A DNA stretch of 64,000 nucleotides, from positions 3,077,001 through 3,141,000 of the forward strand of contig NZ_CP034448.1 in assembly GCF_003952465.1 (NCBI RefSeq), given 5' to 3'. Shown here one piece after another: positions 1 through 64,000 of the stretch (position 1 is its first letter; every line of letters begins with the position of its first letter). The notes under the pieces were generated by a model, which worked only from the letters and a program-made list of their open reading frames with translations, was not told the origin of the DNA and did no database searches. A program made the position numbers and the translations under genes. The DNA comes from Mesorhizobium sp. M1B.F.Ca.ET.045.04.1.1. GTDB lineage: Bacteria > Pseudomonadota > Alphaproteobacteria > Rhizobiales > Rhizobiaceae.

Positions 1-3000
1 AGGGCGAGATCACGGGTGAAGCGATAGTCGACGCCGGCACTGAGACCGGTGGTCTGGAATTTGAAGCCATCGGCGCCGTCGCGGTCGCCGATGTTGATCG
101 AACCGCCCGTCCAGATCGTCACCTTGCTGTGGCCGAAGCTGCCGGAGCCGAAGCTGCCGGGCGTGCCTGCGGTCGTGTTGTCGTCCAGGTAGGATTTGAA
201 GGGCCAGTTCTGGTCAGTCGCCTGATTGCGCCCGCAGGATTCGCCTTGCGGAACCAGATCGCTCTCGCCGCAAGTGCTGTCGAAGGAAAGCACGATGCCC
301 TGGACGAAGGCCAGGCTGTCGGTGGGTCCCTGGCCATCGTCGCTATCGTGCAGGCCTTCCAGACGCTGCTGGAAATTGCCGATCTGCGAGGTGGCGAAGC
401 GGCGCGTCGCCGCGGTCTGGGCGTTGAGGATGCCCATCACCTCGCTGTCGAGCGTCGGGTCAGGACGCTCCACGACCTCGATCGTGATCGCTGTCACCGC
501 CGATGTCGCATAGGCGTTGCTCAAGGTGAAGGTCACCGTGGCGGTGCCGTGGAACGTTGCCGTCGGGGTGAAGGTCATCTGGTACCCGTTGAGCGACGTC
601 GTGCCGGACGAAGGCGGCGGCACTGAAACCAGGCTGGCGCTCGTGAACGGACCGCCGCTGGCGTCCTTGGTCAGGTCGACCACCACGGGCTTGCCAGATA
701 CCGTCGTGACATGCTGCGCAACCGGAACCGGATGTGGCCTGACGTTGACCGTGACCGTGGCCGGCGTCGAGGTTCCGCCCGGTCCGGTCGCCGTGTATTG
801 CAGAGTATCCGATCCGACGAAGGAAGCCGCCGGCGTGTAGGAGATGGCGGTGCCGCTGACCGTCGCGTTGCCGTGTGCCGGTGCGGTTGAGACCGCTATG
901 GAGGTGATATCGCCGGTGTCGTTGTCCGTGACGTCGATCGTCACCGCCTGTCCGTCAAGCGTCTCGACCGTATCCGGGTTGGCGACCGGCGGGTTGCTTC
1001 CAATCACCAGCGTGTAGCTCGTCGTGCCGGTGAAACCGAAATTGTCGGTCGCCGTGACGGTGATGGGGAACGAGCCGACAACGGTGGGGGCGCCCGAGAT
1101 CGTGCCTGTGGACGACAGCGCTATTCCAGGCGGCAGCGCGCCGCCTGTCAGCGCAAAGCTGTAAGGGCTGGTGCCGCCACTGGCGGTGAGCGCCTGACTG
1201 TAGGCGACGCCGTATTGGGCGGCTGGCAGGGTGGCCGGGGCCAGCGTGATGGTCGGCGCCGCGATCGTCAGCGTGTATGCGACGGACCCGGTCGCCGGCG
1301 TGCCGCCGGTGCTGTCCGTCGCGGTGACGGTGAAGTTGAAGGTGCCGCTTGCGGTCGGCGTGCCCGACAACGTTCCCCCCGAAGAGAGCGTCAGCCCGGC
1401 CGGCAACGCACCTGCCGTAACCGCAAAACTATACGGCGCGTTGCCGCCGCTTGCCGTCAGGGGTTGGTTGTATGCGGTTCCGGCAGTGCCTCCCGGAAGG
1501 CTGCTGGGCGCCACGGTCAGGCTCGGCAGGCCAACCGTCAGGTTGTATATGCGCGATCCGGTCTGGCCGTGAGCGTCGGTAGCTGCGACCGTGAACGAAA
1601 AATTGCCGGACTGCGTGGGTGTACCTGTGAGTTCTCCGGCGGTGGTCAACGACATCCCGGCTGGCAGCGCGCCAGCCGTCGTCGCGTAGGTATAAGGCGC
1701 AATGCCTCCGGATGCGGTGATTGTGTTCGAATAGGCTGTAGCTGCCGTCGCGTTCGGCAGCGTTGCCGGGTCGACGACAATGGTGGCCGTCGCGACCTGC
1801 GCCGTGTAGCTGACGGAGAGCGAGAACGGCGCGCCGGTACCGGTGCTGCTATCCGTTGCCTTCACGGTGAAACTATAGGATCCGGGCGTGGTGGCGGTTC
1901 CCGAAAGCAGTCCGTTTGCGTCAAACGACAGGCCGGGGGGAAGCGTGCCTGCCGAAACGATATAGGCATAAGGCACTGTGCCGCCGGATGCGGAGAACTG
2001 CTGGCTGAACGTCGCGCCGTAGGGCACGACGAACGTCCCCGCCGGCGGCGTCATGGCAAGTCCCGGTGCGCCGACGGAAAGCGTGAAGTTCTGCGATATC
2101 GCGACCGGGCCGTTGCTGCTGTCGGCGCCAGAGACTGTAAGGGTAAAGCTGCCCGCCGTGGTTGGCGTTCCCGAAACGGTTACGCTATTGGACGTTGTGC
2201 CGGTGACGGAAAGTCCCGCCGGCAAGCCGGTTACCCCCAGCGTATATGGCGCCGCGCCGCCCGATGCTGTGAAGGTTTGCGTGTAGGCGACGCCAACCTG
2301 CGCTGTCAAGGACGCGGATGCAGCGACGGTAATCGTCGGATCGCTGACCGTGACGGTGACTGTCGCTGGAGCGGAAGTGCCTGCCGAATTGGTCGCTGTG
2401 TAAGTGAAAGAGTCCGTGCCGTGGAAGCCGGCGTTGGGCTGATAGGTTATCGATAGGCCACCGGCCGTGGCGGTGCCATTGGTCGCCTGGGTCGCGACGG
2501 CGACAGAGTTCGGCGTTCCCCCTGTGACGTTGAGCGTGATCGAATTGGTGCCGCTGCTATAGGCAACCGTGGCCGACACTGCGTTGGCAATCGGCGGGAT
2601 GTTCGTGACTGCGAGCGAATAGGACTGATTGGCCGTGTACGGTCCGGTGCCGCCGCTGCTGTCAGTTGCCGTCACCGTGAAATTGAAATTGCCGGCGGCG
2701 CTGGGTGCGCCTGACAATGTGCCCGCCGACGACAGCGTCACACCCGGCGGAAGTGCCCCGCCTGTAACGGCATATGTGTAAGGCGCGGTGCCTCCGGTGG
2801 CCGGATTGAGTGTCGCCGAATAAGCCTGGCCCATCGTGGCGTCCGCCAGCGTCGTGGCCGGCAGCGTGATGGTCGGCGCGGCGACCGTCAGTGAGTAGGC
2901 TTGGGTGCCGTTGAATGGCCCGGGCGCGCCGCTGGCATCCGTGGCCATGACCGTGAAGTTGAACGTTCCGCCTGCCGTCGGCGTGCCGGAAAGCGTGCCA

Positions 3001-4096
3001 GTCGAAGACAGCGTCAGCCCGGCGGGAAGCGAGCCCGCGCTGACGGTGAATGTGTAGGGGACGTGCCGCCGCTGGCGGTGATGGTCGTGGCGTAGGCCGA
3101 TCCGACAGCCGCGCCGCCGGGCAGGGTGGTGGGGGCGACGACGACGGTCGGCGCGGCATCGATGACGACGGTGACGCTCTGCGCGATGAACCAGACGCCG
3201 CCGGTCGAGATCGTCGTGCTGTCCTGAGACCTTATGGTGAAAGTGAAGCTGCCCTGGGTCGTCGGCGTGCCGGAAAGCAGCCCGCTGGAGGACAGTGTCA
3301 GTCCGCCCGGCAGGTTCCCACTCTCGAGACTATAGGTATAAGGCGCGGTGCCGCCGTTCGTGCTGAATTGCTGATTGTACGCAAAGCCCACGGCGCCGTC
3401 GGGCGGGTTGGTCGGCGAAACAACCAATGTCGGCCCGGGGACAGTGAAGCTGTAGCTTTTGTCAGCCGTCAGTTGCGTTCCGGACGTGGAATCCGTCACA
3501 TGCACGGTGTAATTGTAGGGTCCCGAACCTGTCGGTGTGCCGGAGATCCTGCCGTCTGACGCAAGGCTAAGGCCCGGGGGCAAGCTGCCGCCGCCTGGAG
3601 AATAGGTATAGGGCGCCACGCCACCGGTAGAGGACAATGTCTGGTCGTAGAAAACGCCGATCGCCGGCGTCGGCAGGGTTGCGGGGCTGACGCTGATGGG
3701 CGAGGTGGCCGGAGTGATGGTCACATTGACGGTGACGACACCCGCGGAGGCATCTTCAAAAGTGAAGCTGTCCGTTGTGGCGCCGTCGCCGTTGTTGACG
3801 TAGGTCAGCAGCCCGGCAGCCGCATTGTCGATTGTGACATGGCCGTGTGCCGGTTGCACCACGTCGCTTTGCGGGTTCGTTCCGAAAGGATCGCAAGACG
3901 ACGCGTCGATCTGATAAGAGCCGCCAGATGCCACGGTTATCGAGATCGGGGTGGGGCAGCCCACCGATGTCGCGGCCTGGGTCTCGGATGGCGCCAAAGC
4001 GGCAAGGCCGACCAACGCCAGCATGCCAAGCCAAAGCACGAACCTGCTCGCCAGCGTAGCGGAACGCACGACGCGATACTTCGAATTCCACTGCAA
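1..4096 (-). CDS. Ig-repeat autotransporter adhesin, C-terminus off window, frameshifted
   Basis: Outer-membrane type V secreted adhesin-like protein. The frame from TTG 4096 begins with a signal peptide of about 41 residues (hydrophobic core FVLWLGMLALVGLAALA, ending TQA), but the exact start is uncertain. Then come a cadherin-like stretch, nine He_PIG-type Ig repeats (core GG.APYTY..LPPGLTLSS.G.LSGTP) and three further cadherin-like modules with a Y.P...F.G.D.F.Y pattern, one lying between Ig repeats four and five near 2340-2580 and two after repeat nine near 540-1000. Near base 1 the frame reads INIGDRDGADG...GVDYRFTRDLA, typical of the first strands of an autotransporter beta-barrel, so the barrel continues beyond the window. 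The first frame ends at 3014 because a C-run (plus-strand G 3057-3060) is one base short. Downstream of that point the repeats continue in another frame with no stop in the stretches I translated down to base 1. This is either a sequencing error, a decayed gene or a phase-variable tract. Confidence 0.8.
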
Positions 4097-4334
4097 TGCA
4101 TGCCCCCACGCTATCGATTTGGTACGTTTTAGTACCGAAGCGAAGAATTCCGCCCGATCAAATGTTTAGCTGCCTACGCAATGCCTTCCTGCGTTCCCTG
4201 CAGGATTCGTGGATCAAGTAAATCACGAAGTCTTCATCATGTCCATCTTGGGTAGAAAAACACTCTTGCAGAATCCATGAATTATGAGCAATGTTGAATT
4301 TAAGGATAACTGTTGAATATATTAGGGGGAGCTA
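4097..4334. promoter_or_regulatory. divergent intergenic region between autotransporter and collar genes
   Basis: About 240 bases separating two divergent genes, so it must hold both promoters. It is clearly AT-richer than its surroundings, especially 4200-4330. A small inverted repeat GGTAC-6-GTACC lies at 4121-4136 close to the autotransporter start. No confident -35/-10 pair was assigned. Confidence 0.4.
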
Positions 4335-4865
4335 ATGGCCGAAGTTTTCCTCGGGCAGATCATGATGACGGGTTTCGCGTTCCCGCCAAAGGGCTTCGCC
4401 TTTTGCAGCGGATCGCTCCTGGCGATCGCCCAGAACCAGGCGCTGTTTTCGCTTCTTGGCACGACCTATGGCGGCAATGGCACCACGAATTTCGCCTTGC
4501 CCAACCTGCAGAGCCGCACGCCGGTTGGCTTTGGCGCATCGGTCGATCCGGCCTGGCAGCCGTCACCCTATGAGTTGGGGGAGACAGGCGGGGCTGAAAA
4601 TATCACGCTGCTGCCCCAGCAACTGCCGTCGCACAACCATGTGGGCAACGCAACCACTGGAGCGGGCGCAGGGCGCAGTCCAAACAATGCGCTTTATGGC
4701 GCAACCGCAAATGCCATCTATGCCGCACCGAATGGCCGCGTGGTCACCTTGGCGGCTGCGACCGTGACCTATGTCGGTGCCAACCAGCCGCACCCGAACA
4801 TACAGCCCTACCAGACCATCAACTACAATATCGCGATGAGCGGGATATACCCGTCACGCTCGTGA
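4335..4865 (+). CDS. phage tail-collar domain protein (MdpB-like), copy 1
   Basis: Small 176-aa protein made almost wholly of a tail-collar domain (PF07484 type). The N-terminus has the family pattern EVFLGQIMMTGFAFPPKGFAFCSGSLLAI, broken here for length as EVFLGQIMMTGFAFPPKG and FAFCSGSLLAI, followed by ALFSLLGTTYGGNGTTNFALP. A histidine-containing LPSHNH loop follows. There is no signal peptide. The start is set by a strong ribosome binding site (AGGGGGAG) just upstream. It is first of three tandem paralogues on the plus strand. Relatives are called microcystin-dependent protein or tail fiber protein, but their cellular role is not established. The three copies share the scaffold and differ mainly in the C-terminal half. 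Confidence 0.9.
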   Translation: MAEVFLGQIMMTGFAFPPKGFAFCSGSLLAIAQNQALFSLLGTTYGGNGTTNFALPNLQSRTPVGFGASVDPAWQPSPYELGETGGAENITLLPQQLPSHNHVGNATTGAGAGRSPNNALYGATANAIYAAPNGRVVTLAAATVTYVGANQPHPNIQPYQTINYNIAMSGIYPSRS

Positions 4866-4905
4866 CAAACGCCAGCCAGCACCAAACCTGCACGGAGATC
4901 CATCG

Positions 4906-5436
4906 ATGAGTGAGCCTTATGTCGGAGAAATCCGCATGTTCGGTTTTCCGCGCCTGCCGGTCGGTTGGCTGCCTTGCGACGGATCGCTATATGCCATCTC
5001 CCAGTATGAGGCGTTGTTTACGCTGATCGGCACCACTTACGGCGGCGACGGCCAAGTGACTTTCGCCACGCCACAGCTTTCGGGGCGCGTGCCGGTCCAT
5101 CAGGGGGCGGGATCCGGCCTTTCGCGCTACGTCATAGGCCAGATGGCAGGAAGCGAGTCGGTCACTCTGCTGCCCGCGCAGATGCCGCAGCACAATCACT
5201 CGATGACCGCGACTCCATCAAGCGCCGGTGCCAAGTCGGTCAATGCGACGGTCGAACTCGGTGCGATTGCAAGCGACACGATGTACGTGACCGATATTAC
5301 CGGCGCGACAGCTTTCACCACCGCTCCACAATCGACGCAGCCCATCGGCGGGAATTCGCCTCACGACAACACGATGCCGACCTTGACGGTGCAGTTCTGC
5401 ATTGCCTGGGCCGGAATCTTCCCATCGCAAGGCTGA
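4906..5436 (+). CDS. phage tail-collar domain protein (MdpB-like), copy 2
   Basis: Second 176-aa tail-collar paralogue, 40 bases after the first. It opens MSEPYVGEIRMFGFPRLPVG, then WLPCDGSLYAISQYEALFTL, GTTYGGDGQVTFATPQLSGR and the MPQHNH metal-ligand-like loop. It ends in FCIAWAGIFPSQG, and the same aromatic-rich ending closes the other two copies. There is no signal peptide or membrane segment. The tandem arrangement suggests one transcript and possibly a hetero-oligomer, since collar domains of phage short tail fibres assemble as trimers; that last step is inference. Confidence 0.9.
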   Translation: MSEPYVGEIRMFGFPRLPVGWLPCDGSLYAISQYEALFTLIGTTYGGDGQVTFATPQLSGRVPVHQGAGSGLSRYVIGQMAGSESVTLLPAQMPQHNHSMTATPSSAGAKSVNATVELGAIASDTMYVTDITGATAFTTAPQSTQPIGGNSPHDNTMPTLTVQFCIAWAGIFPSQG

Positions 5437-5498
5437 AGCCACGCGCTCGGAGTTGTTTAACGGAACCGGTTCGCCATCAAGATCGCAGGAACATCCCA

Positions 5499-6032
5499 AT
5501 GACCACGCCATTCCTCGGTGAGATACAGGTTTTCGGTTTCAACTTTGCGCCCCGGGGATGGGCGTTCTGCAGCGGATCGCTTGTTCCGATCCAGCAGTAT
5601 TCGGCGCTGTTCGCGCTGCTGGGCGTCAACTATGGCGGCAATGGCACGACCAATTTTCAGTTGCCCAATTTTGCCGGTCGCGCCGGCTGCAGCCAGGGCC
5701 AGGGTCCGGGTCTCACGCCCCGCACCATCGGCGAGACGTTCGGCGAAAACAGTGAGACGCTGACGCTGGCCGAAATGCCGGCGCACATGCACCAGTTCAC
5801 AATATACAACCAGCCGGATGTGGCCAAGAAAGCCGCCTCGCCCTCTGCCGGCAATTCATTGACGTCGCCAACGGACACCAGTGCGTTCGTTGCAGGCGCG
5901 CAGCCGAACGCACAATTCCCGGCCAACATGATCGGCTTTACCGGGGGCAGCCAGCCGCATGAGAACCGACAGCCCTACCTTGCTCTGAACTACTGCGTTG
6001 CGCTTCAGGGTGTCTTTCCGTCCTTCGGGTGA
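5499..6032 (+). CDS. phage tail-collar domain protein (MdpB-like), copy 3
   Basis: Third tail-collar paralogue, 177 aa. It opens MTTPFLGEIQVFGFNFAPRG, then WAFCSGSLVPIQQYSALFAL, GVNYGGNGTTNFQLPNFAGR and MPAHMHQF, and ends in CVALQGVFPSFG. Its stop codon overlaps the next gene's start (GTGATG), so the acetyltransferase is translationally coupled to it. The collar trio followed by an acetyltransferase resembles layouts I recall from other proteobacteria. Confidence 0.9.
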   Translation: MTTPFLGEIQVFGFNFAPRGWAFCSGSLVPIQQYSALFALLGVNYGGNGTTNFQLPNFAGRAGCSQGQGPGLTPRTIGETFGENSETLTLAEMPAHMHQFTIYNQPDVAKKAASPSAGNSLTSPTDTSAFVAGAQPNAQFPANMIGFTGGSQPHENRQPYLALNYCVALQGVFPSFG

Positions 6033-6571
6033 TGGCGCTTATCGAGGCAGGACAACTGCCGGAATTTCCATCTGGGGAGAACTCCCGCCTCGCTCTACCG
6101 CGCGGCTCATCCCGGGGCGCCACGCTCGAGGACATTCCCTTCCTGCGTCGTCTCTACTGGTCCTTCCGCATGGAGGAAATGGAGCCGGTGCCTTGGCCGC
6201 AGGAGCTGAAGTGGGCGTTTATCGATCAGCAATTCGACCTGCAGCACCGCCACTATGTGGCGACATTCTCAAGCGCCGATTTCCTGATACTGCTGGACGG
6301 AAGCGAGCCGATAGGACGGCTCTACGTCGATTCCAGCATGGAGCGCTGGCATGTCATCGATATTGGCTTGTTGCCGCAACGGCGCAATCGCGGCAAGGGA
6401 GTGGCCACGCTGAAAGCCATTCAGCGCCAGGCGAAAGCCTGTTCGGCGTCCGGCATAATGCTGCATGTGGAGCGGCGCAACATTCGTGCGCAGGCGCTTT
6501 ATCGCAGTCTTCATTTTCGCGAAGCCGAAGCCAGCGATACCCATATCCAGATGCAGTGGTCGACGCGCTGA
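6032..6571 (+). CDS. GNAT-family N-acetyltransferase
   Basis: A 179-aa GNAT acyltransferase. The acetyl-CoA-binding motif A is visible as LPQRRNRGKGVATLKAIQRQ, and the preceding strand carries the ID.GLLP pattern. ATG 6032 is preferred to GTG 6029, which is the alternative directly before it. It overlaps the end of the third collar gene. The substrate cannot be read from sequence. Its position directly after the collar trio suggests it modifies those proteins or a product they bind, but this is inference. Confidence 0.85.
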   Translation: MALIEAGQLPEFPSGENSRLALPRGSSRGATLEDIPFLRRLYWSFRMEEMEPVPWPQELKWAFIDQQFDLQHRHYVATFSSADFLILLDGSEPIGRLYVDSSMERWHVIDIGLLPQRRNRGKGVATLKAIQRQAKACSASGIMLHVERRNIRAQALYRSLHFREAEASDTHIQMQWSTR

Positions 6572-6602
6572 TTTTTCTGCCGCGATCGGCAAGACCTGCT
6601 CC

Positions 6603-6896
6603 TCAGTTGAAGATCGCCTGATAAACGATCCCCTCTTTGTCCCTGGCGACTGGGACAAGAAATATCTCCAATTTGCCCAGCGTCGCATTCTTCAACTTGT
6701 AGAGCTTTTGCGGCAGCACGATCTGCGAGCCGCTTCGGAACATCAGCGAAAAGGGCGATCGCCGCATTCCGGGAAAACCGTTTTCCGGCAGGGGACGTGC
6801 CTCCGACAGTGTCAAAGACACCGAACTCTCGCCCAGGTCGATATCGAACGCGCTGCCGACGCACCCCGTGAAATGACCCAGCGTTACAATTTCCAT
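6603..6896 (-). CDS. DUF6916-like small protein
   Basis: A 97-aa protein starting MEIVTLGHFTGCVGSAFDID and rich in beta-strand-like segments (SVSLTLSEARPL, FSLMFRSG, KLEIFLVPVARD). I assign it to the DUF6916 family, small proteins I recall next to tail-collar genes, from memory of that pattern. It is the last gene of the long minus-strand chain and converges on the acetyltransferase. The roughly 200 bases upstream (6897-7096) hold short open frames of 40-56 codons with no recognisable product, none of which I support as a gene. Confidence 0.65.
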   Translation of the reverse strand: MEIVTLGHFTGCVGSAFDIDLGESSVSLTLSEARPLPENGFPGMRRSPFSLMFRSGSQIVLPQKLYKLKNATLGKLEIFLVPVARDKEGIVYQAIFN

Positions 6897-7096
6897 AGCC
6901 CTTCCGCACTCCTCAGATCACAAGCAGGCACGGCCCGGCGCCTCGTCCTGAACACCTTCTCGAACAGCGCGCGCCTCACCCCCTTGATATCGCATTTTCG
7001 GGAAGCCGCGGCCACGGGATTTCGGCAACCCGAGCGCTCTGCAAAGTACGAAATGAAACCCGGCTTCTTGATCGCGCTGAGTGGGCATGAGCGTCC

Positions 7097-8272
7097 TCAC
7101 CCATGTCGAGCTGATTTGGCTAAAGAATGGAGCTTGTGGACGTTTTGCGCGGCTGGCGCCGCACGGTAGCGAGTGACGATCGAGCGGATGACGGCGAAAG
7201 GCCGGAATGGCCGCAGGACCAGGGTCAGCCGGTCCAGAATCCGGTTGATGTCGTCCTGGACGGAACCGCGCAGCGTTCGCCGATGCCCCGTCGCCGCCAG
7301 ATTGCCGAGCAGCGTCAGCGCGGCATAGATCAGACAGGCGGCCAGCGTCTCTTCCCATTCTTCGTCGGCCAATCGCAGCCCATAATCGCGATCCATCAGG
7401 ACGCGGTGCTGTTCCGCAAAGGCCAGGGGCATGTTCGGAGACGCCAACAGATATTCGCCGGTTTCGGTATTGGTTTCGAACTTGCCCAACAGCGTCTTGG
7501 TCAATTCGTAGAACGGCGGCGCATAATGGCTGTATTCGAAATCCAGAAGATAGGTCTCCGTGCCGATCTCAAAGGTCTGCCGCGCATTGCCGAGATCGTC
7601 GTGGATCAGGGCCCGACGGCCCGGATAATTCTCGACCAGCGCCACCACGGCGTCGAACTCCCGCTCCAGCGTCCGCCGGACTGCCGGCGTTTCCCAGGGG
7701 GAAACCATCGAGGCCAGCCCGGCACGGCCGTCGGCGGCCCGTTCAGCTTCCCGCATCACTCCGTGATAGCGCCCGTCCGTCGCAACCGGGCCGAGCCCGG
7801 CTTGCCGCCGCAGCTCCAGATACGTCGTTTCCTGGTCGAGGGTGCGGCCGTGCAGGCGCGCCATGGCACGGGCAAGGCGCGGGACCAGCTCGGCGAAACT
7901 GCGCGCCACTGGATTTCCGATCGGGCCCAGATCCTCGAGCAGCAGCAATCCGGCCGGATCGAAGCCCAGCAGCGCCGGCTTCAGCCCCGACTCGGCGCCG
8001 ATGCCGGCGAGGAAGCGGTGAACGACCTGTTCCTCGCGGAATTCGGGAGCGTCGGGCACTGCACCGGGCACGAATCTCTCCGCCGGAACATGCTTGATAA
8101 TCACCGATCCCGGATTGCCGGAAGGCCTACGCAGAAATAGGCGGCTGACACAGGCAGCCCGCCGGCTGAGCGGCTGCCGATGCGCGATGCGGGTGCCGGA
8201 ACCGAAGACGGCGACCAGAAGTTCAGTCAAAGCCCCCTCCAGGGATGCCGACCAGATCATCGGTTCAGACAC
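7097..8272 (-). CDS. aminoglycoside-phosphotransferase-fold protein (APH/choline-kinase family)
   Basis: A 391-aa kinase-like protein. The catalytic-loop equivalent reads LIHDDLGNARQTF (Brenner-type H.D....N) and the metal-binding DFG equivalent is YLLDFEYSHYAPPFYEL. An N-lobe segment VIIKHVPAE supplies the probable ATP-anchoring lysine, and LLLLEDLG is the hinge. It overlaps the upstream collar gene by eight bases, so it belongs to the same transcript as structural-looking proteins. APH-fold enzymes phosphorylate small molecules or peptides. The target here is unknown, and antibiotic resistance is not implied. Confidence 0.8.
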   Translation of the reverse strand: MSEPMIWSASLEGALTELLVAVFGSGTRIAHRQPLSRRAACVSRLFLRRPSGNPGSVIIKHVPAERFVPGAVPDAPEFREEQVVHRFLAGIGAESGLKPALLGFDPAGLLLLEDLGPIGNPVARSFAELVPRLARAMARLHGRTLDQETTYLELRRQAGLGPVATDGRYHGVMREAERAADGRAGLASMVSPWETPAVRRTLEREFDAVVALVENYPGRRALIHDDLGNARQTFEIGTETYLLDFEYSHYAPPFYELTKTLLGKFETNTETGEYLLASPNMPLAFAEQHRVLMDRDYGLRLADEEWEETLAACLIYAALTLLGNLAATGHRRTLRGSVQDDINRILDRLTLVLRPFRPFAVIRSIVTRYRAAPAAQNVHKLHSLAKSARHG

Positions 8273-10103
8273 CGGTGCGCATGATGTAGCACAGGCTGAA
8301 CCACGTCGGCCGCATCCCGCCGCTCTGGGGCGCCGTGACAGCCGCTTGCGAGTAGTCCAGGGTCACCCCATGGGAGTGGGTGCCGTTCGACTGGAAGATG
8401 TTGTTCGGTTCGGGCATGTTCGGGTCGCCGAGGGTGCCGCCGGTATCGATCGACGCGCGATAGCTGCCGGTGGTGCACATGACAGCGTACCAATCGGAGG
8501 GCACCCCGTGAGTATGCGCGCCGTCTGACGTTGTGTTCGCCGCGGCCGATGGCATTTGCGACATCGTATGAGTGTGCGTCGGGCTGCCAGTGTCCCCGAC
8601 CGCCACGGAACCGGAAGCCGTCCCGATGACGAACCGATCCTGCAGGTCGGGCAGACAAAAGGTGGTGACGCCATCGCCGCCGAATGTCTTCCCGATGACG
8701 AAATATAACTGCGGATTGTCGGCGACAGACAGGCTGCTGCCATCGCAGACGGCATAGCCGGCCGGCACGCTGTCGAGCGAACCGGACCACGGCACCACGG
8801 CGCCCAACGGCAACAACTGGCCCAGCAGCGCCGATGCCGACTGCGGCGCCTGAGCCGTCACCGTGGCTTGGCTGGTGGCGATCGCGTTCAGATACGTATC
8901 ATAGGCCGTCAGCACGAAGCTGGTGGTCCGCCATACCGGCACCTGCACGTTCTCCCCGCTGGGGGGCACCATGCCCAGTCCGGAAACCTCCACCATCGTG
9001 GCGTTCTCGACGGTCCAGTTCAAGCTCACCGTCTGCGGTCCGCTATCGGGCGATACGGTCACCGTGTCGGTGCTCAGCGTCAGTGGGCCGCTGATCGTCA
9101 TGGTCTCATAGACCTTGTCGAGCACGAGCGTCGTACTCCCGTCGGCATAGCCGGGAATATTGACGAACTGGATATATGCGAGCGTTGGGGTCGCGGCGAA
9201 CTCGGTGACGATGTTGGTGAGCTCGAACGTAGCCACCGCTTGGACGCCGGTGCCCAGGATCTGGTTGTTGGTTCCCGCGATGGGTTGCAGGGACCAGACC
9301 GGCCCTGCCGACCCGGCAAGCTGCGTTGCGGTCCACAGCGTGTTTCCCGTCCCCAGCCCAACCGAGATTTGGCTGCCGTCGTCCGGAGTCGTCAGGGCGA
9401 AATAGCCCGGCGGGGCCGATCCATAGACGAAGGTGATGTTGACGCTGGGCGGATCAACTCCCCAGTCGACGCCGTCCGGCACCAGAGGCTGTTGGGTCTT
9501 GTTCGACAGTATCAGCTCCAGGCTGTTCTGGATGGGGTATTGCGGATTGCGGCTGATGCCGATCGTCGCGTCGTTTGTCGTGCCCGGCAGCGAAAGGCTA
9601 ATCCCTACGGCGTCGGTGACATTCAATCCGCCTGCAGGATTCGCGACATTGACTGGGCAGGTCACGGAGAAATTCTCCGCTCCCGGCAGGTTGTAGATGT
9701 CGATGGCGACCTGGCAGAGACTGACGGCCGTGGTCGGGGTGAGCCCGGCCACGGTGACGTTCAGCGAAGCGCCCGCGTCCCAATCCGTGTTGTCGTTGGG
9801 TGAAATCGCCCATCCCGGGTAAGGGGCGTCGGCGAAAAACTTCGCGGTCCATCCCGTAGCCGTAACCGACAGATCTCCGCACGGCGCCGACTCCTCGTTG
9901 GCGAACAGAGCGTTGAAGAAGAGAAGCAGCGTGAAACCGCTGCCGGTGACCGGGTCGGCGGGGGTGCCGCCCGGCAGCGTGATCGTCGCACCGGTCTGGT
10001 TGACGGCCTGGACGGTCACCGTGTTGTCCTGCCCGACATAGACCGTGTTGGAGTTTTTTGGATTGACGATTGAGAACGAGACGCTGCTTTGGCTGGCGGC
10101 CAT
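8265..10103 (-). CDS. 612-aa protein with Ig-like module and C-terminal tail-collar domain
   Basis: The long N-terminal part (about residues 1-350) is beta-rich and unrecognised. An Ig-like module follows (VSLNWTVENATMVEVSGLG...TTSFVLTAYD). The last 190 residues are a tail-collar domain (GYAVCDGSSLSVADNPQLYF, GKTFGGDGVTTFCLPDLQDR, repeated HTH/HSH pairs) ending SLCYIMRTGV. The start at ATG 10103 has the ribosome binding site GAGGAAG. Gaps of 11 bases upstream and an 8-base overlap downstream tie it into the chain. It is the longest of three paralogues that share the Ig-plus-collar ending. There is no signal peptide. Confidence 0.8.
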   Translation of the reverse strand: MAASQSSVSFSIVNPKNSNTVYVGQDNTVTVQAVNQTGATITLPGGTPADPVTGSGFTLLLFFNALFANEESAPCGDLSVTATGWTAKFFADAPYPGWAISPNDNTDWDAGASLNVTVAGLTPTTAVSLCQVAIDIYNLPGAENFSVTCPVNVANPAGGLNVTDAVGISLSLPGTTNDATIGISRNPQYPIQNSLELILSNKTQQPLVPDGVDWGVDPPSVNITFVYGSAPPGYFALTTPDDGSQISVGLGTGNTLWTATQLAGSAGPVWSLQPIAGTNNQILGTGVQAVATFELTNIVTEFAATPTLAYIQFVNIPGYADGSTTLVLDKVYETMTISGPLTLSTDTVTVSPDSGPQTVSLNWTVENATMVEVSGLGMVPPSGENVQVPVWRTTSFVLTAYDTYLNAIATSQATVTAQAPQSASALLGQLLPLGAVVPWSGSLDSVPAGYAVCDGSSLSVADNPQLYFVIGKTFGGDGVTTFCLPDLQDRFVIGTASGSVAVGDTGSPTHTHTMSQMPSAAANTTSDGAHTHGVPSDWYAVMCTTGSYRASIDTGGTLGDPNMPEPNNIFQSNGTHSHGVTLDYSQAAVTAPQSGGMRPTWFSLCYIMRTGV

Positions 10104-10114
10104 GGTCGGCTTCC

Positions 10115-10939
10115 TCAGGTCTTGATGATGTAGCAAATCGCAAACCAGGGCGGCTGGATGCCGTCGCTCGTGCCGTCGCTGGTGAAGGCATCAAATGACA
10201 GGTTGACCGAGTGAGAGTGCCCGGCCGGATTGTCGTTCTGCGTCGGCGACCCGGCCACGCTGAAGCTCTGAACGCCGATAGAGGTGTATTTTCCCGAGCT
10301 GTAGGCCGCCTGATACCATGTATTCGGCAACTCATGCGTATGGGGGGCGCTGGTGTCGGTCTGGAAATCGCCGCTGAATGCCGGAATCGGGTGTGTGTGG
10401 GTATCGGCCGGACCGCAGGTCTGCGCGGCCTCGGTCGATTGCCCTGTCGCACCCATGACGAAACTGCCGACCAGGTTCGGGACGCCGAACGTCGTCGTTC
10501 CGGTGCCGCCGTAGCTTGAGCCCAGCACCTTCGCCAGGGCGGGGTAGTTGCTGGATTGATAGACGGTGCCGTCGCAAGGCAGCCAGCCGGCGGGCAGCGC
10601 GTCGGCATTGCCTGCCCAGGCGACGATGGTGCCCGCCGGAACCATCCGCGTGGTCGAGTCGGGCGTCACCGTGATCGTGGTGGTCGCCGTCTCGACCTGG
10701 TTCGTCGCCGAGGCGAAGACGGTGAGCTCGAACACGGTGGTCTCTGTGACGGTGACGATGGTCCCGGTCGAGGTCAGCGGGACCACCCCGACGCCGGACA
10801 GCAGCGCCGCCGTGCAGCCTGCCGCCGTCTGCCATTGCAGGGTAACCTCGGCCGGTGTCACCAGATCGGTCGGGTTGCAGTTGGCCACGCAAGTGAACTG
10901 CGTGATCAGGGACGAGTCGTTGGCGGTATCCGCAGGCAT
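10115..10939 (-). CDS. 274-aa protein with Ig-like module and tail-collar domain
   Basis: Shortest of the three Ig-plus-collar paralogues. The N-terminus (MPADTANDSSLITQFTCVAN) leads directly into the Ig-like module (VTLQWQTAAGCTAALLSGVG...TTVFELTVFA) and then the collar domain (GWLPCDGTVYQSSNYPALAK, SYGGTGTTTFGVPNLVGSF, HTHPIPAF, SHSVNL), ending AICYIIKT. The third of three in-frame ATGs (10939) is chosen because GAGG sits six bases before it; 10945 and 10951 are alternatives. It lacks the long N-terminal extension of its neighbours, so it shows the minimal common unit. Confidence 0.8.
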   Translation of the reverse strand: MPADTANDSSLITQFTCVANCNPTDLVTPAEVTLQWQTAAGCTAALLSGVGVVPLTSTGTIVTVTETTVFELTVFASATNQVETATTTITVTPDSTTRMVPAGTIVAWAGNADALPAGWLPCDGTVYQSSNYPALAKVLGSSYGGTGTTTFGVPNLVGSFVMGATGQSTEAAQTCGPADTHTHPIPAFSGDFQTDTSAPHTHELPNTWYQAAYSSGKYTSIGVQSFSVAGSPTQNDNPAGHSHSVNLSFDAFTSDGTSDGIQPPWFAICYIIKT

Positions 10940-10973
10940 GGTCATCCTCATTGCGATCGGTCGGGTCGGAGGC

Positions 10974-12734
10974 TCATGTCTTGATCAGACAGCAGAGCGA
11001 GTACCAGGGCGGCCTGACGCCCACATCCGGCGTCGATCCGACCGAGTTGGTGCCGCTGGACTGGTCGGGGAAGCTGACGGGGATCTGGTGGGTGTGTGCG
11101 CCACCCGACTGCACGGTCGTGGGGTTAGAGCTGGAACCCTGGCTGAAGGACGGGGCGCAGACGCTTTGGCAATATTCGTGGTCGGTGCTGCTCAGGCTGC
11201 GGGCATACCAGGCGTTCGGCACGACGTGGTCGTGCCCGGGGTCCGTTGTCACCGTGGGGGCGACGGTCTGCGTCGGCAGACCGACGTCATGCGTATGGGT
11301 GTCCGGCCCGCCGCCGGTCTGCGGCGGTTCAGCCGACTGCGATCCGGCACCGACCACGAAAGCGTTGGTGAGGTCGGGCACGTTGAAGGTTGTCTGGCCG
11401 TCGCCGCCATACTGGGTGCCAATGGCGGCATAGAGGTTCGGATAGTCGTCGATGTCGTAGGCGCTTCCGTCACACAGCAGCCAGTTCGCCGGCAGCGCCG
11501 ACAGCGGCCCGCCCCAGTTGATCATCGTGCCGGCGGTCACCAGCAGGCTTTCTGGATCGGGCGATATCGTTGCGGTAACCGACAAGGACTGCGGCAGCTG
11601 CAACGTCGAGTCGAACGCCGTCAGAATGAAGGTCGTGCTCTTCTCGACCGTCACCTGGAAGTTGGACGTCCCCGTGGGAACCACCCCGACGCCCGACAGC
11701 ACAACGTAGGCGGCATTGCTGGTTGCCCAGCTCAGATAGGCTGTCTGCGGAGTATCGATGACGCCGAAGCCGTCGGACGGCGAGATGGTGAAGGAGGAAA
11801 TCGTCGGTTGCCCGGACGCCGCATCGATCAAGACCGTCTGATATCCGTCGGCCCGATCTGGAATATTGGCCGAATAGAGTGCGAGATGCCCCCTCCGGGA
11901 CTGGTCGGTGAACAGGTTGCCAATCTCGATTACGGCGCTGCGTGGCCCGGGGCGGCCCAGCCAAGGACCGTCTTGGGACTTGGGGACCAGCCTCCAAAAC
12001 GGCGTGCTGCTTCCCTCGATACGCTCAGCGGTCCAGCCGTGGGCCGTCACCTGTGCCTTTCCGCCAAGCTTCGAGGACGTGAGCGCCTGCAGCTTGCCGC
12101 TGTTCGCGGTGGTGATGCCCACAACGATCTCGGGCTGGCCAGCCGGCGCAGCCGCAAGATCCGGCCGCGCAGCCGACGGCCTGACCTCGATCTGCAGGCT
12201 GCCGCCGGTGGTCTGGTGGCGATAGGCGGCGGGACCCGCCCCCCTGGCGCCGCTTGTCAATTGTCCGGCCGCCGGCGTCTCCAGCTTCATCAGCGGAAGC
12301 GATCGTTGCCAGGTCAGGTGCGGGTGGAAGCGCTCGAGCGTCACCTCCAGCAGACCCAAGCCGGCACCGCCAGTCAGCACGAGGTCGTTCAGCCGGACAG
12401 TCAGGTATTGAAGGCGCAGCCAATCATACTGCTCGGCCGCCAGCGCCAGCTCGATGATCCCGGGGCGCGGGGCCGTGGCGGTGAACCACGGACAGCTGAC
12501 CTGCGCCGGATCCGGCGCGACGGCGGGCGAGAGCTCGGTGAAGTCCAGCCGGAGCGTCGGCGCCGCCCCGTTGCGCGGCACCAGCACGAAGGACTGGTCG
12601 GTCTGGTTGGCAAGGAGAAGCGTCAGGCTCGTCGGCAACCCTAGCGGGATAGCACAGGTGCCCTCCGCCGCGGCGTTGGACAGGCTGGCGACGATCTCAC
12701 CCTTGATCTTGAGGGAGTTGCGAGCCTTGGGCAT
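10974..12734 (-). CDS. 586-aa protein with Ig-like module and tail-collar domain
   Basis: It starts MPKARNSLKIKGEIVASLSN at ATG 12734, which shares one base with the stop codon of the upstream gene (TGATG). Residues 1-330 are an unrecognised beta-rich region that partly parallels the 612-aa paralogue (both mention GD.FTDQSRRGHLALYSANIP-like or equivalent strand-rich stretches). The Ig-like module follows (TAYLSWATSNAAYVVLSGVG...STTFILTAFD), then the collar domain (NWLLCDGSAYDIDDYPNLYA, GTQYGGDGQTTFNVPDLTNA, DTHTHDV, HTHQIPV), ending SLCCLIKT. No secretion signal is visible. Confidence 0.8.
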   Translation of the reverse strand: MPKARNSLKIKGEIVASLSNAAAEGTCAIPLGLPTSLTLLLANQTDQSFVLVPRNGAAPTLRLDFTELSPAVAPDPAQVSCPWFTATAPRPGIIELALAAEQYDWLRLQYLTVRLNDLVLTGGAGLGLLEVTLERFHPHLTWQRSLPLMKLETPAAGQLTSGARGAGPAAYRHQTTGGSLQIEVRPSAARPDLAAAPAGQPEIVVGITTANSGKLQALTSSKLGGKAQVTAHGWTAERIEGSSTPFWRLVPKSQDGPWLGRPGPRSAVIEIGNLFTDQSRRGHLALYSANIPDRADGYQTVLIDAASGQPTISSFTISPSDGFGVIDTPQTAYLSWATSNAAYVVLSGVGVVPTGTSNFQVTVEKSTTFILTAFDSTLQLPQSLSVTATISPDPESLLVTAGTMINWGGPLSALPANWLLCDGSAYDIDDYPNLYAAIGTQYGGDGQTTFNVPDLTNAFVVGAGSQSAEPPQTGGGPDTHTHDVGLPTQTVAPTVTTDPGHDHVVPNAWYARSLSSTDHEYCQSVCAPSFSQGSSSNPTTVQSGGAHTHQIPVSFPDQSSGTNSVGSTPDVGVRPPWYSLCCLIKT

Positions 12735-15700
12735 CAGTCGTTCTCCAGCAATTGGGTGAGCTGAAGCCACCCTTCCTGCATGTTCTGCGACCGCTGCAGG
12801 GACGCGGTGTTGAGGGGCGGCTGAATGGATTGCTGCAGCCAGTCCCCGTTCTGGTAGGTGATCCACCCCCAGGTGCCGCCGCCCTCGCGCGGGGTCGGGA
12901 TGGCGAAGCTGCCGGCTGGCGCCAGCACCGGCGCCGTCAGGAAGCTGAACGACATCCGGCTGAGTGCGGCGTTGTAGGTTTCGGCGGCCAGCGTCAGTTC
13001 GCGGACTGGAAGCAGGCCGGTGTTGAGATGGACGCTGCTGCGCGGATCGATCAGCATCGCCACCAGGGTCGGCTGGTCGGCGTTCAGGGTCAGCGTCAAG
13101 CCGTCGGCCGCCGGCACGACGACGTTGTCGCTGCTGCCGTCCGCCTGCGCGGCGTAGCAGAGCGAGAAATCGGCATCGCCGTCGTCGCCGGCCAGGAAGA
13201 ACCCCATCAGCCCGTCGTCGAGGTCCAGCTGGTTGCCCAGCACCACCGGAATCTCGATGTCGTCCAGCCCGTGCAGGGTGCGGTCCAGCACGTCGGTATT
13301 GTTGTCGATATCCTGGGCCAGGGCAGCGTAGCTCTGGTCGGGAACCGGCAGCCCGGCCATGGCGAGATCGAGCTTGGCTTGCACCAGAGCCAACGGCGTT
13401 CCCATCAGCATCGCCGTCTGCCGGCTGAGCTGGTGGCCGTCGGGCAGGACGAAGGCCTGGGTTCGCTCGATCGTCAGCAGCAACGAGCCGGCATACGTCG
13501 CCCCGTCCATCTCGATGGCCGAGGCGAATGCCGTCAGTACGGCATTGCGGCCGACGAAGGATTCTTCGAAGCTCTGGCCCGGCGGCCCGGCATTGGGGGC
13601 GGACTGCCAGATCAGGGTGCCGGCGCTCACAATGTGGCTGCCGATCGCCGAGCCGTTCGCGTCGTAGTACATGAGGCTGGAATCCAGCGTGTTGGGAACC
13701 AACCAGCCGCAGATCGGATTGGTGGCCGCAAGCCCGCAGTCGCGCAGGCTGGGATTGGCGGCCGCCAGCCAGTCGGCCGTGAGCTGCGTCGCCTGCGTGA
13801 AGCGTAGCGGCAGCACGAACCCTTGTTCCACCGAAACGTCACGCAAGGTGTAGGCGATTGCGGCGGTGCCTATCTGGATGGCGCGGGACCGGCCGAACGA
13901 GTCGATGAACATCAGTTTCTGCGGAACGAGCTGGCCGCCCCGCAGGGGGTTGTAGACCGGATCGTCCGTAGCGCCGCCGGCCAGGCTCGGCGCGAAGCGG
14001 TTCTCCCCGCCGACAGCGTTCCTGACGTCCACGTCGGTGAAGTCGCCCGAGAACTCATCAACCGCGCTGGGATCGGCGATCAGGAGCTGCAGCGTCTGCA
14101 CGCGCCCCAACAGGCCGGTGTTGAGCCCGCTGAACGCCTGCGACAGCAGCGGCGTGCTGCCGAGATCGGTCAGGATCTGCCGGAGTTCCGGATCGTCATG
14201 CTGGGTCAGGTAGGCGGCGATCTGCGCCTGCATGCTCGTGCTGGCATCCGTGCTCAATAGCGCGGTGCCGGAAAGCTCGACGAAGGAATCAAAGTCGGGA
14301 TCGATGGGAAAAAGGTTCAGCGAAACCGACGGATCGAAATCGAACTGGCTGGTGACTGCATCGGCCGCGTAGGTATCGCTCAATCCCGCCAGCGGCAGCA
14401 GCGGATAGTAGTTGGCGCTCCAGGACAGGGCGATCGGCCGCCAGGGAAGCTGCCAGGACAGGCAGGCGATATCCGCCTGAGCGATGGGCGCGCTGCTGAA
14501 GTCGATACCGCTGAACGCCTGGCCGGACAGCCAGTCGGTCTGCGCCTGCCCGATGTCAGTATTGGTGGTGGCGAAGTCCAGAACCGCGGGATTGGCCGTC
14601 CCGCCCTGGCTGGCTGCAGCCAGCGTCACGACGTTGCTGGCGGCCGGCACGATCAGCAGGTCCGACTGGACCAGTTCCGCCGCGGCCGTCAGGCAGGCTG
14701 CCGCTTGGTCAGGCAGGCCGGTGGGTAGGGTCGGCGCCGGCAAAAGGTCGGCTGAGACGGTGGTCAGCGCCGACCCGCTGACCAGCCCGGCGGCGAGGGT
14801 GAGGGACGGCGGCGACGGGGCCAGGAAGACGCAGCCGATCTCTTTGGCGTCCTCGGGGAGCACGGTCGGCACGCCGTCGCCGGTCAGCAGGACCACCGGA
14901 TCGGGGGCGCCGTAGAACCGCTCGGCCGCCGTGACCTCCAGGCTGAGATTGCCCGGCAGTCCGGCGATGATCTCGCTCATCTGGTTGGCAATGCTGGTCT
15001 GCAGTTTCTCTGCGTCCTGCTGCAAATGCGACAGGGCGCCGATCTCGCTTTGGATATAATTCGTCATGTCGGTTTCGCTGGGCGACGCGGGCGGATCGGC
15101 AGCGTAACGGGCGATGATGTAGTGGTACCAATCGTTGAAGATTCGGGCCTGCAGGGTGATCATATCCGCCTGCAGTGCGTTGAGCTCATCCTGCGATGTC
15201 ATGAGCTGGTTCATCGACGCAGCGAGGCTGTCGGACGGTTGCGGGAAGTCGCCCTTGGTGCCGGTGGCGCGCAGTCGCCAGCTATGGCCGTTCGAGAAGG
15301 CGGTGTAAGCGGCGTTGTAGATCGCCTCTTCCAGGCGCAAGAGCCCGCTCGGCTGCCCCAGCTGCGGCAGCACGCCCAGTTGCAGTGCGTCGAGTATCTG
15401 CTCGACCTGCGGGAGGTTGTCGCTCTCGACCGCGCTGGCATAAGCGGCAAAGGCTTCCGAAGGCGTGTTGCCGAACGCCACGCCGGTCGACAACGGACCG
15501 GTCTGGTCAGACAGGAACGCGCTGCCGCTGTCCCAGGGCAACTGGTAGACGAGACCGTGGCAGAGAGTCCGCGACGGAACATAGTGGGTATCCGAGTAGG
15601 TCCAGCCGAAGGCGGCCGCGACCGCGTCCGGATCGGCGCCGGCCAGCGGATCGTTCGAGGTATCGCTGTACCAGCCGGTCACGGAATAGAGCAGCACCAT

Positions 15701-16342
15701 GGTCGAAGCGTCGAAGCTGTCGTCGTTCAGCGTGTCATCGAGCATTCCGAAGACATTGCCGCAATTGCGATAGCAGCCGGCGAAATCGGGAATGCCGAAG
15801 CCGACCGCGGTCAGCGGCGTCGACAGGTAGGTTCCGGAGCTGGAGTCGCCGGTCCAGTCCGCCAACGGATAGACCCGGCCGAGATAGGTATAGGGCTGGC
15901 TCGGATCGGTGCCGTAGGGAATCGCCGTTTGGCTATAGGCGCCGGTCGAATCGACATAGTCGCTCTCCACGACCCACCCGGTCTGCGTCACGGTCGGCGC
16001 CTCGGACGTGGCCGCCGCGATGATCGTGCGGGTTACCAGCCAGCGGTTGGGCGCCGGTGGAAGCTGCAGCGGGCCGTTGCCATCGGCATAATCCGCGATC
16101 CGCAGCGCGCGCGGCAGGCTCCAGTGCAGATGGATGCCCTGGGACAGGGGGCCTTGCCCCTGAAACGGCTGGTTCAGCAGATCGTTGCCGATGTTGGCCG
16201 TGTTCGAGCTGCGGGTCGCCATCTCGGTGAAATTGGCGTAGGCCGGCGCGAATTGGGTGAAGGAGCCGTCATTGGCGCCGACCATCATTGCGTCGAGCCG
16301 GATCGGCACCACCAGGGGCGTCGGGGTGGGAATGGAGGTCAT
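12734..16342 (-). CDS. 1202-aa uncharacterised protein of the DUF6603/collar cluster
   Basis: Large protein of unknown function. The N-terminal 130 residues contain GIHLHWSLPRALRIAD and a nearby NRWLVTRTI, a pattern I recall from uncharacterised bacterial proteins. A central stretch around residues 370-450 is helical and probably coiled (SMNQLMTSQDELNALQADMI, LQQDAEKLQTSIANQMSEI), and the rest is beta-rich. It has no signal peptide, transmembrane helix or catalytic motif that I can identify. It overlaps the upstream 317-aa gene by four bases and touches the downstream collar gene, so it is translationally coupled on both sides. Its size and fold pattern suggest a structural component; this is inference. 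Confidence 0.75.
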   Translation of the reverse strand: MTSIPTPTPLVVPIRLDAMMVGANDGSFTQFAPAYANFTEMATRSSNTANIGNDLLNQPFQGQGPLSQGIHLHWSLPRALRIADYADGNGPLQLPPAPNRWLVTRTIIAAATSEAPTVTQTGWVVESDYVDSTGAYSQTAIPYGTDPSQPYTYLGRVYPLADWTGDSSSGTYLSTPLTAVGFGIPDFAGCYRNCGNVFGMLDDTLNDDSFDASTMVLLYSVTGWYSDTSNDPLAGADPDAVAAAFGWTYSDTHYVPSRTLCHGLVYQLPWDSGSAFLSDQTGPLSTGVAFGNTPSEAFAAYASAVESDNLPQVEQILDALQLGVLPQLGQPSGLLRLEEAIYNAAYTAFSNGHSWRLRATGTKGDFPQPSDSLAASMNQLMTSQDELNALQADMITLQARIFNDWYHYIIARYAADPPASPSETDMTNYIQSEIGALSHLQQDAEKLQTSIANQMSEIIAGLPGNLSLEVTAAERFYGAPDPVVLLTGDGVPTVLPEDAKEIGCVFLAPSPPSLTLAAGLVSGSALTTVSADLLPAPTLPTGLPDQAAACLTAAAELVQSDLLIVPAASNVVTLAAASQGGTANPAVLDFATTNTDIGQAQTDWLSGQAFSGIDFSSAPIAQADIACLSWQLPWRPIALSWSANYYPLLPLAGLSDTYAADAVTSQFDFDPSVSLNLFPIDPDFDSFVELSGTALLSTDASTSMQAQIAAYLTQHDDPELRQILTDLGSTPLLSQAFSGLNTGLLGRVQTLQLLIADPSAVDEFSGDFTDVDVRNAVGGENRFAPSLAGGATDDPVYNPLRGGQLVPQKLMFIDSFGRSRAIQIGTAAIAYTLRDVSVEQGFVLPLRFTQATQLTADWLAAANPSLRDCGLAATNPICGWLVPNTLDSSLMYYDANGSAIGSHIVSAGTLIWQSAPNAGPPGQSFEESFVGRNAVLTAFASAIEMDGATYAGSLLLTIERTQAFVLPDGHQLSRQTAMLMGTPLALVQAKLDLAMAGLPVPDQSYAALAQDIDNNTDVLDRTLHGLDDIEIPVVLGNQLDLDDGLMGFFLAGDDGDADFSLCYAAQADGSSDNVVVPAADGLTLTLNADQPTLVAMLIDPRSSVHLNTGLLPVRELTLAAETYNAALSRMSFSFLTAPVLAPAGSFAIPTPREGGGTWGWITYQNGDWLQQSIQPPLNTASLQRSQNMQEGWLQLTQLLEND

Positions 16343-17292
16343 CGGGATCGGCCTTCTTTCGCCGCCGGGCCTTCTTTCGCTGGCGGACTTACCACCGCCG
16401 ATGCGGCGGCGGTGGCGTCGAAGACGACCTCTTGGACGCCTTCGACCAGTTCCATCGCAAACTGCGCCGCGGTGTAGGGAGAGCCATCGGAAATGGCCGA
16501 GTTCGCCGCGAGTCCGGTCTGGATGGTCTGGGCCAGCGTCGCGATGTCGACCACCGTGCTGCTGCCGGACCGGAACGGCACGGTGATCGTGACCGGCTGT
16601 TGATCACTGTCGAGCACCGGATCGCCGGGCTTGTTGTCGCCCTCGGTGTCGATATAGCGCAGGCTTTTCTGGGAAGATTGCAGGTCGATGCCGAAATGCA
16701 GCGTTTCCGCCGGTTCGGCGAACGTCACCCGTTGCACCAGCCCGGCGAACAGGCCGAGCGCCAGTCCGGAAGCCAGGATGTCGAAGCGCACGAGTGGGAC
16801 GTGCTCGCTCCCCGCGGCGTCGGCAAAGCCATTGACCTCCACGCCGGGCCAGACATCGACCAGCGCCGACCGGAGCACGAAGCCGGACATCACCCCCTCG
16901 AAGCCCTCGATCGGCTCGCTGCCGGCGGTCATCCCGAGCTTGAGCGCCCGCTGGCGGCTCATCCGACCGACGGCGCGTGCCTTGAAGCGGGCCTGCGGGG
17001 CGGCGGCATCGCCAGCGGAAATGCCGACCGCGGCCTGTCCGATGCTGAAGGCGCCGTCGACCAGCGCCGTGACCCAGTTGTCGTCCACAGCGAAGAAGCG
17101 GATGGATTCCAGCGGCAGCATGCCGGGGTCCGGCACAAGGTAGCCAAGCGGCACGCCTTCGAACAGCATCAGCCGCGATAGCCAATCGGTGATGGCGATC
17201 GTTGCCGGGTCGTCGTCGAAGACGACGGGCGGCTGCGCTAGCGCTTCCCTCATGCGTGCACCGTAATCGGCGGCGGCGGTCAGGCGTGTCAT
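16339..17292 (-). CDS. 317-aa uncharacterised protein of the DUF6603/collar cluster
   Basis: No known function. The N-terminal 80 residues carry a compact pattern, LSRLMLFEGVPLGYLVPDPG then MLPLESIRFFAVDDNWVTAL and VDGAFSIGQAAVG, which I have seen in unannotated proteins that accompany large exported or phage-like proteins (memory, not a search). The C-terminus is alanine-rich with a PPAKEGPAAKEGRSR tail. It overlaps both neighbours by four bases (ATGA type). No signal peptide or membrane segment is visible. Confidence 0.7.
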   Translation of the reverse strand: MTRLTAAADYGARMREALAQPPVVFDDDPATIAITDWLSRLMLFEGVPLGYLVPDPGMLPLESIRFFAVDDNWVTALVDGAFSIGQAAVGISAGDAAAPQARFKARAVGRMSRQRALKLGMTAGSEPIEGFEGVMSGFVLRSALVDVWPGVEVNGFADAAGSEHVPLVRFDILASGLALGLFAGLVQRVTFAEPAETLHFGIDLQSSQKSLRYIDTEGDNKPGDPVLDSDQQPVTITVPFRSGSSTVVDIATLAQTIQTGLAANSAISDGSPYTAAQFAMELVEGVQEVVFDATAAASAVVSPPAKEGPAAKEGRSR

Positions 17293-18683
17293 GGGCGAGC
17301 TGCCTTCTCCAGGAGATTGGTGAGGAGCGGCTTGATCACGGTCTTGATGACCTGCTCCGCGATGCTGGCATCCGGTGTGGTCAGCGTGGCGAGATCGCTC
17401 CCGACCTGTTCCGCCAGGATCCGCGTCTCCAGGTCGGCCACGGCGCCCTGCTGCTGGCCGATCTTCCAGTTGTAGAGCGTGGTCGCGAAGTTCTTGTCCG
17501 CCAGCGCCAGGAGCTGCCCCAGCTGCCAGGCGGCAGCGTAGCTGGTGTCGAACATCCCCGTCTGCGGATCGTAGCGCATAAGGGCGTCGGCGGCCCCGAA
17601 CGGCGGCGCCAGGACCGGCTGGTTCCAGTACGGCAGCAGCGGCCCGCGATACCAGCTCACGGTGCTGCCGCCCTGCCGGGTCAGATGGTTGAAGGCGGTA
17701 TAGCCCATCGCCAGCGCCTGCTGGACGTCGATCGACTGGACGGTGTCAGGGCACGGTCGTTGCAGCGTCGCCGGGTCTTGATTGAGCGCAGCGAAATAGT
17801 CGCCAAAGGTCTCGCTGTTATCCGCGCAGCCGAAGCTCCAGGACGAGAGCACCGCCAGGCGGACGGTCGTGTCGGCGTTCTGCGCAGCGGGCGGCAGAAG
17901 CGGCCCCAACCCTTCCAACGAGACCAGGCAGCACAGCGCTGTGCTGCCCGGCGTGGGGAGTCGATTGGCCACCACGACCGACAGCTCGGTCTGAGCCGCT
18001 CTGCCGCGCTTGGTCGCCTTCAGGGCCGCCCGCTTGGGCTCAACTTTGCGAGCATGCGCCAGCCAGTAGAGATCGCAATAGGATGGCGTGATCGCGGAAA
18101 ACAGCGGGCCCGGCACGTCGATATACTGGCAGGGGAGATAGACCGCACTGCCATTCTGGCTCGTGCATTCCCCGTATTCCAGACTATCCTCGAGGTCCGG
18201 ATATGAAACGGTGCCGCTCGGCAATCCATCCGGCAGCAGGTCGGCAATCGTCCCGGCGGCGACCGTCGGCGCCGGGTCGCTCTGGTCGAAGACCAGCAGC
18301 GCCAGCCAGGGATAGACCGCCGTATCCGTCGGGATCGATGGCGTCTGGAAACCGCTCGGCGCATCGCCCGGCGAGCGCTGCCAGGGCAGGGTCCTGTCGG
18401 TCAGCACCAGGTGCGGCAGCACGTTGGAATATTCGCCGTTGTCGCCCGGCGGCGGAAATTGGGTGTGGATGCGGTCCGGCGGCAGCGAGAAGCGCGGGCC
18501 GAGCACTGAGAAGGTCAGCGTGGCGGAAAAGCTGTCGCTGAAGCTTTGGCAGTCCGTCGATCCCACGTTTTGGGTCGCCGTCACGGTATAGTCGCCGCTT
18601 TGCCACTGCGGCTGGTAATGTTCGACGAAGATGATGTCATTGGCCGCCGTGGTATCAGCGAAGCGGACGGTGTTGTTGTTCAT
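17289..18683 (-). CDS. 464-aa uncharacterised protein of the DUF6603/collar cluster
   Basis: Unrecognised protein beginning MNNNTVRFADTTAANDIIFV. Early residues contain QSGDYTVTATQNV and FSVLGPRFSLPPDRIHTQFP, followed by VLPHLVLTDRTLPWQRSP and PWLALLVFDQSD. The C-terminal third is helical (AAAWQLGQLLALADKNFATT, VIKTVIKPLLTNLLEKAARP). ATG 18683 with GAGGGG eight bases upstream is preferred over an in-frame TTG at 18704. It starts 17 bases after the DUF6603 stop and overlaps the next gene by four bases. No catalytic motif is evident. Confidence 0.7.
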   Translation of the reverse strand: MNNNTVRFADTTAANDIIFVEHYQPQWQSGDYTVTATQNVGSTDCQSFSDSFSATLTFSVLGPRFSLPPDRIHTQFPPPGDNGEYSNVLPHLVLTDRTLPWQRSPGDAPSGFQTPSIPTDTAVYPWLALLVFDQSDPAPTVAAGTIADLLPDGLPSGTVSYPDLEDSLEYGECTSQNGSAVYLPCQYIDVPGPLFSAITPSYCDLYWLAHARKVEPKRAALKATKRGRAAQTELSVVVANRLPTPGSTALCCLVSLEGLGPLLPPAAQNADTTVRLAVLSSWSFGCADNSETFGDYFAALNQDPATLQRPCPDTVQSIDVQQALAMGYTAFNHLTRQGGSTVSWYRGPLLPYWNQPVLAPPFGAADALMRYDPQTGMFDTSYAAAWQLGQLLALADKNFATTLYNWKIGQQQGAVADLETRILAEQVGSDLATLTTPDASIAEQVIKTVIKPLLTNLLEKAARP

Positions 18684-18700
18684 GCCGGCTCCCCTCAGGA

Positions 18701-21700
18701 TCAAACGGCGGGCTGGGCCGCCGGCGCGGCCGCGCCGAGCAGGCTGAGCGCGATCGGCGTGATATAGCCCAGCGTGGCGGACGCGGTCAGCGGCGAGACG
18801 TCGATCGGGCTGGCGATCTCCACGTCGGCAAACAGCAAGCCGGAAACGATGGCCATCCTGGCTGCCACGACGCCGGGATCGGCGATGGTGTCGGCAAGCG
18901 CAGTCAGAGAGTCCTCGCCCTTGAACGGGTCGCTCGTCGGGGCGTTGTCTGCGCTCCAGTCAAGGCCGTAAGTGGCCTCGACCGTATCGAGCAGGGTGGC
19001 GATCTCGATCGCCTGGACCGTGCCCGGCGGAACCAGGCTGGGGACGATCCCGACCGCCTGCAGGCTGTCGGCGACCAGCGCGTCTCCGTTCAGAGTCTGG
19101 CCGTTGCTCGCTGGACCCCACAGCGCCGCGGCCGCCCCGCCCGTGCCGCTGGTGTCCAGGCTAGCCGCCGTATAGTCGGCCTCCTCGTATTCGACTACGA
19201 CATCGAGCGCATTGTCGAAGGAGGTGAGGCCGAGCGGGCCGATGGCGATGTCGGTGTTCCAATCACCGGTCACCGCCGTTCCATTGTAGGTCAGCGTGTC
19301 GATCGGGATCATCGTCTTGAGGCCAAACCTCAGGAGGTGGGGATCGACGACGTAGTCGACGGGGAAGGCATTGCCGTTGCCGTCGGTCGCATTGGTCAGG
19401 TCGATCAGCAGTCCAGACTGGATGGCGAGCGTGACCACCGGCGCGGTATCGGCGGCATCGGCCGCAATCGGGCTCTGCTGGGCGGACGCAGACGGCAGGA
19501 ACTGGGTCTTGAACTGCGACCAGTCCAAGGATGGTGGCGGCGGCGTCTCGCCGAAGGTGATGCGGAAGGACAGGACGCTCAGATGGATGTCGGCATAGCC
19601 CGAGAAGGGCGGGCCGACAATCATGAGGTCGGCCCCGACGGAAATGTTGATGGTGACGGTGGTAATGTCGAGATTGATCGTCGCCTGGACCCCGAAGTCG
19701 ACGCCGGCATCGATCCGATAGGCGAGCGGCGCCCATTGGATCAGGAAATCGGCGTAAAGGCTGAACCACGCCTTGATCGAGTCGGAGTGCCACACCGCGT
19801 TGAGATAGCCGCCGACCATGATCATGGCCGGCGTCAGCGCCATGTATTCGCCACCCTGGATCGAGAGCGCGGTCGTCACCTGCCAGTTGATGCCGAGCCT
19901 GGGCACCGTCGGATAGTGGTCGGGCTTCTTGAAGCTCGGGTTGTAGCCGCCCAGCGTGATCACGAAGTCGCCGGCATAGGGGCTGGGATCGAACCAGATA
20001 TAGAAGGCGAAGCCTCCGGTCAGATGGCAGTTCGGATCGAGCACATAGGAGGCGGAGTTGAGCTGCGCGGCCACCGAGAACACCCCCTGCGACGGAGTGT
20101 AGAGGGCTTCCAGCACCATCTGGGCGAACACATAGGGTTTGCTGTCCTGCGGCACCGCCAGCGTCGATTCGCCGAGGAGCGCCACCTGGAACTCGGTTCC
20201 GAATTCGACCGTGACCAGCGCGAAGGATTGCACCAGCTCGTAGGAGGTGAAGGCGACGCCGGCGGCGATCCAATATTCGCCGGTCGACGCGACGATCGCC
20301 GTGGACATTTTCTGCGCGACGGTGGCGAGCGACGGCTGCGGTCCGAACTCGCTGGTGCTGGCCGCGCCCGCGACCAGCGGGAAGGTGGCAACGCCGGTGA
20401 TGGGTGGCGGCACCAGCCGGGTATTGACGCCGAACCCGGCCGCCAGCCCGGTGACGAAGAAGATCGGCGGGCCGCCGAGCGGCTCATTGAGCACCAGATA
20501 GGCGAACATCGAGGGCGGGCTGGACGCCGTATAGGAACCGAAGGCCGAGAGCGAGAGGCTTTCGGCCTTGACGATCAGGCTGCCGGCGAAGGTGTCGACG
20601 TCGTCGGTGTCGGTCTTGAGCAAGCTGCCGCTGATCGTCACCGCCGGCGAGGCATAGGAGACTGCCAGCCCGTCGATTACGAAGGTCGGCTCGATCGGCG
20701 TCGCCAGCGGGATGGCGACACCGAGGCCCTGGACTGCGATGTCGAGCCCGGACAGCGTCAGGCTGGCATCCATCTGCACCGACAAGCCCTGGCTGCCCAG
20801 ACCGAAACCGACCTTCTGGACCAGCACGGGGCCGAAAGACCGCTCGACATCGATCCAGGTCCCGTTGGGCGGCGCCGTCCCGCCGGTCGCTTCGCCGACC
20901 AGCAAGGCCGTCCCGGCGGGCTGCTGCTGCGTGCCGGAAAGCGGGATGGTGATGATCTGGGTTTCGCTGGTGCCCAGCCCGACGACCAGCGACAGCGAGC
21001 AGTTGCTCGTCGCCGGAGTGGTGCCGGTTTGCGGGGCGGTGTCCGCGGTGAAGGTTACGGATTGCAGCGAGAGCTGGAAGTCCGGCCCGACCAGGTCTCC
21101 GACCAGCGGCAGCGCCGCCAGGTTGACCGTGGCGGACGGGAAAGAGACGGTGGCTGTGACCGACAGCGCCCCGGCCGGAAATCTGTATTCGACGCTGACC
21201 TCATCGATATCCACCTCCGGCAGGCCCGTCAGCGGGGGGAGGTCGAAGAGGCCAAGAACGTAGTCGAGCAGGTCGCTGAGGGTCAGCGGTTGGTCGGGAT
21301 TGGACAAGCCGGAGCCGGCGAAAGTCCAGCCGGAAGGATCGTAGTTGGCAGAGACCAGCACCTCCATCTTCGGTAGCGACAGGACGGCCGCGATGCCGCC
21401 CGTGACCGTGCCGGACGAGCCATCATACGCCAGGCTCAGCGAGATCTGCTCGAGCACGAGCGAACCAACCAGCGTCCAACTCTCCTTGATATCCGCGGCA
21501 AAGGCATACTGGTTCCGCGTGACGTTGCCCGTCATCTCGAACGCGAGGGCGGTGAAGCTGGTGAGGCCGCTCCCGCCGTCCTCCGTGCTGGTCGAGTGGT
21601 CGCCGATCAGGCCGGTGACCGTCGATGTCAGGTCCAGCGACTGCGTCGTCTCGGTTATCTCCAGCGCGACGCCGAATCTGAGATCGGGAAAGGTGACGAA

Positions 21701-22948
21701 GGCCGAGAGGGCGATATCGGGGTTATCGGTGAGATAGGCGGTGCAGCTTGCCTCGCCGTCGGGCGTGAAACCGTCGCCCATGTCGGTGACGCCGACCTCG
21801 ATCTCAATGCTTTCGAAGGTCAGCATGCCGAAGGCCGTCCAGCTCTGCCCGCTTCCCAGCGAGACCGTCACCGAGATCGAGGAAAAGGCGGGGATCGGCT
21901 GGCTGATATCCAGGATCAGCACGACGTCTTCGATGGTCAGGCCGTCGGTGACGTCGAAACCGGAACCGGGCGACAGCGTCGAAGTGACCGAGGTGCCGGC
22001 GAGTATCCCGGAGAGATCGTCCGCGTTGCATGTCTGGGTCGGCAGGCCGGTAGCCCGAAATACCAGGCTGGTGCTGTTGCCGCTGATGACGGCCGTGGTG
22101 ATCTGAAATGCCTGGATGCCGGTTCCCGAAGGCGTGAACTGGGCGCCCAGCACCACAGCCCCGAGACAGTACACACCGATTTCGGAGAGCGGCGATTTCT
22201 CGTCGCCAACTTCCACGAACACACTGGCGAACGACAGCGAAAAGGTCAGGTCATACCCCGAAACCGTAATCGGTTGGGCGTCGGTGGTGGTGGTCAGCTC
22301 CCCCTGGGGGAAGGGGGCCGGCGTATCGGCCGAGCCGTGGGGCAGCAACAGCAGATCGAGTGGGCCACAAAAACTGCCGGAAGACAGGCCGAGGAGAGTG
22401 GCGATTGTCCCGAGCACTCCCGATCCCGGCATCGCGACGCCGCTGGAGAGGATGAGTCCGGGCACGATGGCGCCGGCAACAGCGGGCAGGTCGTCGCCCA
22501 AGCCGAGCGTCGGCCGGAAATCCGCCGGCAGCGTGGGATCGGCCGGCACCGTGAGGGTGAAGATCGGCCCGGCCCAGGCGATGCTGTCGAATATCAGCCC
22601 GTCCAGCGTGGGAAATGCCGACGGCAAGCCCCAGGCCGCATCGGTGACCGCGATCGGGAGCGTGACTGAGACGCTTCCATCCTCGTCGAGGGCGAAGACA
22701 CCGTCCGTGACCGTCGCCGTGGCGGCGTTGAGGAATGTTCCCGTCGCAACGGTGCCGCTGACCGTCACTGTCTGCGCCGTCGCGTCGGACGTCATGACCG
22801 CGTCGGATAGCGTCAGGGTTCCGCCGGTCAAGCAGGATTGGAACAGGGAGGTGACGGGGGCCGTCCCCAATGCCGATCCTGCCACGGCGATCGTTTGTGC
22901 CGCATCCGGGGTTAGCAATCCGACCAGCTGATCGAATGTGATGCCCAC
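18701..22948 (-). CDS. 1415-aa DUF6603 domain protein
   Basis: Very large beta-rich protein. The C-terminal half matches what I know of DUF6603: FFVTGLAAGFGVNTRLVPPP, VATFPLVAGA, EYWIAAGVAFTSYELVQSFA, YVLDPNCHLTGGFAFYIWFD and PYAGDFVITLGGYNPSFKKP. The N-terminal 700 residues are threonine/serine-rich with many repeated strand-like segments (for example VTVSGTVATGTF, LTLSDAVMTSDATAQTVTVS). It has no signal peptide. It starts at GTG 22948 with GGAGA seven bases upstream, 12 bases after the stop of the EEP gene. Its biochemical function is unknown. The repetitive strand architecture is compatible with a long fibre or shell, by inference. Confidence 0.8.
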   Translation of the reverse strand: MGITFDQLVGLLTPDAAQTIAVAGSALGTAPVTSLFQSCLTGGTLTLSDAVMTSDATAQTVTVSGTVATGTFLNAATATVTDGVFALDEDGSVSVTLPIAVTDAAWGLPSAFPTLDGLIFDSIAWAGPIFTLTVPADPTLPADFRPTLGLGDDLPAVAGAIVPGLILSSGVAMPGSGVLGTIATLLGLSSGSFCGPLDLLLLPHGSADTPAPFPQGELTTTTDAQPITVSGYDLTFSLSFASVFVEVGDEKSPLSEIGVYCLGAVVLGAQFTPSGTGIQAFQITTAVISGNSTSLVFRATGLPTQTCNADDLSGILAGTSVTSTLSPGSGFDVTDGLTIEDVVLILDISQPIPAFSSISVTVSLGSGQSWTAFGMLTFESIEIEVGVTDMGDGFTPDGEASCTAYLTDNPDIALSAFVTFPDLRFGVALEITETTQSLDLTSTVTGLIGDHSTSTEDGGSGLTSFTALAFEMTGNVTRNQYAFAADIKESWTLVGSLVLEQISLSLAYDGSSGTVTGGIAAVLSLPKMEVLVSANYDPSGWTFAGSGLSNPDQPLTLSDLLDYVLGLFDLPPLTGLPEVDIDEVSVEYRFPAGALSVTATVSFPSATVNLAALPLVGDLVGPDFQLSLQSVTFTADTAPQTGTTPATSNCSLSLVVGLGTSETQIITIPLSGTQQQPAGTALLVGEATGGTAPPNGTWIDVERSFGPVLVQKVGFGLGSQGLSVQMDASLTLSGLDIAVQGLGVAIPLATPIEPTFVIDGLAVSYASPAVTISGSLLKTDTDDVDTFAGSLIVKAESLSLSAFGSYTASSPPSMFAYLVLNEPLGGPPIFFVTGLAAGFGVNTRLVPPPITGVATFPLVAGAASTSEFGPQPSLATVAQKMSTAIVASTGEYWIAAGVAFTSYELVQSFALVTVEFGTEFQVALLGESTLAVPQDSKPYVFAQMVLEALYTPSQGVFSVAAQLNSASYVLDPNCHLTGGFAFYIWFDPSPYAGDFVITLGGYNPSFKKPDHYPTVPRLGINWQVTTALSIQGGEYMALTPAMIMVGGYLNAVWHSDSIKAWFSLYADFLIQWAPLAYRIDAGVDFGVQATINLDITTVTINISVGADLMIVGPPFSGYADIHLSVLSFRITFGETPPPPSLDWSQFKTQFLPSASAQQSPIAADAADTAPVVTLAIQSGLLIDLTNATDGNGNAFPVDYVVDPHLLRFGLKTMIPIDTLTYNGTAVTGDWNTDIAIGPLGLTSFDNALDVVVEYEEADYTAASLDTSGTGGAAAALWGPASNGQTLNGDALVADSLQAVGIVPSLVPPGTVQAIEIATLLDTVEATYGLDWSADNAPTSDPFKGEDSLTALADTIADPGVVAARMAIVSGLLFADVEIASPIDVSPLTASATLGYITPIALSLLGAAAPAAQPAV

Positions 22949-22960
22949 CGCGATTCTCCG

Positions 22961-24214
22961 CTAGAGGTGTAGCTCGACGAAGATCGGCTCGTGGTCGCTG
23001 ATCAACCTGGCGCCGACCAAACCTGCTTCAGGAGTCACAAAAGTGCTTTGATCGCCGCGGCCCAATTGAACAGCGAAGTTCTTCGTGAAAACCCGATACT
23101 CTTTTGAAGTAAATACCCTCTTTCGTTTCTTATCCCAGAACGACGCAAATCCACGCCTGTCGAGTTTATCGTAGTAATCAACGGCATTGCCGTACTGAAA
23201 TTGTCTTTTCCTAACCCTGTTCAGTATGTTGTCGACCTGCTGGTTCTGCCCTTGAGCTGGGGCAGGCGCTGCCGGACTGGTCTGCAAGATGACATTGTCA
23301 TAGGCGTTTATCGCTAGATCACGTCTATCCCTGCGAGTGGATCGCGCAAACCTCGGGAAAGTCATCAAATGGGTGGGCTCATCAAAGAGCAACTGTGCGC
23401 CTAGGCCACCAGATGCCCCCGCGGTGGTGACCCAGTCATAATCGCCAGCGTTCTTCTTGGCGTCGAGATTGAAATCGCCGGCAATCACCGCCTGATAGAT
23501 CTGGGTCGCGACGGGCGCTGGCTGCCCGGGCAGTTGCACCATCATGGAGAGACCGCCGGCGCCATGTGGCCTCAAGGAGTAGAACAGGCTGAAATCTTCA
23601 ATGGTCTCCAATTGCTTGAGGGCTGCAGATCTCTTCGCTGCCAGGTGCACCAACATGATCGGCAGCAATTCATTGCCCGGGTCGGCCCCAGGCACGTAGA
23701 ACATGCCCAGCGCGCTGCCGCGGGTTCCAGGCCAGGTCGTTGGGCTGGCCGCTGGCTTGTCCGGGTAGATAAGGGGGAAGGCATTCAGGACGATGCCGTT
23801 CATTGGTGTCGGCGCCGGAGAGAATTCGGCTGCAGTAATTGCCACGCCGCCCGGGCCGCCGATCTCCATCGACACCGAGCCGCCAACGGCGGGGCCAGAC
23901 ATCTCCAGCGGCACGACGAATGTCGTGTCCCTGACGAAGAAAGCGTAGAATTCCTTCCCGGTATTTGGCGAGAGCAGGCAGATGTCGAATGCAGATTTCT
24001 CGGCGGCCAAGGCTTCCATCAACGCGTCACAGATTTTGTAGGCCCTGGATTCGCTGGTAGTATTCAATTCAACAAGGCAGAATATATCCGGCTCGGAAGC
24101 GCTAATTACCTGCGCAATAGCCTGTGTTAGGTTGCACTTAGAGTCTTTCAAGCCGCTCTTAAGCTGGCCAAAATTCTGAATATTCCATACGAGCAGATCT
24201 ACTTGAGTCGCCAT
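22961..24214 (-). CDS. endonuclease/exonuclease/phosphatase (EEP) superfamily protein
   Basis: A 417-aa protein with the EEP fold. Visible motifs are LLVWNIQNFGQ at the N-terminus, CLVELNT (metal-binding Glu), VIAGDFNLDAKKN (D.N catalytic pair) and ISDHEPIFVEL at the end (DH pair). EEP enzymes cut phosphodiester bonds in nucleic acids or phospholipids, or remove phosphates. It lacks a signal peptide. ATG 24214 fits the domain start; an in-frame start further upstream would add 20 unconserved residues. Only 12 bases separate it from the DUF6603 gene, so it appears to be the first gene of the long chain. Confidence 0.8.
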   Translation of the reverse strand: MATQVDLLVWNIQNFGQLKSGLKDSKCNLTQAIAQVISASEPDIFCLVELNTTSESRAYKICDALMEALAAEKSAFDICLLSPNTGKEFYAFFVRDTTFVVPLEMSGPAVGGSVSMEIGGPGGVAITAAEFSPAPTPMNGIVLNAFPLIYPDKPAASPTTWPGTRGSALGMFYVPGADPGNELLPIMLVHLAAKRSAALKQLETIEDFSLFYSLRPHGAGGLSMMVQLPGQPAPVATQIYQAVIAGDFNLDAKKNAGDYDWVTTAGASGGLGAQLLFDEPTHLMTFPRFARSTRRDRRDLAINAYDNVILQTSPAAPAPAQGQNQQVDNILNRVRKRQFQYGNAVDYYDKLDRRGFASFWDKKRKRVFTSKEYRVFTKNFAVQLGRGDQSTFVTPEAGLVGARLISDHEPIFVELHL

Positions 24215-25059
24215 TTGCCCGTCACATAGAATTTTTATAAATACCAGCCATTGGCACCAACCGTTGCGGCGCGCCAAGTCTACTTAGCCAAGTCGAAGAC
24301 GTGTTTGCAGAGCGGAAAGAGACCGAATGCCTGAAATCTACGATCATCAGGATGGATATGTCAACTAGATAACAATTCTTAAGAATTATGTTTATAAGAT
24401 TGACCTAAAATAACCTCGATAAAATAGTAATTAAACTTCAATTATATTCTTGATAGCCGGATAATGGTGCTTCGGCGGGGTACGGATAGTGAAAAAGTTT
24501 GATAAAGGGTCCTGTTTGGGATAACCGGGGATGCCGGTGTGCCAGTCTGCCTTCTCCAGCCTTCCTTTTGGTCTTGATTAGTATCGTTGCGGCGCGACCA
24601 CTGGCGTCGGGCCGGAGATTCAATCCCGAGCCATCCACGGCCCTTGGTTTGCATTCAACGGCCGAATGACCTGCGCGGAACATGGCCGTGCCGTTGTGGC
24701 CGAATCAAAAAGGGGAAGTTCGTTTCGGCCGCGGCCTTTTGGAACTTTCTGTCTCCGCGCCACCAGCGGCGCTTGCGACAGAAGTCGGGAGGGATCGGGG
24801 GATCTGTAATCGGGCAGGAGCACGCGAGCCTGTAACGGCACCCGTCGCATCCCAGGCCTTCGCATTCGAACCGCAATACGTTCTCACGCAGTAGATCATA
24901 GGGGAGGTCGACCCGGAGCGCCGTTCTGGTCGAACCTACAGGCAAAACTGGGGGGATCTGTGGTAGCGGAGGTCCGCTACTACCGATCCCCCAACAGAAA
25001 GAGCCTGTGTTTGCTCTGGAGTTTGAGCGAATGATTTCTTAGAGTTTGACCACCGAACT
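24215..25059. other. gene-poor interval upstream of EEP gene
   Basis: No supported gene. The stretch 24340-24450 is strongly AT-rich and is the likely promoter region of the minus-strand chain. Open frames on both strands around 24580-24945 have no recognisable domain or ribosome binding site. The strong hairpin at 24951-24992 lies at its distal end, next to the RND fragment. Confidence 0.5.
24951..24992. repeat. strong 42-base hairpin
   Basis: Two nested stems: GGGGGATC pairs with GATCCCCC at the ends, and GTAGCGGA pairs with TCCGCTAC around a two-base loop. It sits at the junction between gene-free DNA and the RND-permease fragment. It could be a terminator without a U-tract, a REP-like element or the relic of a transposon end; none of these is proven. 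Confidence 0.6.
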
Positions 25060-25565
25060 GCAACTTGCCGGTTCGACATAAGTCAGGGGTGATCTGAAGC
25101 TCCGGAGCCTGTCTCGAAGCTGTCGAGGTCACCGCTCCGATGCCGCTAAGGGTGCGCAGTTGCTCTTCCATTGCGGCGCCTGCTCCCGCGAGCGTGTCGG
25201 GATCATCGCTGGCCAGCGTAATATCGAGTTTCGTTCCATTGCGGCCGCTGTCGACTGCAACCCGGACGCCCGGAAGAGATGACAGGGCCTGCCGGAGGGT
25301 GTTCTCGATTTTTGACTGCTTGTAGTTACGCTCTTCGATGGGCGTCAGCACGACGACAAGCGTGGCGGCTGCGACATCGGTCGTGGTGGTGGTCTGGGGG
25401 CTCTCATTCGAGGATGCCGAACTGACCGATGAATAGACATGCCTGACGTCGGGAAGCTCGCTGACGATGTCCGCAGCTCTCCTGGTTACGGCGTCCGTCT
25501 GCTTGATTGTGGCGCCTGGCTGAATGGTGCGGCCTTCGGTTCCACTGAAGGGTCGCCATTGTGCG
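25060..25565 (-). pseudogene. fragment of RND efflux transporter permease
   Basis: The minus-strand frame reads an internal piece of an RND (AcrB/HAE-type) permease periplasmic porter region: PGATIKQTDAVTRRAADIVS, ELPDVRHVYSSVSSASS, LVVVLTPIEERN, ALSSLPGVRVAVDSG and APELQITPD. Intact permeases exceed 1000 residues, and neither membrane half is present. The upstream end runs into a decayed regulator copy and the downstream end dissolves before the 24951-24992 hairpin. Confidence 0.65.
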
Positions 25566-25654
25566 GGATATGACGGTCTTGAGGTGCCGCAAGATCGTCT
25601 GCGAGGCACCCCTAATGTCGTCCGTTGAAATCCGCTTGTGCATCACAAAGCGGA

Positions 25655-25921
25655 CTTTCGCAGCGCGGCCACCTTCGGCTCGATTATCAATCGCCCTTCG
25701 AAGACCTGAGCAGGATAGGTTCACATTTCCTTCAGATACGGAGGGCCTGAGGTTGCGCCGCACTCGGCGACGACAGTGCCAGGCCCCGCATGACGAAGCA
25801 GGCGCCTCTCTTGCTCCGTGTCGGCGAGCATGCGCCGCCGGCCGGTGCTGGGGCAAACCGAGTTCGACCGCCAGATCGCGCTCAGGAGGAAGCCGGTCGC
25901 CTGGCTCAAAACAACCGTCAT
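25655..25921 (-). pseudogene. decayed copy of GntR/FadR regulator gene
   Basis: Clear nucleotide similarity to the intact regulator gene at 31312-31986. The start region (ATG 25921, MTVVL) matches, but a 28-base deletion just after the start breaks the frame, and only pieces of the winged-helix part (RRMLADTEQERRLLRHAG, then GTVVAECGAT) survive in shifted frames. The FCD effector domain is absent apart from a short stretch near 25670-25700. The operator-promoter block upstream of it (25961-26035) is still well preserved. Confidence 0.75.
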
Positions 25922-25960
25922 ACACCCACCTCCGAACGCAGGAGTAAGCAGATTTTTCCG

Positions 25961-26035
25961 CAACCAATTTGATCTGTCTTGACACCGGTTGCGATACCAA
26001 TTTCAAATTGGTTCTAGAAAACCAGAGATTGGTTG
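25961..26035 (+). promoter_or_regulatory. GntR-type operator and promoter of the amino-acid ABC operon
   Basis: Contains the perfect palindrome ACCAATTTCAAATTGGT at 25996-26012, with flanking half-sites CAACCAATTT at 25961-25970 and ATTGGTTG at 26028-26035. TTGACA at 25979-25984 is a plausible -35, which would place the -10 inside the palindrome and give repression by occlusion. The block is a near duplicate of 32026-32098, upstream of the aldehyde dehydrogenase. Confidence 0.65.
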
Positions 26036-26062
26036 CGCGTAATTGCTGGAGGCAGCGAGCTG

Positions 26063-27010
26063 ATGAGTGTAACTGACAGCAAGGAATATCGAACCGGCGC
26101 CGTCACCGACGGCAGCGGGAGCGATGGTCACATTCGCCAAGCAGCAATTAACGAACTCGCGCAAACGTCGGACAGCTGGGCCCGGCCCGGTGTTGAGAAG
26201 ATGCAAGCTGAATGGGACCGAAGGCGCCATGACATGGCCCCGGTTCTAGAGGTCCATGAACTCAGCAAGGCTTTCGGCGCAGTCAGGATCCTCAACGACG
26301 TCACTTTCCAGATGGCGCAGGGGGAGGTCGTTTCCCTTGTCGGCGCGTCCGGCTCGGGGAAGAGCACGTTGTTGCGCTGCATAAATTTTCTGGAGACGCC
26401 GACCTCAGGGAGGATCGTGGTGACGGGCGACGCGATCTCCATCACCTCCAATCGACGGGGCAAGAGCGAGATCACCAACGGCGCGAAGATCCGACTCTTT
26501 CGCCAGCGGACTGGCATGGTGTTCCAGAACTTCAATCTCTGGCCGCACCGCACTGTGATTGGCAACGTGACGGAGGCGCTCGTCTACGTGCTCGGGAAAG
26601 GAAGGCGGGAGGCCGAGGATATGGCGCATTCGGCGCTTTCCAAGGTGGGAATGGCCGAGTTCCGCGATCGCTATCCCAGTCAGCTTTCGGGCGGTCAACA
26701 GCAGCGCGTGGCGATCGCGCGGGTGCTGGCGATGCGACCAAAGATCATGCTTTTTGACGAGCCCACATCGGCGCTCGATCCGGAACTCGTAGGCGAGGTG
26801 CTGAAGGTGATCCGCACGCTTGCCGAGGGAGGTGCGACCATCCTTCTCGTCACCCATGAAATGCGGTTTGCGCGCGATGTGTCGAACCGAATGATATTCC
26901 TGCGCAAAGGTATCCTTGAGCAGGACGATGCGCCGGAAGAGTTGTTTCGCAACCCCGCCTCGGAGGCGGTGAAACGGTTTCTCTCCAGTGTCATGCCAGC
27001 CGCCGCGTGA
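26063..27010 (+). CDS. polar amino-acid ABC transporter ATP-binding protein
   Basis: Energy-coupling ATPase of a PAAT-type uptake system (GlnQ/HisP family). Walker A GASGSGKST lies near residue 94, followed by the signature LSGGQQQRVAIARVLAM, Walker B IMLFDEPTSALDP and the switch histidine in LLVTHEM. ATG 26063 has GGAGG ten bases upstream; family similarity begins only at MAPVLEVHELSKAFG (26234). The extra 57 residues begin with codons related to the 5' end of the aldehyde dehydrogenase gene at 32131, so the leader looks derived from a duplicated promoter region. It heads an operon with the binding protein, two permeases, a cupin and an oxidase. Confidence 0.92.
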   Translation: MSVTDSKEYRTGAVTDGSGSDGHIRQAAINELAQTSDSWARPGVEKMQAEWDRRRHDMAPVLEVHELSKAFGAVRILNDVTFQMAQGEVVSLVGASGSGKSTLLRCINFLETPTSGRIVVTGDAISITSNRRGKSEITNGAKIRLFRQRTGMVFQNFNLWPHRTVIGNVTEALVYVLGKGRREAEDMAHSALSKVGMAEFRDRYPSQLSGGQQQRVAIARVLAMRPKIMLFDEPTSALDPELVGEVLKVIRTLAEGGATILLVTHEMRFARDVSNRMIFLRKGILEQDDAPEELFRNPASEAVKRFLSSVMPAAA

Positions 27011-27053
27011 ACGCGGTTATCTTCACTAGAACAAAGAAAAAGGGGTAACACTC

Positions 27054-27872
27054 ATGCTTTCAGTTCAAACGTTTCGTTCGATTTTCGTATCGGGCTTCAT
27101 GCTCGCCGCCGCAGCCGGTGCCGCGCGCGCCGAGGAAGGCGTCCTACGCGTCGGCACGGAAGGGGACGCGCCGCTGTTCAGCATGGCCGACGCAAACGGG
27201 AACGTCACTGGCTTCGACGCCGACGTCGCCAATGGTATCTGCGCCGAACTCAAAATGAAGTGCAAATTCGTGGTGCAGGCTTTCAGTTCGCTGGTTCCTT
27301 CCATCGATAGCGACCGCTTCGACGTGATCATTTCCGGCCTTGGCATCACTGCCGAGCGCCAGAAGAAGATCGACTACTCCATCCCGTACGCCACCACGCC
27401 GCTTTATTTCGTGGTCCCCAAAGACTCATCGCTTGCTGGGCTCAAGAGCCTCGAGGAGATCGAAACGGCGCTCGCCGGAAAGAGCGTCGGCGTCGTGACA
27501 GGCACGACCTATGCCAAATTCATCGGCAAGCGGGCGACCAGCGCCGATCTCAAGACTTACGATGCCACCACGCAGCAGACCTCTGACCTTGCGGCTGGCC
27601 GCCTGGATGCTGCTTTCGGCGACTCCCCTACTTGGATGGATTTCCTCGCTACGCCGGACGGTGCCAACTTCACGAAGATCGACGTGAAGATTATGGCGAT
27701 GAACGATCCTGAAACCCTCGGCCACGGCATGGGCGTCGGCATGCGCAAGGGCAATGCCGAACTCAAGGCCAAGATAGATGTCGCGCTCTGCAACATGATC
27801 AACGGAGGTAAGATCAAGGAGTCTTCCCTCCAGTGGTTCAAGGACGACTACACCATTCCCTGCAAGAAGTGA
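27054..27872 (+). CDS. amino-acid ABC transporter periplasmic binding protein (SBP_bac_3)
   Basis: A 272-aa solute-binding protein with a signal peptide (MLSVQTFRSIFVSGFMLAAA through ARAEEG). The mature part has the family opening VLRVGTEGDAPLFSMADANG and FDADVANGICAELKMKCKFV, then ISGLGITAERQKKIDYSIPY and VGVVTGTTYAKFIG. Two cysteines near the C-terminus (CNMI, IPCKK) may form a disulfide. AAGGGG precedes ATG 27054. The operon context (cupin, amine oxidase) suggests an amino acid or amine ligand; specificity cannot be read. Confidence 0.92.
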   Translation: MLSVQTFRSIFVSGFMLAAAAGAARAEEGVLRVGTEGDAPLFSMADANGNVTGFDADVANGICAELKMKCKFVVQAFSSLVPSIDSDRFDVIISGLGITAERQKKIDYSIPYATTPLYFVVPKDSSLAGLKSLEEIETALAGKSVGVVTGTTYAKFIGKRATSADLKTYDATTQQTSDLAAGRLDAAFGDSPTWMDFLATPDGANFTKIDVKIMAMNDPETLGHGMGVGMRKGNAELKAKIDVALCNMINGGKIKESSLQWFKDDYTIPCKK

Positions 27873-27925
27873 TCCTCTCGCAACAACCGGCCGTCGCAGT
27901 CCGCGACGGCCTGACGGTGTCGTCC

Positions 27926-28639
27926 ATGTTTGAAACTTTCTGGTCGCTGATTGTGGAGCAGGGCTGGGGGCTCGCTTTGCTGCGCGGCGCCTTCGTCACG
28001 ATCTGCATCGGTCTGGTCGGCATGGTGATCGGGTTGATCGCAGCCGTCCCGTTTGCCATCGCCCGCTGGCAGCGAGTCCCGGTGCTGTCCCAGGTGATCG
28101 ACGTTTACAGCATCGTCGTCCGAGGCGTGCCGGGCCTTCTTGTGATCTATCTCCTGTTCTTCGGCTCCGTCGACTGGGTGCAGAAGGTCGCCGTCGCCTT
28201 CGGCTACCGGGACATGGCTGAAAGTGCCTATCCTTCCATCATCGGCATCCTCGCCATCGCGACGATTTCCTGCGCCTATTCAGTCGAGGTGATGCGCGGC
28301 GCTTTGGAAGCCGTTCCCAAAGGCCTTCTTGAAGCCGCGAAATCTCTGGCGCTACCGACACGGGTCGCCTTTTTCAGAATCACGTTGCCACTCGCGTTGA
28401 GACTTGCTCTCGGCGGGGTCAACAATGTCTGGCAGATGACGATCAAGGATACTTCGCTCGTTTCCATCGTCGGCATGCAGGAACTGATGCGCATGGCGGC
28501 CATCGCGGCCGGCATCACGCGCTCGCCACTTCTCTTCTACTGCATCGCGGCTTCTCTGTTCTTCGCCATGACAGCGGTCAGCCAGACCCTGTTCGGCTCG
28601 GCTGAGCGCCATATCAACCGCGGCTTCAGCGGAGGTTAG
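27926..28639 (+). CDS. amino-acid ABC transporter permease, subunit 1
   Basis: A 237-aa inner-membrane permease of the HisM/GlnP type, with about five hydrophobic segments (AFVTICIGLVGMVIGLIAAV, GLLVIYLLFFGS, IIGILAIATISCAYSVEVMR). The coupling loop reads GALEAVPKGLLEAAKSLALP (EAA motif). ATG 27926 fits the family; a GTG at 27869 overlapping the binding-protein stop would add 19 residues and is an alternative. It pairs with the next gene to form the heterodimeric channel. Confidence 0.88.
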   Translation: MFETFWSLIVEQGWGLALLRGAFVTICIGLVGMVIGLIAAVPFAIARWQRVPVLSQVIDVYSIVVRGVPGLLVIYLLFFGSVDWVQKVAVAFGYRDMAESAYPSIIGILAIATISCAYSVEVMRGALEAVPKGLLEAAKSLALPTRVAFFRITLPLALRLALGGVNNVWQMTIKDTSLVSIVGMQELMRMAAIAAGITRSPLLFYCIAASLFFAMTAVSQTLFGSAERHINRGFSGG

Positions 28640-28640
28640 A

Positions 28641-29360
28641 ATGGATTTCACCATTGTCGCCTATGCGATCCCGTTCCTTCTCACCGGGGCAAAGACCACG
28701 CTCCTGATCTCGGTGTTCGGCGTGGGCTTAGGACTGCCCTTCGGCATCCTGGTGGCGCTCGCCCGCACTTCTCGCAATCGCTTGGTTTGCAAGGCGGCCG
28801 ACGCCTATTGCGCTGTCTTTCGCGGCACGCCCATGCTGGTGCAGATATTCGTGATCTACTACGGATTGGGGCAGGTCGGGTTCCTTCGCGCCAACCCGGT
28901 GATTTGGTGGCTTATCGGCGACGGCTTGCACGCAGCCATTCTCGCGGTCTTGTTGAACACCGGCGCCTACACAGCCGAAATCTTTCGCACCGCCTTCCTG
29001 TCGCTGCCGCGCGGGCTAATCGAGGCGGCGCAAGCCTGCGGCATGTCGCCGTGGATTGTCTTGCGCCGGATCAAGTTCCCGTTGGCCTTGCGACAAGCGC
29101 TGCCATCCTACAGCAGTGAGGTTGCCATCATCGTCAAGGAATCGAGCCTCGCCTCAACCATCGCTGTGCTCGAAATCACCGGTTGGGCCAAACGCCTGAT
29201 GAGCGAAACCTTCGCCATTATGGACATCTTCATCATCACTTCCGTCTTCTATCTCACCCTCAATGTCGTCGGACTGACCGCCTTGAAGCTTCTGGAACGG
29301 CAACTTTGGTTCGAACGGCGTTTAACGCGCAGAAAGGTTCCGTCCCCATGTCCAAGTTGA
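28641..29360 (+). CDS. amino-acid ABC transporter permease, subunit 2
   Basis: A 239-aa permease, second half of the channel. GGAGGTTAG precedes ATG 28641, one base after the stop of subunit 1. Hydrophobic segments include IPFLLTGAKTTLLISVFGVG and AAILAVLLNTGAYTAEIFRT; the EAA loop is LSLPRGLIEAAQACGMSPWI. The end overlaps the cupin gene by 13 bases. Confidence 0.9.
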   Translation: MDFTIVAYAIPFLLTGAKTTLLISVFGVGLGLPFGILVALARTSRNRLVCKAADAYCAVFRGTPMLVQIFVIYYGLGQVGFLRANPVIWWLIGDGLHAAILAVLLNTGAYTAEIFRTAFLSLPRGLIEAAQACGMSPWIVLRRIKFPLALRQALPSYSSEVAIIVKESSLASTIAVLEITGWAKRLMSETFAIMDIFIITSVFYLTLNVVGLTALKLLERQLWFERRLTRRKVPSPCPS

Positions 29361-29701
29361 CGTTCATCGACCAGAATGTTCTTCCGCGCCCACGCGAAGG
29401 GCAGCCTCTGCCGGACCGCCTTGTGGAGGGCGATCCACGTTTTCTGAGCTGGGACATCGCTCAGACCGCAGACGGCGCGGTGAAGGCAGGGGTCTGGGAG
29501 GTCACGCCCGGCGCCTATCGTTCGATTAAGGGCGAGACTTTCGAGTTCTGCTACATCCTTTCAGGTGTCTCCGAACTCATTGAGGATGGCTGCGAGCCGC
29601 GCCGCATCGCGGCTGGCGACGCCTTCGTCATGCATCCGGGCTTCACCGGCGTATGGCGCGCCATCGAAACCACGCGCAAGCTCTGGGTCTCACGTGATTG
29701 A
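29348..29701 (+). CDS. cupin-domain protein (EutQ/DUF861-like)
   Basis: A 117-aa single-domain cupin of the type with tryptophan-rich opening FLSWDIAQTADGAVKAGVWE, then VTPGAYRSIKGETFEFCYIL, SGVSELIEDG, GDAFVMHPGFTGVW and a C-terminal KLWVSRD. Such small cupins commonly accompany FAD oxidases and amine/amino-acid catabolic genes, with mostly undefined activity. ATG 29348 is internal to the permease end, so it is translationally coupled. Confidence 0.85.
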   Translation: MSKLTFIDQNVLPRPREGQPLPDRLVEGDPRFLSWDIAQTADGAVKAGVWEVTPGAYRSIKGETFEFCYILSGVSELIEDGCEPRRIAAGDAFVMHPGFTGVWRAIETTRKLWVSRD

Positions 29702-29707
29702 CCGGTT

Positions 29708-31081
29708 GTGCTTGCCCGCGCTTATCCGACCAAAAGCTGGTATGTTCCCATGACCGCCGATTCCGCTGGCCCCTTCAAATCCACGCCCTATTGGTGGGAC
29801 GATTGCACCTTCTCCCCCCTTCCAGTCCGCCCTGTCGGCTCCAAATGCGACGTGGCGATCGTCGGGGGAGGCTATGCAGGCCTTTCGGCGGCCATCGAGC
29901 TTGCTCGTGCCGGTCGCAGTGTCCAGCTTTTCGACCGCCAGTCGTTGGGGCAGGCGGCTTCCAGTCGTAACGGCGGCATGGCGAGCGGAAGCATTCGACC
30001 CGGGCGCAAGGAGTTGATCACAAGATTCGGCGAGGCTCGCGCCACCGAGATCCTGATGGAGGGAAAGGCCGCGCGGGAAGACCTATGGGCCTTTCTGAAG
30101 GAGGAGAAGGTGGACTGTGACTTCCATCTCTCCGGCCTCTTCGTCGGCGCGATCAACGCGCATGAATGCGACGAACTCAGCCGCTCCGCCGATCTACTGC
30201 GGCGCTTCTTGGGCATCGAGGCTCATCCGGTCGCCCGGTTGGACGTACCGACCTTTATCGGGACGGATTTCTACACGGGCGGATTCGTGCGGATGGATAC
30301 CGGTGGCCTGCATCCGGCCAAGCTGCTTGCTGGTATTCTACGGGTGGCAACGGCAACCGGGGCGATGATCCATGAGAACACAGCCGTTACGGGAACGATC
30401 GCCGAGGCCGGCGGGCTCCGTGTGAGAACGTCGCGCGGTGACGTTTTCGCCAGGAAGGTGCTGATCTGCACGGATGCCTATACGGACGGCTTCGATCCTT
30501 GGCTGCGCCGCCGTATTGTGCCGGTGCGCAGCCGCATCATCGCTACCGAGCCATTGGCAGAAGGCGCGATGGACCGGTTGATGCCGAAGCGCATGATGTA
30601 TGGCGACATGCGCCAGCTCAGCTATTACTATCGCCCTTCGGCGGACGGATCGCGCATCCTCTTCGGCGGCAGGGACGGTACCACAGCGGGTGACGCTCTG
30701 GCGCCGACCAACCATTTGCGCAGCGAACTTGGCCGCATTTTCCCCGAGCTGGAGGGCGTTGGCCTGACGCATAGTTGGTTTGGCCAGGTCGCTATGCATC
30801 GCGACATGGTGCCGCGGATTTTCACCTCGGGCAATACGGTTTACGCCACGGGGTTCTGCGGTTCCGGAGTGGTCTGGGCCCGCTGGCTGGGCAAGAAGGC
30901 CGCCTTCAAGATCCTCAGCGAAGCCGAAAAGGCGCAATCCGCCTTCGATTTCGACCCCGCGCCGAAGGCCGTACCATTTTACCGCGGCAAGCCGTGGTTC
31001 ATCCCGCTTGTCTATTCCCTTTACGAATGGCGGGACAAGCGCGCCATGCGCCGCCGGCAGCCCGAAGCAAAGAGGTCATGA
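29708..31081 (+). CDS. FAD-dependent amine/amino-acid oxidoreductase (DAO family, PuuB-like)
   Basis: A 457-aa DAO-fold flavoenzyme. The dinucleotide-binding motif VAIVGGGYAGLSAAIELARA is near residue 50, followed by RNGGMASG, FHLSGLFVGAI, TGGLHPAKLL (conserved GGLHP) and the C-terminal FAD contact YATGFCGSGVVWARWLGKKA. The family oxidises amines such as gamma-glutamylputrescine to the aldehyde. GTG 29708 gives AYPTKSWYVP, which resembles the start of relatives; ATG 29750 is an alternative. The product aldehyde would suit the dehydrogenase at 32131, which shares a control element with this operon. Confidence 0.88.
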   Translation: MLARAYPTKSWYVPMTADSAGPFKSTPYWWDDCTFSPLPVRPVGSKCDVAIVGGGYAGLSAAIELARAGRSVQLFDRQSLGQAASSRNGGMASGSIRPGRKELITRFGEARATEILMEGKAAREDLWAFLKEEKVDCDFHLSGLFVGAINAHECDELSRSADLLRRFLGIEAHPVARLDVPTFIGTDFYTGGFVRMDTGGLHPAKLLAGILRVATATGAMIHENTAVTGTIAEAGGLRVRTSRGDVFARKVLICTDAYTDGFDPWLRRRIVPVRSRIIATEPLAEGAMDRLMPKRMMYGDMRQLSYYYRPSADGSRILFGGRDGTTAGDALAPTNHLRSELGRIFPELEGVGLTHSWFGQVAMHRDMVPRIFTSGNTVYATGFCGSGVVWARWLGKKAAFKILSEAEKAQSAFDFDPAPKAVPFYRGKPWFIPLVYSLYEWRDKRAMRRRQPEAKRS

Positions 31082-31311
31082 CCTTGCTCTTCCTTACGCG
31101 TAGGCCCGCGGTGCAATCGCCGGGACCTTCGATCTCATCCGCCTGACACTCATTTTACCAGCGCTTTCGGGGGCAATCCGCGCGCACCCCGTCCGTCCTG
31201 TTAAACAGCTCAGGTGCCTCGCCTTGAATAGAGCGACAAGCGAGCAGAGTTCGAAGGCCGCCATCCCGCTCGGAGGTGTACGGCAGTCTGAGTATTGTTG
31301 GCGATACCTTC

Positions 31312-31986
31312 TTAGGACATTGTCTCTGATCCGAGAATGTTGGCTCTCGCGGTCAAGATATGGTTATGCATTCTTTGTTCGGCCTGCCCACCATCCCGGT
31401 CAATGATCGCCTGCAAGATCGCGCGATGATGAGCCGTATACTCCTGCATACGCTCTTTCGTCAGAGACTGCTCTTTCATGCGTCCCCAAAGCCGCCCCGC
31501 CCGAAGCGCGTGAATACCTTCGTAGAGCGAGGCCAGCAATCCGTTGCGGGCCGCCGCCACTACCAATTGATGGAACGCGGCGTCCCAGCGCTCGAACTCC
31601 ACAAGAGTCGCGGCCGTACTGCTATGCTGGATGACCTTCTGCATCTCTTCGGTTTCGTAGGGCGTCGCTCGCAACGCCGCGAGCGCGGCCACCTTCGGCT
31701 CGATGATTAATCGTGCTTCGAAGACCTCAGCGGGATAAGTCCACAGTTCCTTCCGGGAGGCATTCTGTGCGCGGTACGGAGCGCTTGCGGTAGCGCCGCG
31801 CTCGGCGACGAAAGTGCCACGCCCCACATGACGAAGCAGGCGCCCCTCTTGCTCCATCTCGGCCAGCATGCGCCGCAGGGCCGTGCGCGGCAAACCGAGC
31901 TTGACCGCTAGGTCGCGCTCAGGTGGCAGCCGGTCGCCTGGCTGCAATCCTTCCGCCTCGATGAAATCCCTCAGAACGACCGTCAT
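31312..31986 (-). CDS. GntR/FadR-family transcriptional regulator
   Basis: A 224-aa regulator with an N-terminal winged helix (GDRLPPERDLAVKLGLPRTA, LRRMLAEMEQEGRLLRHVGR, GTFVAERGA) and a C-terminal helical FCD effector domain (EARLIIEPKVAALAALRATP, DAAFHQLVVAAARNGLLASL, HHRAILQAIIDRD). ATG 31986 places the start just before the winged helix; upstream in-frame residues have no family similarity. It is divergent from the aldehyde dehydrogenase across an operator-like palindrome, so autoregulation and control of that gene are likely. Because the same operator precedes the ABC operon at 26.0 kb, it may control that as well. Confidence 0.9.
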   Translation of the reverse strand: MTVVLRDFIEAEGLQPGDRLPPERDLAVKLGLPRTALRRMLAEMEQEGRLLRHVGRGTFVAERGATASAPYRAQNASRKELWTYPAEVFEARLIIEPKVAALAALRATPYETEEMQKVIQHSSTAATLVEFERWDAAFHQLVVAAARNGLLASLYEGIHALRAGRLWGRMKEQSLTKERMQEYTAHHRAILQAIIDRDGGQAEQRMHNHILTARANILGSETMS

Positions 31987-32025
31987 AGGGGCCCACTCCA
32001 GAACGAATCGGCAAATTTTTCCGCA

Positions 32026-32098
32026 ACCAATTTGATCTATCTTGACACCGGTTTCAATACCAATTTCATATTGGTCCCAGCAATTCACAGATTGGTTG
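32026..32098 (+). promoter_or_regulatory. GntR-type operator and promoter between regulator and aldehyde dehydrogenase
   Basis: Contains ACCAATTTCATATTGGT at 32059-32075 (one mismatch from a perfect palindrome), half-sites AACCAATTT near 32025-32033 and ATTGGTTG at 32091-32098, and TTGACA at 32042-32047. The alignment with 25961-26035 is nearly continuous, and the distance from regulator start to palindrome centre is almost the same (about 81 versus 83 bases). Confidence 0.65.
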
Positions 32099-32130
32099 CA
32101 CGGGTTTTCTAAAGCCGCAAGAGGACGAGT

Positions 32131-33621
32131 GTGACTCAGCCAGCAAGGGATATCGAACCTTTTCGCGCGGATGCTGGGGCTATCATTGCTGGAGCTCCTG
32201 TAGAGCTGCTGGTGGGCGGCAAATGGATAAGTGCAACCGGCGGCAATCGGTTTGATGTCGCGGATCCTTCCAATGGGCGCACGATTGCATCTGTCGCAGA
32301 CGGTGCAGTCACCGACGGAATCCGGGCGATCGATGCTGCGGAGGCCTCTGCGACGATGTGGAGGCAAACACCCTCACGCCGGCGATCGGACATCCTGATG
32401 CGCTGCCATCAGCTCATGCTCGATCATGCCGAATGGCTCGCGCAACTGATATCTCTGGAGAACGGCAAGGCGCTCCCGGACGCTCGCGGCGAGGTAATCT
32501 ATGCCGCAGAGTTTTTCCGTTGGTACGCTGAGGAAGGGGTGCGTACTCTCGGCGACATAGGCCATGCACCGGGCGGTGCAAATCGAATCCTGGTTCAATA
32601 CCAGCCGATTGGCATTGCCGTTCTCGTCACGCCCTGGAATTTCCCCGCTGCCATGGCGACCCGCAAGATCGCCCCGGCGCTCGCGGCGGGTTGCACGTGC
32701 GTACTGAAGCCGGCGGCCGAGACCCCGCTGACCGCGTTGGCGATCGGCGCGATCCTCATGGAAGCTGGTCTGCCCGAAGGTGTCGTTAACATCGTGACGA
32801 CCACGGTCGCAGGGCCTGTGGTGAGCGCGATGCTGCACGACAGTCGGGTGCGCAAACTGTCATTCACGGGGTCGACCGCCGTTGGTCGCATCCTGCTGCG
32901 CGAGGCCGCCAACCGGGTCATCAGTTGTTCGATGGAACTCGGTGGCAACGCTCCTTTCATCGTGTTCGATGATGCGGATCTTGAGGATGCCGTCGCTGGC
33001 GCCATGGTCGCCAAGATGCGCAACGGCGGAGAAGCCTGCACTGCGGCGAATCGCTTCTATGTCCAGCGCGGCATCTACGACGCTTTTGTCCGCCGGCTTA
33101 CCGAGGAAATGTCGTCGCTTTCGGTGGGGCCGGGTCTTCAAGCGACGACCCAGCTCGGGCCGCTTATTACAGCGACCGCGGTGGAGAAAGTCGATCGCTT
33201 ATTGAAGGATGCCGTTGCCCGTGGGGCGCGTATCGAAACGGGCGGTGCACCAGTGTCCGGCGAGGGCTTCTTCTATCCGCCGACAGTCCTAGCCGACGTA
33301 GCACCCCATTCGGATATCGCGAAGGAAGAGATCTTTGGGCCGGTCGCAGCGGTCTCGCCCTTCGATACGGAAGACGAGGCTGTACGGCTAGCGAACGACA
33401 CCGAGTATGGCCTCATATCCTACGTCTACAGTGGTGACCTCAGGCGCGCCCTGAGCGTCGCCGAACGCATCGAAAGTGGGATGGTCGGCATCAATCGTGG
33501 CGTTGTCTCGGACCCGGCAGCGCCGTTCGGAGGGATGAAGCAAAGCGGGCTCGGCCGGGAAGGAGGGCATCACGGCCTGCTTGAATATCTCCAACCCAAA
33601 TACATCGCGACCAACTGGTGA
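32131..33621 (+). CDS. NAD(P)-dependent succinate-semialdehyde-type aldehyde dehydrogenase
   Basis: A 496-aa ALDH-superfamily enzyme most like the GabD group. The catalytic Cys is at residue 303 (GGEACTAANRFYV) and the general-base Glu at 269 (MELGGNAPFIVFDDADL). The cofactor region is VTPWNFPAAMATRKIAPALA and LSFTGSTAVGR. The C-terminus carries PFGGMKQSGLGREGGHHGLL. Start GTG 32131 has AGAGGA upstream. It oxidises an aldehyde to the acid, which fits the oxidase at 29708 acting before it. Succinate semialdehyde as substrate is inferred from family only. Confidence 0.9.
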   Translation: MTQPARDIEPFRADAGAIIAGAPVELLVGGKWISATGGNRFDVADPSNGRTIASVADGAVTDGIRAIDAAEASATMWRQTPSRRRSDILMRCHQLMLDHAEWLAQLISLENGKALPDARGEVIYAAEFFRWYAEEGVRTLGDIGHAPGGANRILVQYQPIGIAVLVTPWNFPAAMATRKIAPALAAGCTCVLKPAAETPLTALAIGAILMEAGLPEGVVNIVTTTVAGPVVSAMLHDSRVRKLSFTGSTAVGRILLREAANRVISCSMELGGNAPFIVFDDADLEDAVAGAMVAKMRNGGEACTAANRFYVQRGIYDAFVRRLTEEMSSLSVGPGLQATTQLGPLITATAVEKVDRLLKDAVARGARIETGGAPVSGEGFFYPPTVLADVAPHSDIAKEEIFGPVAAVSPFDTEDEAVRLANDTEYGLISYVYSGDLRRALSVAERIESGMVGINRGVVSDPAAPFGGMKQSGLGREGGHHGLLEYLQPKYIATNW

Positions 33622-34059
33622 CGACAATGACCAGACCCGGCAATCGGGATCGAGACAAAATTCCCGAGCAAAATGGCCCAAAAATTCCGTCGCATGACAA
33701 AAAAACTGCAAAGGGGAGAAAATTGTCCAGGCGACGGCTCAGACATGGGAACTGCCAAGTCGGGAGCTATATATGGATTTGGCGAACCGGCGATCGAGGT
33801 AGGTCTTGCACGACCGGCCTATCGGGCTGGAGTCCGTGTACGTCAAATCGATGTCGTCCGCACGAAGGGAGTGTGATTCAAGCTGCTCACGCGATTGGCC
33901 GGTGAGGAGAGTCGTGTTGATTTGAACCGGCTTCGACACTGAGCGAACGGGCTGCCCATGACGAAGTAAACGAATTCCACCGGTTTCCAATCGGAGTATC
34001 GGTGGGAAAGTAACCGGAAACGGCTTCACCGCCATGAAAAGCAAGGGAGGATTTGCAAA
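33622..34059. other. intergenic interval before Liv transporter
   Basis: About 440 bases without a supported gene. Short frames (33618-33905, 33673-33876) have no recognisable product and no good ribosome binding site. The last 40 bases hold a good site (GGGAGG near 34047) for the binding-protein gene, whose promoter must lie here. Confidence 0.5.
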
Positions 34060-35331
34060 ATGGCTCCAATCGACCGTTCTTTTTCGCGCCGTCGGTTCCT
34101 TGGCGGCAGCGCCATGGCCATCAGCGCCGGTGCGCTGGGCATGCCGTTCGTGCGAACGGCGCGCGCCCAAGCCGCGACCTTCAAGGCGGGCGTGATCACC
34201 TCGCTCTCGGGCGAGAACATTCTTGGCGGCAACCTGACCAAACAGGGCTATGACCTTTGGGCGGATGCGATCAACGCCAAGGGCGGCGTAGAGGTAGCTG
34301 GTGACCGCTTCAAGGTCGAGATGTTCTACGGCGACGACCAGAGCAGCCCGGCGACCGGTGCAGACGCCGCCGAGCGGCTGATCGTGCAAAACGGGGTCGA
34401 CGTGCTGTTCGGTCCCTACACCAGCGGCTCGACCATTGCCGTACAGCCGATCTGCCAGAAGTACCAGGTGCCGATGATCTCTGGTTCGGCCGAATCGCCC
34501 AATGTCTGGAAGGCGAAGCCTGAGTTCAATTTCGGCATTATCCCGGCGGTCGATACAACTTCGGGCCTGTCGCTCGGCGTGCTGGCGAAGCTGTCCAAAC
34601 CGGCCGCGAAGACCGTGGCTGTGATCAGCGTCAACGAGCCGTTCTCGAAGGAGACGGGCGAAGGTTTTCGCGACGGCGCCAAGGACGCCGGCCTCGACCT
34701 AGTCACCTACGAGCTGGTGCCGCCGGAAGGGGACCTCACGCCGGTCATCTCGAAGATCGCCGCGCTCAATCCCGACATCATCGCGGTCGGTGGCCATGAG
34801 GAGGTACTGATCAATGTGGTCAAGACCTCGAAGTCGCTGAACTACCGGCCGAAGGCGCTGATCATGCACTACGGGATTACCAATCCCGCCTTCGCCCAGG
34901 CGCTCGGCCCCGATGCCGACGGCACGACGGGCGTGGTGGTATGGCTGCCTACCGTGTCCTACAAGGACGACGTATTCGGCACGGCCAAAGATTTCTCCCA
35001 GATGGCGCAGAAGAAACTGGGAGGCGAGCCGGACTATACGGCCGCCGCCTGCGCGGCTAGCGGTCTGGTGCTGGGCGATGCGCTGAAGCGCTTGGGCAAG
35101 AAGCCGGCGCTGACGCCGGAGGACCGGGTGGCGTTGAAGGATGCCATCGCCGAAACCGATATCCAGACCTTCTACGGGCCGATCAAGTTCGAGAAGGACG
35201 GCCCGCATTACCACGACAACATCCAGCCCGTGCCGGTCCTGGTCCAGATCCAGGGCGGCAAGACCGTCGCGGTCGGGCCGAAGGAGGCTGCGGCAGCCGA
35301 CTACATCTACCCACTGCCGGCCTGGAAATAG
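34060..35331 (+). CDS. branched-chain-type ABC transporter substrate-binding protein (Peripla_BP_6)
   Basis: A 423-aa periplasmic receptor of the LivJ/amide family. The N-terminus has a twin-arginine-like signal (SFSRRRFLGGSAMAISAGAL, then ARAQA), suggesting Tat export. The mature protein begins ATFKAGVITSLSGENILGGN and contains DDQSSPATGADAAERLIVQN, VDVLFGPYTSGSTIAVQPIC and VPMISGSAESPNVW. It is first gene of a five-gene transporter operon. The ligand is unknown; the family covers branched-chain amino acids, amides, urea and aromatic acids. Confidence 0.92.
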   Translation: MAPIDRSFSRRRFLGGSAMAISAGALGMPFVRTARAQAATFKAGVITSLSGENILGGNLTKQGYDLWADAINAKGGVEVAGDRFKVEMFYGDDQSSPATGADAAERLIVQNGVDVLFGPYTSGSTIAVQPICQKYQVPMISGSAESPNVWKAKPEFNFGIIPAVDTTSGLSLGVLAKLSKPAAKTVAVISVNEPFSKETGEGFRDGAKDAGLDLVTYELVPPEGDLTPVISKIAALNPDIIAVGGHEEVLINVVKTSKSLNYRPKALIMHYGITNPAFAQALGPDADGTTGVVVWLPTVSYKDDVFGTAKDFSQMAQKKLGGEPDYTAAACAASGLVLGDALKRLGKKPALTPEDRVALKDAIAETDIQTFYGPIKFEKDGPHYHDNIQPVPVLVQIQGGKTVAVGPKEAAAADYIYPLPAWK

Positions 35332-35488
35332 GCGTGCCGGGCAGATGCGGACGGTTTCGCCGCCCGCATCTGCCGATGGGCGCGGCACCGGTTGCGCATA
35401 GCTTTAAAACGATGGACCGTTCGCTTTGCCCATCCGGGCTTGCCAGAATATCCACCTTCCCGTTCCCTGACGAAAAACGGATGCCGCT

Positions 35489-36361
35489 TTGGATCTTTTT
35501 CTCCAGACCTTGCTGAATGGCCTCCTGATCGGCGGCGTCATCGCCACCTTTACCATCGCCTTCCAGCTCGCCTTCGGGGTGTTGCACGTCATCGACTTCG
35601 CGGTCGGCGGCTGGGTCGTATTGGGCGGCTACCTCGGCTACTATATCACCGCCTGGCTCGGGCTCGATGGCTTCCTCGCGATCCCGCTGGCTTTCGTCCT
35701 TTTCGGCGCTCTCGGCTATCTGATCGGCCCGGTGCTTTATAATGTTCGTAACAGCCGCACGGCGCGGCCGGAGTTGATGGCGCTGGCGCTCAGCTTCGGC
35801 TTGTTCACGCTACTGCGCGGCGGCATGCTGACCGTGTGGGGCTTCAACACCCGCAACGTCACAACCACGCTGAGCGGCGAAAGCCTGGCGATCGGCCCGG
35901 TCACGGTTCCATTGATCCGGGTTGTGGCAGCAGTGTTCGCCGCGGCGATCGCCGGCGGGCTCTTCCTGTTTCTCTATCGCACCCGCTACGGACTGGCGAT
36001 CCGCGCGACTGCCGAGAACCGGCACAATGCCGCGCTGATGGGGGTCAACATCGGACGGCTGAGCGCCAATGTCTATGGCCTCTATGCCGGCATCACCGCA
36101 ATGGCCGGTGTCCTGATGGCGGCGATCTATTCGGTCAATCCGGAGGTCGGCCTGCGCTACACACTGTTTGCCTTCTTCGTAGCCGTGCTTGCCGGTCTGG
36201 GTTCTGTCGAGGGAGCGCTGGTGGCGGCGCTTCTGCTAGGGGTCATCGAAGCTTTCGTCTCGACCTATGTCGGTGCCAGCTATTCGCTGCTGGCGATCTT
36301 CACCACGCTGTTTTTAGTGCTTTTGGTATCCCCGCGTGGGATCCTGCGGCGGGGGCTCTGA
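35489..36361 (+). CDS. branched-chain-type ABC transporter permease (LivH family)
   Basis: A 290-aa multi-pass permease starting at TTG 35489 (MDLFLQTLLNGLLIGGVIAT, the usual LivH opening). Hydrophobic helices alternate with short loops; the conserved coupling loop includes YRTRYGLAIRATAENRHNAA and MGVNIGRLSANVYGLYAGIT. The later GLGSVEGALVAALLLGVIEA is also typical. The next gene starts one base after its stop. Confidence 0.9.
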   Translation: MDLFLQTLLNGLLIGGVIATFTIAFQLAFGVLHVIDFAVGGWVVLGGYLGYYITAWLGLDGFLAIPLAFVLFGALGYLIGPVLYNVRNSRTARPELMALALSFGLFTLLRGGMLTVWGFNTRNVTTTLSGESLAIGPVTVPLIRVVAAVFAAAIAGGLFLFLYRTRYGLAIRATAENRHNAALMGVNIGRLSANVYGLYAGITAMAGVLMAAIYSVNPEVGLRYTLFAFFVAVLAGLGSVEGALVAALLLGVIEAFVSTYVGASYSLLAIFTTLFLVLLVSPRGILRRGL

Positions 36362-36362
36362 T

Positions 36363-37355
36363 ATGGCGCTGCTACCGACCAAGCCGCGATGGCTAGGCCT
36401 CGTTCTCCTCGCCGTCATCATCGTCATGCTAGGCGTCCTGCCCTGGACGGTGAACAATTACTGGCTGCGCATCGCCACAGGCGCGCTGATGTGGGCGGGG
36501 CTCGCTTGCTCGTGGAACATGCTGGGCGGATATGCCGGCTACATCAATTTCGGCCAGTCAGCCTTTTTCGGCCTCGGCGCCTATGTGACCGCGTTCCTGA
36601 TGGGCGATCCGTTCGGCTTGCCTTTCCCGGCCACGATTCCCGCCGGCATGGTGGTGACCGCAGTGTTCGCGCTCATCATCGGCGCACCGACGCTGAGGCT
36701 GCGCGGCGCCTACTTCGCCATCGCCACCTGGGCCTTTGCCGAGGTGCTGATCCAGTTCGCTTCGGCGATGGACTTCACCGGCGGCATCGGTGGTATCGGA
36801 CTGCCGCCGTATCTCAACGAACGCTTCTTCTATTTCGCCATGTTCGGTACCGCCGCGCTGACGTACTTCCTCACCTGGGCGCTCTTCGAGCGTTCCCGCT
36901 TCGGGCTGAAGGTGAAGGCGCTACGCGACCACGAGCCAGCGGCAGAGGCGATGGGCATCAATACGGCCCTGGTCAAGCTGCAGACTTTCGTGCTCAGCGC
37001 TGTCACGGCGTCCGTCTTCGGCGCCATCTTCGCTTACTGGGTCACCTTCATCAATCCGAAGTCCGTTTTCGGCGGCGACATCACCGACCAGATGGTGGTG
37101 ATGGTGCTGCTGGGCGGCCTGGGCACGCTGTGGGGACCGGCCATCGGCGGCGTCGCGTTGTTCGTCGTCAACCGACTCATTTGGATGTATTGGGGCGACA
37201 CCGCCTTCTACATCGCCATCCTCGGCACCGCTATCGTCTTGGTGGTGCTATTTCTGCCCAACGGCATCGCCGGCCTGTTCGCAAGGCGCAAGAACGACGC
37301 GCTGGATAAGGCCCTGGACAAGCTGGTCGGCAGCGGTGAGGGAGGGCACTCATGA
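36363..37355 (+). CDS. branched-chain-type ABC transporter permease (LivM family)
   Basis: A 330-aa permease. Typical segments are LACSWNMLGGYAGYINFGQS, AFFGLGAYVTAFLM, FERSRFGLKVKALRDHEPAA and AMGINTALVKLQTFVLSAVT. ATG 36363 is used; upstream in-frame codons belong to the preceding gene. The stop overlaps the LivG start by four bases. Confidence 0.9.
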   Translation: MALLPTKPRWLGLVLLAVIIVMLGVLPWTVNNYWLRIATGALMWAGLACSWNMLGGYAGYINFGQSAFFGLGAYVTAFLMGDPFGLPFPATIPAGMVVTAVFALIIGAPTLRLRGAYFAIATWAFAEVLIQFASAMDFTGGIGGIGLPPYLNERFFYFAMFGTAALTYFLTWALFERSRFGLKVKALRDHEPAAEAMGINTALVKLQTFVLSAVTASVFGAIFAYWVTFINPKSVFGGDITDQMVVMVLLGGLGTLWGPAIGGVALFVVNRLIWMYWGDTAFYIAILGTAIVLVVLFLPNGIAGLFARRKNDALDKALDKLVGSGEGGHS

Positions 37356-38089
37356 GCGGCGGGATACAGTCGGAAGCCGATCCGATCCTGAGCGTGCGCG
37401 GGCTCTTCAAGCATTTCGGCGGCATCAAGGCCGCCAACGGCGTCGAACTGGCAGTCGGGCGGCGCGAGATCGCCGGACTCATCGGCCCCAACGGCTGCGG
37501 AAAATCGACGCTGTTCAGCCTCGTCTCCGGAGCCGTGATGCCGGACAAGGGCGAGATCCGCTTCGACGGCCGTGCAGTCGCCGGAATGAGCGCGCACAGA
37601 ATCGCCCGGCTCGGCCTCGCCCGTACCTTCCAGATCCCGGCCCTGTTCGACAATATGACGGTGACCGAGAACCTTCTTGCGGCGGCGGCGGAAGGTCACT
37701 GGCAGGGCGCCCACGAGCGCGCGGCCGAGACGCTTTCCCTCCTCAGGCTCGAGCATGTCGCCGACAACCGCGCCTCGGACCTGTCCGGCGGTCAGCAGAA
37801 GCTGCTGGAATTTGGTCGCGCAGTCATGCGGCAGGCATCGCTGATCCTGCTCGACGAGGTAACGGCAGGAGTCCACCCCAACATCCGCAAGATTATCCTG
37901 GAAGCGATTGCCCGGCTACGCGAACAGGGCGTGTCCTTCCTCGTCATCGAACATGACATGGAAATGGTGCGCAACGTCTGTGACCGAATCATCGTCATGG
38001 ATTCGGGACGGGTGGTAACAAGCGGCGCCTTCGAGGACATCGTGCGCAATTCTGAAGTCATGCAGACCTACCTGGGGCGCCCGCAATGA
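37352..38089 (+). CDS. branched-chain-type ABC transporter ATP-binding protein (LivG family)
   Basis: A 245-aa ATPase. Walker A GPNGCGKSTLFSLVSG, signature DLSGGQQKLLEFGRAV, Walker B LILLDEVTAGVHPNI and H-loop FLVIEHDMEMV are all present, so it should be active. It overlaps the LivM gene upstream and the LivF gene downstream by four bases each. LivG-type ATPases pair with the LivF product on the two permeases. Confidence 0.92.
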   Translation: MSGGIQSEADPILSVRGLFKHFGGIKAANGVELAVGRREIAGLIGPNGCGKSTLFSLVSGAVMPDKGEIRFDGRAVAGMSAHRIARLGLARTFQIPALFDNMTVTENLLAAAAEGHWQGAHERAAETLSLLRLEHVADNRASDLSGGQQKLLEFGRAVMRQASLILLDEVTAGVHPNIRKIILEAIARLREQGVSFLVIEHDMEMVRNVCDRIIVMDSGRVVTSGAFEDIVRNSEVMQTYLGRPQ

Positions 38090-38799
38090 GCACGCTGGCC
38101 TCCGAGAACATCGTCACCGGCTACGGCAAGCAGGAGATCGTCCATGGCATCTCGCTGACGGCCGAGGTCGGGAAGATCACTTGCATCTTCGGGCCGAACG
38201 GCTGCGGCAAATCCACCTTGCTAAAGGCGATCGCCGGGGCGCTACCGGTGTGGAATGGTGCCGCCCGCCTTGGCGAAACCGTGCTGTCCAATCTGCCAGT
38301 GCACGAGGTGGTACGGCAGGGGCTGGTGCTGATGCCGCAGGGCGGTGGCGTGTTCCCGCGCCTGACGGTGATGGAGAACCTGCGCATGGGTGGTTACGCT
38401 ATCGCCGACAAGCGGCTGGTGGAAAGGCGCATTGAGACATTGATCGACCAGTATCCGTCGCTGGCCAGGCGGCGCAAAACGGCGGCCGGCGCGTTGTCGG
38501 GCGGCGAGCAGGCGATGCTGTCGCTGGCCCGCGCGCTGGTTTCGGAGCCACGCTTTATCTTGCTCGATGAGCCTTCCGCCGGCCTGTCGCCGGCCATGGT
38601 GATCGAGACGCTGGAGCGCATCACGACGCTGACGAAACAAGGCATCGGCATATTGATGGTCGAGCAGAACATCCGCGAAGCCATGCCGATCGCAGACAAG
38701 CTCTACATCTTGGCCGCCGGCTCGAAACGCTTCGAGGGCAGCCCGCAAGACGTGCGCGACGACCGTCAGATCATGGACATTTATATGGGCGGAGCCTGA
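38086..38799 (+). CDS. branched-chain-type ABC transporter ATP-binding protein (LivF family)
   Basis: A 237-aa ATPase. Walker A FGPNGCGKSTLLKAIAG, signature LSGGEQAMLSLARALVS, Walker B FILLDEPSAGLSPAMV and LMVEQNIREA are present. It is last gene of the operon. The terminal codons and stop lie inside the first copy of a perfect 25-base tandem duplication (38782-38831). Confidence 0.92.
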   Translation: MSTLASENIVTGYGKQEIVHGISLTAEVGKITCIFGPNGCGKSTLLKAIAGALPVWNGAARLGETVLSNLPVHEVVRQGLVLMPQGGGVFPRLTVMENLRMGGYAIADKRLVERRIETLIDQYPSLARRRKTAAGALSGGEQAMLSLARALVSEPRFILLDEPSAGLSPAMVIETLERITTLTKQGIGILMVEQNIREAMPIADKLYILAAGSKRFEGSPQDVRDDRQIMDIYMGGA

Positions 38800-38831
38800 A
38801 GTCTCGTATATGGGCGGAGCCTGAAGTCTCG
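38782..38831. repeat. perfect 25-base tandem duplication at the end of livF-like gene
   Basis: Two identical adjacent 25-base units (38782-38806 and 38807-38831), each beginning TATATGGGCGGAGCCTGAAG. The first contains the stop codon of the ATPase gene. The second is non-coding and would let the gene keep its end if either copy were lost. Confidence 0.9.
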
Positions 38832-39482
38832 AACGCTGACCTCTTCTTCCCGGTCATCCACGACAAGACACAATTCTATGCGCCGAGAGGCCGAAACGGT
38901 GAGAAGTCTGCCCGTGATTCCCCTCCTCAGTTTAGGCTTGGAATCATCGCCTGATATTGCTCTTGGGAATCGGAATAACGGTCCCATACTTTCGTGCCTT
39001 TTCACCAACACGCCCGGAATTCACACCAGGATACGCCTTGGATATTCGACGAATCGACGCGTTCGTCGAAGCAAGATTGGACCGTCCGCAGTCGTTTGAC
39101 GCGGCGGGAATCCGATCAAGACGAGAACCTACCGTCAGCGGGACGTGTTGCTGGGAGCGCCGAAACTCGAATGGGGCCCAATCACGCGAGGCCGCTTCGC
39201 GCCGCATCTTCGGTCGCAGTGACAGGGAAGGGTACTAGGGAAAAGAGGGTTGATCCTGAACCGACAGCCACAAGCTGCGCTGAGCGTATGCTATTTTGTG
39301 CGTTATGAATCACCTGAAAGCTGGTCCCTGTCGGCACAGGCGACAATCGGGCAACCAAACCGATTGCCCGTGGCAGCAACATGGAAAAAAGCGCCGCGCT
39401 CTGCATATATACAATTTCGCTAAAATTCCTGGAACCGGCAGCAGCCCCAGGGCTTGAGTCATGGTCCTCGAGGCGCGCGTGC
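38832..39482. other. gene-poor interval before ligD
   Basis: About 650 bases with no supported gene; several short overlapping frames on both strands lack domains or ribosome sites. A hairpin CGGGCAA/TTGCCCG lies near 39345-39370. No terminator with a T-run was seen after the Liv operon. Confidence 0.45.
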
Positions 39483-41255
39483 ATGAGCAGCGGCAAAGAC
39501 CGGCTTTCCTTCATCGAGTTCCAATCGCCAACGCTTGTCGCGAAGGCCCCCGAAGACGGCGACTGGCTGCACGAGATCAAATACGACGGCTACCGGACCC
39601 AGCTCATCGTGGAAGACGGAATGGCAAGAGCCTTCACGCGCCGCGGCTATGACTGGTCGCATCGCTACAGGAGGATCGTCCAGGCGGCGGCAGGCTTGCC
39701 GGTGAAATCTGCGATTATTGATGGCGAGGCTGTCGTTCTCGGTGACACTGGCTTGCCCGACTACCAGGCGCTGGAGCGCGAGTTGGGCAGGCCAAACTCC
39801 GCGAGGCTGATCTTGTATGCCTTCGATTTGCTGTACCTCAACGGCCGCGATCTGCGGCACCGGCCGCTGGTCGAACGGAAGGCAGCGCTGGAGAAGCTGC
39901 TGAAGGACAAGGCGCCGACGTTGACCTATGCCGAACATCTGGAGGTAAGCGGAAGGGAGATGTTCGACCATGCCTGCCGGATGGGCCTGGAGGGGATTGT
40001 CTCGAAGCGGGCGGACGCACCCTACCGCTCCGGCGTGCAGACGAGCTGGGTAAAGGTCAAATGCATCAAGAGCGACACCTTTCCGATCGTGGCTTTCGTC
40101 GAGAAGCTCGGCGCTGAGCCGCGCCGGATCGCATCGCTCTACATCGGCAGGCGGGAGGATGATCGGCTGCTGTATGCAGGGAAGGCTCAGAGCGGTTACA
40201 CGCTTGAGGTGGCGCGGCGCGTTCGCGAGCGGCTTGATCCGCTGGTCATCGACAAATCGCCATTGTCGGTTGACGTCGATAAGCCGAAAGCCACGTGGGT
40301 AAGGCCGGAAGTCCTGGCCGAGGTGCAGTTCAGCGGCGTGACCGATCGCGGCGTCTTGCGCGAGGCCGTTTTCAAGGGCCTGCGCGAGGACCTGGTGGCG
40401 ATCCCGGCAAAACCGTCTGCGCCCTCGCAGCGACAGGCGTCAGGCAAGGACCACCGCGTCCCGCGCGAAAACATCCTGCAACTCCTGCCCGACGCGGTCT
40501 CGCCTTCCAAAGATGAGCTTATTCGCTACTGGCAGCATGTTGCCGATCAGGCGCTGGTGCATCTTGGCCGGCGGCCGCTGAAGATCGTCCGCCATACCTT
40601 CGGCACAACCTTCTATCATAAGGGGATGCTGCCCGAGATCCCGGCCGCGGTGCATCAGCTGCGCATCAAGAAGCGGGAAGGCGGGGAGGGCACCCGGGTG
40701 TGGGTCGACGATTTGGCCGGCTTGCTCGGGCTTGTCGAAATGGATGCAGTTGAGCTGCATCCCTGGAACGCCACGGTCGACGACATCGAACATGCTGACC
40801 GGCTCGTCCTCGACCTCGACCCGGGCGAGGGCGTGGAATGGGCGGAAGTAACCGAAACCGCGCTGGCGCTGCGCGACATCATGTCTGCGGCAGGTCTGGA
40901 AAGCCGGCCGAAGGTCACGGGCGGCAAGGGCATCCATCTGATGGCGCCGCTGGCAGTGAAGATCACTCACGATGGCGCCCGGCAGCTGGCCAAGTCGCTT
41001 GCCCAGTGCCTCGTCGACACTGATCCCGATCGCTACCTGCTGTCGGCAGATCCAAGAGCCCGACGAGGTCGTATCTTCCTTGACTATCTGCGCAATGGCC
41101 GCGGCAACACGGCGGTCGGCGCGTACTCGCCTCGGGCGCGGCCCGGCTTCCCCATCGCGCGCCCTGTCACCTGGGCGCAAGTCGAGCGAAACATTCGGCC
41201 GGACGCATTCACCATGGATCACCCTTTCCGGGCGGCAGGGAGAAAGGCGGCGTAG
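39483..41255 (+). CDS. ligD: DNA ligase D (ligase plus polymerase domains, no phosphoesterase domain)
   Basis: A 590-aa ATP-dependent ligase of bacterial non-homologous end joining. The N-terminal ligase domain has the adenylated lysine in EIKYDGYR (Lys33), IIDGEAVVL and GLEGIVSKRADAPYRSG, with an OB-fold after it. The C-terminal primase-polymerase domain starts near residue 355 and shows LVLDLDPGEGVEWAEV, KVTGGKGIHLMAPL and IFLDYLRNGRGNTAVGAYSP. There is no N-terminal phosphoesterase domain. ATG 39483 gives the normal domain start; a farther in-frame ATG at 39381 would add 34 unconserved residues. No ku gene is in this window. Confidence 0.9.
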   Translation: MSSGKDRLSFIEFQSPTLVAKAPEDGDWLHEIKYDGYRTQLIVEDGMARAFTRRGYDWSHRYRRIVQAAAGLPVKSAIIDGEAVVLGDTGLPDYQALERELGRPNSARLILYAFDLLYLNGRDLRHRPLVERKAALEKLLKDKAPTLTYAEHLEVSGREMFDHACRMGLEGIVSKRADAPYRSGVQTSWVKVKCIKSDTFPIVAFVEKLGAEPRRIASLYIGRREDDRLLYAGKAQSGYTLEVARRVRERLDPLVIDKSPLSVDVDKPKATWVRPEVLAEVQFSGVTDRGVLREAVFKGLREDLVAIPAKPSAPSQRQASGKDHRVPRENILQLLPDAVSPSKDELIRYWQHVADQALVHLGRRPLKIVRHTFGTTFYHKGMLPEIPAAVHQLRIKKREGGEGTRVWVDDLAGLLGLVEMDAVELHPWNATVDDIEHADRLVLDLDPGEGVEWAEVTETALALRDIMSAAGLESRPKVTGGKGIHLMAPLAVKITHDGARQLAKSLAQCLVDTDPDRYLLSADPRARRGRIFLDYLRNGRGNTAVGAYSPRARPGFPIARPVTWAQVERNIRPDAFTMDHPFRAAGRKAA

Positions 41256-41408
41256 GTCACTCAGCAAGGTCAGGCGTGCCAATTGCGTAGGCGAATTTGG
41301 GCGATGTACGCATGCTCGTTTACCGCCTACGAGCGGCGATTGAACGGGGTGCTTGCTCCTCGTGGTCTTGGCATTATGGTAGCTGCCAACTGAGGGGGAG
41401 TGCCAGGA

Positions 41409-43448
41409 TTGCCTCTTCGATCGGCTCGTTCGCATTTGTGGGGTCTGATAGCTGCGGCCGTGGTTCCCGTCTGGCTCTTCGCGACGTATTTGCTCATTCA
41501 ATACGCAGTGCACGAGCGGTCTCGCTTCGAGCAGGACGCCCAGCAAACAGCCCGGCAGGCGTCGCTGATCGTCGAGGGAGAGCTCAACAATCTCCAGACG
41601 ATTGTTGACGGGCTGTCGAAATCGACTGCACTTGCCACTGGCGATCTGCAGGCATTTCGCACCGAGGCGCTCAGCCGGGCACAGGGTTCGGACCGCATCA
41701 TTCTCCTTCGCGATTTCAGCCGCAGTCAATTGCTGAATACGACCGCCCCGCAAGGCGCAAGCTTGCCGCCTGTCGCGCCACTTTCAGAATGGGAGCGCCG
41801 CCAGCTCGGAGCGGCCAAGTTTGTCGTCAGCAATGTTTTCGCCGGCAGCGATGGAAAACATTATCGTGTCGCCATCAGTGAGCGAGTGCGGATCCCAGCA
41901 CGCGACGACCTGCTTCTTTCGATTACCATCCCCACCTCGCGTATTCGCGATGTCATGATGCGGGCCGTGCCCGAGGGTTGGACCGTAGGGGTCGGCGACC
42001 GCGACGGCAATTATGTGGCGCGATCCACCTCGCATGAAGAAATGAGCGGAAAGCCGGGTCTCCCGGAGTATCCGGAAAAGATTGTGGGCCGCTCCGGCAC
42101 CTTCACGTTTCGCAACGACCAGGGCTTGACGCAACTGGTAGGATACTACCGCTCCCAATATTCGGACTGGTTCTATATGGCCAATATTCCGCTTTCAGCG
42201 GTCCAATCGCCTCTCTGGCGCTCTCTTGCAGCCATCGTTGGAATTGCTCTTGTGGCGCTTTTCATCTCCGGCTGCCTGGCCTACGTCGTGGGAAAACGCC
42301 TCACGGGGGCTGCAGCCGAATTGGCCGCGAGAGCTGACGCCCTCGGCAGAGGCGCCAAGGTGGAGCCGCTGACCACTACAGTCATGGAATTCGACACGAT
42401 CGCAAATGCGCTCGTCAGTGCCGAGCGAGCCATTGCGGAGCGCAAATTCGAGTTGGAGACCGTGCTCGAGACGGTGCCGGCGGGGGTTTGGTTCACCTAT
42501 GATCCGAAAGCCCTGCAGGTTATCCGCAACCGTTTCGCGGCAGAGCTGATGGGCTTACCGACGGATACCCCCAAGGCCTTCGGCGCTCCGGACCTGGTGA
42601 TAGACACGGTGGCCGAGAAGGATGGCCGTATGGTGAGCCGACAAGACCGGCCGTTGAGCCGGGCAATGCGTGGCGAACTCACCGACAATGAAGAGTTTTC
42701 CTACACGCTCCCGTCCGGTGGGAGGCGCCACTTGTTGTCAAGCGCGCGGCCAATCCGTGATCCGGAGGGAGGCATCATAGGAGCTGTCCAGATCAGCCTC
42801 GACATCTCCGATCGCAAGCGCGCAGAAGAACAGCGCAAGCTGCTGGTCAACGAGCTAAACCATCGCGTCAAGAATACCCTTGCCGTGGTTCAATCAATCG
42901 CAAGCCAGACGATCCGCAATTCCACTAGCCTTGCCGAGGCTAAGCGGACCCTGTCCAGCCGACTGGTCTCCCTGGCCAAAGCTCATGACGTCCTCACGCA
43001 TGAGAACTGGAGGGGTGCCGATCTCGAAGAGCTGATAGCTGCTTCAATTAGGCCCCACGCTCCGATGGAACGTTTTCAGTTGAGCGGCGACGAGGTTTGG
43101 GTGGAACCCAATATCGCGCTGTCGTTTGCGCTCGCCTTCCATGAACTCACGACAAATGCGATCAAGTACGGTGCATTGTCGAATGCAACCGGCACGGTTT
43201 CCATTTCCTGGGGACTCATCGAACAAGGGCCAGATCGCCGGCTAGAGCTTGAATGGCGTGAAAGCGGAGGACCGGTCGTTGCGGCCGTCAAACGCAAGGG
43301 GTTCGGCATGCAATTGCTAGAAGGCATGTTCTCCAGGGTGAGTCGGGTCAGCCTCTCGTTTGATGAGGCGGGACTTCTAGCCGCGTTCAGCGTGAGCTTG
43401 TCGGCATCGACCGGCCTTTCGACATCGGCGGCACGAGCCGCCGGTTAA
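41409..43448 (+). CDS. HWE-family sensor histidine kinase with periplasmic sensor and PAS domain
   Basis: About 680 aa. A first membrane helix (LWGLIAAAVVPVWLFATYLL) and a second near residue 280 (AAIVGIALVALFISGCLAYV) flank a periplasmic Cache-like sensor of roughly 240 residues. A HAMP-like linker and a PAS domain follow. The kinase core has the HWE H-box LNHRVKNTLAVVQSIASQT, the N-box FALAFHELTTNAIKYGAL and a W.E motif in LEWRESGGP. TTG 41409, nine bases after AGGGGGAG, is preferred over GTG 41400, which lies too close to that site. No partner response regulator is adjacent. Confidence 0.88.
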   Translation: MPLRSARSHLWGLIAAAVVPVWLFATYLLIQYAVHERSRFEQDAQQTARQASLIVEGELNNLQTIVDGLSKSTALATGDLQAFRTEALSRAQGSDRIILLRDFSRSQLLNTTAPQGASLPPVAPLSEWERRQLGAAKFVVSNVFAGSDGKHYRVAISERVRIPARDDLLLSITIPTSRIRDVMMRAVPEGWTVGVGDRDGNYVARSTSHEEMSGKPGLPEYPEKIVGRSGTFTFRNDQGLTQLVGYYRSQYSDWFYMANIPLSAVQSPLWRSLAAIVGIALVALFISGCLAYVVGKRLTGAAAELAARADALGRGAKVEPLTTTVMEFDTIANALVSAERAIAERKFELETVLETVPAGVWFTYDPKALQVIRNRFAAELMGLPTDTPKAFGAPDLVIDTVAEKDGRMVSRQDRPLSRAMRGELTDNEEFSYTLPSGGRRHLLSSARPIRDPEGGIIGAVQISLDISDRKRAEEQRKLLVNELNHRVKNTLAVVQSIASQTIRNSTSLAEAKRTLSSRLVSLAKAHDVLTHENWRGADLEELIAASIRPHAPMERFQLSGDEVWVEPNIALSFALAFHELTTNAIKYGALSNATGTVSISWGLIEQGPDRRLELEWRESGGPVVAAVKRKGFGMQLLEGMFSRVSRVSLSFDEAGLLAAFSVSLSASTGLSTSAARAAG

Positions 43449-43516
43449 CCAACGTATGTGCTGGCCGTCCGGAGCAGCAGTGCTTTCAACTAAGAGCGCT
43501 ATCAGCCCTTCTCGAG

Positions 43517-44287
43517 CTAAATCAATTCGATCCAGGCGGGGGCATGATCGCTTGGCTTTTCCCAACCGCGCACCGAAACATCGACGCCCGCGCTCTGAAG
43601 CCTGTTTGAAAGCGCTGGACTCACCAGGAGATGATCCATCCGCAGACCGGAGCTGCGGTCGTAACCGCCTCGGTAGGAGAAGTTCCAGTAAGTGTAGACG
43701 CCCTTGTCCGGGTGAATTTGCCGAACCGCATCCGTCCAGCCCATCTTGAGCATATCGGCGTAAGCCTGACGGCTCTGCGGGAAATACACGGCATCGCCAA
43801 GCCACCTTGCCGGAGCCACCGCATCGATCGGCGTAGGAACCACGTTGTAATCGCCGCAGAGGACCGTCTCTTCTTTGAGCATCGTGCGGGCGTAGCCGAT
43901 CAAACGCTGGAACCAGGCGAGCTTGTAATCGAATTTCGGGCCTGGGGCCGGGTTCCCGTTCGGCAGATAGATGCAGCCGATTACCAGCCCATCGACCTCG
44001 GCCTCTATATAGCGACTGTGTGTGTCGTCTGGATCGCCGGGCAAGCCGCGCCTGCGCTCTTGGGGCTGAGTGTTACGGGCAAGAATTGCGACCCCGTTGT
44101 AAGACTTTTGACCGTGCCAGATGGCGCCGTAACCCACCTCCCTGATGGCATCGATAGGGAACCTCTCATCGGACGTCTTGAGCTCCTGCAGGCAGACGAT
44201 ATCGTATCTGGTTTCGTCCAGCCATTTGAGGAGGACCGGCAAACGCCCGTTGACGCCGTTTACGTTGAAGGTTGCGATTGTGACCAT
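43517..44287 (-). CDS. xth: exodeoxyribonuclease III (AP endonuclease)
   Basis: A 256-aa EEP-superfamily DNA-repair enzyme of normal length. Motifs in order are ATFNVNGVNGRL, IVCLQELKTSDERFP (metal Glu), CGDYNVVPTPID (D.N), YSYR-like FSYRGGYDRSSGLRMDHLL and SDHAPAWIELI. It would incise abasic sites and degrade 3' ends. It converges on the histidine-kinase gene with a 68-base gap. Confidence 0.93.
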   Translation of the reverse strand: MVTIATFNVNGVNGRLPVLLKWLDETRYDIVCLQELKTSDERFPIDAIREVGYGAIWHGQKSYNGVAILARNTQPQERRRGLPGDPDDTHSRYIEAEVDGLVIGCIYLPNGNPAPGPKFDYKLAWFQRLIGYARTMLKEETVLCGDYNVVPTPIDAVAPARWLGDAVYFPQSRQAYADMLKMGWTDAVRQIHPDKGVYTYWNFSYRGGYDRSSGLRMDHLLVSPALSNRLQSAGVDVSVRGWEKPSDHAPAWIELI

Positions 44288-44339
44288 GCGGTCATCTCAG
44301 CCGACGATCTCGAACTGTCTTCCGGGTCCTTTGCAATGC

Positions 44340-44546
44340 CTAGCTGTCTTCCTTGTAGATTTTGGCGGCTTCCTCGATCTTGCGCCAATCGTTCCCATAG
44401 CGCCGCACCAGCTCCCGCGCCTGTGCCGGCGATATGTTTTGCGTTTCTACAATATGGTTCACTTCCGCCTCTTCGCCTTTCAGCGGACACGAACGGGGTT
44501 TCTTAGGCCGGTCGGCCCCAGGTTCCTTTTCGTCTCGTTCCGGCAT
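44340..44546 (-). CDS. DUF3606-like small protein
   Basis: A 68-aa basic-acidic protein. The second half (VNHIVETQNISPAQARELVR then RYGNDWRKIEEAAKIYK) resembles the small helical DUF3606-like family common in Rhizobiales. It has one cysteine and no signal. It lies 52 bases upstream of the exonuclease III gene on the same strand, so the two could be co-transcribed. Function unknown. Confidence 0.65.
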   Translation of the reverse strand: MPERDEKEPGADRPKKPRSCPLKGEEAEVNHIVETQNISPAQARELVRRYGNDWRKIEEAAKIYKEDS

Positions 44547-44717
44547 GAATCGATTCTCTCCGGATCCGGATTAACCGTCGAGTGCCGGGAAGGTTTCCCT
44601 GGTTGGGCTCGTGGGCGGTTTCGGACATCTGCATTCGGTTGGCCCTGCCGCTGTGTGGCTTGAACCCAAACGGCTTGTGCAGCGTTCTTTGCCAGCAGTG
44701 CTGCCGGTCGCAATCCG

Positions 44718-45800
44718 ATGGATAAATTCGAGGCCCTTACCGCGCCGCAGAAGGCTCCTGGTGCCGAAGCGCGCTTTCCGTACGATCGATCGGCGGTTGA
44801 GCGGTTCCAGCAGGCATTCCCGCGCGCCAGGTGGAGCGACGAGCGCAAGAGCTGGTTCGTGCCAGGAAAGACAGCGGCGCGGCGGATCGAGCGCTGGCTG
44901 GCGCAAGAGGCGGCTTCGCGCGCGGCTCATGACGACAGCAAGGGACGGGATGCCTTTGCCTTCGATCCGCTGTCGAGCCCGTATCTGGAAGTCGGGGACG
45001 ACCTGCGCATCCGCACGCCCTATTCCAGGACCGTTCTCGAGGAGCTGCGAGCCGTTCCATGGGCGAGTTGGGATGACGAGTTGCGGGCCTGGAGGGTGCC
45101 TTTTCGCGCCTATGAGGAGCTGCTGCGCCGGTGGCCAAGCATCGAAAGAGCTGCCGAACGCGCCGAGCCGGAAGAGCGGAAACGGCGACGGGAAGCCACC
45201 AGACACACCGCTGAACACCAAGCTGCCAAGCTGCGCTATGCCGAACGCAGGCGCCATCGCTATCCGGTTCCAGCCGAAGAGCTTCCTCCGCTCGGCCGCC
45301 CTGTGGCCACGGCGCAGTACGGCATTATTGTCTTCACGGAGATTTCAGGCGAGCTCGCTGATGTCTCGGAATTAGCAGAGTTCTACCCCCAATTGACGGG
45401 AGCGGCCGTCGACCATGTCTGGACCAGATGGCGGCCGGCGACTTTGACTGAACTGGTCAAGACGTGGCCGGCCCGGCGCCCTGCCGGATCAACGGAACGA
45501 TCGAAAGGGTGGTGGCAGCCGACGCTGGACGAACTCAGGCCCGCTCGCCGAAAGGCGCGAGCTCTGGAGAGACGAAAGGAGAGGCTTGCGGAACCCCCCA
45601 AGGACGAAGAGGCCGAGCGCCGGAAACTGAAGCATGACGCAGATCTGGCTGAGGCGCGAACCATCCTGGCCCAGCTCCCGCACGTTAACGCCTGCCGGTT
45701 TCTAGATCTTTTCGGAGGCGACATTTGGCGGGAAGTGCGGCGGTTGCACGAAAGCGGTATTTTCCTGGGCTGCGCCCTAGACGCTTCCCCATCGCCATAA
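44718..45800 (+). CDS. protein with two HARP-like domains
   Basis: A 360-aa protein. Two N-terminal repeats resemble the HARP module of SMARCAL1-type proteins: ARFPYDRSAVERFQQAFPRA with RWSDERKSWFVPGK (residues about 19-60), and RIRTPYSRTVLEELRAVPWA with SWDDELRAWRVPFRAYEELL (about 98-145). The rest is highly charged and probably helical, with KARALERRKERLAEPPKDEE and an HVNACRFLDLFGGDIW ending. HARP domains bind branched DNA; here no helicase domain follows. No membrane segment is present. Confidence 0.7.
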   Translation: MDKFEALTAPQKAPGAEARFPYDRSAVERFQQAFPRARWSDERKSWFVPGKTAARRIERWLAQEAASRAAHDDSKGRDAFAFDPLSSPYLEVGDDLRIRTPYSRTVLEELRAVPWASWDDELRAWRVPFRAYEELLRRWPSIERAAERAEPEERKRRREATRHTAEHQAAKLRYAERRRHRYPVPAEELPPLGRPVATAQYGIIVFTEISGELADVSELAEFYPQLTGAAVDHVWTRWRPATLTELVKTWPARRPAGSTERSKGWWQPTLDELRPARRKARALERRKERLAEPPKDEEAERRKLKHDADLAEARTILAQLPHVNACRFLDLFGGDIWREVRRLHESGIFLGCALDASPSP

Positions 45801-45828
45801 GCCGCAGGGGCGGGCCCACCCTCCCAAG

Positions 45829-46095
45829 TCAGAGCCCGAGCGTCTGGCCTGCTTCCAGTTGAAAAAAAGCTGTCGATAAGCTTCTGGAGAAAATGGCGCC
45901 TCGGAAAGCCTCAACGGCCGATCCATGGGTGACATCAACCAATAAGGCCACCGCCTGCTCAACCTCTTCGGCAGCGCGGTCAACCCGATCCAGCCGCTTC
46001 GCCAACCTATCGTGAAGCAGCTCAAGCCGCGCGGCCCGGTGCAGATTGGCGCGCTCTTCGTAGTGCGAGTCGAGCGGTTCGAACAGCATCGTCAT
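45829..46095 (-). CDS. small hypothetical protein
   Basis: An 88-aa protein, MTMLFEPLDSHYEERANLHR then a helical, charged middle (ELLHDRLAKRLDRVDRAAEE) and VDVTHGSAVEAFRG. ATG 46095 has the site GAGGAG seven bases upstream, which supports this start. It follows another small gene by eight bases. No function recognised. Confidence 0.5.
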   Translation of the reverse strand: MTMLFEPLDSHYEERANLHRAARLELLHDRLAKRLDRVDRAAEEVEQAVALLVDVTHGSAVEAFRGAIFSRSLSTAFFQLEAGQTLGL

Positions 46096-46103
46096 GGGGC
46101 TCC

Positions 46104-46316
46104 TCAATGCGCGCTTGTGGGCGGCACCATTTTCAGCAGCCGCCGCTTGGCTGCTTTCGCTCGCGCTTGCCCGGCTCGTATGCGGCTGCAAAGTGCAAGA
46201 CTGATCGCAAGCCCGTGGTTGTCGTCGAGCATAGTCTTTGCCTGCTTGAGGGAGAGTTCGGCTTGCTTGGCGCGTTGTCTGGCGGCCGCCATTTCCAAGT
46301 TCAAAAGTTCAACCAT
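46104..46316 (-). CDS. small coiled-coil hypothetical protein
   Basis: About 70 aa (MVELLNLEMAAARQRAKQAE ... MLDDNHGLAISLALCSRIRA ... KRRLLKMVPP). The first half is probably a coiled coil. The start at 46316 is about nine bases from AGAGG; an ATG at 46325 is also possible. It is probably co-transcribed with the 88-aa gene that follows. No function recognised. Confidence 0.45.
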   Translation of the reverse strand: MVELLNLEMAAARQRAKQAELSLKQAKTMLDDNHGLAISLALCSRIRAGQARAKAAKRRLLKMVPPTSAH

Positions 46317-46679
46317 TCCTCGCATCCTCTATTGCCATCCCTTCCATTAGGAAACCGTCATTTTCCGCGTTGGTTCCGGTTTGTCCGGTTGCCGCACGGC
46401 GGGATGCATGACGGCTCCACGTCCGCCAAGGCCGAACTGGAGCGCAGGATCGAACAGGCCTTAGTTCCGAGGCGGAGCAGGTCAAGGTTGCTCGATACGA
46501 GGCGGCCAAGCTTCAGGCTGACGCCGCAGCCATCTGCTGCCCTTTAACACGAGAGCGGCCCGGCAGGCTGACGGGGTAGGCCAGCAAACGCCGGGCCTAA
46601 CCGGCGGAGGGCTCGGGGGCGAGACACGGCGCCGGCTGACGACAAACATAAGTCCTTGCTGAAATGATCGGTACGCATC

Positions 46680-46785
46680 CATAAGGCGGAGCTTTGCAGC
46701 ATGGCCGGAAAAATCTCGTCGCCATTGACGAGCGTTTGCACGGCGTTCGCGTCGAACATCTGCCCCTGGGAATAGCTGTTCATGC
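46680..46785 (-). pseudogene. possible relic of a phospholipase-D-like protein
   Basis: The minus frame contains VQTLVNGDEIFPAMLQSSA, resembling the segment that precedes the first HKD motif in cardiolipin-synthase-like proteins. Nothing else of that family follows, so if real it is a small fragment. The rest of 46317-46904 shows no supported gene. Confidence 0.25.
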
Positions 46786-46904
46786 TTCTTGCGAATTGCG
46801 GATCTGCCCCGTCGAAACTGTGCGGGACGAACCTCCGCACCCTTTCGACCAGAACTCACCATTCGAGCGCCTGCGGGTGGCGCCACGCATTGCAATGGGA
46901 CATC

Positions 46905-47231
46905 TCAATCGCCCTGCTGTTTACGGTTGCGACGCTTTTCGATTTCCTCAGGTTCTTCATCGTCGATGCGAGTGATGTTTGAAGCCGAGCTATTGGACCG
47001 CAGCATCTCGTCCAACTTGGCGTGGATGGCCTGAGTGTCGCGATGCTCTGCCCGCTGAATGAACAGCGTCATAGCCCAGGTGAAGAGGGTAGCCGCTCCA
47101 TGCCAATTCAAACTCTCCCTGTCGAAAACCAACCAAAGCGCCGCGTAAGCCAGCAGGACCAGGAATGCTGCGGGCCGAGAGGTCAACGTGCCGATTGAGG
47201 TGAGTGCGCTGATGATCGGGTGATTTGCCAT
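46905..47231 (-). CDS. low-affinity iron permease family protein
   Basis: A 108-aa protein with two membrane segments (PAAFLVLLAYAALWLVF and AATLFTWAMTLFIQ), then the family-typical cytoplasmic RAEHRDTQAIHAKLDEMLRS and an acidic DDEEPEEIEKRRNRK tail. The PF04120 pattern of paired helices followed by QN/HRD..A.H.KLDE.L is clear. ATG 47231 is used; upstream in-frame residues are unlike the family. Iron transport is the historical family name and is not proven for bacterial members. Confidence 0.75.
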   Translation of the reverse strand: MANHPIISALTSIGTLTSRPAAFLVLLAYAALWLVFDRESLNWHGAATLFTWAMTLFIQRAEHRDTQAIHAKLDEMLRSNSSASNITRIDDEEPEEIEKRRNRKQQGD

Positions 47232-47958
47232 CCTCAAGAACTTTCCATCCTGACGCAGGTTCCAGCCTTTGAGCCAAGCGGCTGAAGCTATGGGCCTCTG
47301 AACCAACAGCATTTTGGACGAACCCCTGCATCCTTTGCGCAATCGGTATTGAAAAGGGATCTTCCAGGGTGGGTTTTGACGTGGACATGAAGCCAACTGG
47401 CACTGAAACGGCTAGCCCTCAGGACCCGGAAATCCTCCTAAAGAAGACCGCGCACTTCGTCGGAGGTGGATCTACGAGCACAAGGCGGAAGCCCCGGCTG
47501 CGATCCGGCCGAAATCGCCGCCAAGAAGCTGGCCAAACAGTGTATTGCCGACGCAAGGGCGGTTAGCCACTTGCAACAGTTGGTGAGAGAACCAGGTATA
47601 ATTGTGAAGCGCTTGTAAAAATTGAGAAATTTATCGCAAGACAAGTGCGACGCCTGCGCAAGGAGTTCGAACCCAACCGTTTCGCCTACGAGCTTCCGCC
47701 GCCGAAATTCCGAGTTGCGGCCACGGCGGGCAAGATTCCAAGCGCGGCTGGTTCCTGTCCATTCTTCGGCGGCAAGTATGAGACTGGCATCCCAAGCGGA
47801 CGATCGCAGTCACCGCCGCGGTGCTGATCGCCGTCTCGAGCATGCTGTTAATCGCCTTGAGCGCGCTTGGGAGCCTCGGTCGCTGGACGAACTAACATAT
47901 TGATTCTGATCGCCTTCTTCCTGTTCCATAATGTTTGTTATGCGACACGTGCGTGTAG
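47232..47958. other. gene-poor interval
   Basis: About 730 bases with only short unrecognised frames on both strands. It precedes the 384-base inverted-repeat element and looks like degraded junction DNA between chromosomal-type genes and the mobilization block. Confidence 0.45.
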
Positions 47959-48342
47959 GCGCAAAGTTAAAATGTCCCACTTCTGCAAAGTACGAATGTC
48001 GCTTCCCCTTTGCTGGATGCCATTCTCCCGGGCGCCGTTTTTGAGGGAGACAGCTGGTGGGATTGGTTCTGATGAGCGAACGCGAGTTCCGGCGTATCGA
48101 AGTTTTGTCGAAGATTGTTGAGCGGCGAATGACAAATAGATCCGGCACCACCTGCACGACTGTAGCGTGGAACCAGGAAAAGGGCCTCCAGAAGATCCCG
48201 GGCGTTCCAGACCGCTGTTCGCCAGTTCTGCGCCACCATCCGTCGTGAACAACTCTATCGGGGTATTGCCGCACGGTCCCCAGCTAGCAATGCGGTCGCT
48301 GACATTCCTACTTTGCAGAAGTGGGACATTTTAACTTTGCGC
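47959..48342. mobile_element. 384-base non-autonomous element with 42-base terminal inverted repeats, ISNCY-derived
   Basis: The left end 47959-48000 and right end 48301-48342 are inverted copies of each other with 41 of 42 positions identical, both starting GCGCAAAGTTAAAATGTCCC. The inside contains ATG 48072 with MSEREFRRIEVLSKIVERRM, which resembles the N-terminus of ISNCY-type transposases; the frame then departs from the family, so most of the transposase gene is deleted. No obvious target duplication is visible in the flanks. Confidence 0.75.
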
Positions 48343-48448
48343 GCCCGGCCGCCCGAACCGCAGGTGCCCGTCAGGCACACCACGTCGGGAAGCGAGGAGT
48401 TCCAAACGATCGGGCCAGGTTCTGCAGGCGACTGTAGCTATCAGGATG

Positions 48449-48862
48449 TCAATCCAGGCGGCTGACACGCCGTCCGGATGCCCGTGCTTCTACGAAGGCT
48501 GCGGCAACCTTCATCATGAACGCCTTGCTGAAACGGCCGAGGATTTTACTGTGAGGCTCGATATACCAGGAGCGCTCGGCAATGTCGTAATTGTATTCGT
48601 CGACGACGATCCAGCACCGCTTGATGTCGCTCAGTCCTGCTCGCCGGCATTCAATGTCGGAAACCTCCACCGCGACGCGATCGGCCTGCGCTGGCTGGGT
48701 GGTGATCGCCAGAAGCGCCAGATGGCTGAGACCGTCATTCGCACTGCGGACGACCACGACGACACAAGTGGGCCGGGCTTTCCCGCCTTCGGTCTCGCCG
48801 CGTTCGTGCTGCCAGGCCCAGAGGTAGGGCGTAGTCGATGACTTGACCAGGCAGGAAATCAT
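48449..48862 (-). CDS. PemK/MazF-like toxin, probably frameshifted near its start
   Basis: The 137-aa frame resembles small type II toxins that follow Phd genes: YLWAWQHERGETEGGKARPT, CVVVVVRSANDGLSHLALLA, ITTQPAQADRVAVEVSDIEC, RRAGLSDIKRCWIVVDEYN. ATG 48862 overlaps the antitoxin stop (ATGA). However, the family-like opening MSNDFLPGQVIDY is encoded in another frame from ATG 48869, and the two frames join perfectly if one base is removed from the G-run 48827-48829 (C-run on the coding strand). The present product therefore begins ISCLVKSSTTP and may be inactive. Confidence 0.65.
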   Translation of the reverse strand: MISCLVKSSTTPYLWAWQHERGETEGGKARPTCVVVVVRSANDGLSHLALLAITTQPAQADRVAVEVSDIECRRAGLSDIKRCWIVVDEYNYDIAERSWYIEPHSKILGRFSKAFMMKVAAAFVEARASGRRVSRLD

Positions 48863-49119
48863 TGCTCATCGTCGTAACCCTCGCCGCGCGCCAGCCGATC
48901 GATCTCCGCCAAGAAAAGATCGCGGTGCTCCTCCGGCATCTCAGAAACGCGATAGACACGACGCGGGTCCCCTCCAGCACGCATCCGCTCGTAGTGCTCG
49001 TAGCTCATCAGCACGAACCGGGGTTTCCGGTGTTTGGTGAGGACGACGGGTTCGCGGGCAGCGGCGTCGGTGACGTCGCCAACTTGCTTGTTGAGATCGC
49101 CTGTCGTGAATTGCCGCAT
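48859..49119 (-). CDS. Phd/YefM-family antitoxin
   Basis: An 86-aa antitoxin: MRQFTTGDLNKQVGDVTDAA, REPVVLTKHRKPRFVLMSYE and HYERMRAGGD are the classic Phd DNA-binding fold, followed by a disordered toxin-binding tail (RVSEMPEEHRDLFLAEIDRL). ATG 49119 has AGGAGAG about eight bases upstream. Such antitoxins repress their own operon. It lies between the inverted-repeat element and the relaxase gene, consistent with plasmid or island maintenance. Confidence 0.85.
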   Translation of the reverse strand: MRQFTTGDLNKQVGDVTDAAAREPVVLTKHRKPRFVLMSYEHYERMRAGGDPRRVYRVSEMPEEHRDLFLAEIDRLARGEGYDDEQ

Positions 49120-49435
49120 GGCAGTGCTCTCCTCTATCGATCTCCATAATATCCAGATTTTCCAGATTTGCAAGAAAACGGCACTCCCGTACCGTCTCCA
49201 TTCTAGGTTCCCAGACATTGAAAGACGCGATGGGAGGCTTGCGACTCTAGCGGATGACGGCCGCCGTCTGAATCAGGCGCTCAAGGCTGACAGCCCTCGT
49301 CATAGCTGTGGACGGCACTCTTCGAACTCGCTGAAGAAAGCACCTGTCATTGTCTCGATTGTTGCAGACGTCCGTCGGTCGGATTGGTGGGCCGCCGCTG
49401 GTATCTTCGATGTTGAGCTAGTCGTTGTTCATGTC
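49120..49435. other. interval between antitoxin and relaxase genes
   Basis: About 315 bases that must include the antitoxin promoter. No gene or clear repeat was recognised. Confidence 0.4.
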
Positions 49436-52273
49436 CTACCTCCCTCGATCGTCGCGACCACGGTCCTGGCGTCTCTCGATCTCCAACTCGATCCGCCGCA
49501 GACGTGGTACATGCTGCTGCGGAGCGTCCGCCTTATACTCCTCGTTTGACCGTGCTCCACGGTCACCAAGTTCGAACCGTCCGGATACACCATCGACGTT
49601 TTCGTCACGCGACTGTTCCGCTTCCACACGGCGCCGGCTTTCCAGATGGATTTCGTTGTTCAGGTCGTGTCTGATCGTTGCCATCTCGCGGATATAGTTG
49701 TTGCCGTCCAGCGCCGCTCTCGCCGCTTCTCGTAGCAGATCCCTATGCCTGCTCTCAGCCTCGGTCTGCCTCGCGACCCGTGCATCTTGCTCGGCTTCCG
49801 TCTCGGCACGACCGGACGAACTCGCTGAACGGCTATCCCTGGTTTCCGGCTCATAAAGACTATGGGCCTCCATCCTCGCGCTGTCGATCCGTGCGAACAA
49901 CTCGTCGCCAGCGCAAACCGCCTGCTCGTCATTGTTCCTGACAGCGGAGTTCCTCGACGGATCATACATGTCGATGCGCCGACGAGCCGCTCGATGAGTA
50001 GCCTCCTCCTTCAGCGCCATCAGCAGGTTTTCCTCGCCCTTCGATTGCTCGTAAAGATACGTGTTCCCGTCGAGGGCCTCGCGAGCGTAGCTTTGGAGTA
50101 CGGCGTCGTATCTATTCGACGCCGCTGCATAGTCAGCGCGAACGGCTGTGCGCTCATCATCAGATATGTCGGCGCGAAAATAGTCGCTCGAGTATCTAGT
50201 CGCGGCGCGATCGAGCGATTGGAAGGCAGCATCGTACTCGGCCAAGATCTCGCCACCTTCACGCACCGCACTCTCGCCATGGCGAGCAACCGCACTGTCG
50301 AACAGATCCTGTTGGGCGGTGTGCCCCTCCCCGCCTATATGCCGCCGATCCCGGTCGCCCTTTGTGCTTCCTTCAGCACCTACGTCACCTTCCGCCATGT
50401 GGGAGAAGTCCGCATCCTGCAACTGTCGCCGCTCATCTCCCGTGCGGATCTCTTCAGTGTGATCCCGGCGAATAGTCTCGATGGAGCTGAACCCAGCCTG
50501 CCTCTCCAACAGTTCGAGGAACTCGCGGCGGATGTCCACCACCTCGCGGACCGTCGCAGCAATCTTGTCGAATTCGGCGCGATCAGTTGCATGGAGTGTC
50601 CGTCCCAAAGACGCTAGAACCGCTTCCACACGGTTTTCATAGGCCTCGAACTCTTGACGCGTCATCTCTCGCATTTTTCCATCCTCGCCTTTCACGAAGT
50701 CAACCAACTCCATCATGCCGATAGCGTTCTTGACCGTTTCCCGGTCCCTCGCCGCAAAAGCACGACCAGCTTGATTGTTCTCAGCCAAGCCGTCGAAGCG
50801 TGCCCTTTGCTGCATCGCAAAGGCGCCTTCGCGCATACCTCGCTCCTCATTGGCGATCTCGTTCCAAATCTCGGCCGCTTTCGCCGCGTACTGTCTGCTA
50901 CGGTCCGAGGCTGCGAGGTTGATCCGGTTCGACCGCTTTGCGCGATAACGGGCCTGCGCGGCGTGGCTCGTGCCTTCGTGCTCGGTCCGGCCGCGATAGC
51001 TGACAGGGCGCACTTGGTTGCGCGTATAGGCCGGAGCGCCGGCAAACTCGCGGCGGTCGGTGAGCTCCATGTGGATGCCCTGCTCCCGGGCTTTCTCGGC
51101 CATCACGGAGCGCCATTCCCGGAACAACTGCGGGCTCGTGACGATGCGCCCTCCGGTTTCCGAGCGCACGGTCACGATCGCATGGGCGTGGATGTGTGGA
51201 CGCTTGCCGCCTTCCTCCATCTCCTTGGGATCGCGCGCCGGATCGTGAACCGCAAACACATAGCGATGCCCCGCAAACTGCTCGCCCAGGAACTCACGAA
51301 CGGCTCCCTCGAAGGCCGACGCATCCGTGCCCGCCCGCGCCGAAATGATCAGGTGCATGACGTCCCTGCCCTTGCGGCTGTGCAGTGCCTTGCGCCATTC
51401 CTTCTGCACCAGATCGCCCGCTAGGGCGGCGTCACCGATCAATCGGCCGGTGTTATCGCGAACCTCCCCATTGGTTCTCGCGACCAGCTGGCGTATACGG
51501 GCTGTGCCCCATTCCACACCATTGCCGTAGCCGTGGAACCGGAACCGTGCCTCGATGTCTCGGCCGGCGTCGGTGTCGTCGTAGCGCTGCTGAACGATCT
51601 CCGCAGCCTTACGGTCGCCAGTCAGCCGCTCACCGCTCCCGTCGCGCAGGACGACGACACCGCTCACATAAAGCTCATCCGGATCCCGTTTCCGAGCTGT
51701 GTAGACGAACTGTCGATCGCCAAATCCGGATCGCAAGATCTCGCGCAGCTGGTCGTCCTGGTCGACGTCGCTGCTCAGCGAGGCTGAATTGATCGAGACA
51801 TGGAATACGGCGAGATCGCGGCTGGCGGCACGATTGTCGAAGAGATGATCCCACTCCGCCCACTGTTTGGCGACAGCATCCCTGCCGAGCACGCGCTCGC
51901 CGCGCTCGTTCTCGACGGCGAGTTCCCCGCCTCGTGACGTGTAGCTCATCATAGCCGCTGCTCGCGCGCCTCCGCCGTAGGAGGCGAGCTTGACCACGGC
52001 CGGCTGGCTTCCGCGTGCCAGCGCTGCAAACCGTGCCCGCATCGAGCGGCCGCTCGAGCCGGCCTCGCCATGCGTCCAACGCAAGTGGCTGCCACCATTC
52101 CGCCGGGGCGAGCGGGCGAACTTACGAAAACCCTCTTCAGCAAGCCGCGCCGCCCCTCCCCTTCGCGGCTCATCCCAGTCGACCTTTTCGACTTGGCCGA
52201 GCCGCATCTCATGCATCAGCATGGCGCGCCGGCGCTCCCACTCGCGCTCGAAGGCGCCAGGGAAGAACTCCAT
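49436..52273 (-). CDS. MOBP-type relaxase (VirD2-like)
   Basis: A 945-aa mobilization relaxase. Motif I is MMSYTSRGGELAVENERGER, with Tyr111 as the probable nicking residue. The metal-binding 3H motif is PHIHAHAIVTV (His360, 362, 364). The region from about residue 470 onward is a long charged helical extension (RRQYAAKAAEIWNEIANEER-like repeats, many DRE/REA segments) of unknown role. It starts at ATG 52273, sharing a base with the MobC stop (TGATG). It should nick one strand at oriT and lead it out through a conjugation channel; no type IV secretion genes are in the window. Confidence 0.9.
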   Translation of the reverse strand: MEFFPGAFEREWERRRAMLMHEMRLGQVEKVDWDEPRRGGAARLAEEGFRKFARSPRRNGGSHLRWTHGEAGSSGRSMRARFAALARGSQPAVVKLASYGGGARAAAMMSYTSRGGELAVENERGERVLGRDAVAKQWAEWDHLFDNRAASRDLAVFHVSINSASLSSDVDQDDQLREILRSGFGDRQFVYTARKRDPDELYVSGVVVLRDGSGERLTGDRKAAEIVQQRYDDTDAGRDIEARFRFHGYGNGVEWGTARIRQLVARTNGEVRDNTGRLIGDAALAGDLVQKEWRKALHSRKGRDVMHLIISARAGTDASAFEGAVREFLGEQFAGHRYVFAVHDPARDPKEMEEGGKRPHIHAHAIVTVRSETGGRIVTSPQLFREWRSVMAEKAREQGIHMELTDRREFAGAPAYTRNQVRPVSYRGRTEHEGTSHAAQARYRAKRSNRINLAASDRSRQYAAKAAEIWNEIANEERGMREGAFAMQQRARFDGLAENNQAGRAFAARDRETVKNAIGMMELVDFVKGEDGKMREMTRQEFEAYENRVEAVLASLGRTLHATDRAEFDKIAATVREVVDIRREFLELLERQAGFSSIETIRRDHTEEIRTGDERRQLQDADFSHMAEGDVGAEGSTKGDRDRRHIGGEGHTAQQDLFDSAVARHGESAVREGGEILAEYDAAFQSLDRAATRYSSDYFRADISDDERTAVRADYAAASNRYDAVLQSYAREALDGNTYLYEQSKGEENLLMALKEEATHRAARRRIDMYDPSRNSAVRNNDEQAVCAGDELFARIDSARMEAHSLYEPETRDSRSASSSGRAETEAEQDARVARQTEAESRHRDLLREAARAALDGNNYIREMATIRHDLNNEIHLESRRRVEAEQSRDENVDGVSGRFELGDRGARSNEEYKADAPQQHVPRLRRIELEIERRQDRGRDDRGR

Positions 52274-52680
52274 CAGGAATCCTCTTCACGCCGGGTTGCT
52301 GCCGAGCGCCTGGTCATCGCTGCAAGTTCAGATGCCACCGTCGTCGCGATGATATGCGCGTCTTTGATGCTGCCGGCGACTTCTCCCTCAACCGGCACCC
52401 TGCCGGTGTTGATGGCCCGTGCGATCTTATTGAGGTTGGCACCGATCGCACGCATTCCGTCGGCAAGCAGGTCGAGCACCGCGCGGTCCTCCGCTCCGAG
52501 GAACGGCCATACGCCGGCGCCCTCTAGGGAAAGCGACCGGATGAAGGCCGAAATGGTCAAGCCGGCGGCGCCGGCGGCCGCCTCCAGCGCATCGAACTCG
52601 GCTGGCGACAAGCGGAAATGCGCCACCTTATTCCTTCGTTTCGACACTTCCGAGCGGCTGCGAGCCATCGACAAACGCAT
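52273..52680 (-). CDS. mobC: MobC-family relaxosome accessory protein
   Basis: A 135-aa MobC/ribbon-helix-helix-like protein: KVAHFRLSPAEFDALEAAAG, AAGLTISAFIRSLSLEGAGV and the family-typical GANLNKIARAINTGRVPVEG. ATG 52680 is used, with ATG 52668 (MARSRSEV) possible. It is co-transcribed with the relaxase, sits 35 bases from the candidate oriT stem, and would help open the nic region. Confidence 0.88.
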   Translation of the reverse strand: MRLSMARSRSEVSKRRNKVAHFRLSPAEFDALEAAAGAAGLTISAFIRSLSLEGAGVWPFLGAEDRAVLDLLADGMRAIGANLNKIARAINTGRVPVEGEVAGSIKDAHIIATTVASELAAMTRRSAATRREEDS

Positions 52681-52714
52681 CCTTGATCATAGCGGTTGCG
52701 GCCGCAGGCCGCGG

Positions 52715-52771
52715 ATCGAGGGCTTGTCCCTCGATTGCAGGAAAAATGTAACACATTTTCCGTATCCTGCC
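52715..52771. other. oriT: candidate origin of transfer (oriT) with IncP-like nic sequence
   Basis: The plus strand at 52763-52771 reads TATCCTGCC, identical to the core of the IncP nic region, where cleavage falls after ATCCTG (52769|52770). Directly before it is an inverted repeat: GCAGGAAAAATGT (52737-52749) against ACATTTTCC (52753-52761) and CCTGC (52766-52770). A second perfect 8-base repeat, ATCGAGGG/CCCTCGAT, lies at 52715-52735. The location between mobC and the divergent parA gene is the usual oriT position. The assignment is inference from sequence and position. Confidence 0.65.
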
Positions 52772-52913
52772 AAGCAATTTGGTAACGCGAATACGCTTTA
52801 TGGCCGGCTATCTCTTTATTTCCATAGCCAATATGGTTACATTTCTCCACGTCTGTTCGATCGTGGCGCCATAGATCTGCATGGCTCTACAAACACACAA
52901 AGGAGTAACGGCC

Positions 52914-53618
52914 ATGCCGGCAGTCATCGCCGCCATCAACGGCAAGGGCGGCGCAGGAAAGACCACGGCGCTGATGAACATAGCAGGCGAATATGCCCTG
53001 AGAGGCCGAAGCGTCGGCTTGCTCGATATCGACCCGCGCAGCAATCTTATGAAGTGGTGGAGCGATTGCCATGACAAGGGCAATCAAGCCGAAGGCCTAG
53101 ACGTTTTTGGTCCGAAGACAGGCAAGGCAATCGCGGCCTTCTTCGAGAGCAAGGCAAACGTTTTTGACTACGTGCTTGTCGACACGCCCGGTGAGGACAC
53201 TTCAATCATAGATGGCGTGATCGCGCGCACCGATCTGGTGATCTCGCCAGTGCAGCCGTCGAAGCGGGAGGTCGTCGGCGCAATCGAATGCCTGGAGGTC
53301 GTTCGACGCGTCAACAAGACGTACGGAGCAGCATGCCGACACGGCGTGCTGAAGACACGCATTACTCTACCGGTCTGCCACACCGAACTTTACCGCAAAA
53401 TTCGACCAATCATCGTCGAACACGCCGGGACTTACCTGTTCAAGACCGAAGTGCATGAACGCAACGTTTACAAGGACATCCACAGCGGCCTTGGCACATT
53501 GCAGATGCAGGCGGTCACGCCGGCAATCGCCAAAGCACGACGAGAAACATTAGCACTCGTCGAAGAGATTGATTCCCTACTCTCAGGCGAAGAGGGCTCG
53601 TCCGTTGAAGCGGGATGA
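52914..53618 (+). CDS. ParA-family partition ATPase
   Basis: A 234-aa ParA/MinD-type ATPase. The deviant Walker A is INGKGGAGKTTALMNIAGEY, followed by LLDIDPRSNLMKWW and YVLVDTPGEDTSIIDGVIAR, then ISPVQPSKREVVGAIECLEV. ATG 52914 has AGGAG upstream and places the P-loop at the N-terminus. It lacks an N-terminal HTH, like small type Ib ParA proteins. The next gene overlaps it and may be its partner. Confidence 0.88.
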   Translation: MPAVIAAINGKGGAGKTTALMNIAGEYALRGRSVGLLDIDPRSNLMKWWSDCHDKGNQAEGLDVFGPKTGKAIAAFFESKANVFDYVLVDTPGEDTSIIDGVIARTDLVISPVQPSKREVVGAIECLEVVRRVNKTYGAACRHGVLKTRITLPVCHTELYRKIRPIIVEHAGTYLFKTEVHERNVYKDIHSGLGTLQMQAVTPAIAKARRETLALVEEIDSLLSGEEGSSVEAG

Positions 53619-53949
53619 AAAGTTGGCAGCGGCCGAGTTCCTGACCGCGGCGCGGAAATCCCAACCTGCGCCAATGCGGTCTTTGGAAAATATCGGACCG
53701 GACGCGCCAGTTCGTTTAGAATCCAACCCCGCGGCGGATGATGACGCCCTGCAGACGCGGACCGATGCGCGGAAGGCGCTTCGCCGGCTCAAGCAAGAGC
53801 GGATGAAGGGAGTTCAGAACTTCGTAAACGTCCATCTCGATCGTGAGACCAAGAAGAGACTGAAGCTGGCCTCGTTCGCCTCGGAGACGTCCATGCAGTT
53901 TCTGGTCGAGACCGCAATCCGCAAATTTCTTGATGACAACGGGTTCTGA
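53605..53949 (+). CDS. ribbon-helix-helix protein, candidate ParA partner
   Basis: About 114 aa. The C-terminal 45 residues (VQNFVNVHLDRETKKRLKLA then SFASETSMQFLVETAIRKFL) look like a ribbon-helix-helix DNA-binding domain; the first 70 are charged and probably disordered. TTG 53605, nine bases after GAAGAGG, overlaps the ParA stop by 14 bases; TTG 53569 would add 12 residues. Type Ib ParA ATPases use small RHH proteins as centromere-binding partners, so a ParG-like role is inferred. Confidence 0.65.
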   Translation: MKRDEKLAAAEFLTAARKSQPAPMRSLENIGPDAPVRLESNPAADDDALQTRTDARKALRRLKQERMKGVQNFVNVHLDRETKKRLKLASFASETSMQFLVETAIRKFLDDNGF

Positions 53950-54133
53950 TCCGCGACCATCGTTTTGTCGGCCCAGCGTTACCGTATTGGTTATGAAAAT
54001 GCCGGCAAATGCCGTCGGCGGGGTATTCTTGGCATCACTTTGCATATAAGGTTATAAGGCTGGGATGGTGAGCGTGGGTATATCGTCACCGAAATTGTCG
54101 GGTCACGATCAGCAAGGGGCAAAATGGTGTTCT

Positions 54134-54610
54134 ATGGCGGGTAAGGCCAACGAAAGCTACCGCGCGGCGCGTGGGCTGGTCGAGACGAGCGAGCCGGATT
54201 TTGAGCGCCCGCTGTGGCGTAAGCCTGGTTTCAACGGCGTGGTTTCGCTGGACGAGATGGACAAGGCGTTGAGCGAGTTTTTGGCTTCGACACGACGCAA
54301 GAAGGGCTTGAATCGTGAGCAGCTCGCTGAACTGCTTGGCATCTCTGGCCAGGTCTATGGACGATATGAACGATCCGAATCCAAGCTCAATGTAACGCGG
54401 CTGGTTCACCTTTGTGAGATCTTCGGTCTTGCTCCAATCGAGATGATTTACGCGGCGGCGCCGCATCTGTTCGGCAAGTCGTCCAATGAGGCCGCGAACA
54501 GGATGGCCCTTATGCGTCTTGTTTCCAGGATGCGGCCCGAGGCTATCGCCTCCCTGCTGTCCCTGGTCAGTGAGCTTTCGGGCGAAGGTGAGATTCCTGA
54601 TAGTCCTTAA
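54134..54610 (+). CDS. XRE-family helix-turn-helix regulator
   Basis: A 158-aa regulator (MAGKANESYRAARGLVETSE...). The HTH spans roughly residues 45-100: LSEFLASTRRKKGLNREQLA, ELLGISGQVYGRYERSESKL and NVTRLVHLCEIFGLAPIEMI. The C-terminal 45 residues are helical (MALMRLVSRMRPEAIASLLS). ATG 54134 is preferred; an in-frame start at 54065 would add 23 residues. It is likely a control gene of the mobilizable element. Confidence 0.8.
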   Translation: MAGKANESYRAARGLVETSEPDFERPLWRKPGFNGVVSLDEMDKALSEFLASTRRKKGLNREQLAELLGISGQVYGRYERSESKLNVTRLVHLCEIFGLAPIEMIYAAAPHLFGKSSNEAANRMALMRLVSRMRPEAIASLLSLVSELSGEGEIPDSP

Positions 54611-54678
54611 AGCTGGGACTCCCTGCAGCCTGGCTTTCATCAATAAATTGAATCCCAGGGGCTCGGTCGATTCAATCA

Positions 54679-54960
54679 ATGAATTGGACGATCGGCGGGC
54701 GCCAGCTGACAATGACGAGCATGGTCGCTGGCAAAACAAAACCAATTTGTCTAAGGCGTGTAGATCCCGAACGGAACATGGCACGCTTCTACAGCCTGGC
54801 GCTCCAGCCTACCCTGTTTGGAGGAACGTCGTTGGTGCGCGCCTGGGGCCGCATTGGAACGAGGGGCCGCGAAAAGATCGAGACCTTTGACGGAGACGCT
54901 CAAGCCGGTCTCGCTTTCCTGCGCTTGGAGCGGACTAAACGCAATCGCGGTTACCGGTAG
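54679..54960 (+). CDS. stand-alone WGR-domain protein
   Basis: A 93-aa protein that is mostly one WGR domain: RVDPERNMARFYSLALQPTL, FGGTSLVRAWGRIGTRGREK and FDGDAQAGLAFLRLERTKRN. WGR domains bind nucleic acids in PARPs and occur alone in many rhizobial elements. The start may be ATG 54679 or ATG 54712. It follows the XRE gene on the same strand with a 68-base gap. Confidence 0.8.
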   Translation: MNWTIGGRQLTMTSMVAGKTKPICLRRVDPERNMARFYSLALQPTLFGGTSLVRAWGRIGTRGREKIETFDGDAQAGLAFLRLERTKRNRGYR

Positions 54961-55084
54961 ATCATGGCGGACGGTGACGTCGTCGCATGGATGCGGGGTT
55001 CGCTGTCGGCGACTTGCAGCGCTCAGTGTGGGTTTTACGAGAAGGCCCGCCCGGCGCACCGGGCGGGCCGATGAGAGGAATATC

Positions 55085-55411
55085 TCAGTCGCCGTTACGG
55101 CGCGTCGGGCGAGACCAGATCAGGCTGAACCCTTCGCCCTCTTCGTCCTCTACGAGATTGGCGTAGATCGGGTTGCTGAAGCTCGGATCGTCGAGCTTGA
55201 GGCTCAGGTAGTTGCGACCCTCGTTGGACTTCTTGGCCCAAGCGGCGCCGATCTCGACTCGGCCCACGAAAACCCGGTGGCTGGGGGCATTTTCGCCGCT
55301 GGCGCGGCTGTCTGGAACAACGCGGACGTTCTGGGCCTGAAGCGAAAGAGTGACGATCTCGCCAGCGAACTCGTTGTTGCCGGACTGCTTGAAGTTGCCG
55401 ATGGTGGCCAT
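55085..55411 (-). CDS. DUF736 family protein
   Basis: A 108-aa protein, MATIGNFKQSGNNEFAGEIV, TLSLQAQNVRVVPDSRASGE, NAPSHRVFVGRVEIGAAWAK and LSLKLDDPSFSNPIYANLVE. The DUF736 family is a hallmark of conjugative and mobilizable elements in alphaproteobacteria; its function is unknown. ATG 55411 has an AAGGAGAA site upstream. A palindromic leader element (55524-55576) lies about 115 bases upstream. Confidence 0.9.
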   Translation of the reverse strand: MATIGNFKQSGNNEFAGEIVTLSLQAQNVRVVPDSRASGENAPSHRVFVGRVEIGAAWAKKSNEGRNYLSLKLDDPSFSNPIYANLVEDEEGEGFSLIWSRPTRRNGD

Positions 55412-56424
55412 GACGGTTCTCCTTGGTTCTGGATCGAGCCCGCGCCATTGCGGCCTCGATGGCGATCGGCAGGCCGAAGGCGATCGAGGGCGCACCCCGA
55501 AGGGGCCTGGACAGCAGAGGAGGAACTATCTTGTCTCGCGAGGAACTCCGGCTCTGGCCGGAAGGGGAAGATAGTTTGACGGCGCTGTTGCGCCTTAGGC
55601 GATCGAAGCGAAGCTGATCTTCGGCCAGATCAAGCCAAAAGAGAGGCCGTATTGGAGCAATCGACCAGCCGGAAAGGACCTCAGGAGAGCCTGGCCATCT
55701 CGATCAGCCAAGGGCCTGCTCGTGCTTTCGTTGTGCCATGCTCGTATTTGAACCAGGCGCTTGCCCAATGGTCTCGGACAGCTCAGCAGGGATAGGGCGC
55801 CCTCTCCCGTGTCGCTTCATGGCGCGTGTAGAGATTAGTGCTGAAGCAGATCAGGGTGTCGGCGCTCGCATCACGCCAGCCCGCGTTGATCGACTCGCTG
55901 CTCGCCCGGCCGCTCGCCACCGCCGTGATCAGGATGCGAATGCGGCATTCCGCCTGCCATCGGTCCCGACAGCCAGCGGACGGTCATGAGACATGCATGG
56001 TTGTGGCCGGCGCGTCCGGGCGGTGCCATTACGCGCATGGACGCAGTGACGCCGGCTGCAAATCGCGCCGACAATGACAAGATTCCGGCAAGGCCTCAAG
56101 ACGGGCCTAACCAGCCTCATGGTGCCGAACATGGTATCAAAGCCGGCAACATGCGACGGTGTCACGAAGACAAGCAGAACGAGAAGCTCCAGCCAGGCGG
56201 GGTGCATGAGAAGGAGAATCTGGAATTAAAGGAAGATTGCGGCCGCGACGGCTGTAATCGACGATGATGCGGAGGATTGCTGCGCGTGTCGTGAGCCAAA
56301 ACCTCACCGTAGCGGCTGCGAATGATGGCAGTGCGAGACCGCAAGCGTGAAAATGCGGCCAGCGGAGAGCAACGATGGCAGCAAGCGCCAGGCGCAAGTA
56401 GGTTGTGATGCTGAAAGGCGGCGC
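55412..56424. other. long gene-poor interval between DUF736 and DUF2493 genes
   Basis: About 1 kb. The first 165 bases are the leader of the DUF736 gene, including the inverted repeat 55524-55576. From about 55620 to 56424 only short frames on both strands are open, none recognised. The spacing suggests lost genes. Confidence 0.5.
55524..55576. promoter_or_regulatory. palindromic leader element upstream of DUF736 gene
   Basis: Perfect inverted repeat AACTATCTT (55524-55532) / AAGATAGTT (55568-55576), with TTGTCTCGCGAGGAA after the left arm and a GC-rich centre (CCGGCTCTGGCCGG). It is similar in layout and left-arm sequence to the element at 57479-57567. Confidence 0.55.
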
Positions 56425-57357
56425 TCACGCGCCGCCCCATTTACGGAAGTCGTACGTTTTGATGCCGAGCTTCCTGGCTTTGTCGGCGAAATTGTCCTGG
56501 ATGCCCGTTCCTGGGAAGATGATGACCCCGATCGGCAAGACATCGAGCATCGCGTCATTACGCTTGAACGGTGCGGCGCGCCCGTGCTTCTCCCAGTCGG
56601 GCGCGAAGCCGATTTGGGGAACCTTGCGATTGCTGGCCCATTTGGCGGCGATCAGCTCGGCGCCCTTCGGCGACTTGCCGTGGATCAGCACCATGTCCGG
56701 ATGCTTGGCGTGGACTTTGTCGAGCACGTCCCAGATCAGCTGATGATCATTGAAGTCGAGGCCGCCGGTCAGCGCGATCTTCGAACCGGCTGGCAGCATG
56801 ACCTCGGTGTCGGCCTTGCGTCGGGCCGCGAGGAAGTCCCGGCTGTCGACCAGCGCGGCGTTGAGATGCCGATGGTTGACCATTGACCCGGTGCGCGGCC
56901 GCCAGGCCGAACCGCTGTACTGCTCGTATTGATCGGCGGCCTGGTCGCGCATGAGTTCGAAGGCGTCCCGCCGCTCGAGCATGGTCTGGCCCTGGGCGGT
57001 GAGGTTCTCGAGCTCGACCGCCTTGATCTCGGTGCCGTCCTGTTCCCGCTGCAAGCGGCGCTGGGCCTGCTCGTTGTCGTCCAGTTGGCGCTCGATCCGC
57101 AGCACCGCGCGATGGAAGACATTGGTAACGGACCAGAGCAGGTCGTCGAGATCGGGTTCGAGGCGCGTATCGGCCAGGGTGGCGATCAGGGTATCGAAGA
57201 TGTCGGCCACCGCTCCGGCCACATGATCGCCATCGGGCAGCGTTCGCGGATCGGGCTCGTCCGTGAAGGGGCGCCAGCCATAGAGCTGGAGTTCGGTAAG
57301 AACGTGGTCGGTCGGGGACGATGCGTGGTGTGGCTCGGTGTCGTCGTGCTCGCTCAT
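56425..57357 (-). CDS. DUF2493 (SLOG-like) domain protein
   Basis: A 310-aa protein. The C-terminal domain from about residue 190 reads GSKIALTGGLDFNDHQLIWD, HPDMVLIHGKSPKGAELIAA and GVIIFPGTGIQDNFADKARK, the Rossmann-like nucleotide-binding DUF2493 fold. The N-terminal 170 residues are helical with a charged central part (QRRLQREQDGTEIKAVELEN). It is commonly found next to Toprim and ParB genes in rhizobial mobile elements. A palindromic element sits 120 bases upstream. Role unknown. Confidence 0.88.
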   Translation of the reverse strand: MSEHDDTEPHHASSPTDHVLTELQLYGWRPFTDEPDPRTLPDGDHVAGAVADIFDTLIATLADTRLEPDLDDLLWSVTNVFHRAVLRIERQLDDNEQAQRRLQREQDGTEIKAVELENLTAQGQTMLERRDAFELMRDQAADQYEQYSGSAWRPRTGSMVNHRHLNAALVDSRDFLAARRKADTEVMLPAGSKIALTGGLDFNDHQLIWDVLDKVHAKHPDMVLIHGKSPKGAELIAAKWASNRKVPQIGFAPDWEKHGRAAPFKRNDAMLDVLPIGVIIFPGTGIQDNFADKARKLGIKTYDFRKWGGA

Positions 57358-57478
57358 GGGGATCTCCCGTCGCCTGGACCGCGACCCTCGCGGCCTTCAT
57401 GGCGACGAAAGCCCACAGGCGGGGCGCCGGGCACCCGGAGCGAAGTGGAGGGGCGGAGCGTCAGCGCAGGATGGCAGA

Positions 57479-57567
57479 GGCCGACTATTTTGTCTGGCGA
57501 TGGAAAGGCGTCGCTCCTGGCCGCTGGCAGTCGCCGGCAGTCGCGCGCCGCCGGAAAATAGTCGGCC
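57479..57567. promoter_or_regulatory. palindromic leader element upstream of DUF2493 gene
   Basis: Perfect 13-base inverted repeat GGCCGACTATTTT (57479-57491) / AAAATAGTCGGCC (57555-57567). The left arm continues GTCTGGCGATGGAAA, aligning with GTCTCGCGAGGAA at 55533. It lies about 125 bases before the DUF2493 start, the same relative position as the element before DUF736, in an interval (57358-57686) otherwise without genes. Confidence 0.6.
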
Positions 57568-57686
57568 GCCGCCATTGCCTGGCCGGCCCGTTTGTGGGCC
57601 CGATCGCCCTCTCGAAGGCCGGGTCGCGGCTCTTGTCGGGCGGGCCGTCATCAAGACGCCGGCGGGACCGAATCCCGTCCCGTCTC

Positions 57687-58739
57687 CTACCGGATCATGC
57701 CGCCCGTTTTCAGATAGCGCAGGCGGTCCCTATGCATGAGCTGGTCTGCAATTACTGCCCGGAGTGCGTCGAGACCGAAATGGCGGAGGTCGTCGTTGAA
57801 GTCCTCCAATGCCGGCGACAGCGCGATTGCCTCGATCCCGGCCTCGCGTGCCCGCCCTGCCAGGGTGTCGTGGGCACCGTCGCCGGCGGGGTCGTTGTCG
57901 CGGATGACATAGAGCCGGCGCAAGGTCGGCGGGAACAGGATGGCCCCGAGGTGGGCTGCCGAGAGTGCCGCCGCCATAGCCATGTCGGGCAAGGCGCATC
58001 TCAGCGACAGCGTCGTCTCGATGCCCTCGCCCGCCGCCATCACGCTGGTCGGCACGCCGAACCGGACGGCCTGACCGAGGAGATCGCCCATCGCGCGTCG
58101 CGGCGTGTCGATGGGCGCCTTGCCGTTGCCGCCGGGATCGAGCCAGGTGCGGTGCGCGCCAGTCTGTCGTCCGCCGAGATCGGTGACCGCGGCGATGATG
58201 GCCGGCCAGGTCTCGGTCGGGCCATGATCCTCGGGTCGATAGTAGCAGCGCGGATGGAACCGGAGCGATCCGGTTCCGCGCAAAGTCGTAATGCCGCGTC
58301 CGCGCAGATACGCCTCAGCGAGCGTGCCGGTGATCAGTTGCGACATGGTGAAGAGCCGCCGCGAGGCCTCTGGCGATCCCGTTGGAACAGGATTGGTATT
58401 GCCGCATGAAGAACGCGGTTCTGGTTCCGATCTTGGCATCGCCAAGAAGCTGCGTGCCTCGTCAGCGACGTCCTTGAAGTGGATGAGACCGAGCGCATCA
58501 CGGATGACGTCGAGCAGGTCGCCGTGCTCACCGGTGGCGGCGTCGGTCCACTTCCCCGCCGGTCCTTTCGGCGAGTTCCTGAGCCGGACGAACATCGAGC
58601 GGCCCGGCGCATTGCGGACGTCGCCGACCTGCCAGTAATTGCCGGAGCGGCGCCCATTCGAGAGGTAGTGCCGGCACACCGCCTCGGCATGTTCGCCGAG
58701 ACGGTGGGCGAGTTCGGCGGTATCGCGGCGGGTCATCAT
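57687..58739 (-). CDS. Toprim-domain primase-like protein
   Basis: A 350-aa protein. The N-terminal part reads HRLGEHAEAVCRHYLSNGRR and a primase-like zinc-lacking domain with KWTDAATGEHGDLLDVIRDA. The C-terminal Toprim domain shows the glutamate in VMAAGEGIETTLSLRCALPD and the acidic pair in LYVIRDNDPAGDGAHD. This is the usual Toprim/DUF7146 protein of rhizobial mobile elements. ATG 58739 overlaps the ParB stop (ATGATGA). Confidence 0.85.
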   Translation of the reverse strand: MMTRRDTAELAHRLGEHAEAVCRHYLSNGRRSGNYWQVGDVRNAPGRSMFVRLRNSPKGPAGKWTDAATGEHGDLLDVIRDALGLIHFKDVADEARSFLAMPRSEPEPRSSCGNTNPVPTGSPEASRRLFTMSQLITGTLAEAYLRGRGITTLRGTGSLRFHPRCYYRPEDHGPTETWPAIIAAVTDLGGRQTGAHRTWLDPGGNGKAPIDTPRRAMGDLLGQAVRFGVPTSVMAAGEGIETTLSLRCALPDMAMAAALSAAHLGAILFPPTLRRLYVIRDNDPAGDGAHDTLAGRAREAGIEAIALSPALEDFNDDLRHFGLDALRAVIADQLMHRDRLRYLKTGGMIR

Positions 58740-59647
58740 GCGGTCTCCCGCTCGCTGACGCGTTCGATGGGGAAGCGCCCGAGCACGCGATCGAGCACCG
58801 CGATGCCAGCGGTATCGGTCGCCACGAACATCCTGAGCTTCCACGAAATGATCTCGTGGAAGAGCCCATAGGCGGTGAGTCGCTCGCGCATCGTGTCCGT
58901 GAAGCCAGTCAATTCGAGGCGCCAGGCGCACCGGACATAGCCGCGATCGACGACGAGGTCGCCATCGCGGTTGATGCTGACGAAGACGCCCGCGCGCGGG
59001 ATCTCCGCCGGATCGTAAATCATCGGTCTGTTCTCGATCCGCTCCAGCGCTTCCTCGATTTCCCCAAGACGTCGATCGTCGGTGACGGTGAAGGCCATAA
59101 GCTCGTCGAGCTTCATGCCGTCTTGCGCATAGATGTCGAGCAGCTTCGACGAAACCTTAGCGAGGCGCAGGCGCTGCTGCACGAAGGTGGCCGAGACGAA
59201 GAAGCGCGCTGCGATTTCCTCGTGTGTGGCGCCCTGGTCGTGGAGGGTCTGGAACGCCCGGAACATGTCGAGAGGATGAAGATCTTCGCGGTGGAAGTTC
59301 TCGGCCAAAGAATGCTCCTCGATCGGCACCGCACTGTTCGCGTCCGAGACGATGCAGGGCACCGCTTCGGTCTTGACCATCCGCTTCTGCTTGACCAGGA
59401 GTTCGAGGGCGCGATAGCGACGCCCGCCCGCCGGCACCTCGAACATGCCGGTCTCGTTGCGCTCGCCGTCGAGCACTGGCCGGACGTTGAGACTCTGGAG
59501 GAGTCCACGTCGTGCAATGGAAGCGGCGAGGTCCTCGATCGACTGCCCGTTCTTGATGCGCCGGACATTGGCCTGGCTGAGGATCAGCTTGTTGAAGGGG
59601 AGGTCGCGCGAGGCGTGGAGGGTGATCTTCTGCTTGGCGGTCGCCAT
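58736..59647 (-). CDS. ParB/RepB/Spo0J-family protein, apparently internally deleted
   Basis: A 303-aa protein. The N-terminal ParB domain is intact: LPFNKLILSQANVRRIKNGQ, FEVPAGGRRYRALELLVKQK, SLAENFHREDLHPLDMFRAF. The HTH follows (ATHEEIAARFFVSATFVQQR, LRLAKVSSKLLDIYAQDGMK). After MAFTVTDD the sequence jumps to RRLGEIEEALERIENRPMIY and VFVSINRDGDLVVDRGYVR, which in relatives I remember lie roughly 60-100 residues further on, and the C-terminal 65 residues are unlike them. Related proteins on such elements are usually 600-700 aa. Partition or transcription control is inferred. It has a structured leader (59660-59702). Confidence 0.8.
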   Translation of the reverse strand: MATAKQKITLHASRDLPFNKLILSQANVRRIKNGQSIEDLAASIARRGLLQSLNVRPVLDGERNETGMFEVPAGGRRYRALELLVKQKRMVKTEAVPCIVSDANSAVPIEEHSLAENFHREDLHPLDMFRAFQTLHDQGATHEEIAARFFVSATFVQQRLRLAKVSSKLLDIYAQDGMKLDELMAFTVTDDRRLGEIEEALERIENRPMIYDPAEIPRAGVFVSINRDGDLVVDRGYVRCAWRLELTGFTDTMRERLTAYGLFHEIISWKLRMFVATDTAGIAVLDRVLGRFPIERVSERETA

Positions 59648-59659
59648 GGTCTTTTCTCC

Positions 59660-59702
59660 GCGACGGGCGGCCGGGAATTCCTCTCGACCTCCAACCCGTC
59701 AC
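59660..59702 (-). promoter_or_regulatory. structured leader upstream of parB-like gene
   Basis: On the coding strand GTGACGGG pairs with CCCGTCGC (8 base pairs, one G-U), enclosing a second weaker stem (GGTCG with CGGCC). It ends 13 bases before the start codon. The same outer stem and flanks occur before the ardC-like gene, with a different inner stem. Confidence 0.55.
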
Positions 59703-59809
59703 GAAGAGCAGCGCCGCCCTCTCACTCTGAGGACGGCGCCGCAAAGCCGGCTTTCCGAAGAAGCGCAAAGCCGGAAACCCGGAAATCCGAATCGCCGGTC
59801 TTGCGAGTT

Positions 59810-60205
59810 TCAGAATGCCCACGACGGGGGTGTCAGGATTTCATCGCGTCGGTCGCGAGCTATCCAGGCGACGACGCCTTCTGCCGCACGGGTGCTGCCC
59901 GCCTGCCGGGTGGCTTCGGTCCAGACCGATAGCGGCAGGTGGGTGGCAAAAAGGATGTCACGTTCGATTCCCATGCCGAAGGGCAGGTGAACGGACGTCA
60001 GTTCCTCGAGCGAGAAGCTGCCGAGCTCGGGATAGCCAAGATCGGCGAGACCGAACAGGGTATCGCCGTCGGCATCGAGCTCGGTGGCGAGCCAGACGCC
60101 CTCGCCCGGTGGATTGAAGAACTTGACCACAGGCACGTGGTCGGCACCGCGGTCACGGCCGTTGGCCAGCAGGCGTTCGTGCTGTTCGTCGGTCAGCAGG
60201 ATCAT
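59810..60205 (-). CDS. DUF2958 family protein
   Basis: A 131-aa protein, MILLTDEQHERLLANGRDRG, HVPVVKFFNPPGEGVWLATE, DGDTLFGLADLGYPELGSFS and HLPFGMGIERDILFATHLPL. DUF2958 proteins are small, soluble and typical of alphaproteobacterial mobile elements, usually beside ArdC-like genes as here (four-base overlap). Function unknown. Confidence 0.88.
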   Translation of the reverse strand: MILLTDEQHERLLANGRDRGADHVPVVKFFNPPGEGVWLATELDADGDTLFGLADLGYPELGSFSLEELTSVHLPFGMGIERDILFATHLPLSVWTEATRQAGSTRAAEGVVAWIARDRRDEILTPPSWAF

Positions 60206-61173
60206 GCCGCCCTCCTGTCGATCTCAGGCTCGCCGTTCTCGCCGCCGTCAACCGCGCGGCCGGCGTCGGGCAGAAAACCGAGGAGCCAGTCGGCGGCCTT
60301 GCTGGCCTGCGAGGCGGCACGCACGATTGCGCGGTTGTCCTCGCGCAGCACTTCGAGCCAGGAGCCGAGGTAGTCGGCATGACGCACAGTCGGCACGATG
60401 CCGAGCGCGGCGCAGCAGAAGGCCGAGTTCATCTCCGCGACGAGTTCCTCGAAGGCATACTTCTTGGTGCCGAAGGAGCCGCTGAGGTCGCGGCCGAGCC
60501 GCGAGGCGTGCCCGGTGGCGTGGCCGAGTTCGTGGAGCGCCGTGCGATGCCAGTTGATCGGCTCGAAATAGGCGGCGGGCGGCGGCACCCGCACGTAATC
60601 GTGGGCGGGCACATAGAAGGCGCGGTCGCCGCCGATGCGGAAGTCAATACCGGTCGCCTTGATCAGCATCTCGACGGTAGGCTCGATCATGCCCGGCGGA
60701 GGCGGCGGCACCTCGACGGCGATGTCCTGGGGAAGCCCTTCGCATTGCGCGACGTTGAACACGGTGAAGCGCTTGAGGAATGGAATGGCATGTGTTTCCT
60801 CGCCGGTGTCGCGGGCACGCTGCTCTTCGTCCTCGGGGACGAAGCGGTCGGCGTAGACCACGGTCGTGCCGTGCTCGCCCTTGCGGACATTGCCGCCAAG
60901 GGATAGGGCCTGACGGAATGTGAGCCAGCCTTGGCCGGGAAATCCATATTGGACGACCGAGCCCCACAGGATGAGGATGTTGATGCCGCTATAGGCACGG
61001 CCGGTGCCGGCATTCTTCGGCAGGCCGACCGGTGCTTGCCCTGCCGACGTTCCCCAGGGCTGCACCCACGGGAAGCGCCCGGCTTCGAGCTCGGCAATGA
61101 CCTTGCCGGTGATTTCCTCATAAAGGCTTGCGCGGTTGGCGCCGGCGCGAGCATGGCGGTGGTGTCTGGACAT
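60202..61173 (-). CDS. ardC: ArdC-like antirestriction protein with zincin-type metallopeptidase domain
   Basis: A 323-aa protein. The N-terminal ArdC ssDNA-binding domain has LYEEITGKVIAELEAGRFPW, YSGINILILWGSVVQYGFPG and WLTFRQALSLGGNVRKGEHG. The C-terminal domain carries the zinc motif HELGHATGH near residue 214. ArdC proteins protect incoming single-stranded DNA from restriction after conjugation. It starts at ATG 61173 behind a structured leader (61185-61228). Confidence 0.9.
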   Translation of the reverse strand: MSRHHRHARAGANRASLYEEITGKVIAELEAGRFPWVQPWGTSAGQAPVGLPKNAGTGRAYSGINILILWGSVVQYGFPGQGWLTFRQALSLGGNVRKGEHGTTVVYADRFVPEDEEQRARDTGEETHAIPFLKRFTVFNVAQCEGLPQDIAVEVPPPPPGMIEPTVEMLIKATGIDFRIGGDRAFYVPAHDYVRVPPPAAYFEPINWHRTALHELGHATGHASRLGRDLSGSFGTKKYAFEELVAEMNSAFCCAALGIVPTVRHADYLGSWLEVLREDNRAIVRAASQASKAADWLLGFLPDAGRAVDGGENGEPEIDRRAA

Positions 61174-61744
61174 GGCGGTTCTCCGCGACGGGCGCCGGGA
61201 GCCTCTCTCCCAGCCCTCAACCCGTCACGACAAATCCGGTCAGCACTCTCACTCTTGGGGGCGTTGGGGGTCTCCCCCACAGAAGAGGTCGGCCGAGACC
61301 ACGGCGCGGCCCAGGGAAGGCATTCCCTTTAAAATCGCAAAGGCGCAGAAGCGGAGGTCAGGATTTCAGAACGCAAGCTCAGCCTGCAGGGGTGTCCCAG
61401 ATAAGCTAGTCGGAATCATTTTGTCGCCAATCAGAGGGGCGATGCCACCATATCGCTAACTTCGCCGTTCAATTCGGGCGTCAGCAGGACCGCCGCATCG
61501 CCCGGCATCCCGCGGTTGCACTGCTTGCGCAGCGGCCAGCATTTGACTTCCTTCCTTTTGAAGATATTCAGGAAAGGAAATTGCTCGGTGCGGGATTGTT
61601 GGTTTCCGCAAACCGGTGCTTTCAGCCATTTGTCTGAGGCCGACAAAAGTTTTGCAACAATAGGATTGGTGCGCCATCAAACTTGAAGTACATAGCCGGG
61701 TGCGGGGGGGCTGGCTTTAGATTTCAACTCCAGGAGTGAATACC
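61174..61744. other. intergenic region between ardC-like and mucR genes
   Basis: Divergent promoters must lie here. It contains the ardC leader (61185-61228) and, before the regulator, an AGGAG site at 61732-61736. The rest shows no gene. Confidence 0.5.
61185..61228 (-). promoter_or_regulatory. structured leader upstream of ardC-like gene
   Basis: Coding strand: outer stem GTGACGGG/CCCGTCGC and inner 8-base-pair stem GCTGGGAG/CTCCCGGC around a short loop. It ends 12 bases before the start codon. The outer stem is identical to the one before the parB-like gene while the inner stem differs but still pairs. Confidence 0.6.
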
Positions 61745-62197
61745 TTGAACGAACAAAGCGAGGCTCAAAACCTTGATCTCGTCGGCCTGACGGCGGATAT
61801 CGTCTCGGCCTATGTGAGCAAGAACGCCCTCCCCGTCGCCGGGCTCGCCGAACTAATTGCCTCTATCCATTCCTCGCTGTCCGGAATCGGCAAGGTTCGC
61901 GTGGCCCCCGGGCCGAAACAGGAGCCGGCAGTCAATCCCAAGAGGTCAGTGACGCCCGAGTTCATCATTTGTCTGGAAGACGGAAAGAAGTTCAAATCGC
62001 TGAAGCGCCATCTCGGCGTGCATTACGGTATGACACCCCAAGAATACCGTGAGAAATGGAACCTCCCGCAAGATTACCCGATGGTCGCGCCGAACTACGC
62101 TGCCCAAAGATCGATCTTGGCCAAGTCAAGCGGGCTTGGACGCAAGACTGCTGCTAGCCCGGCGCCGAAGGCGAAACGAAAGTCACAACGCGGCTAG
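61745..62197 (+). CDS. mucR: MucR/Ros-family zinc-finger transcriptional regulator
   Basis: A 150-aa regulator: LTADIVSAYVSKNALPVAGL, then FIICLEDGKKFKSLKRHLGV and HYGMTPQEYREKWNLPQDYP, the prokaryotic zinc-finger core, and a basic tail (PKAKRKSQRG). TTG 61745, eight bases from AGGAG, is preferred over GTG 61736, which overlaps that site. MucR proteins silence AT-rich and horizontally acquired genes and control polysaccharide and symbiosis genes in rhizobia. Confidence 0.88.
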   Translation: MNEQSEAQNLDLVGLTADIVSAYVSKNALPVAGLAELIASIHSSLSGIGKVRVAPGPKQEPAVNPKRSVTPEFIICLEDGKKFKSLKRHLGVHYGMTPQEYREKWNLPQDYPMVAPNYAAQRSILAKSSGLGRKTAASPAPKAKRKSQRG

Positions 62198-62260
62198 CAG
62201 GGTTCCGCGTTGCGGCAGGCTTTATCGGCGCTTCTGCCTTTCTCCGCGGCGTTAAGGATC

Positions 62261-62290
62261 ATGGCGTTGCATTTGCAACGCCATTTCTTT
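62261..62290 (+). terminator. probable rho-independent terminator after mucR-like gene
   Basis: Perfect 11-base inverted repeat ATGGCGTTGCA-2-TGCAACGCCAT at 62261-62284 followed by TTCTTT, 63 bases after the stop codon. Confidence 0.65.
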
Positions 62291-62986
62291 GAAAAATGCG
62301 ACGTTGCGAGGCAGTGTCCCACGAAGCTGACCTTTCATTTCAGAAACAAAGAAAGGACTGGTAGAGGCGTCGGCATGCCCGGGAACGTGAAATACATGGT
62401 AAGAAAGCCAGACATCTCGCCAATCTGGAAAAGCGGCGAACAGTCTTCGACCGATCGCCGGAATAATGCTTCTGCTGCTCACCGGGCAGGGTATCAAGCG
62501 CAAAGCCCCAACGTTTTCACCACGCCAATGTTGCTCCGCACTCCTCCTGGCAAGCGGTAACCTTGTTCCCAGCGCGGTCTTGTTCCCAGCGCGGTCGGCG
62601 TCAGATATAATCGCAGGACCAGATGTGATAGGCGTCCGACGAGCATGCGCTCTCCGTGGGCAAATGTTTGAAACGCCTCACGCCAGCGCAGGAACCAAGA
62701 TTGGTCGGATGTTTGCACCGAATCAACTTGGCAGGAGGCCCGACTGAAAGTGCTCAGATTATTTCAGATAAATTGGCCTAATATACGAGTGATATTCAGG
62801 GCACACGCGAGCTATCTTAATGTTTTGCTCGCGACATCGTTGAGTTGGCCCTCACATCCCAGGACTGCTCGTTGAATTTCCGGTAACTAGCCAGTGGCAA
62901 CTCGACGCCGCCCCTCCCCTATGGCGACGCGTTTGCGTTTGGCCACGCGCCGGGCCTGACTTGGCCCCGCAATCCCCTGTGCCTAG
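62291..62986. other. gene-poor interval
   Basis: About 700 bases without a supported gene. It holds a perfect 17-base tandem repeat at 62562-62595 and several short frames of no recognised product. It probably includes decayed genes. Confidence 0.45.
62562..62595. repeat. perfect 17-base tandem duplication
   Basis: CTTGTTCCCAGCGCGGT occurs twice without a gap (62562-62578 and 62579-62595) in non-coding DNA. Confidence 0.85.
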
Positions 62987-64000
62987 CTAGAATCCCTCGC
63001 GCGAAAGGTTCGCGAGGTCTACGTCTGACATTCCCTCGATTCCAAGAGCAGGAAGAATATCGTTGCCTGCCTTGAGATCGCGACCGTAAGCAGCCGACAA
63101 GATCGAAATTCCGGACTCGTGGAGTATGGCCGGGTTCCCGGTGATCTTACCCAACAATGCGGTCGGCAGCAGCCCGAACGGGACGTCCTCGAGAATATAG
63201 CGGCTTTCGATGGTTGTCGGTCCAAAGCCACCGCGGCCTTGGCGGTCCATCTCCTGATTCATCTCCGAAACGGTTCCCATCGGAACATGGAACGACAACG
63301 AAAAATGCTCTTTGACGGTCCGAACTGCGATGCCAAAATGGCTGGCGATGGCAAGCCGTTCGGCATCCAGGGCCTCGATAAGGCGGCCGACGGCAGGGGT
63401 GACGTTTCCCCCCTGGCTCCATTGCTCGGCCTTTTCCATGCGCGTCAGATTAAGAAGCGCAATTCCCAGATGATTTTGCGGATTGAGGTTGCTGAGCGCG
63501 ATCGCAAGCATCCCGTCGCGCTTGACGAAACGATCATCGAACAAGGTTGTGCAAAGTTCGTATCCTTCATCCTGGGCTTTGAAGGGCAGCGTCGCAACGT
63601 CAAGCTTCTGGCGAATGGTGGTGACATGGACTTCGGTCGGCCCGAGCTGGCGGCCAGTCAATAGCGTTGTGCCCCAAACGACGATCGGCAACGAGACCTT
63701 GCGTTCAGCCAATCGCCTGGAGAGATAAAGCGCCGCGAACGAACAATGCGAACTGATGATGACCGGTATTCCATCAGTCAGATGGGGGATGGCCGCATCC
63801 ATCACCATCTTGTGGCCGTAGGCCGGGAGCGCAATCACCACCACGTCCGCGTTGGCGACGGCATCCTTGCAGTCCCTGGCAATGCGTACCGGAACCGTCG
63901 CCTCTATATCCCCCGTCGCTTTCAACAAATCCCCAGCAGCCAAGGCTTTGGTGCGCTGTCCCGACGGTGACCAAAGTGATGGCGAATGTCCCGAATTCGC
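62987..64000 (-). CDS. NAD/NADP octopine/nopaline dehydrogenase family protein, N-terminus off window
   Basis: At least 337 residues; the frame is open to the window edge, so the first part of the Rossmann domain is missing. Visible are GHSPSLWSPSGQRTKALAAG after the missing glycine loop, VANADVVVIALPAYGHKMVM, VVWGTTLLTGRQLGPTEVHV, and the C-terminal catalytic domain with ALSNLNPQNHLGIALLNLTR and ESRYILEDVPFGLLPTALLG (the conserved ED.P.G). The family reduces imines formed from 2-oxo acids and amino acids, or acts on related substrates. Confidence 0.85.
   Translation of the reverse strand, partial: ANSGHSPSLWSPSGQRTKALAAGDLLKATGDIEATVPVRIARDCKDAVANADVVVIALPAYGHKMVMDAAIPHLTDGIPVIISSHCSFAALYLSRRLAERKVSLPIVVWGTTLLTGRQLGPTEVHVTTIRQKLDVATLPFKAQDEGYELCTTLFDDRFVKRDGMLAIALSNLNPQNHLGIALLNLTRMEKAEQWSQGGNVTPAVGRLIEALDAERLAIASHFGIAVRTVKEHFSLSFHVPMGTVSEMNQEMDRQGRGGFGPTTIESRYILEDVPFGLLPTALLGKITGNPAILHESGISILSAAYGRDLKAGNDILPALGIEGMSDVDLANLSREGF

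What the first reader, a model, noticed from the sequence alone, without database searches (positions are those of the whole stretch)
6603..24214. Seventeen-kilobase gapless chain of DUF6603, collar and unrecognised giant proteins
Ten genes run in one direction: EEP nuclease fold, DUF6603 (1415 aa), 464, 317, 1202, 586, 274 and 612 aa proteins, a phosphotransferase fold and DUF6916. From the EEP gene to the phosphotransferase, neighbours overlap or are separated by at most about 35 bases; only the last gap, about 200 bases before DUF6916, is longer. None has a signal peptide that I can see. The collar domains recall phage tail tips and the DUF6603 protein is long and strand-rich, yet no sheath, tube, baseplate or ATPase gene of a contractile injection system is present. 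This could be a fibre or capsule-like assembly with its own nuclease and kinase, and I know of no described system with this composition.
Basis: partly seen in the sequence, partly recalled or inferred. Interest (0 to 1): 0.75.

Follow-up and report, generated by a model that had tools for sequence, protein, structure and literature searches.

The report
Unnamed conserved complex with exchangeable enzymes
This gene chain belongs to an undescribed set of giant bacterial proteins, found in several phyla, that carries a swappable enzyme (here a nuclease) together with phage-fibre-like proteins, which suggests a new kind of modular enzyme-delivery complex, although nobody has tested what it does.

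Summary
The ten-gene minus-strand chain is real and is part of something larger. DUF6603, the 464/317-aa pair (often one fused protein) and the 1202-aa protein form a conserved set: 70 of 80 public loci carry all four families, in at least eight phyla. In 398 Pseudomonadota genomes searched with each family separately, the same 9 carry all of them, close together. The gene just upstream of DUF6603 (here an EEP nuclease) is a variable slot: metallo-beta-lactamase fold, EEP nuclease, class 3 lipase, subtilase, M91 peptidase or HNH elsewhere. Enzyme type is almost unlinked to the DUF6603-core tree. Two Microcystis species differ at one chromosomal site in this gene and the DUF6603 N-terminus. That N-terminus follows enzyme type far more than the other core proteins do (0 of 5000 permutations). 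Collar proteins look like the fibre module. No tube gene, phage copy or trusted PDB relative was found. Best reading: a modular complex in which the DUF6603 N-terminus holds a cognate enzyme and collar fibres choose the target. Architecture and exchange are shown; delivery is inferred.

The parts
22961..24214 (-). EEP-family nuclease: the enzyme ('X') slot
   Evidence: PF03372 2.5e-5; NCBIfam MnuA-like 5.7e-9, below its cut-off. Motifs WN, E, GDFN and SDH present (sequence; motif set recalled). Elsewhere this position holds other enzymes. In the genus sample only G000 and G002 have it (2 of 61).
18701..22948 (-). DUF6603 protein: N-terminus (about residues 1-690) is the enzyme-matched region; core (about 700-1135) is conserved
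   Evidence: PF20248 8e-139 at residues 701-1161; model of residues 1-1200, all-beta core, pLDDT mostly above 90 from 801 to 1130; N-terminus follows enzyme type.
17289..18683 (-). p464 family, conserved core protein (fused to p317 in many genomes)
   Evidence: Own HMM; fused homologue model pLDDT 89.0, pTM 0.82; no PDB match at E<=0.001.
16339..17292 (-). p317 family, conserved core protein
   Evidence: Homologous to the C-terminal part of the fused protein in other phyla.
12734..16342 (-). p1202 family, conserved core protein
   Evidence: Own HMM; same 9 genomes as DUF6603 among 398; no trusted PDB match.
10974..12734 (-). Collar-domain fibre protein, 586 aa
   Evidence: PF07484 2.6e-21.
10115..10939 (-). 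Collar-domain fibre protein, 274 aa
   Evidence: PF07484 3e-21.
8265..10103 (-). Collar-domain fibre protein, 612 aa, with a conserved region of about 300 aa ahead of the collar
   Evidence: PF07484 8.5e-21; the region (residues about 29-330) is found in the gene after p1202 in 31 of 58 loci.
7097..8272 (-). APH-like phosphotransferase, accessory
   Evidence: PF01636 5.6e-5; among the loci only in the sister Mesorhizobium locus.
6603..6896 (-). DUF6916 protein, accessory
   Evidence: PF21880 5.4e-28; among the loci only in the sister Mesorhizobium locus.

Best explanation
A polymorphic effector complex on a new chassis. SHOWN: a conserved gene set (DUF6603, p464/p317, p1202, often a collar-type fibre protein) is encoded with one exchangeable enzyme directly upstream of DUF6603, and the DUF6603 N-terminus co-varies with the enzyme. 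INFERRED: the N-terminus of DUF6603 binds or encloses its cognate enzyme (here the EEP nuclease); the DUF6603 core, a giant amphipathic beta sheet, together with p464/p317 and p1202 forms the body of a large soluble complex made in the cytoplasm; the collar fibres bind a target surface; and the enzyme is released into or onto the target cell, perhaps after the amphipathic sheet meets its membrane. The lack of a gene for immunity between enzyme and DUF6603 fits an enzyme kept locked until release, or a target unlike the producer.
For: Co-occurrence: DUF6603, p464/p317 and p1202 in the same nine of 398 genomes, plus one marginal extra each for the last two. All four families in 70 of 80 loci. 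Enzyme slot: of 47 kept upstream genes, 12 MBL, 8 EEP, 7 Lipase_3, 1 subtilase, 1 M91, 1 HNH; NCBIfam adds likeness to XopG/HopH, XopAP and PtuB, one each. Enzyme type needs 20 changes on the core tree against 22.2 shuffled. Same-site replacement in Microcystis. N-terminus follows enzyme: z 7.4, 0 of 5000; cross-phylum pairs alone 0 of 5000; the same test on p464 gives z 2.0 (128 of 5000), p317 z 1.4 (436), p1202 z -1.8 (4842). Collar-type cluster in 44 of 86 loci besides the window and a shared fibre region. Amphipathic giant sheet.
Against: No experiment shows secretion, assembly or toxicity. No immunity gene was recognised next to the enzyme, whereas polymorphic toxins usually have one. The EEP group itself follows its N-terminus only weakly (0.006 against -0.007), so for the window the pairing rests on the general pattern. 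p464 shows a slight excess too. In the Microcystis pair the N-termini still share protein similarity (446 bits), part of it from the DNA-similar stretch. Face alternation is also seen, less strongly, in p464/p317 strands, so it does not prove membrane contact. 10 of 80 loci lack part of the set in the visible DNA; L022 has room but no p464/p317 after DUF6603. A distant DUF6603 gene in G060 has only a faint p464 trace and no p317 or p1202 beside it. Some enzyme hits lie below Pfam cut-offs.
Confidence: 0.5

Rival explanations
1. An intracellular anti-phage defence system with exchangeable effectors: the large proteins sense infection, perhaps using collar-like parts as phage mimics, and unleash the enzyme.
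For: MBL occupants resemble Avs1a and 6A-MBL, one HNH resembles PtuB; variable nuclease, protease and lipase effectors are usual in defence (recalled); no signal peptides by eye; patchy spread; a CATRA/CHAT conflict system lies near one copy.
Against: PADLOC finds no convincing match for the ten window proteins; no NTPase or known sensor family among them; collar fibres and the secreted-effector kin (XopG/HopH, XopAP) point outward. Defence-island enrichment was not tested.
Confidence: 0.17
2. A cell-surface or matrix assembly that displays enzymes for adhesion, biofilm or nutrient use rather than injury.
For: Collar, Kelch and glycine-rich neighbours; signal-peptide-like downstream genes by eye in L008, L021 and L082; lipases and MnuA-like nucleases suit scavenging.
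Against: The core proteins themselves lack signal peptides by eye; cassette exchange is typical of conflict rather than housekeeping (recalled).
Confidence: 0.15
3. A lipid-carrying or lipid-coated particle: DUF6603 wraps lipid like apolipoprotein B, and the enzyme acts on or rides in it.
For: Foldseek hits to ApoB100 (9.6e-7, TM about 0.1) and VIA Z 12.2 over 608 residues with rmsd 31.7; amphipathic strands.
Against: The matches are low TM and high rmsd and also include porins, ushers and LptD; nucleases and proteases as partners are unexplained.
Confidence: 0.1
4. A phage, tailocin or contractile injection system remnant.
For: Collar domains occur in phage tails; a Paenibacillus plasmid copy has baseplate-V genes some 9 kb upstream.
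Against: No DUF6603 match in 50,697 phage records and none confirmed in the pattern scan of viral contigs; no tube gene in the own genome nor in 7 of the 9 DUF6603 genomes; conserved core across phyla.
Confidence: 0.03

Closest known systems
Polymorphic toxin systems (PMC3482391, passages seen)
   Same: Conserved carrier with exchangeable enzymatic modules spread across phyla; nucleases and proteases among the modules.
   Different: The enzyme is a separate gene, not a C-terminal domain on a shared N-terminus; no recognised immunity gene beside it in the window; the ten window proteins match no Rhs, filamentous haemagglutinin, T6SS, T7SS or PVC model in Pfam or NCBIfam.
Extracellular contractile injection systems (PVC, Afp, MAC)
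   Same: Target-binding fibres, enzymatic payloads, cytoplasmic assembly without signal peptides (recalled), and patchy spread.
   Different: No sheath, tube, baseplate or ATPase family among the ten proteins; the tube gene is absent from the own genome and from 7 of 9 carriers.
Tc toxin complexes
   Same: Large soluble multi-protein toxin with an exchangeable enzyme held in a protein shell (recalled).
   Different: No TcA, TcB or Rhs family match; the enzyme is a free-standing gene.
Outer-membrane beta barrels and apolipoprotein B
   Same: The DUF6603 core is a very large antiparallel sheet with one mostly uncharged face.
   Different: High rmsd, no sequence relation found, no signal peptide by eye, and it occurs in Bacillota and Actinomycetota too.

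Membership tests
DUF6603 (PF20248) | Match over the curated cut-off | tested here: met
   463.8 bits against a cut-off of 27.
Polymorphic toxin system | Exchangeable enzymatic module on a conserved carrier | tested here: met
Polymorphic toxin system | Toxin domain fused C-terminally to a shared trafficking domain | tested here: not met
   X genes are separate genes that fall into several unrelated BLAST clusters and singletons; A6 mean column identity 9%.
Polymorphic toxin system | Immunity gene directly next to the toxin | tested here: not met
   In the window DUF6603 follows the EEP gene after 12 bases; the recognisable pieces upstream are GntR and AcrB fragments. Small unrecognised upstream frames cannot be excluded.
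Polymorphic toxin system | Experimentally toxic to target cells | not testable with these tools
   Needs the bench.
Extracellular contractile injection system | Contractile sheath and tube genes | tested here: not met
   T4-gp19 tube family absent from G000 and from 7 of 9 DUF6603 genomes; no such family among the ten proteins. A genome-wide sheath search was not run.
Bacteriophage or prophage | Found in phage genomes | tested here: not met
   No match in phage records; none confirmed in viral contigs.
AVAST and other known anti-phage systems | PADLOC component matches in the operon | tested here: not met
   One CARF match at 8.1e-5 on a collar protein, taken as chance; nothing else at E<=1.
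Outer-membrane beta barrel | Closed transmembrane barrel | tested here: inconclusive
   VIA Z about 13 with rmsd about 12 A to porins.
Tc toxin complex | TcA/TcB/Rhs sequence families | tested here: not met
   No such Pfam or NCBIfam match among the ten proteins; fold-level kinship of p1202 untested.

The most novel reading that the evidence does not exclude
A previously unrecognised class of modular protein-delivery particle, found in at least eight bacterial phyla: an exchangeable enzyme plus a matched DUF6603 docking region ride on a conserved body of proteins without known relatives (p464/p317, p1202) and reach their targets through collar fibres, with no contractile machinery.
Probability: 0.4. 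Interest if true: 0.93.

Novelty: categorically new. Interest (0 to 1): 0.8.

Why it matters
Systems with exchangeable enzymatic cargo have been a main source of new toxins, defence enzymes and protein-delivery tools. Here a four-family chassis, of which the libraries searched name only one domain of unknown function, recurs in distant phyla with nucleases, proteases, lipases and MBL enzymes in one slot, and with a docking region that can be recognised from sequence. If it delivers proteins, it is a delivery principle without sheath or tube. If it is a defence system, it is an unlisted and widespread one. Either way the enzyme/N-terminus matching makes it directly testable.

Tried and rejected
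Phage or eCIS origin: rejected. The three small collar genes and the GNAT gene at 4335-6571 (+) as part of the system: rejected, because the small collar gene (query 4906-5436) has relatives in 26 of 61 genus genomes while the EEP gene is in 2 of those 61. APH and DUF6916 as core parts: rejected, homologues only in the sister Mesorhizobium locus among those and in no printed cluster of three or more loci. Sequence relatives in the PDB: none for the DUF6603 or p464/p317 profiles at E<=1; for p1202 nine weak matches (best 0.018), mostly on its coiled-coil-like stretch. p464/p317 fold search: best PDB E 0.29, best VIA Z 5.2 (an Ig-like CopC piece, 86 residues), best BFVD E 0.037; absence from these lists does not prove a new fold. 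Defence-island enrichment of the flanks was considered and not run for lack of power. Literature: DUF6603, PF20248, DUF6916 and PF21880 occur in no paper of the library. Six wider searches showed nothing on this system in the titles and abstract starts listed; only 15 of 118 and 12 of 15 papers were listed. Only PMC3482391 was opened, by a term search that showed passages (no 'collar' in the 300,000 characters held); the others were seen as search listings. The library holds open-licence papers only, no preprints.

Rows left out: X tally, 28 of 75 upstream genes dropped (collars, under 250 aa, or gap over 120 bases). N-terminus test, 37 loci; near-duplicates L017, L076, L090 and the long lipase lineage (L074, L077, L091, L094-L096) left out; rows without a named phylum counted as a phylum of their own in the cross-phylum version. 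Labels of L024 (MBL) and L032 (EEP) rest on motifs seen by eye; that of L034 (MBL, a cut gene) on its BLAST cluster with other MBL genes. The tree is a quick tree with 37 of 63 rows labelled.
Full report
1. The observation. Searches give the ten minus-strand reading frames as stated, with junctions from an 8-base overlap to about 34 bases and one 200-base gap before DUF6916. Searches confirm EEP, DUF6603, Collar x3, APH and DUF6916; p464, p317 and p1202 match nothing in Pfam or NCBIfam at E<=0.1, and PHROGs gives only chance-level hits for p464 and p1202. The window lies in a 7.78 Mb single-contig genome. The sister locus in G002, on a contig of the same length as that of a Mesorhizobium MAG (L017), has all ten proteins at 89-95% identity.

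2. A conserved set. A first comparison already showed DUF6603, then p464+p317 fused in one frame, then p1202, in five other loci: an alphaproteobacterium of another family (L008), Embleya, two Streptomyces and Paenibacillus. A scan of genome contigs with a DUF6603-core alignment found 146 relatives, of which the best 80 were kept. With HMMs made here, 70 of those 80 carry all four families, in Bacteroidota, Pseudomonadota, Bacillota, Cyanobacteriota, Actinomycetota, Acidobacteriota, Chloroflexota and Sumerlaeota, plus four rows without a named phylum. Nine of the other ten reach a contig or locus end where a missing gene could lie; in one of these, L019, a fibre gene follows DUF6603. L022 has room but no p464/p317 after DUF6603. 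Because these loci were found through DUF6603, co-occurrence was also tested without that bias: the same 398 Pseudomonadota genomes were searched separately. DUF6603 is in 9, p464/p317 in the same 9 plus one at E 7e-4, p1202 in the same 9 plus one at E 1.6e-4, and in each of the nine the matches lie within about 11 kb. An exception outside that sample: the distant DUF6603 gene of G060 has only a faint p464 trace and no p317 or p1202 beside it.

3. Two gene orders. Enzyme > DUF6603 > p464/p317 > p1202 > fibre, or p1202 > fibre > enzyme > DUF6603 > p464/p317. Collar-type proteins form one single-linkage BLAST cluster with members in 44 of 86 loci besides the window. A region of about 300 aa of the window's 612-aa collar protein is found in the gene after p1202 in 31 of 58 loci, four of them weaker and partial. 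In L064 Pfam finds no collar, yet part of this region is recognisable; L082 carries a Kelch propeller instead. So there seems to be a fibre or tip module with a shared region and variable ends.

4. The enzyme slot. For 75 loci a same-strand gene lies upstream of DUF6603; 47 passed filters. Pfam at E<=0.01 finds MBL in 12, EEP in 8, Lipase_3 in 7, and subtilase, M91 effector peptidase and HNH in one each; the rest have no match or a few weak or probably unrelated ones. NCBIfam adds likeness to Avs1a/ComEC (MBL), MnuA (EEP), XopG/HopH, XopAP and PtuB. HxDxDH-type motifs are seen in 13 MBL-type occupants; WN, GDxN and SDH in eight EEP-type occupants, and GDxN and SDH alone in L032 (motifs recalled).

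5. Exchange. On a tree of 63 DUF6603 cores, enzyme type on 37 labelled rows needs 20 changes; shuffled labels need 22.2 on average and reach 20 or fewer in 21 of 200 draws. Enzyme type is thus nearly unlinked to the core. Two Microcystis species give a natural experiment: downstream flanks 95-97% identical and the core 85%, but the enzyme gene (MBL against a 1061-aa unknown) and the first about 500 residues of DUF6603 show no blastn match; the fibre gene and small genes ahead of the enzyme also match only in patches. At protein level the two N-termini still align (446 bits, against 573 and 900 bits to the nearest locus with the same enzyme). L040 against L059, from different cyanobacterial genera, shows a junction inside DUF6603 at about residue 780.

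6. The docking region. N-terminal similarity beyond what the core predicts is higher for pairs with the same enzyme type: 0.0388, z 7.4, 0 of 5000 permutations; in 113 cross-phylum same-type pairs 0 of 5000. The nearest neighbour by N-terminus has the same enzyme in 22 of 32 loci, by core in 10 of 32. The same test on p464, p317 and p1202 gives z 2.0 (128 of 5000), 1.4 (436 of 5000) and -1.8 (4842 of 5000), so p464 shows at most a slight excess. Type c9 is shared by five phyla with related N-termini. The EEP type, to which the window belongs, is weak (0.006 against -0.007).

7. Structures. DUF6603 residues 1-1200 model at pLDDT 73.7; the core is all beta, 76-91 per ten-residue block from 701 to 800 and mostly above 90 from 801 to 1130. 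Foldseek and VIA rank a deinoxanthin-binding S-layer porin complex, porins, ushers, LptD and ApoB100, all with low TM or high rmsd. Core strands have 3.4% charged residues on the hydrophobic face and 20% on the other (hydropathy 2.09 against -0.46); p464/p317 strands as a control give 7.2% and 23% (1.22 against 0.02), a weaker contrast. This fits a large amphipathic sheet but does not prove membrane or lipid contact. The p464/p317 fusion of L040 models at pLDDT 89.0 without any PDB or BFVD match at E<=0.001.

8. What it is not. No match in phage records and none confirmed in viral contigs. The contractile tube family is in 23 of 398 genomes, in 2 of the 9 DUF6603 carriers and not in the own genome. 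The small collar gene at 4906-5436 has relatives in 26 of 61 genus genomes, the EEP gene in 2.

9. Mechanism. Best reading, 0.5: a soluble complex made in the cytoplasm, enzyme held by the DUF6603 N-terminus, body of DUF6603 core, p464/p317 and p1202, collar fibres for target choice, enzyme released at the target. The gene set, the slot and the co-variation are shown; the physical complex and everything after it are inference. Main rivals are intracellular anti-phage defence (0.17), surface enzyme display (0.15) and a lipid-wrapping particle (0.1).

10. Novelty. No paper in the library mentions DUF6603, PF20248, DUF6916 or PF21880, and six wider searches showed no description in what they listed. 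The exchange principle is known from polymorphic toxins; the chassis is not, and two features of those toxins (fused toxin domain, adjacent immunity gene) are not met. I therefore rate the chassis categorically new, with function unproven.

Noticed in passing
window 4335-6571 (+): Three tandem small collar proteins and a GNAT acetyltransferase, convergent with the operon; the small collar gene has relatives in 26 of 61 genus genomes, whereas the EEP gene is in 2 of them.
   Followed up: yes
window 24980-26006 (-): Fragments that match an AcrB-type efflux protein and a GntR regulator upstream of the EEP gene: probably pseudogene debris at a rearranged or acquired site.
   Followed up: partly
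L010 11524-18522 and on into L011 (G060): A distant DUF6603 gene in another genome of the same genus beside 914- and 1718-aa frames and a LodA/LodB-like pair (by eye); only a faint p464 trace, so perhaps a second subtype.
   Followed up: partly
L126 7219-24600 (Halalkalicoccus plasmid) and L127 11050-24281 (Streptomyces plasmid): Distant DUF6603 genes, one archaeal, next to other large hypothetical proteins (BGTF surface domain, WD40).
   Followed up: no
L039 13663-17513 and L045, L053, L054, L058, L061, L067, L089: A type, mostly Bacillota, with two other genes (c3 and c4, the latter glycine-rich in the copy read) after p1202 in place of the collar fibre; DUF6603 is about 2,000 aa in seven of the eight.
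   Followed up: partly
L064, L070, L074, L077, L091, L094, L095, L096: DUF6603 proteins of 3,100-3,400 aa, six of the eight with a lipase-type gene upstream (cluster c7), and all with a c5 gene after p1202.
   Followed up: partly
L015 5454-10449: Baseplate-V and DUF4280 genes about 9 kb upstream of DUF6603 on a Paenibacillus polymyxa plasmid.
   Followed up: no
L016 4074-9130: CATRA and CHAT conflict-system genes near a Streptomyces copy.
   Followed up: no
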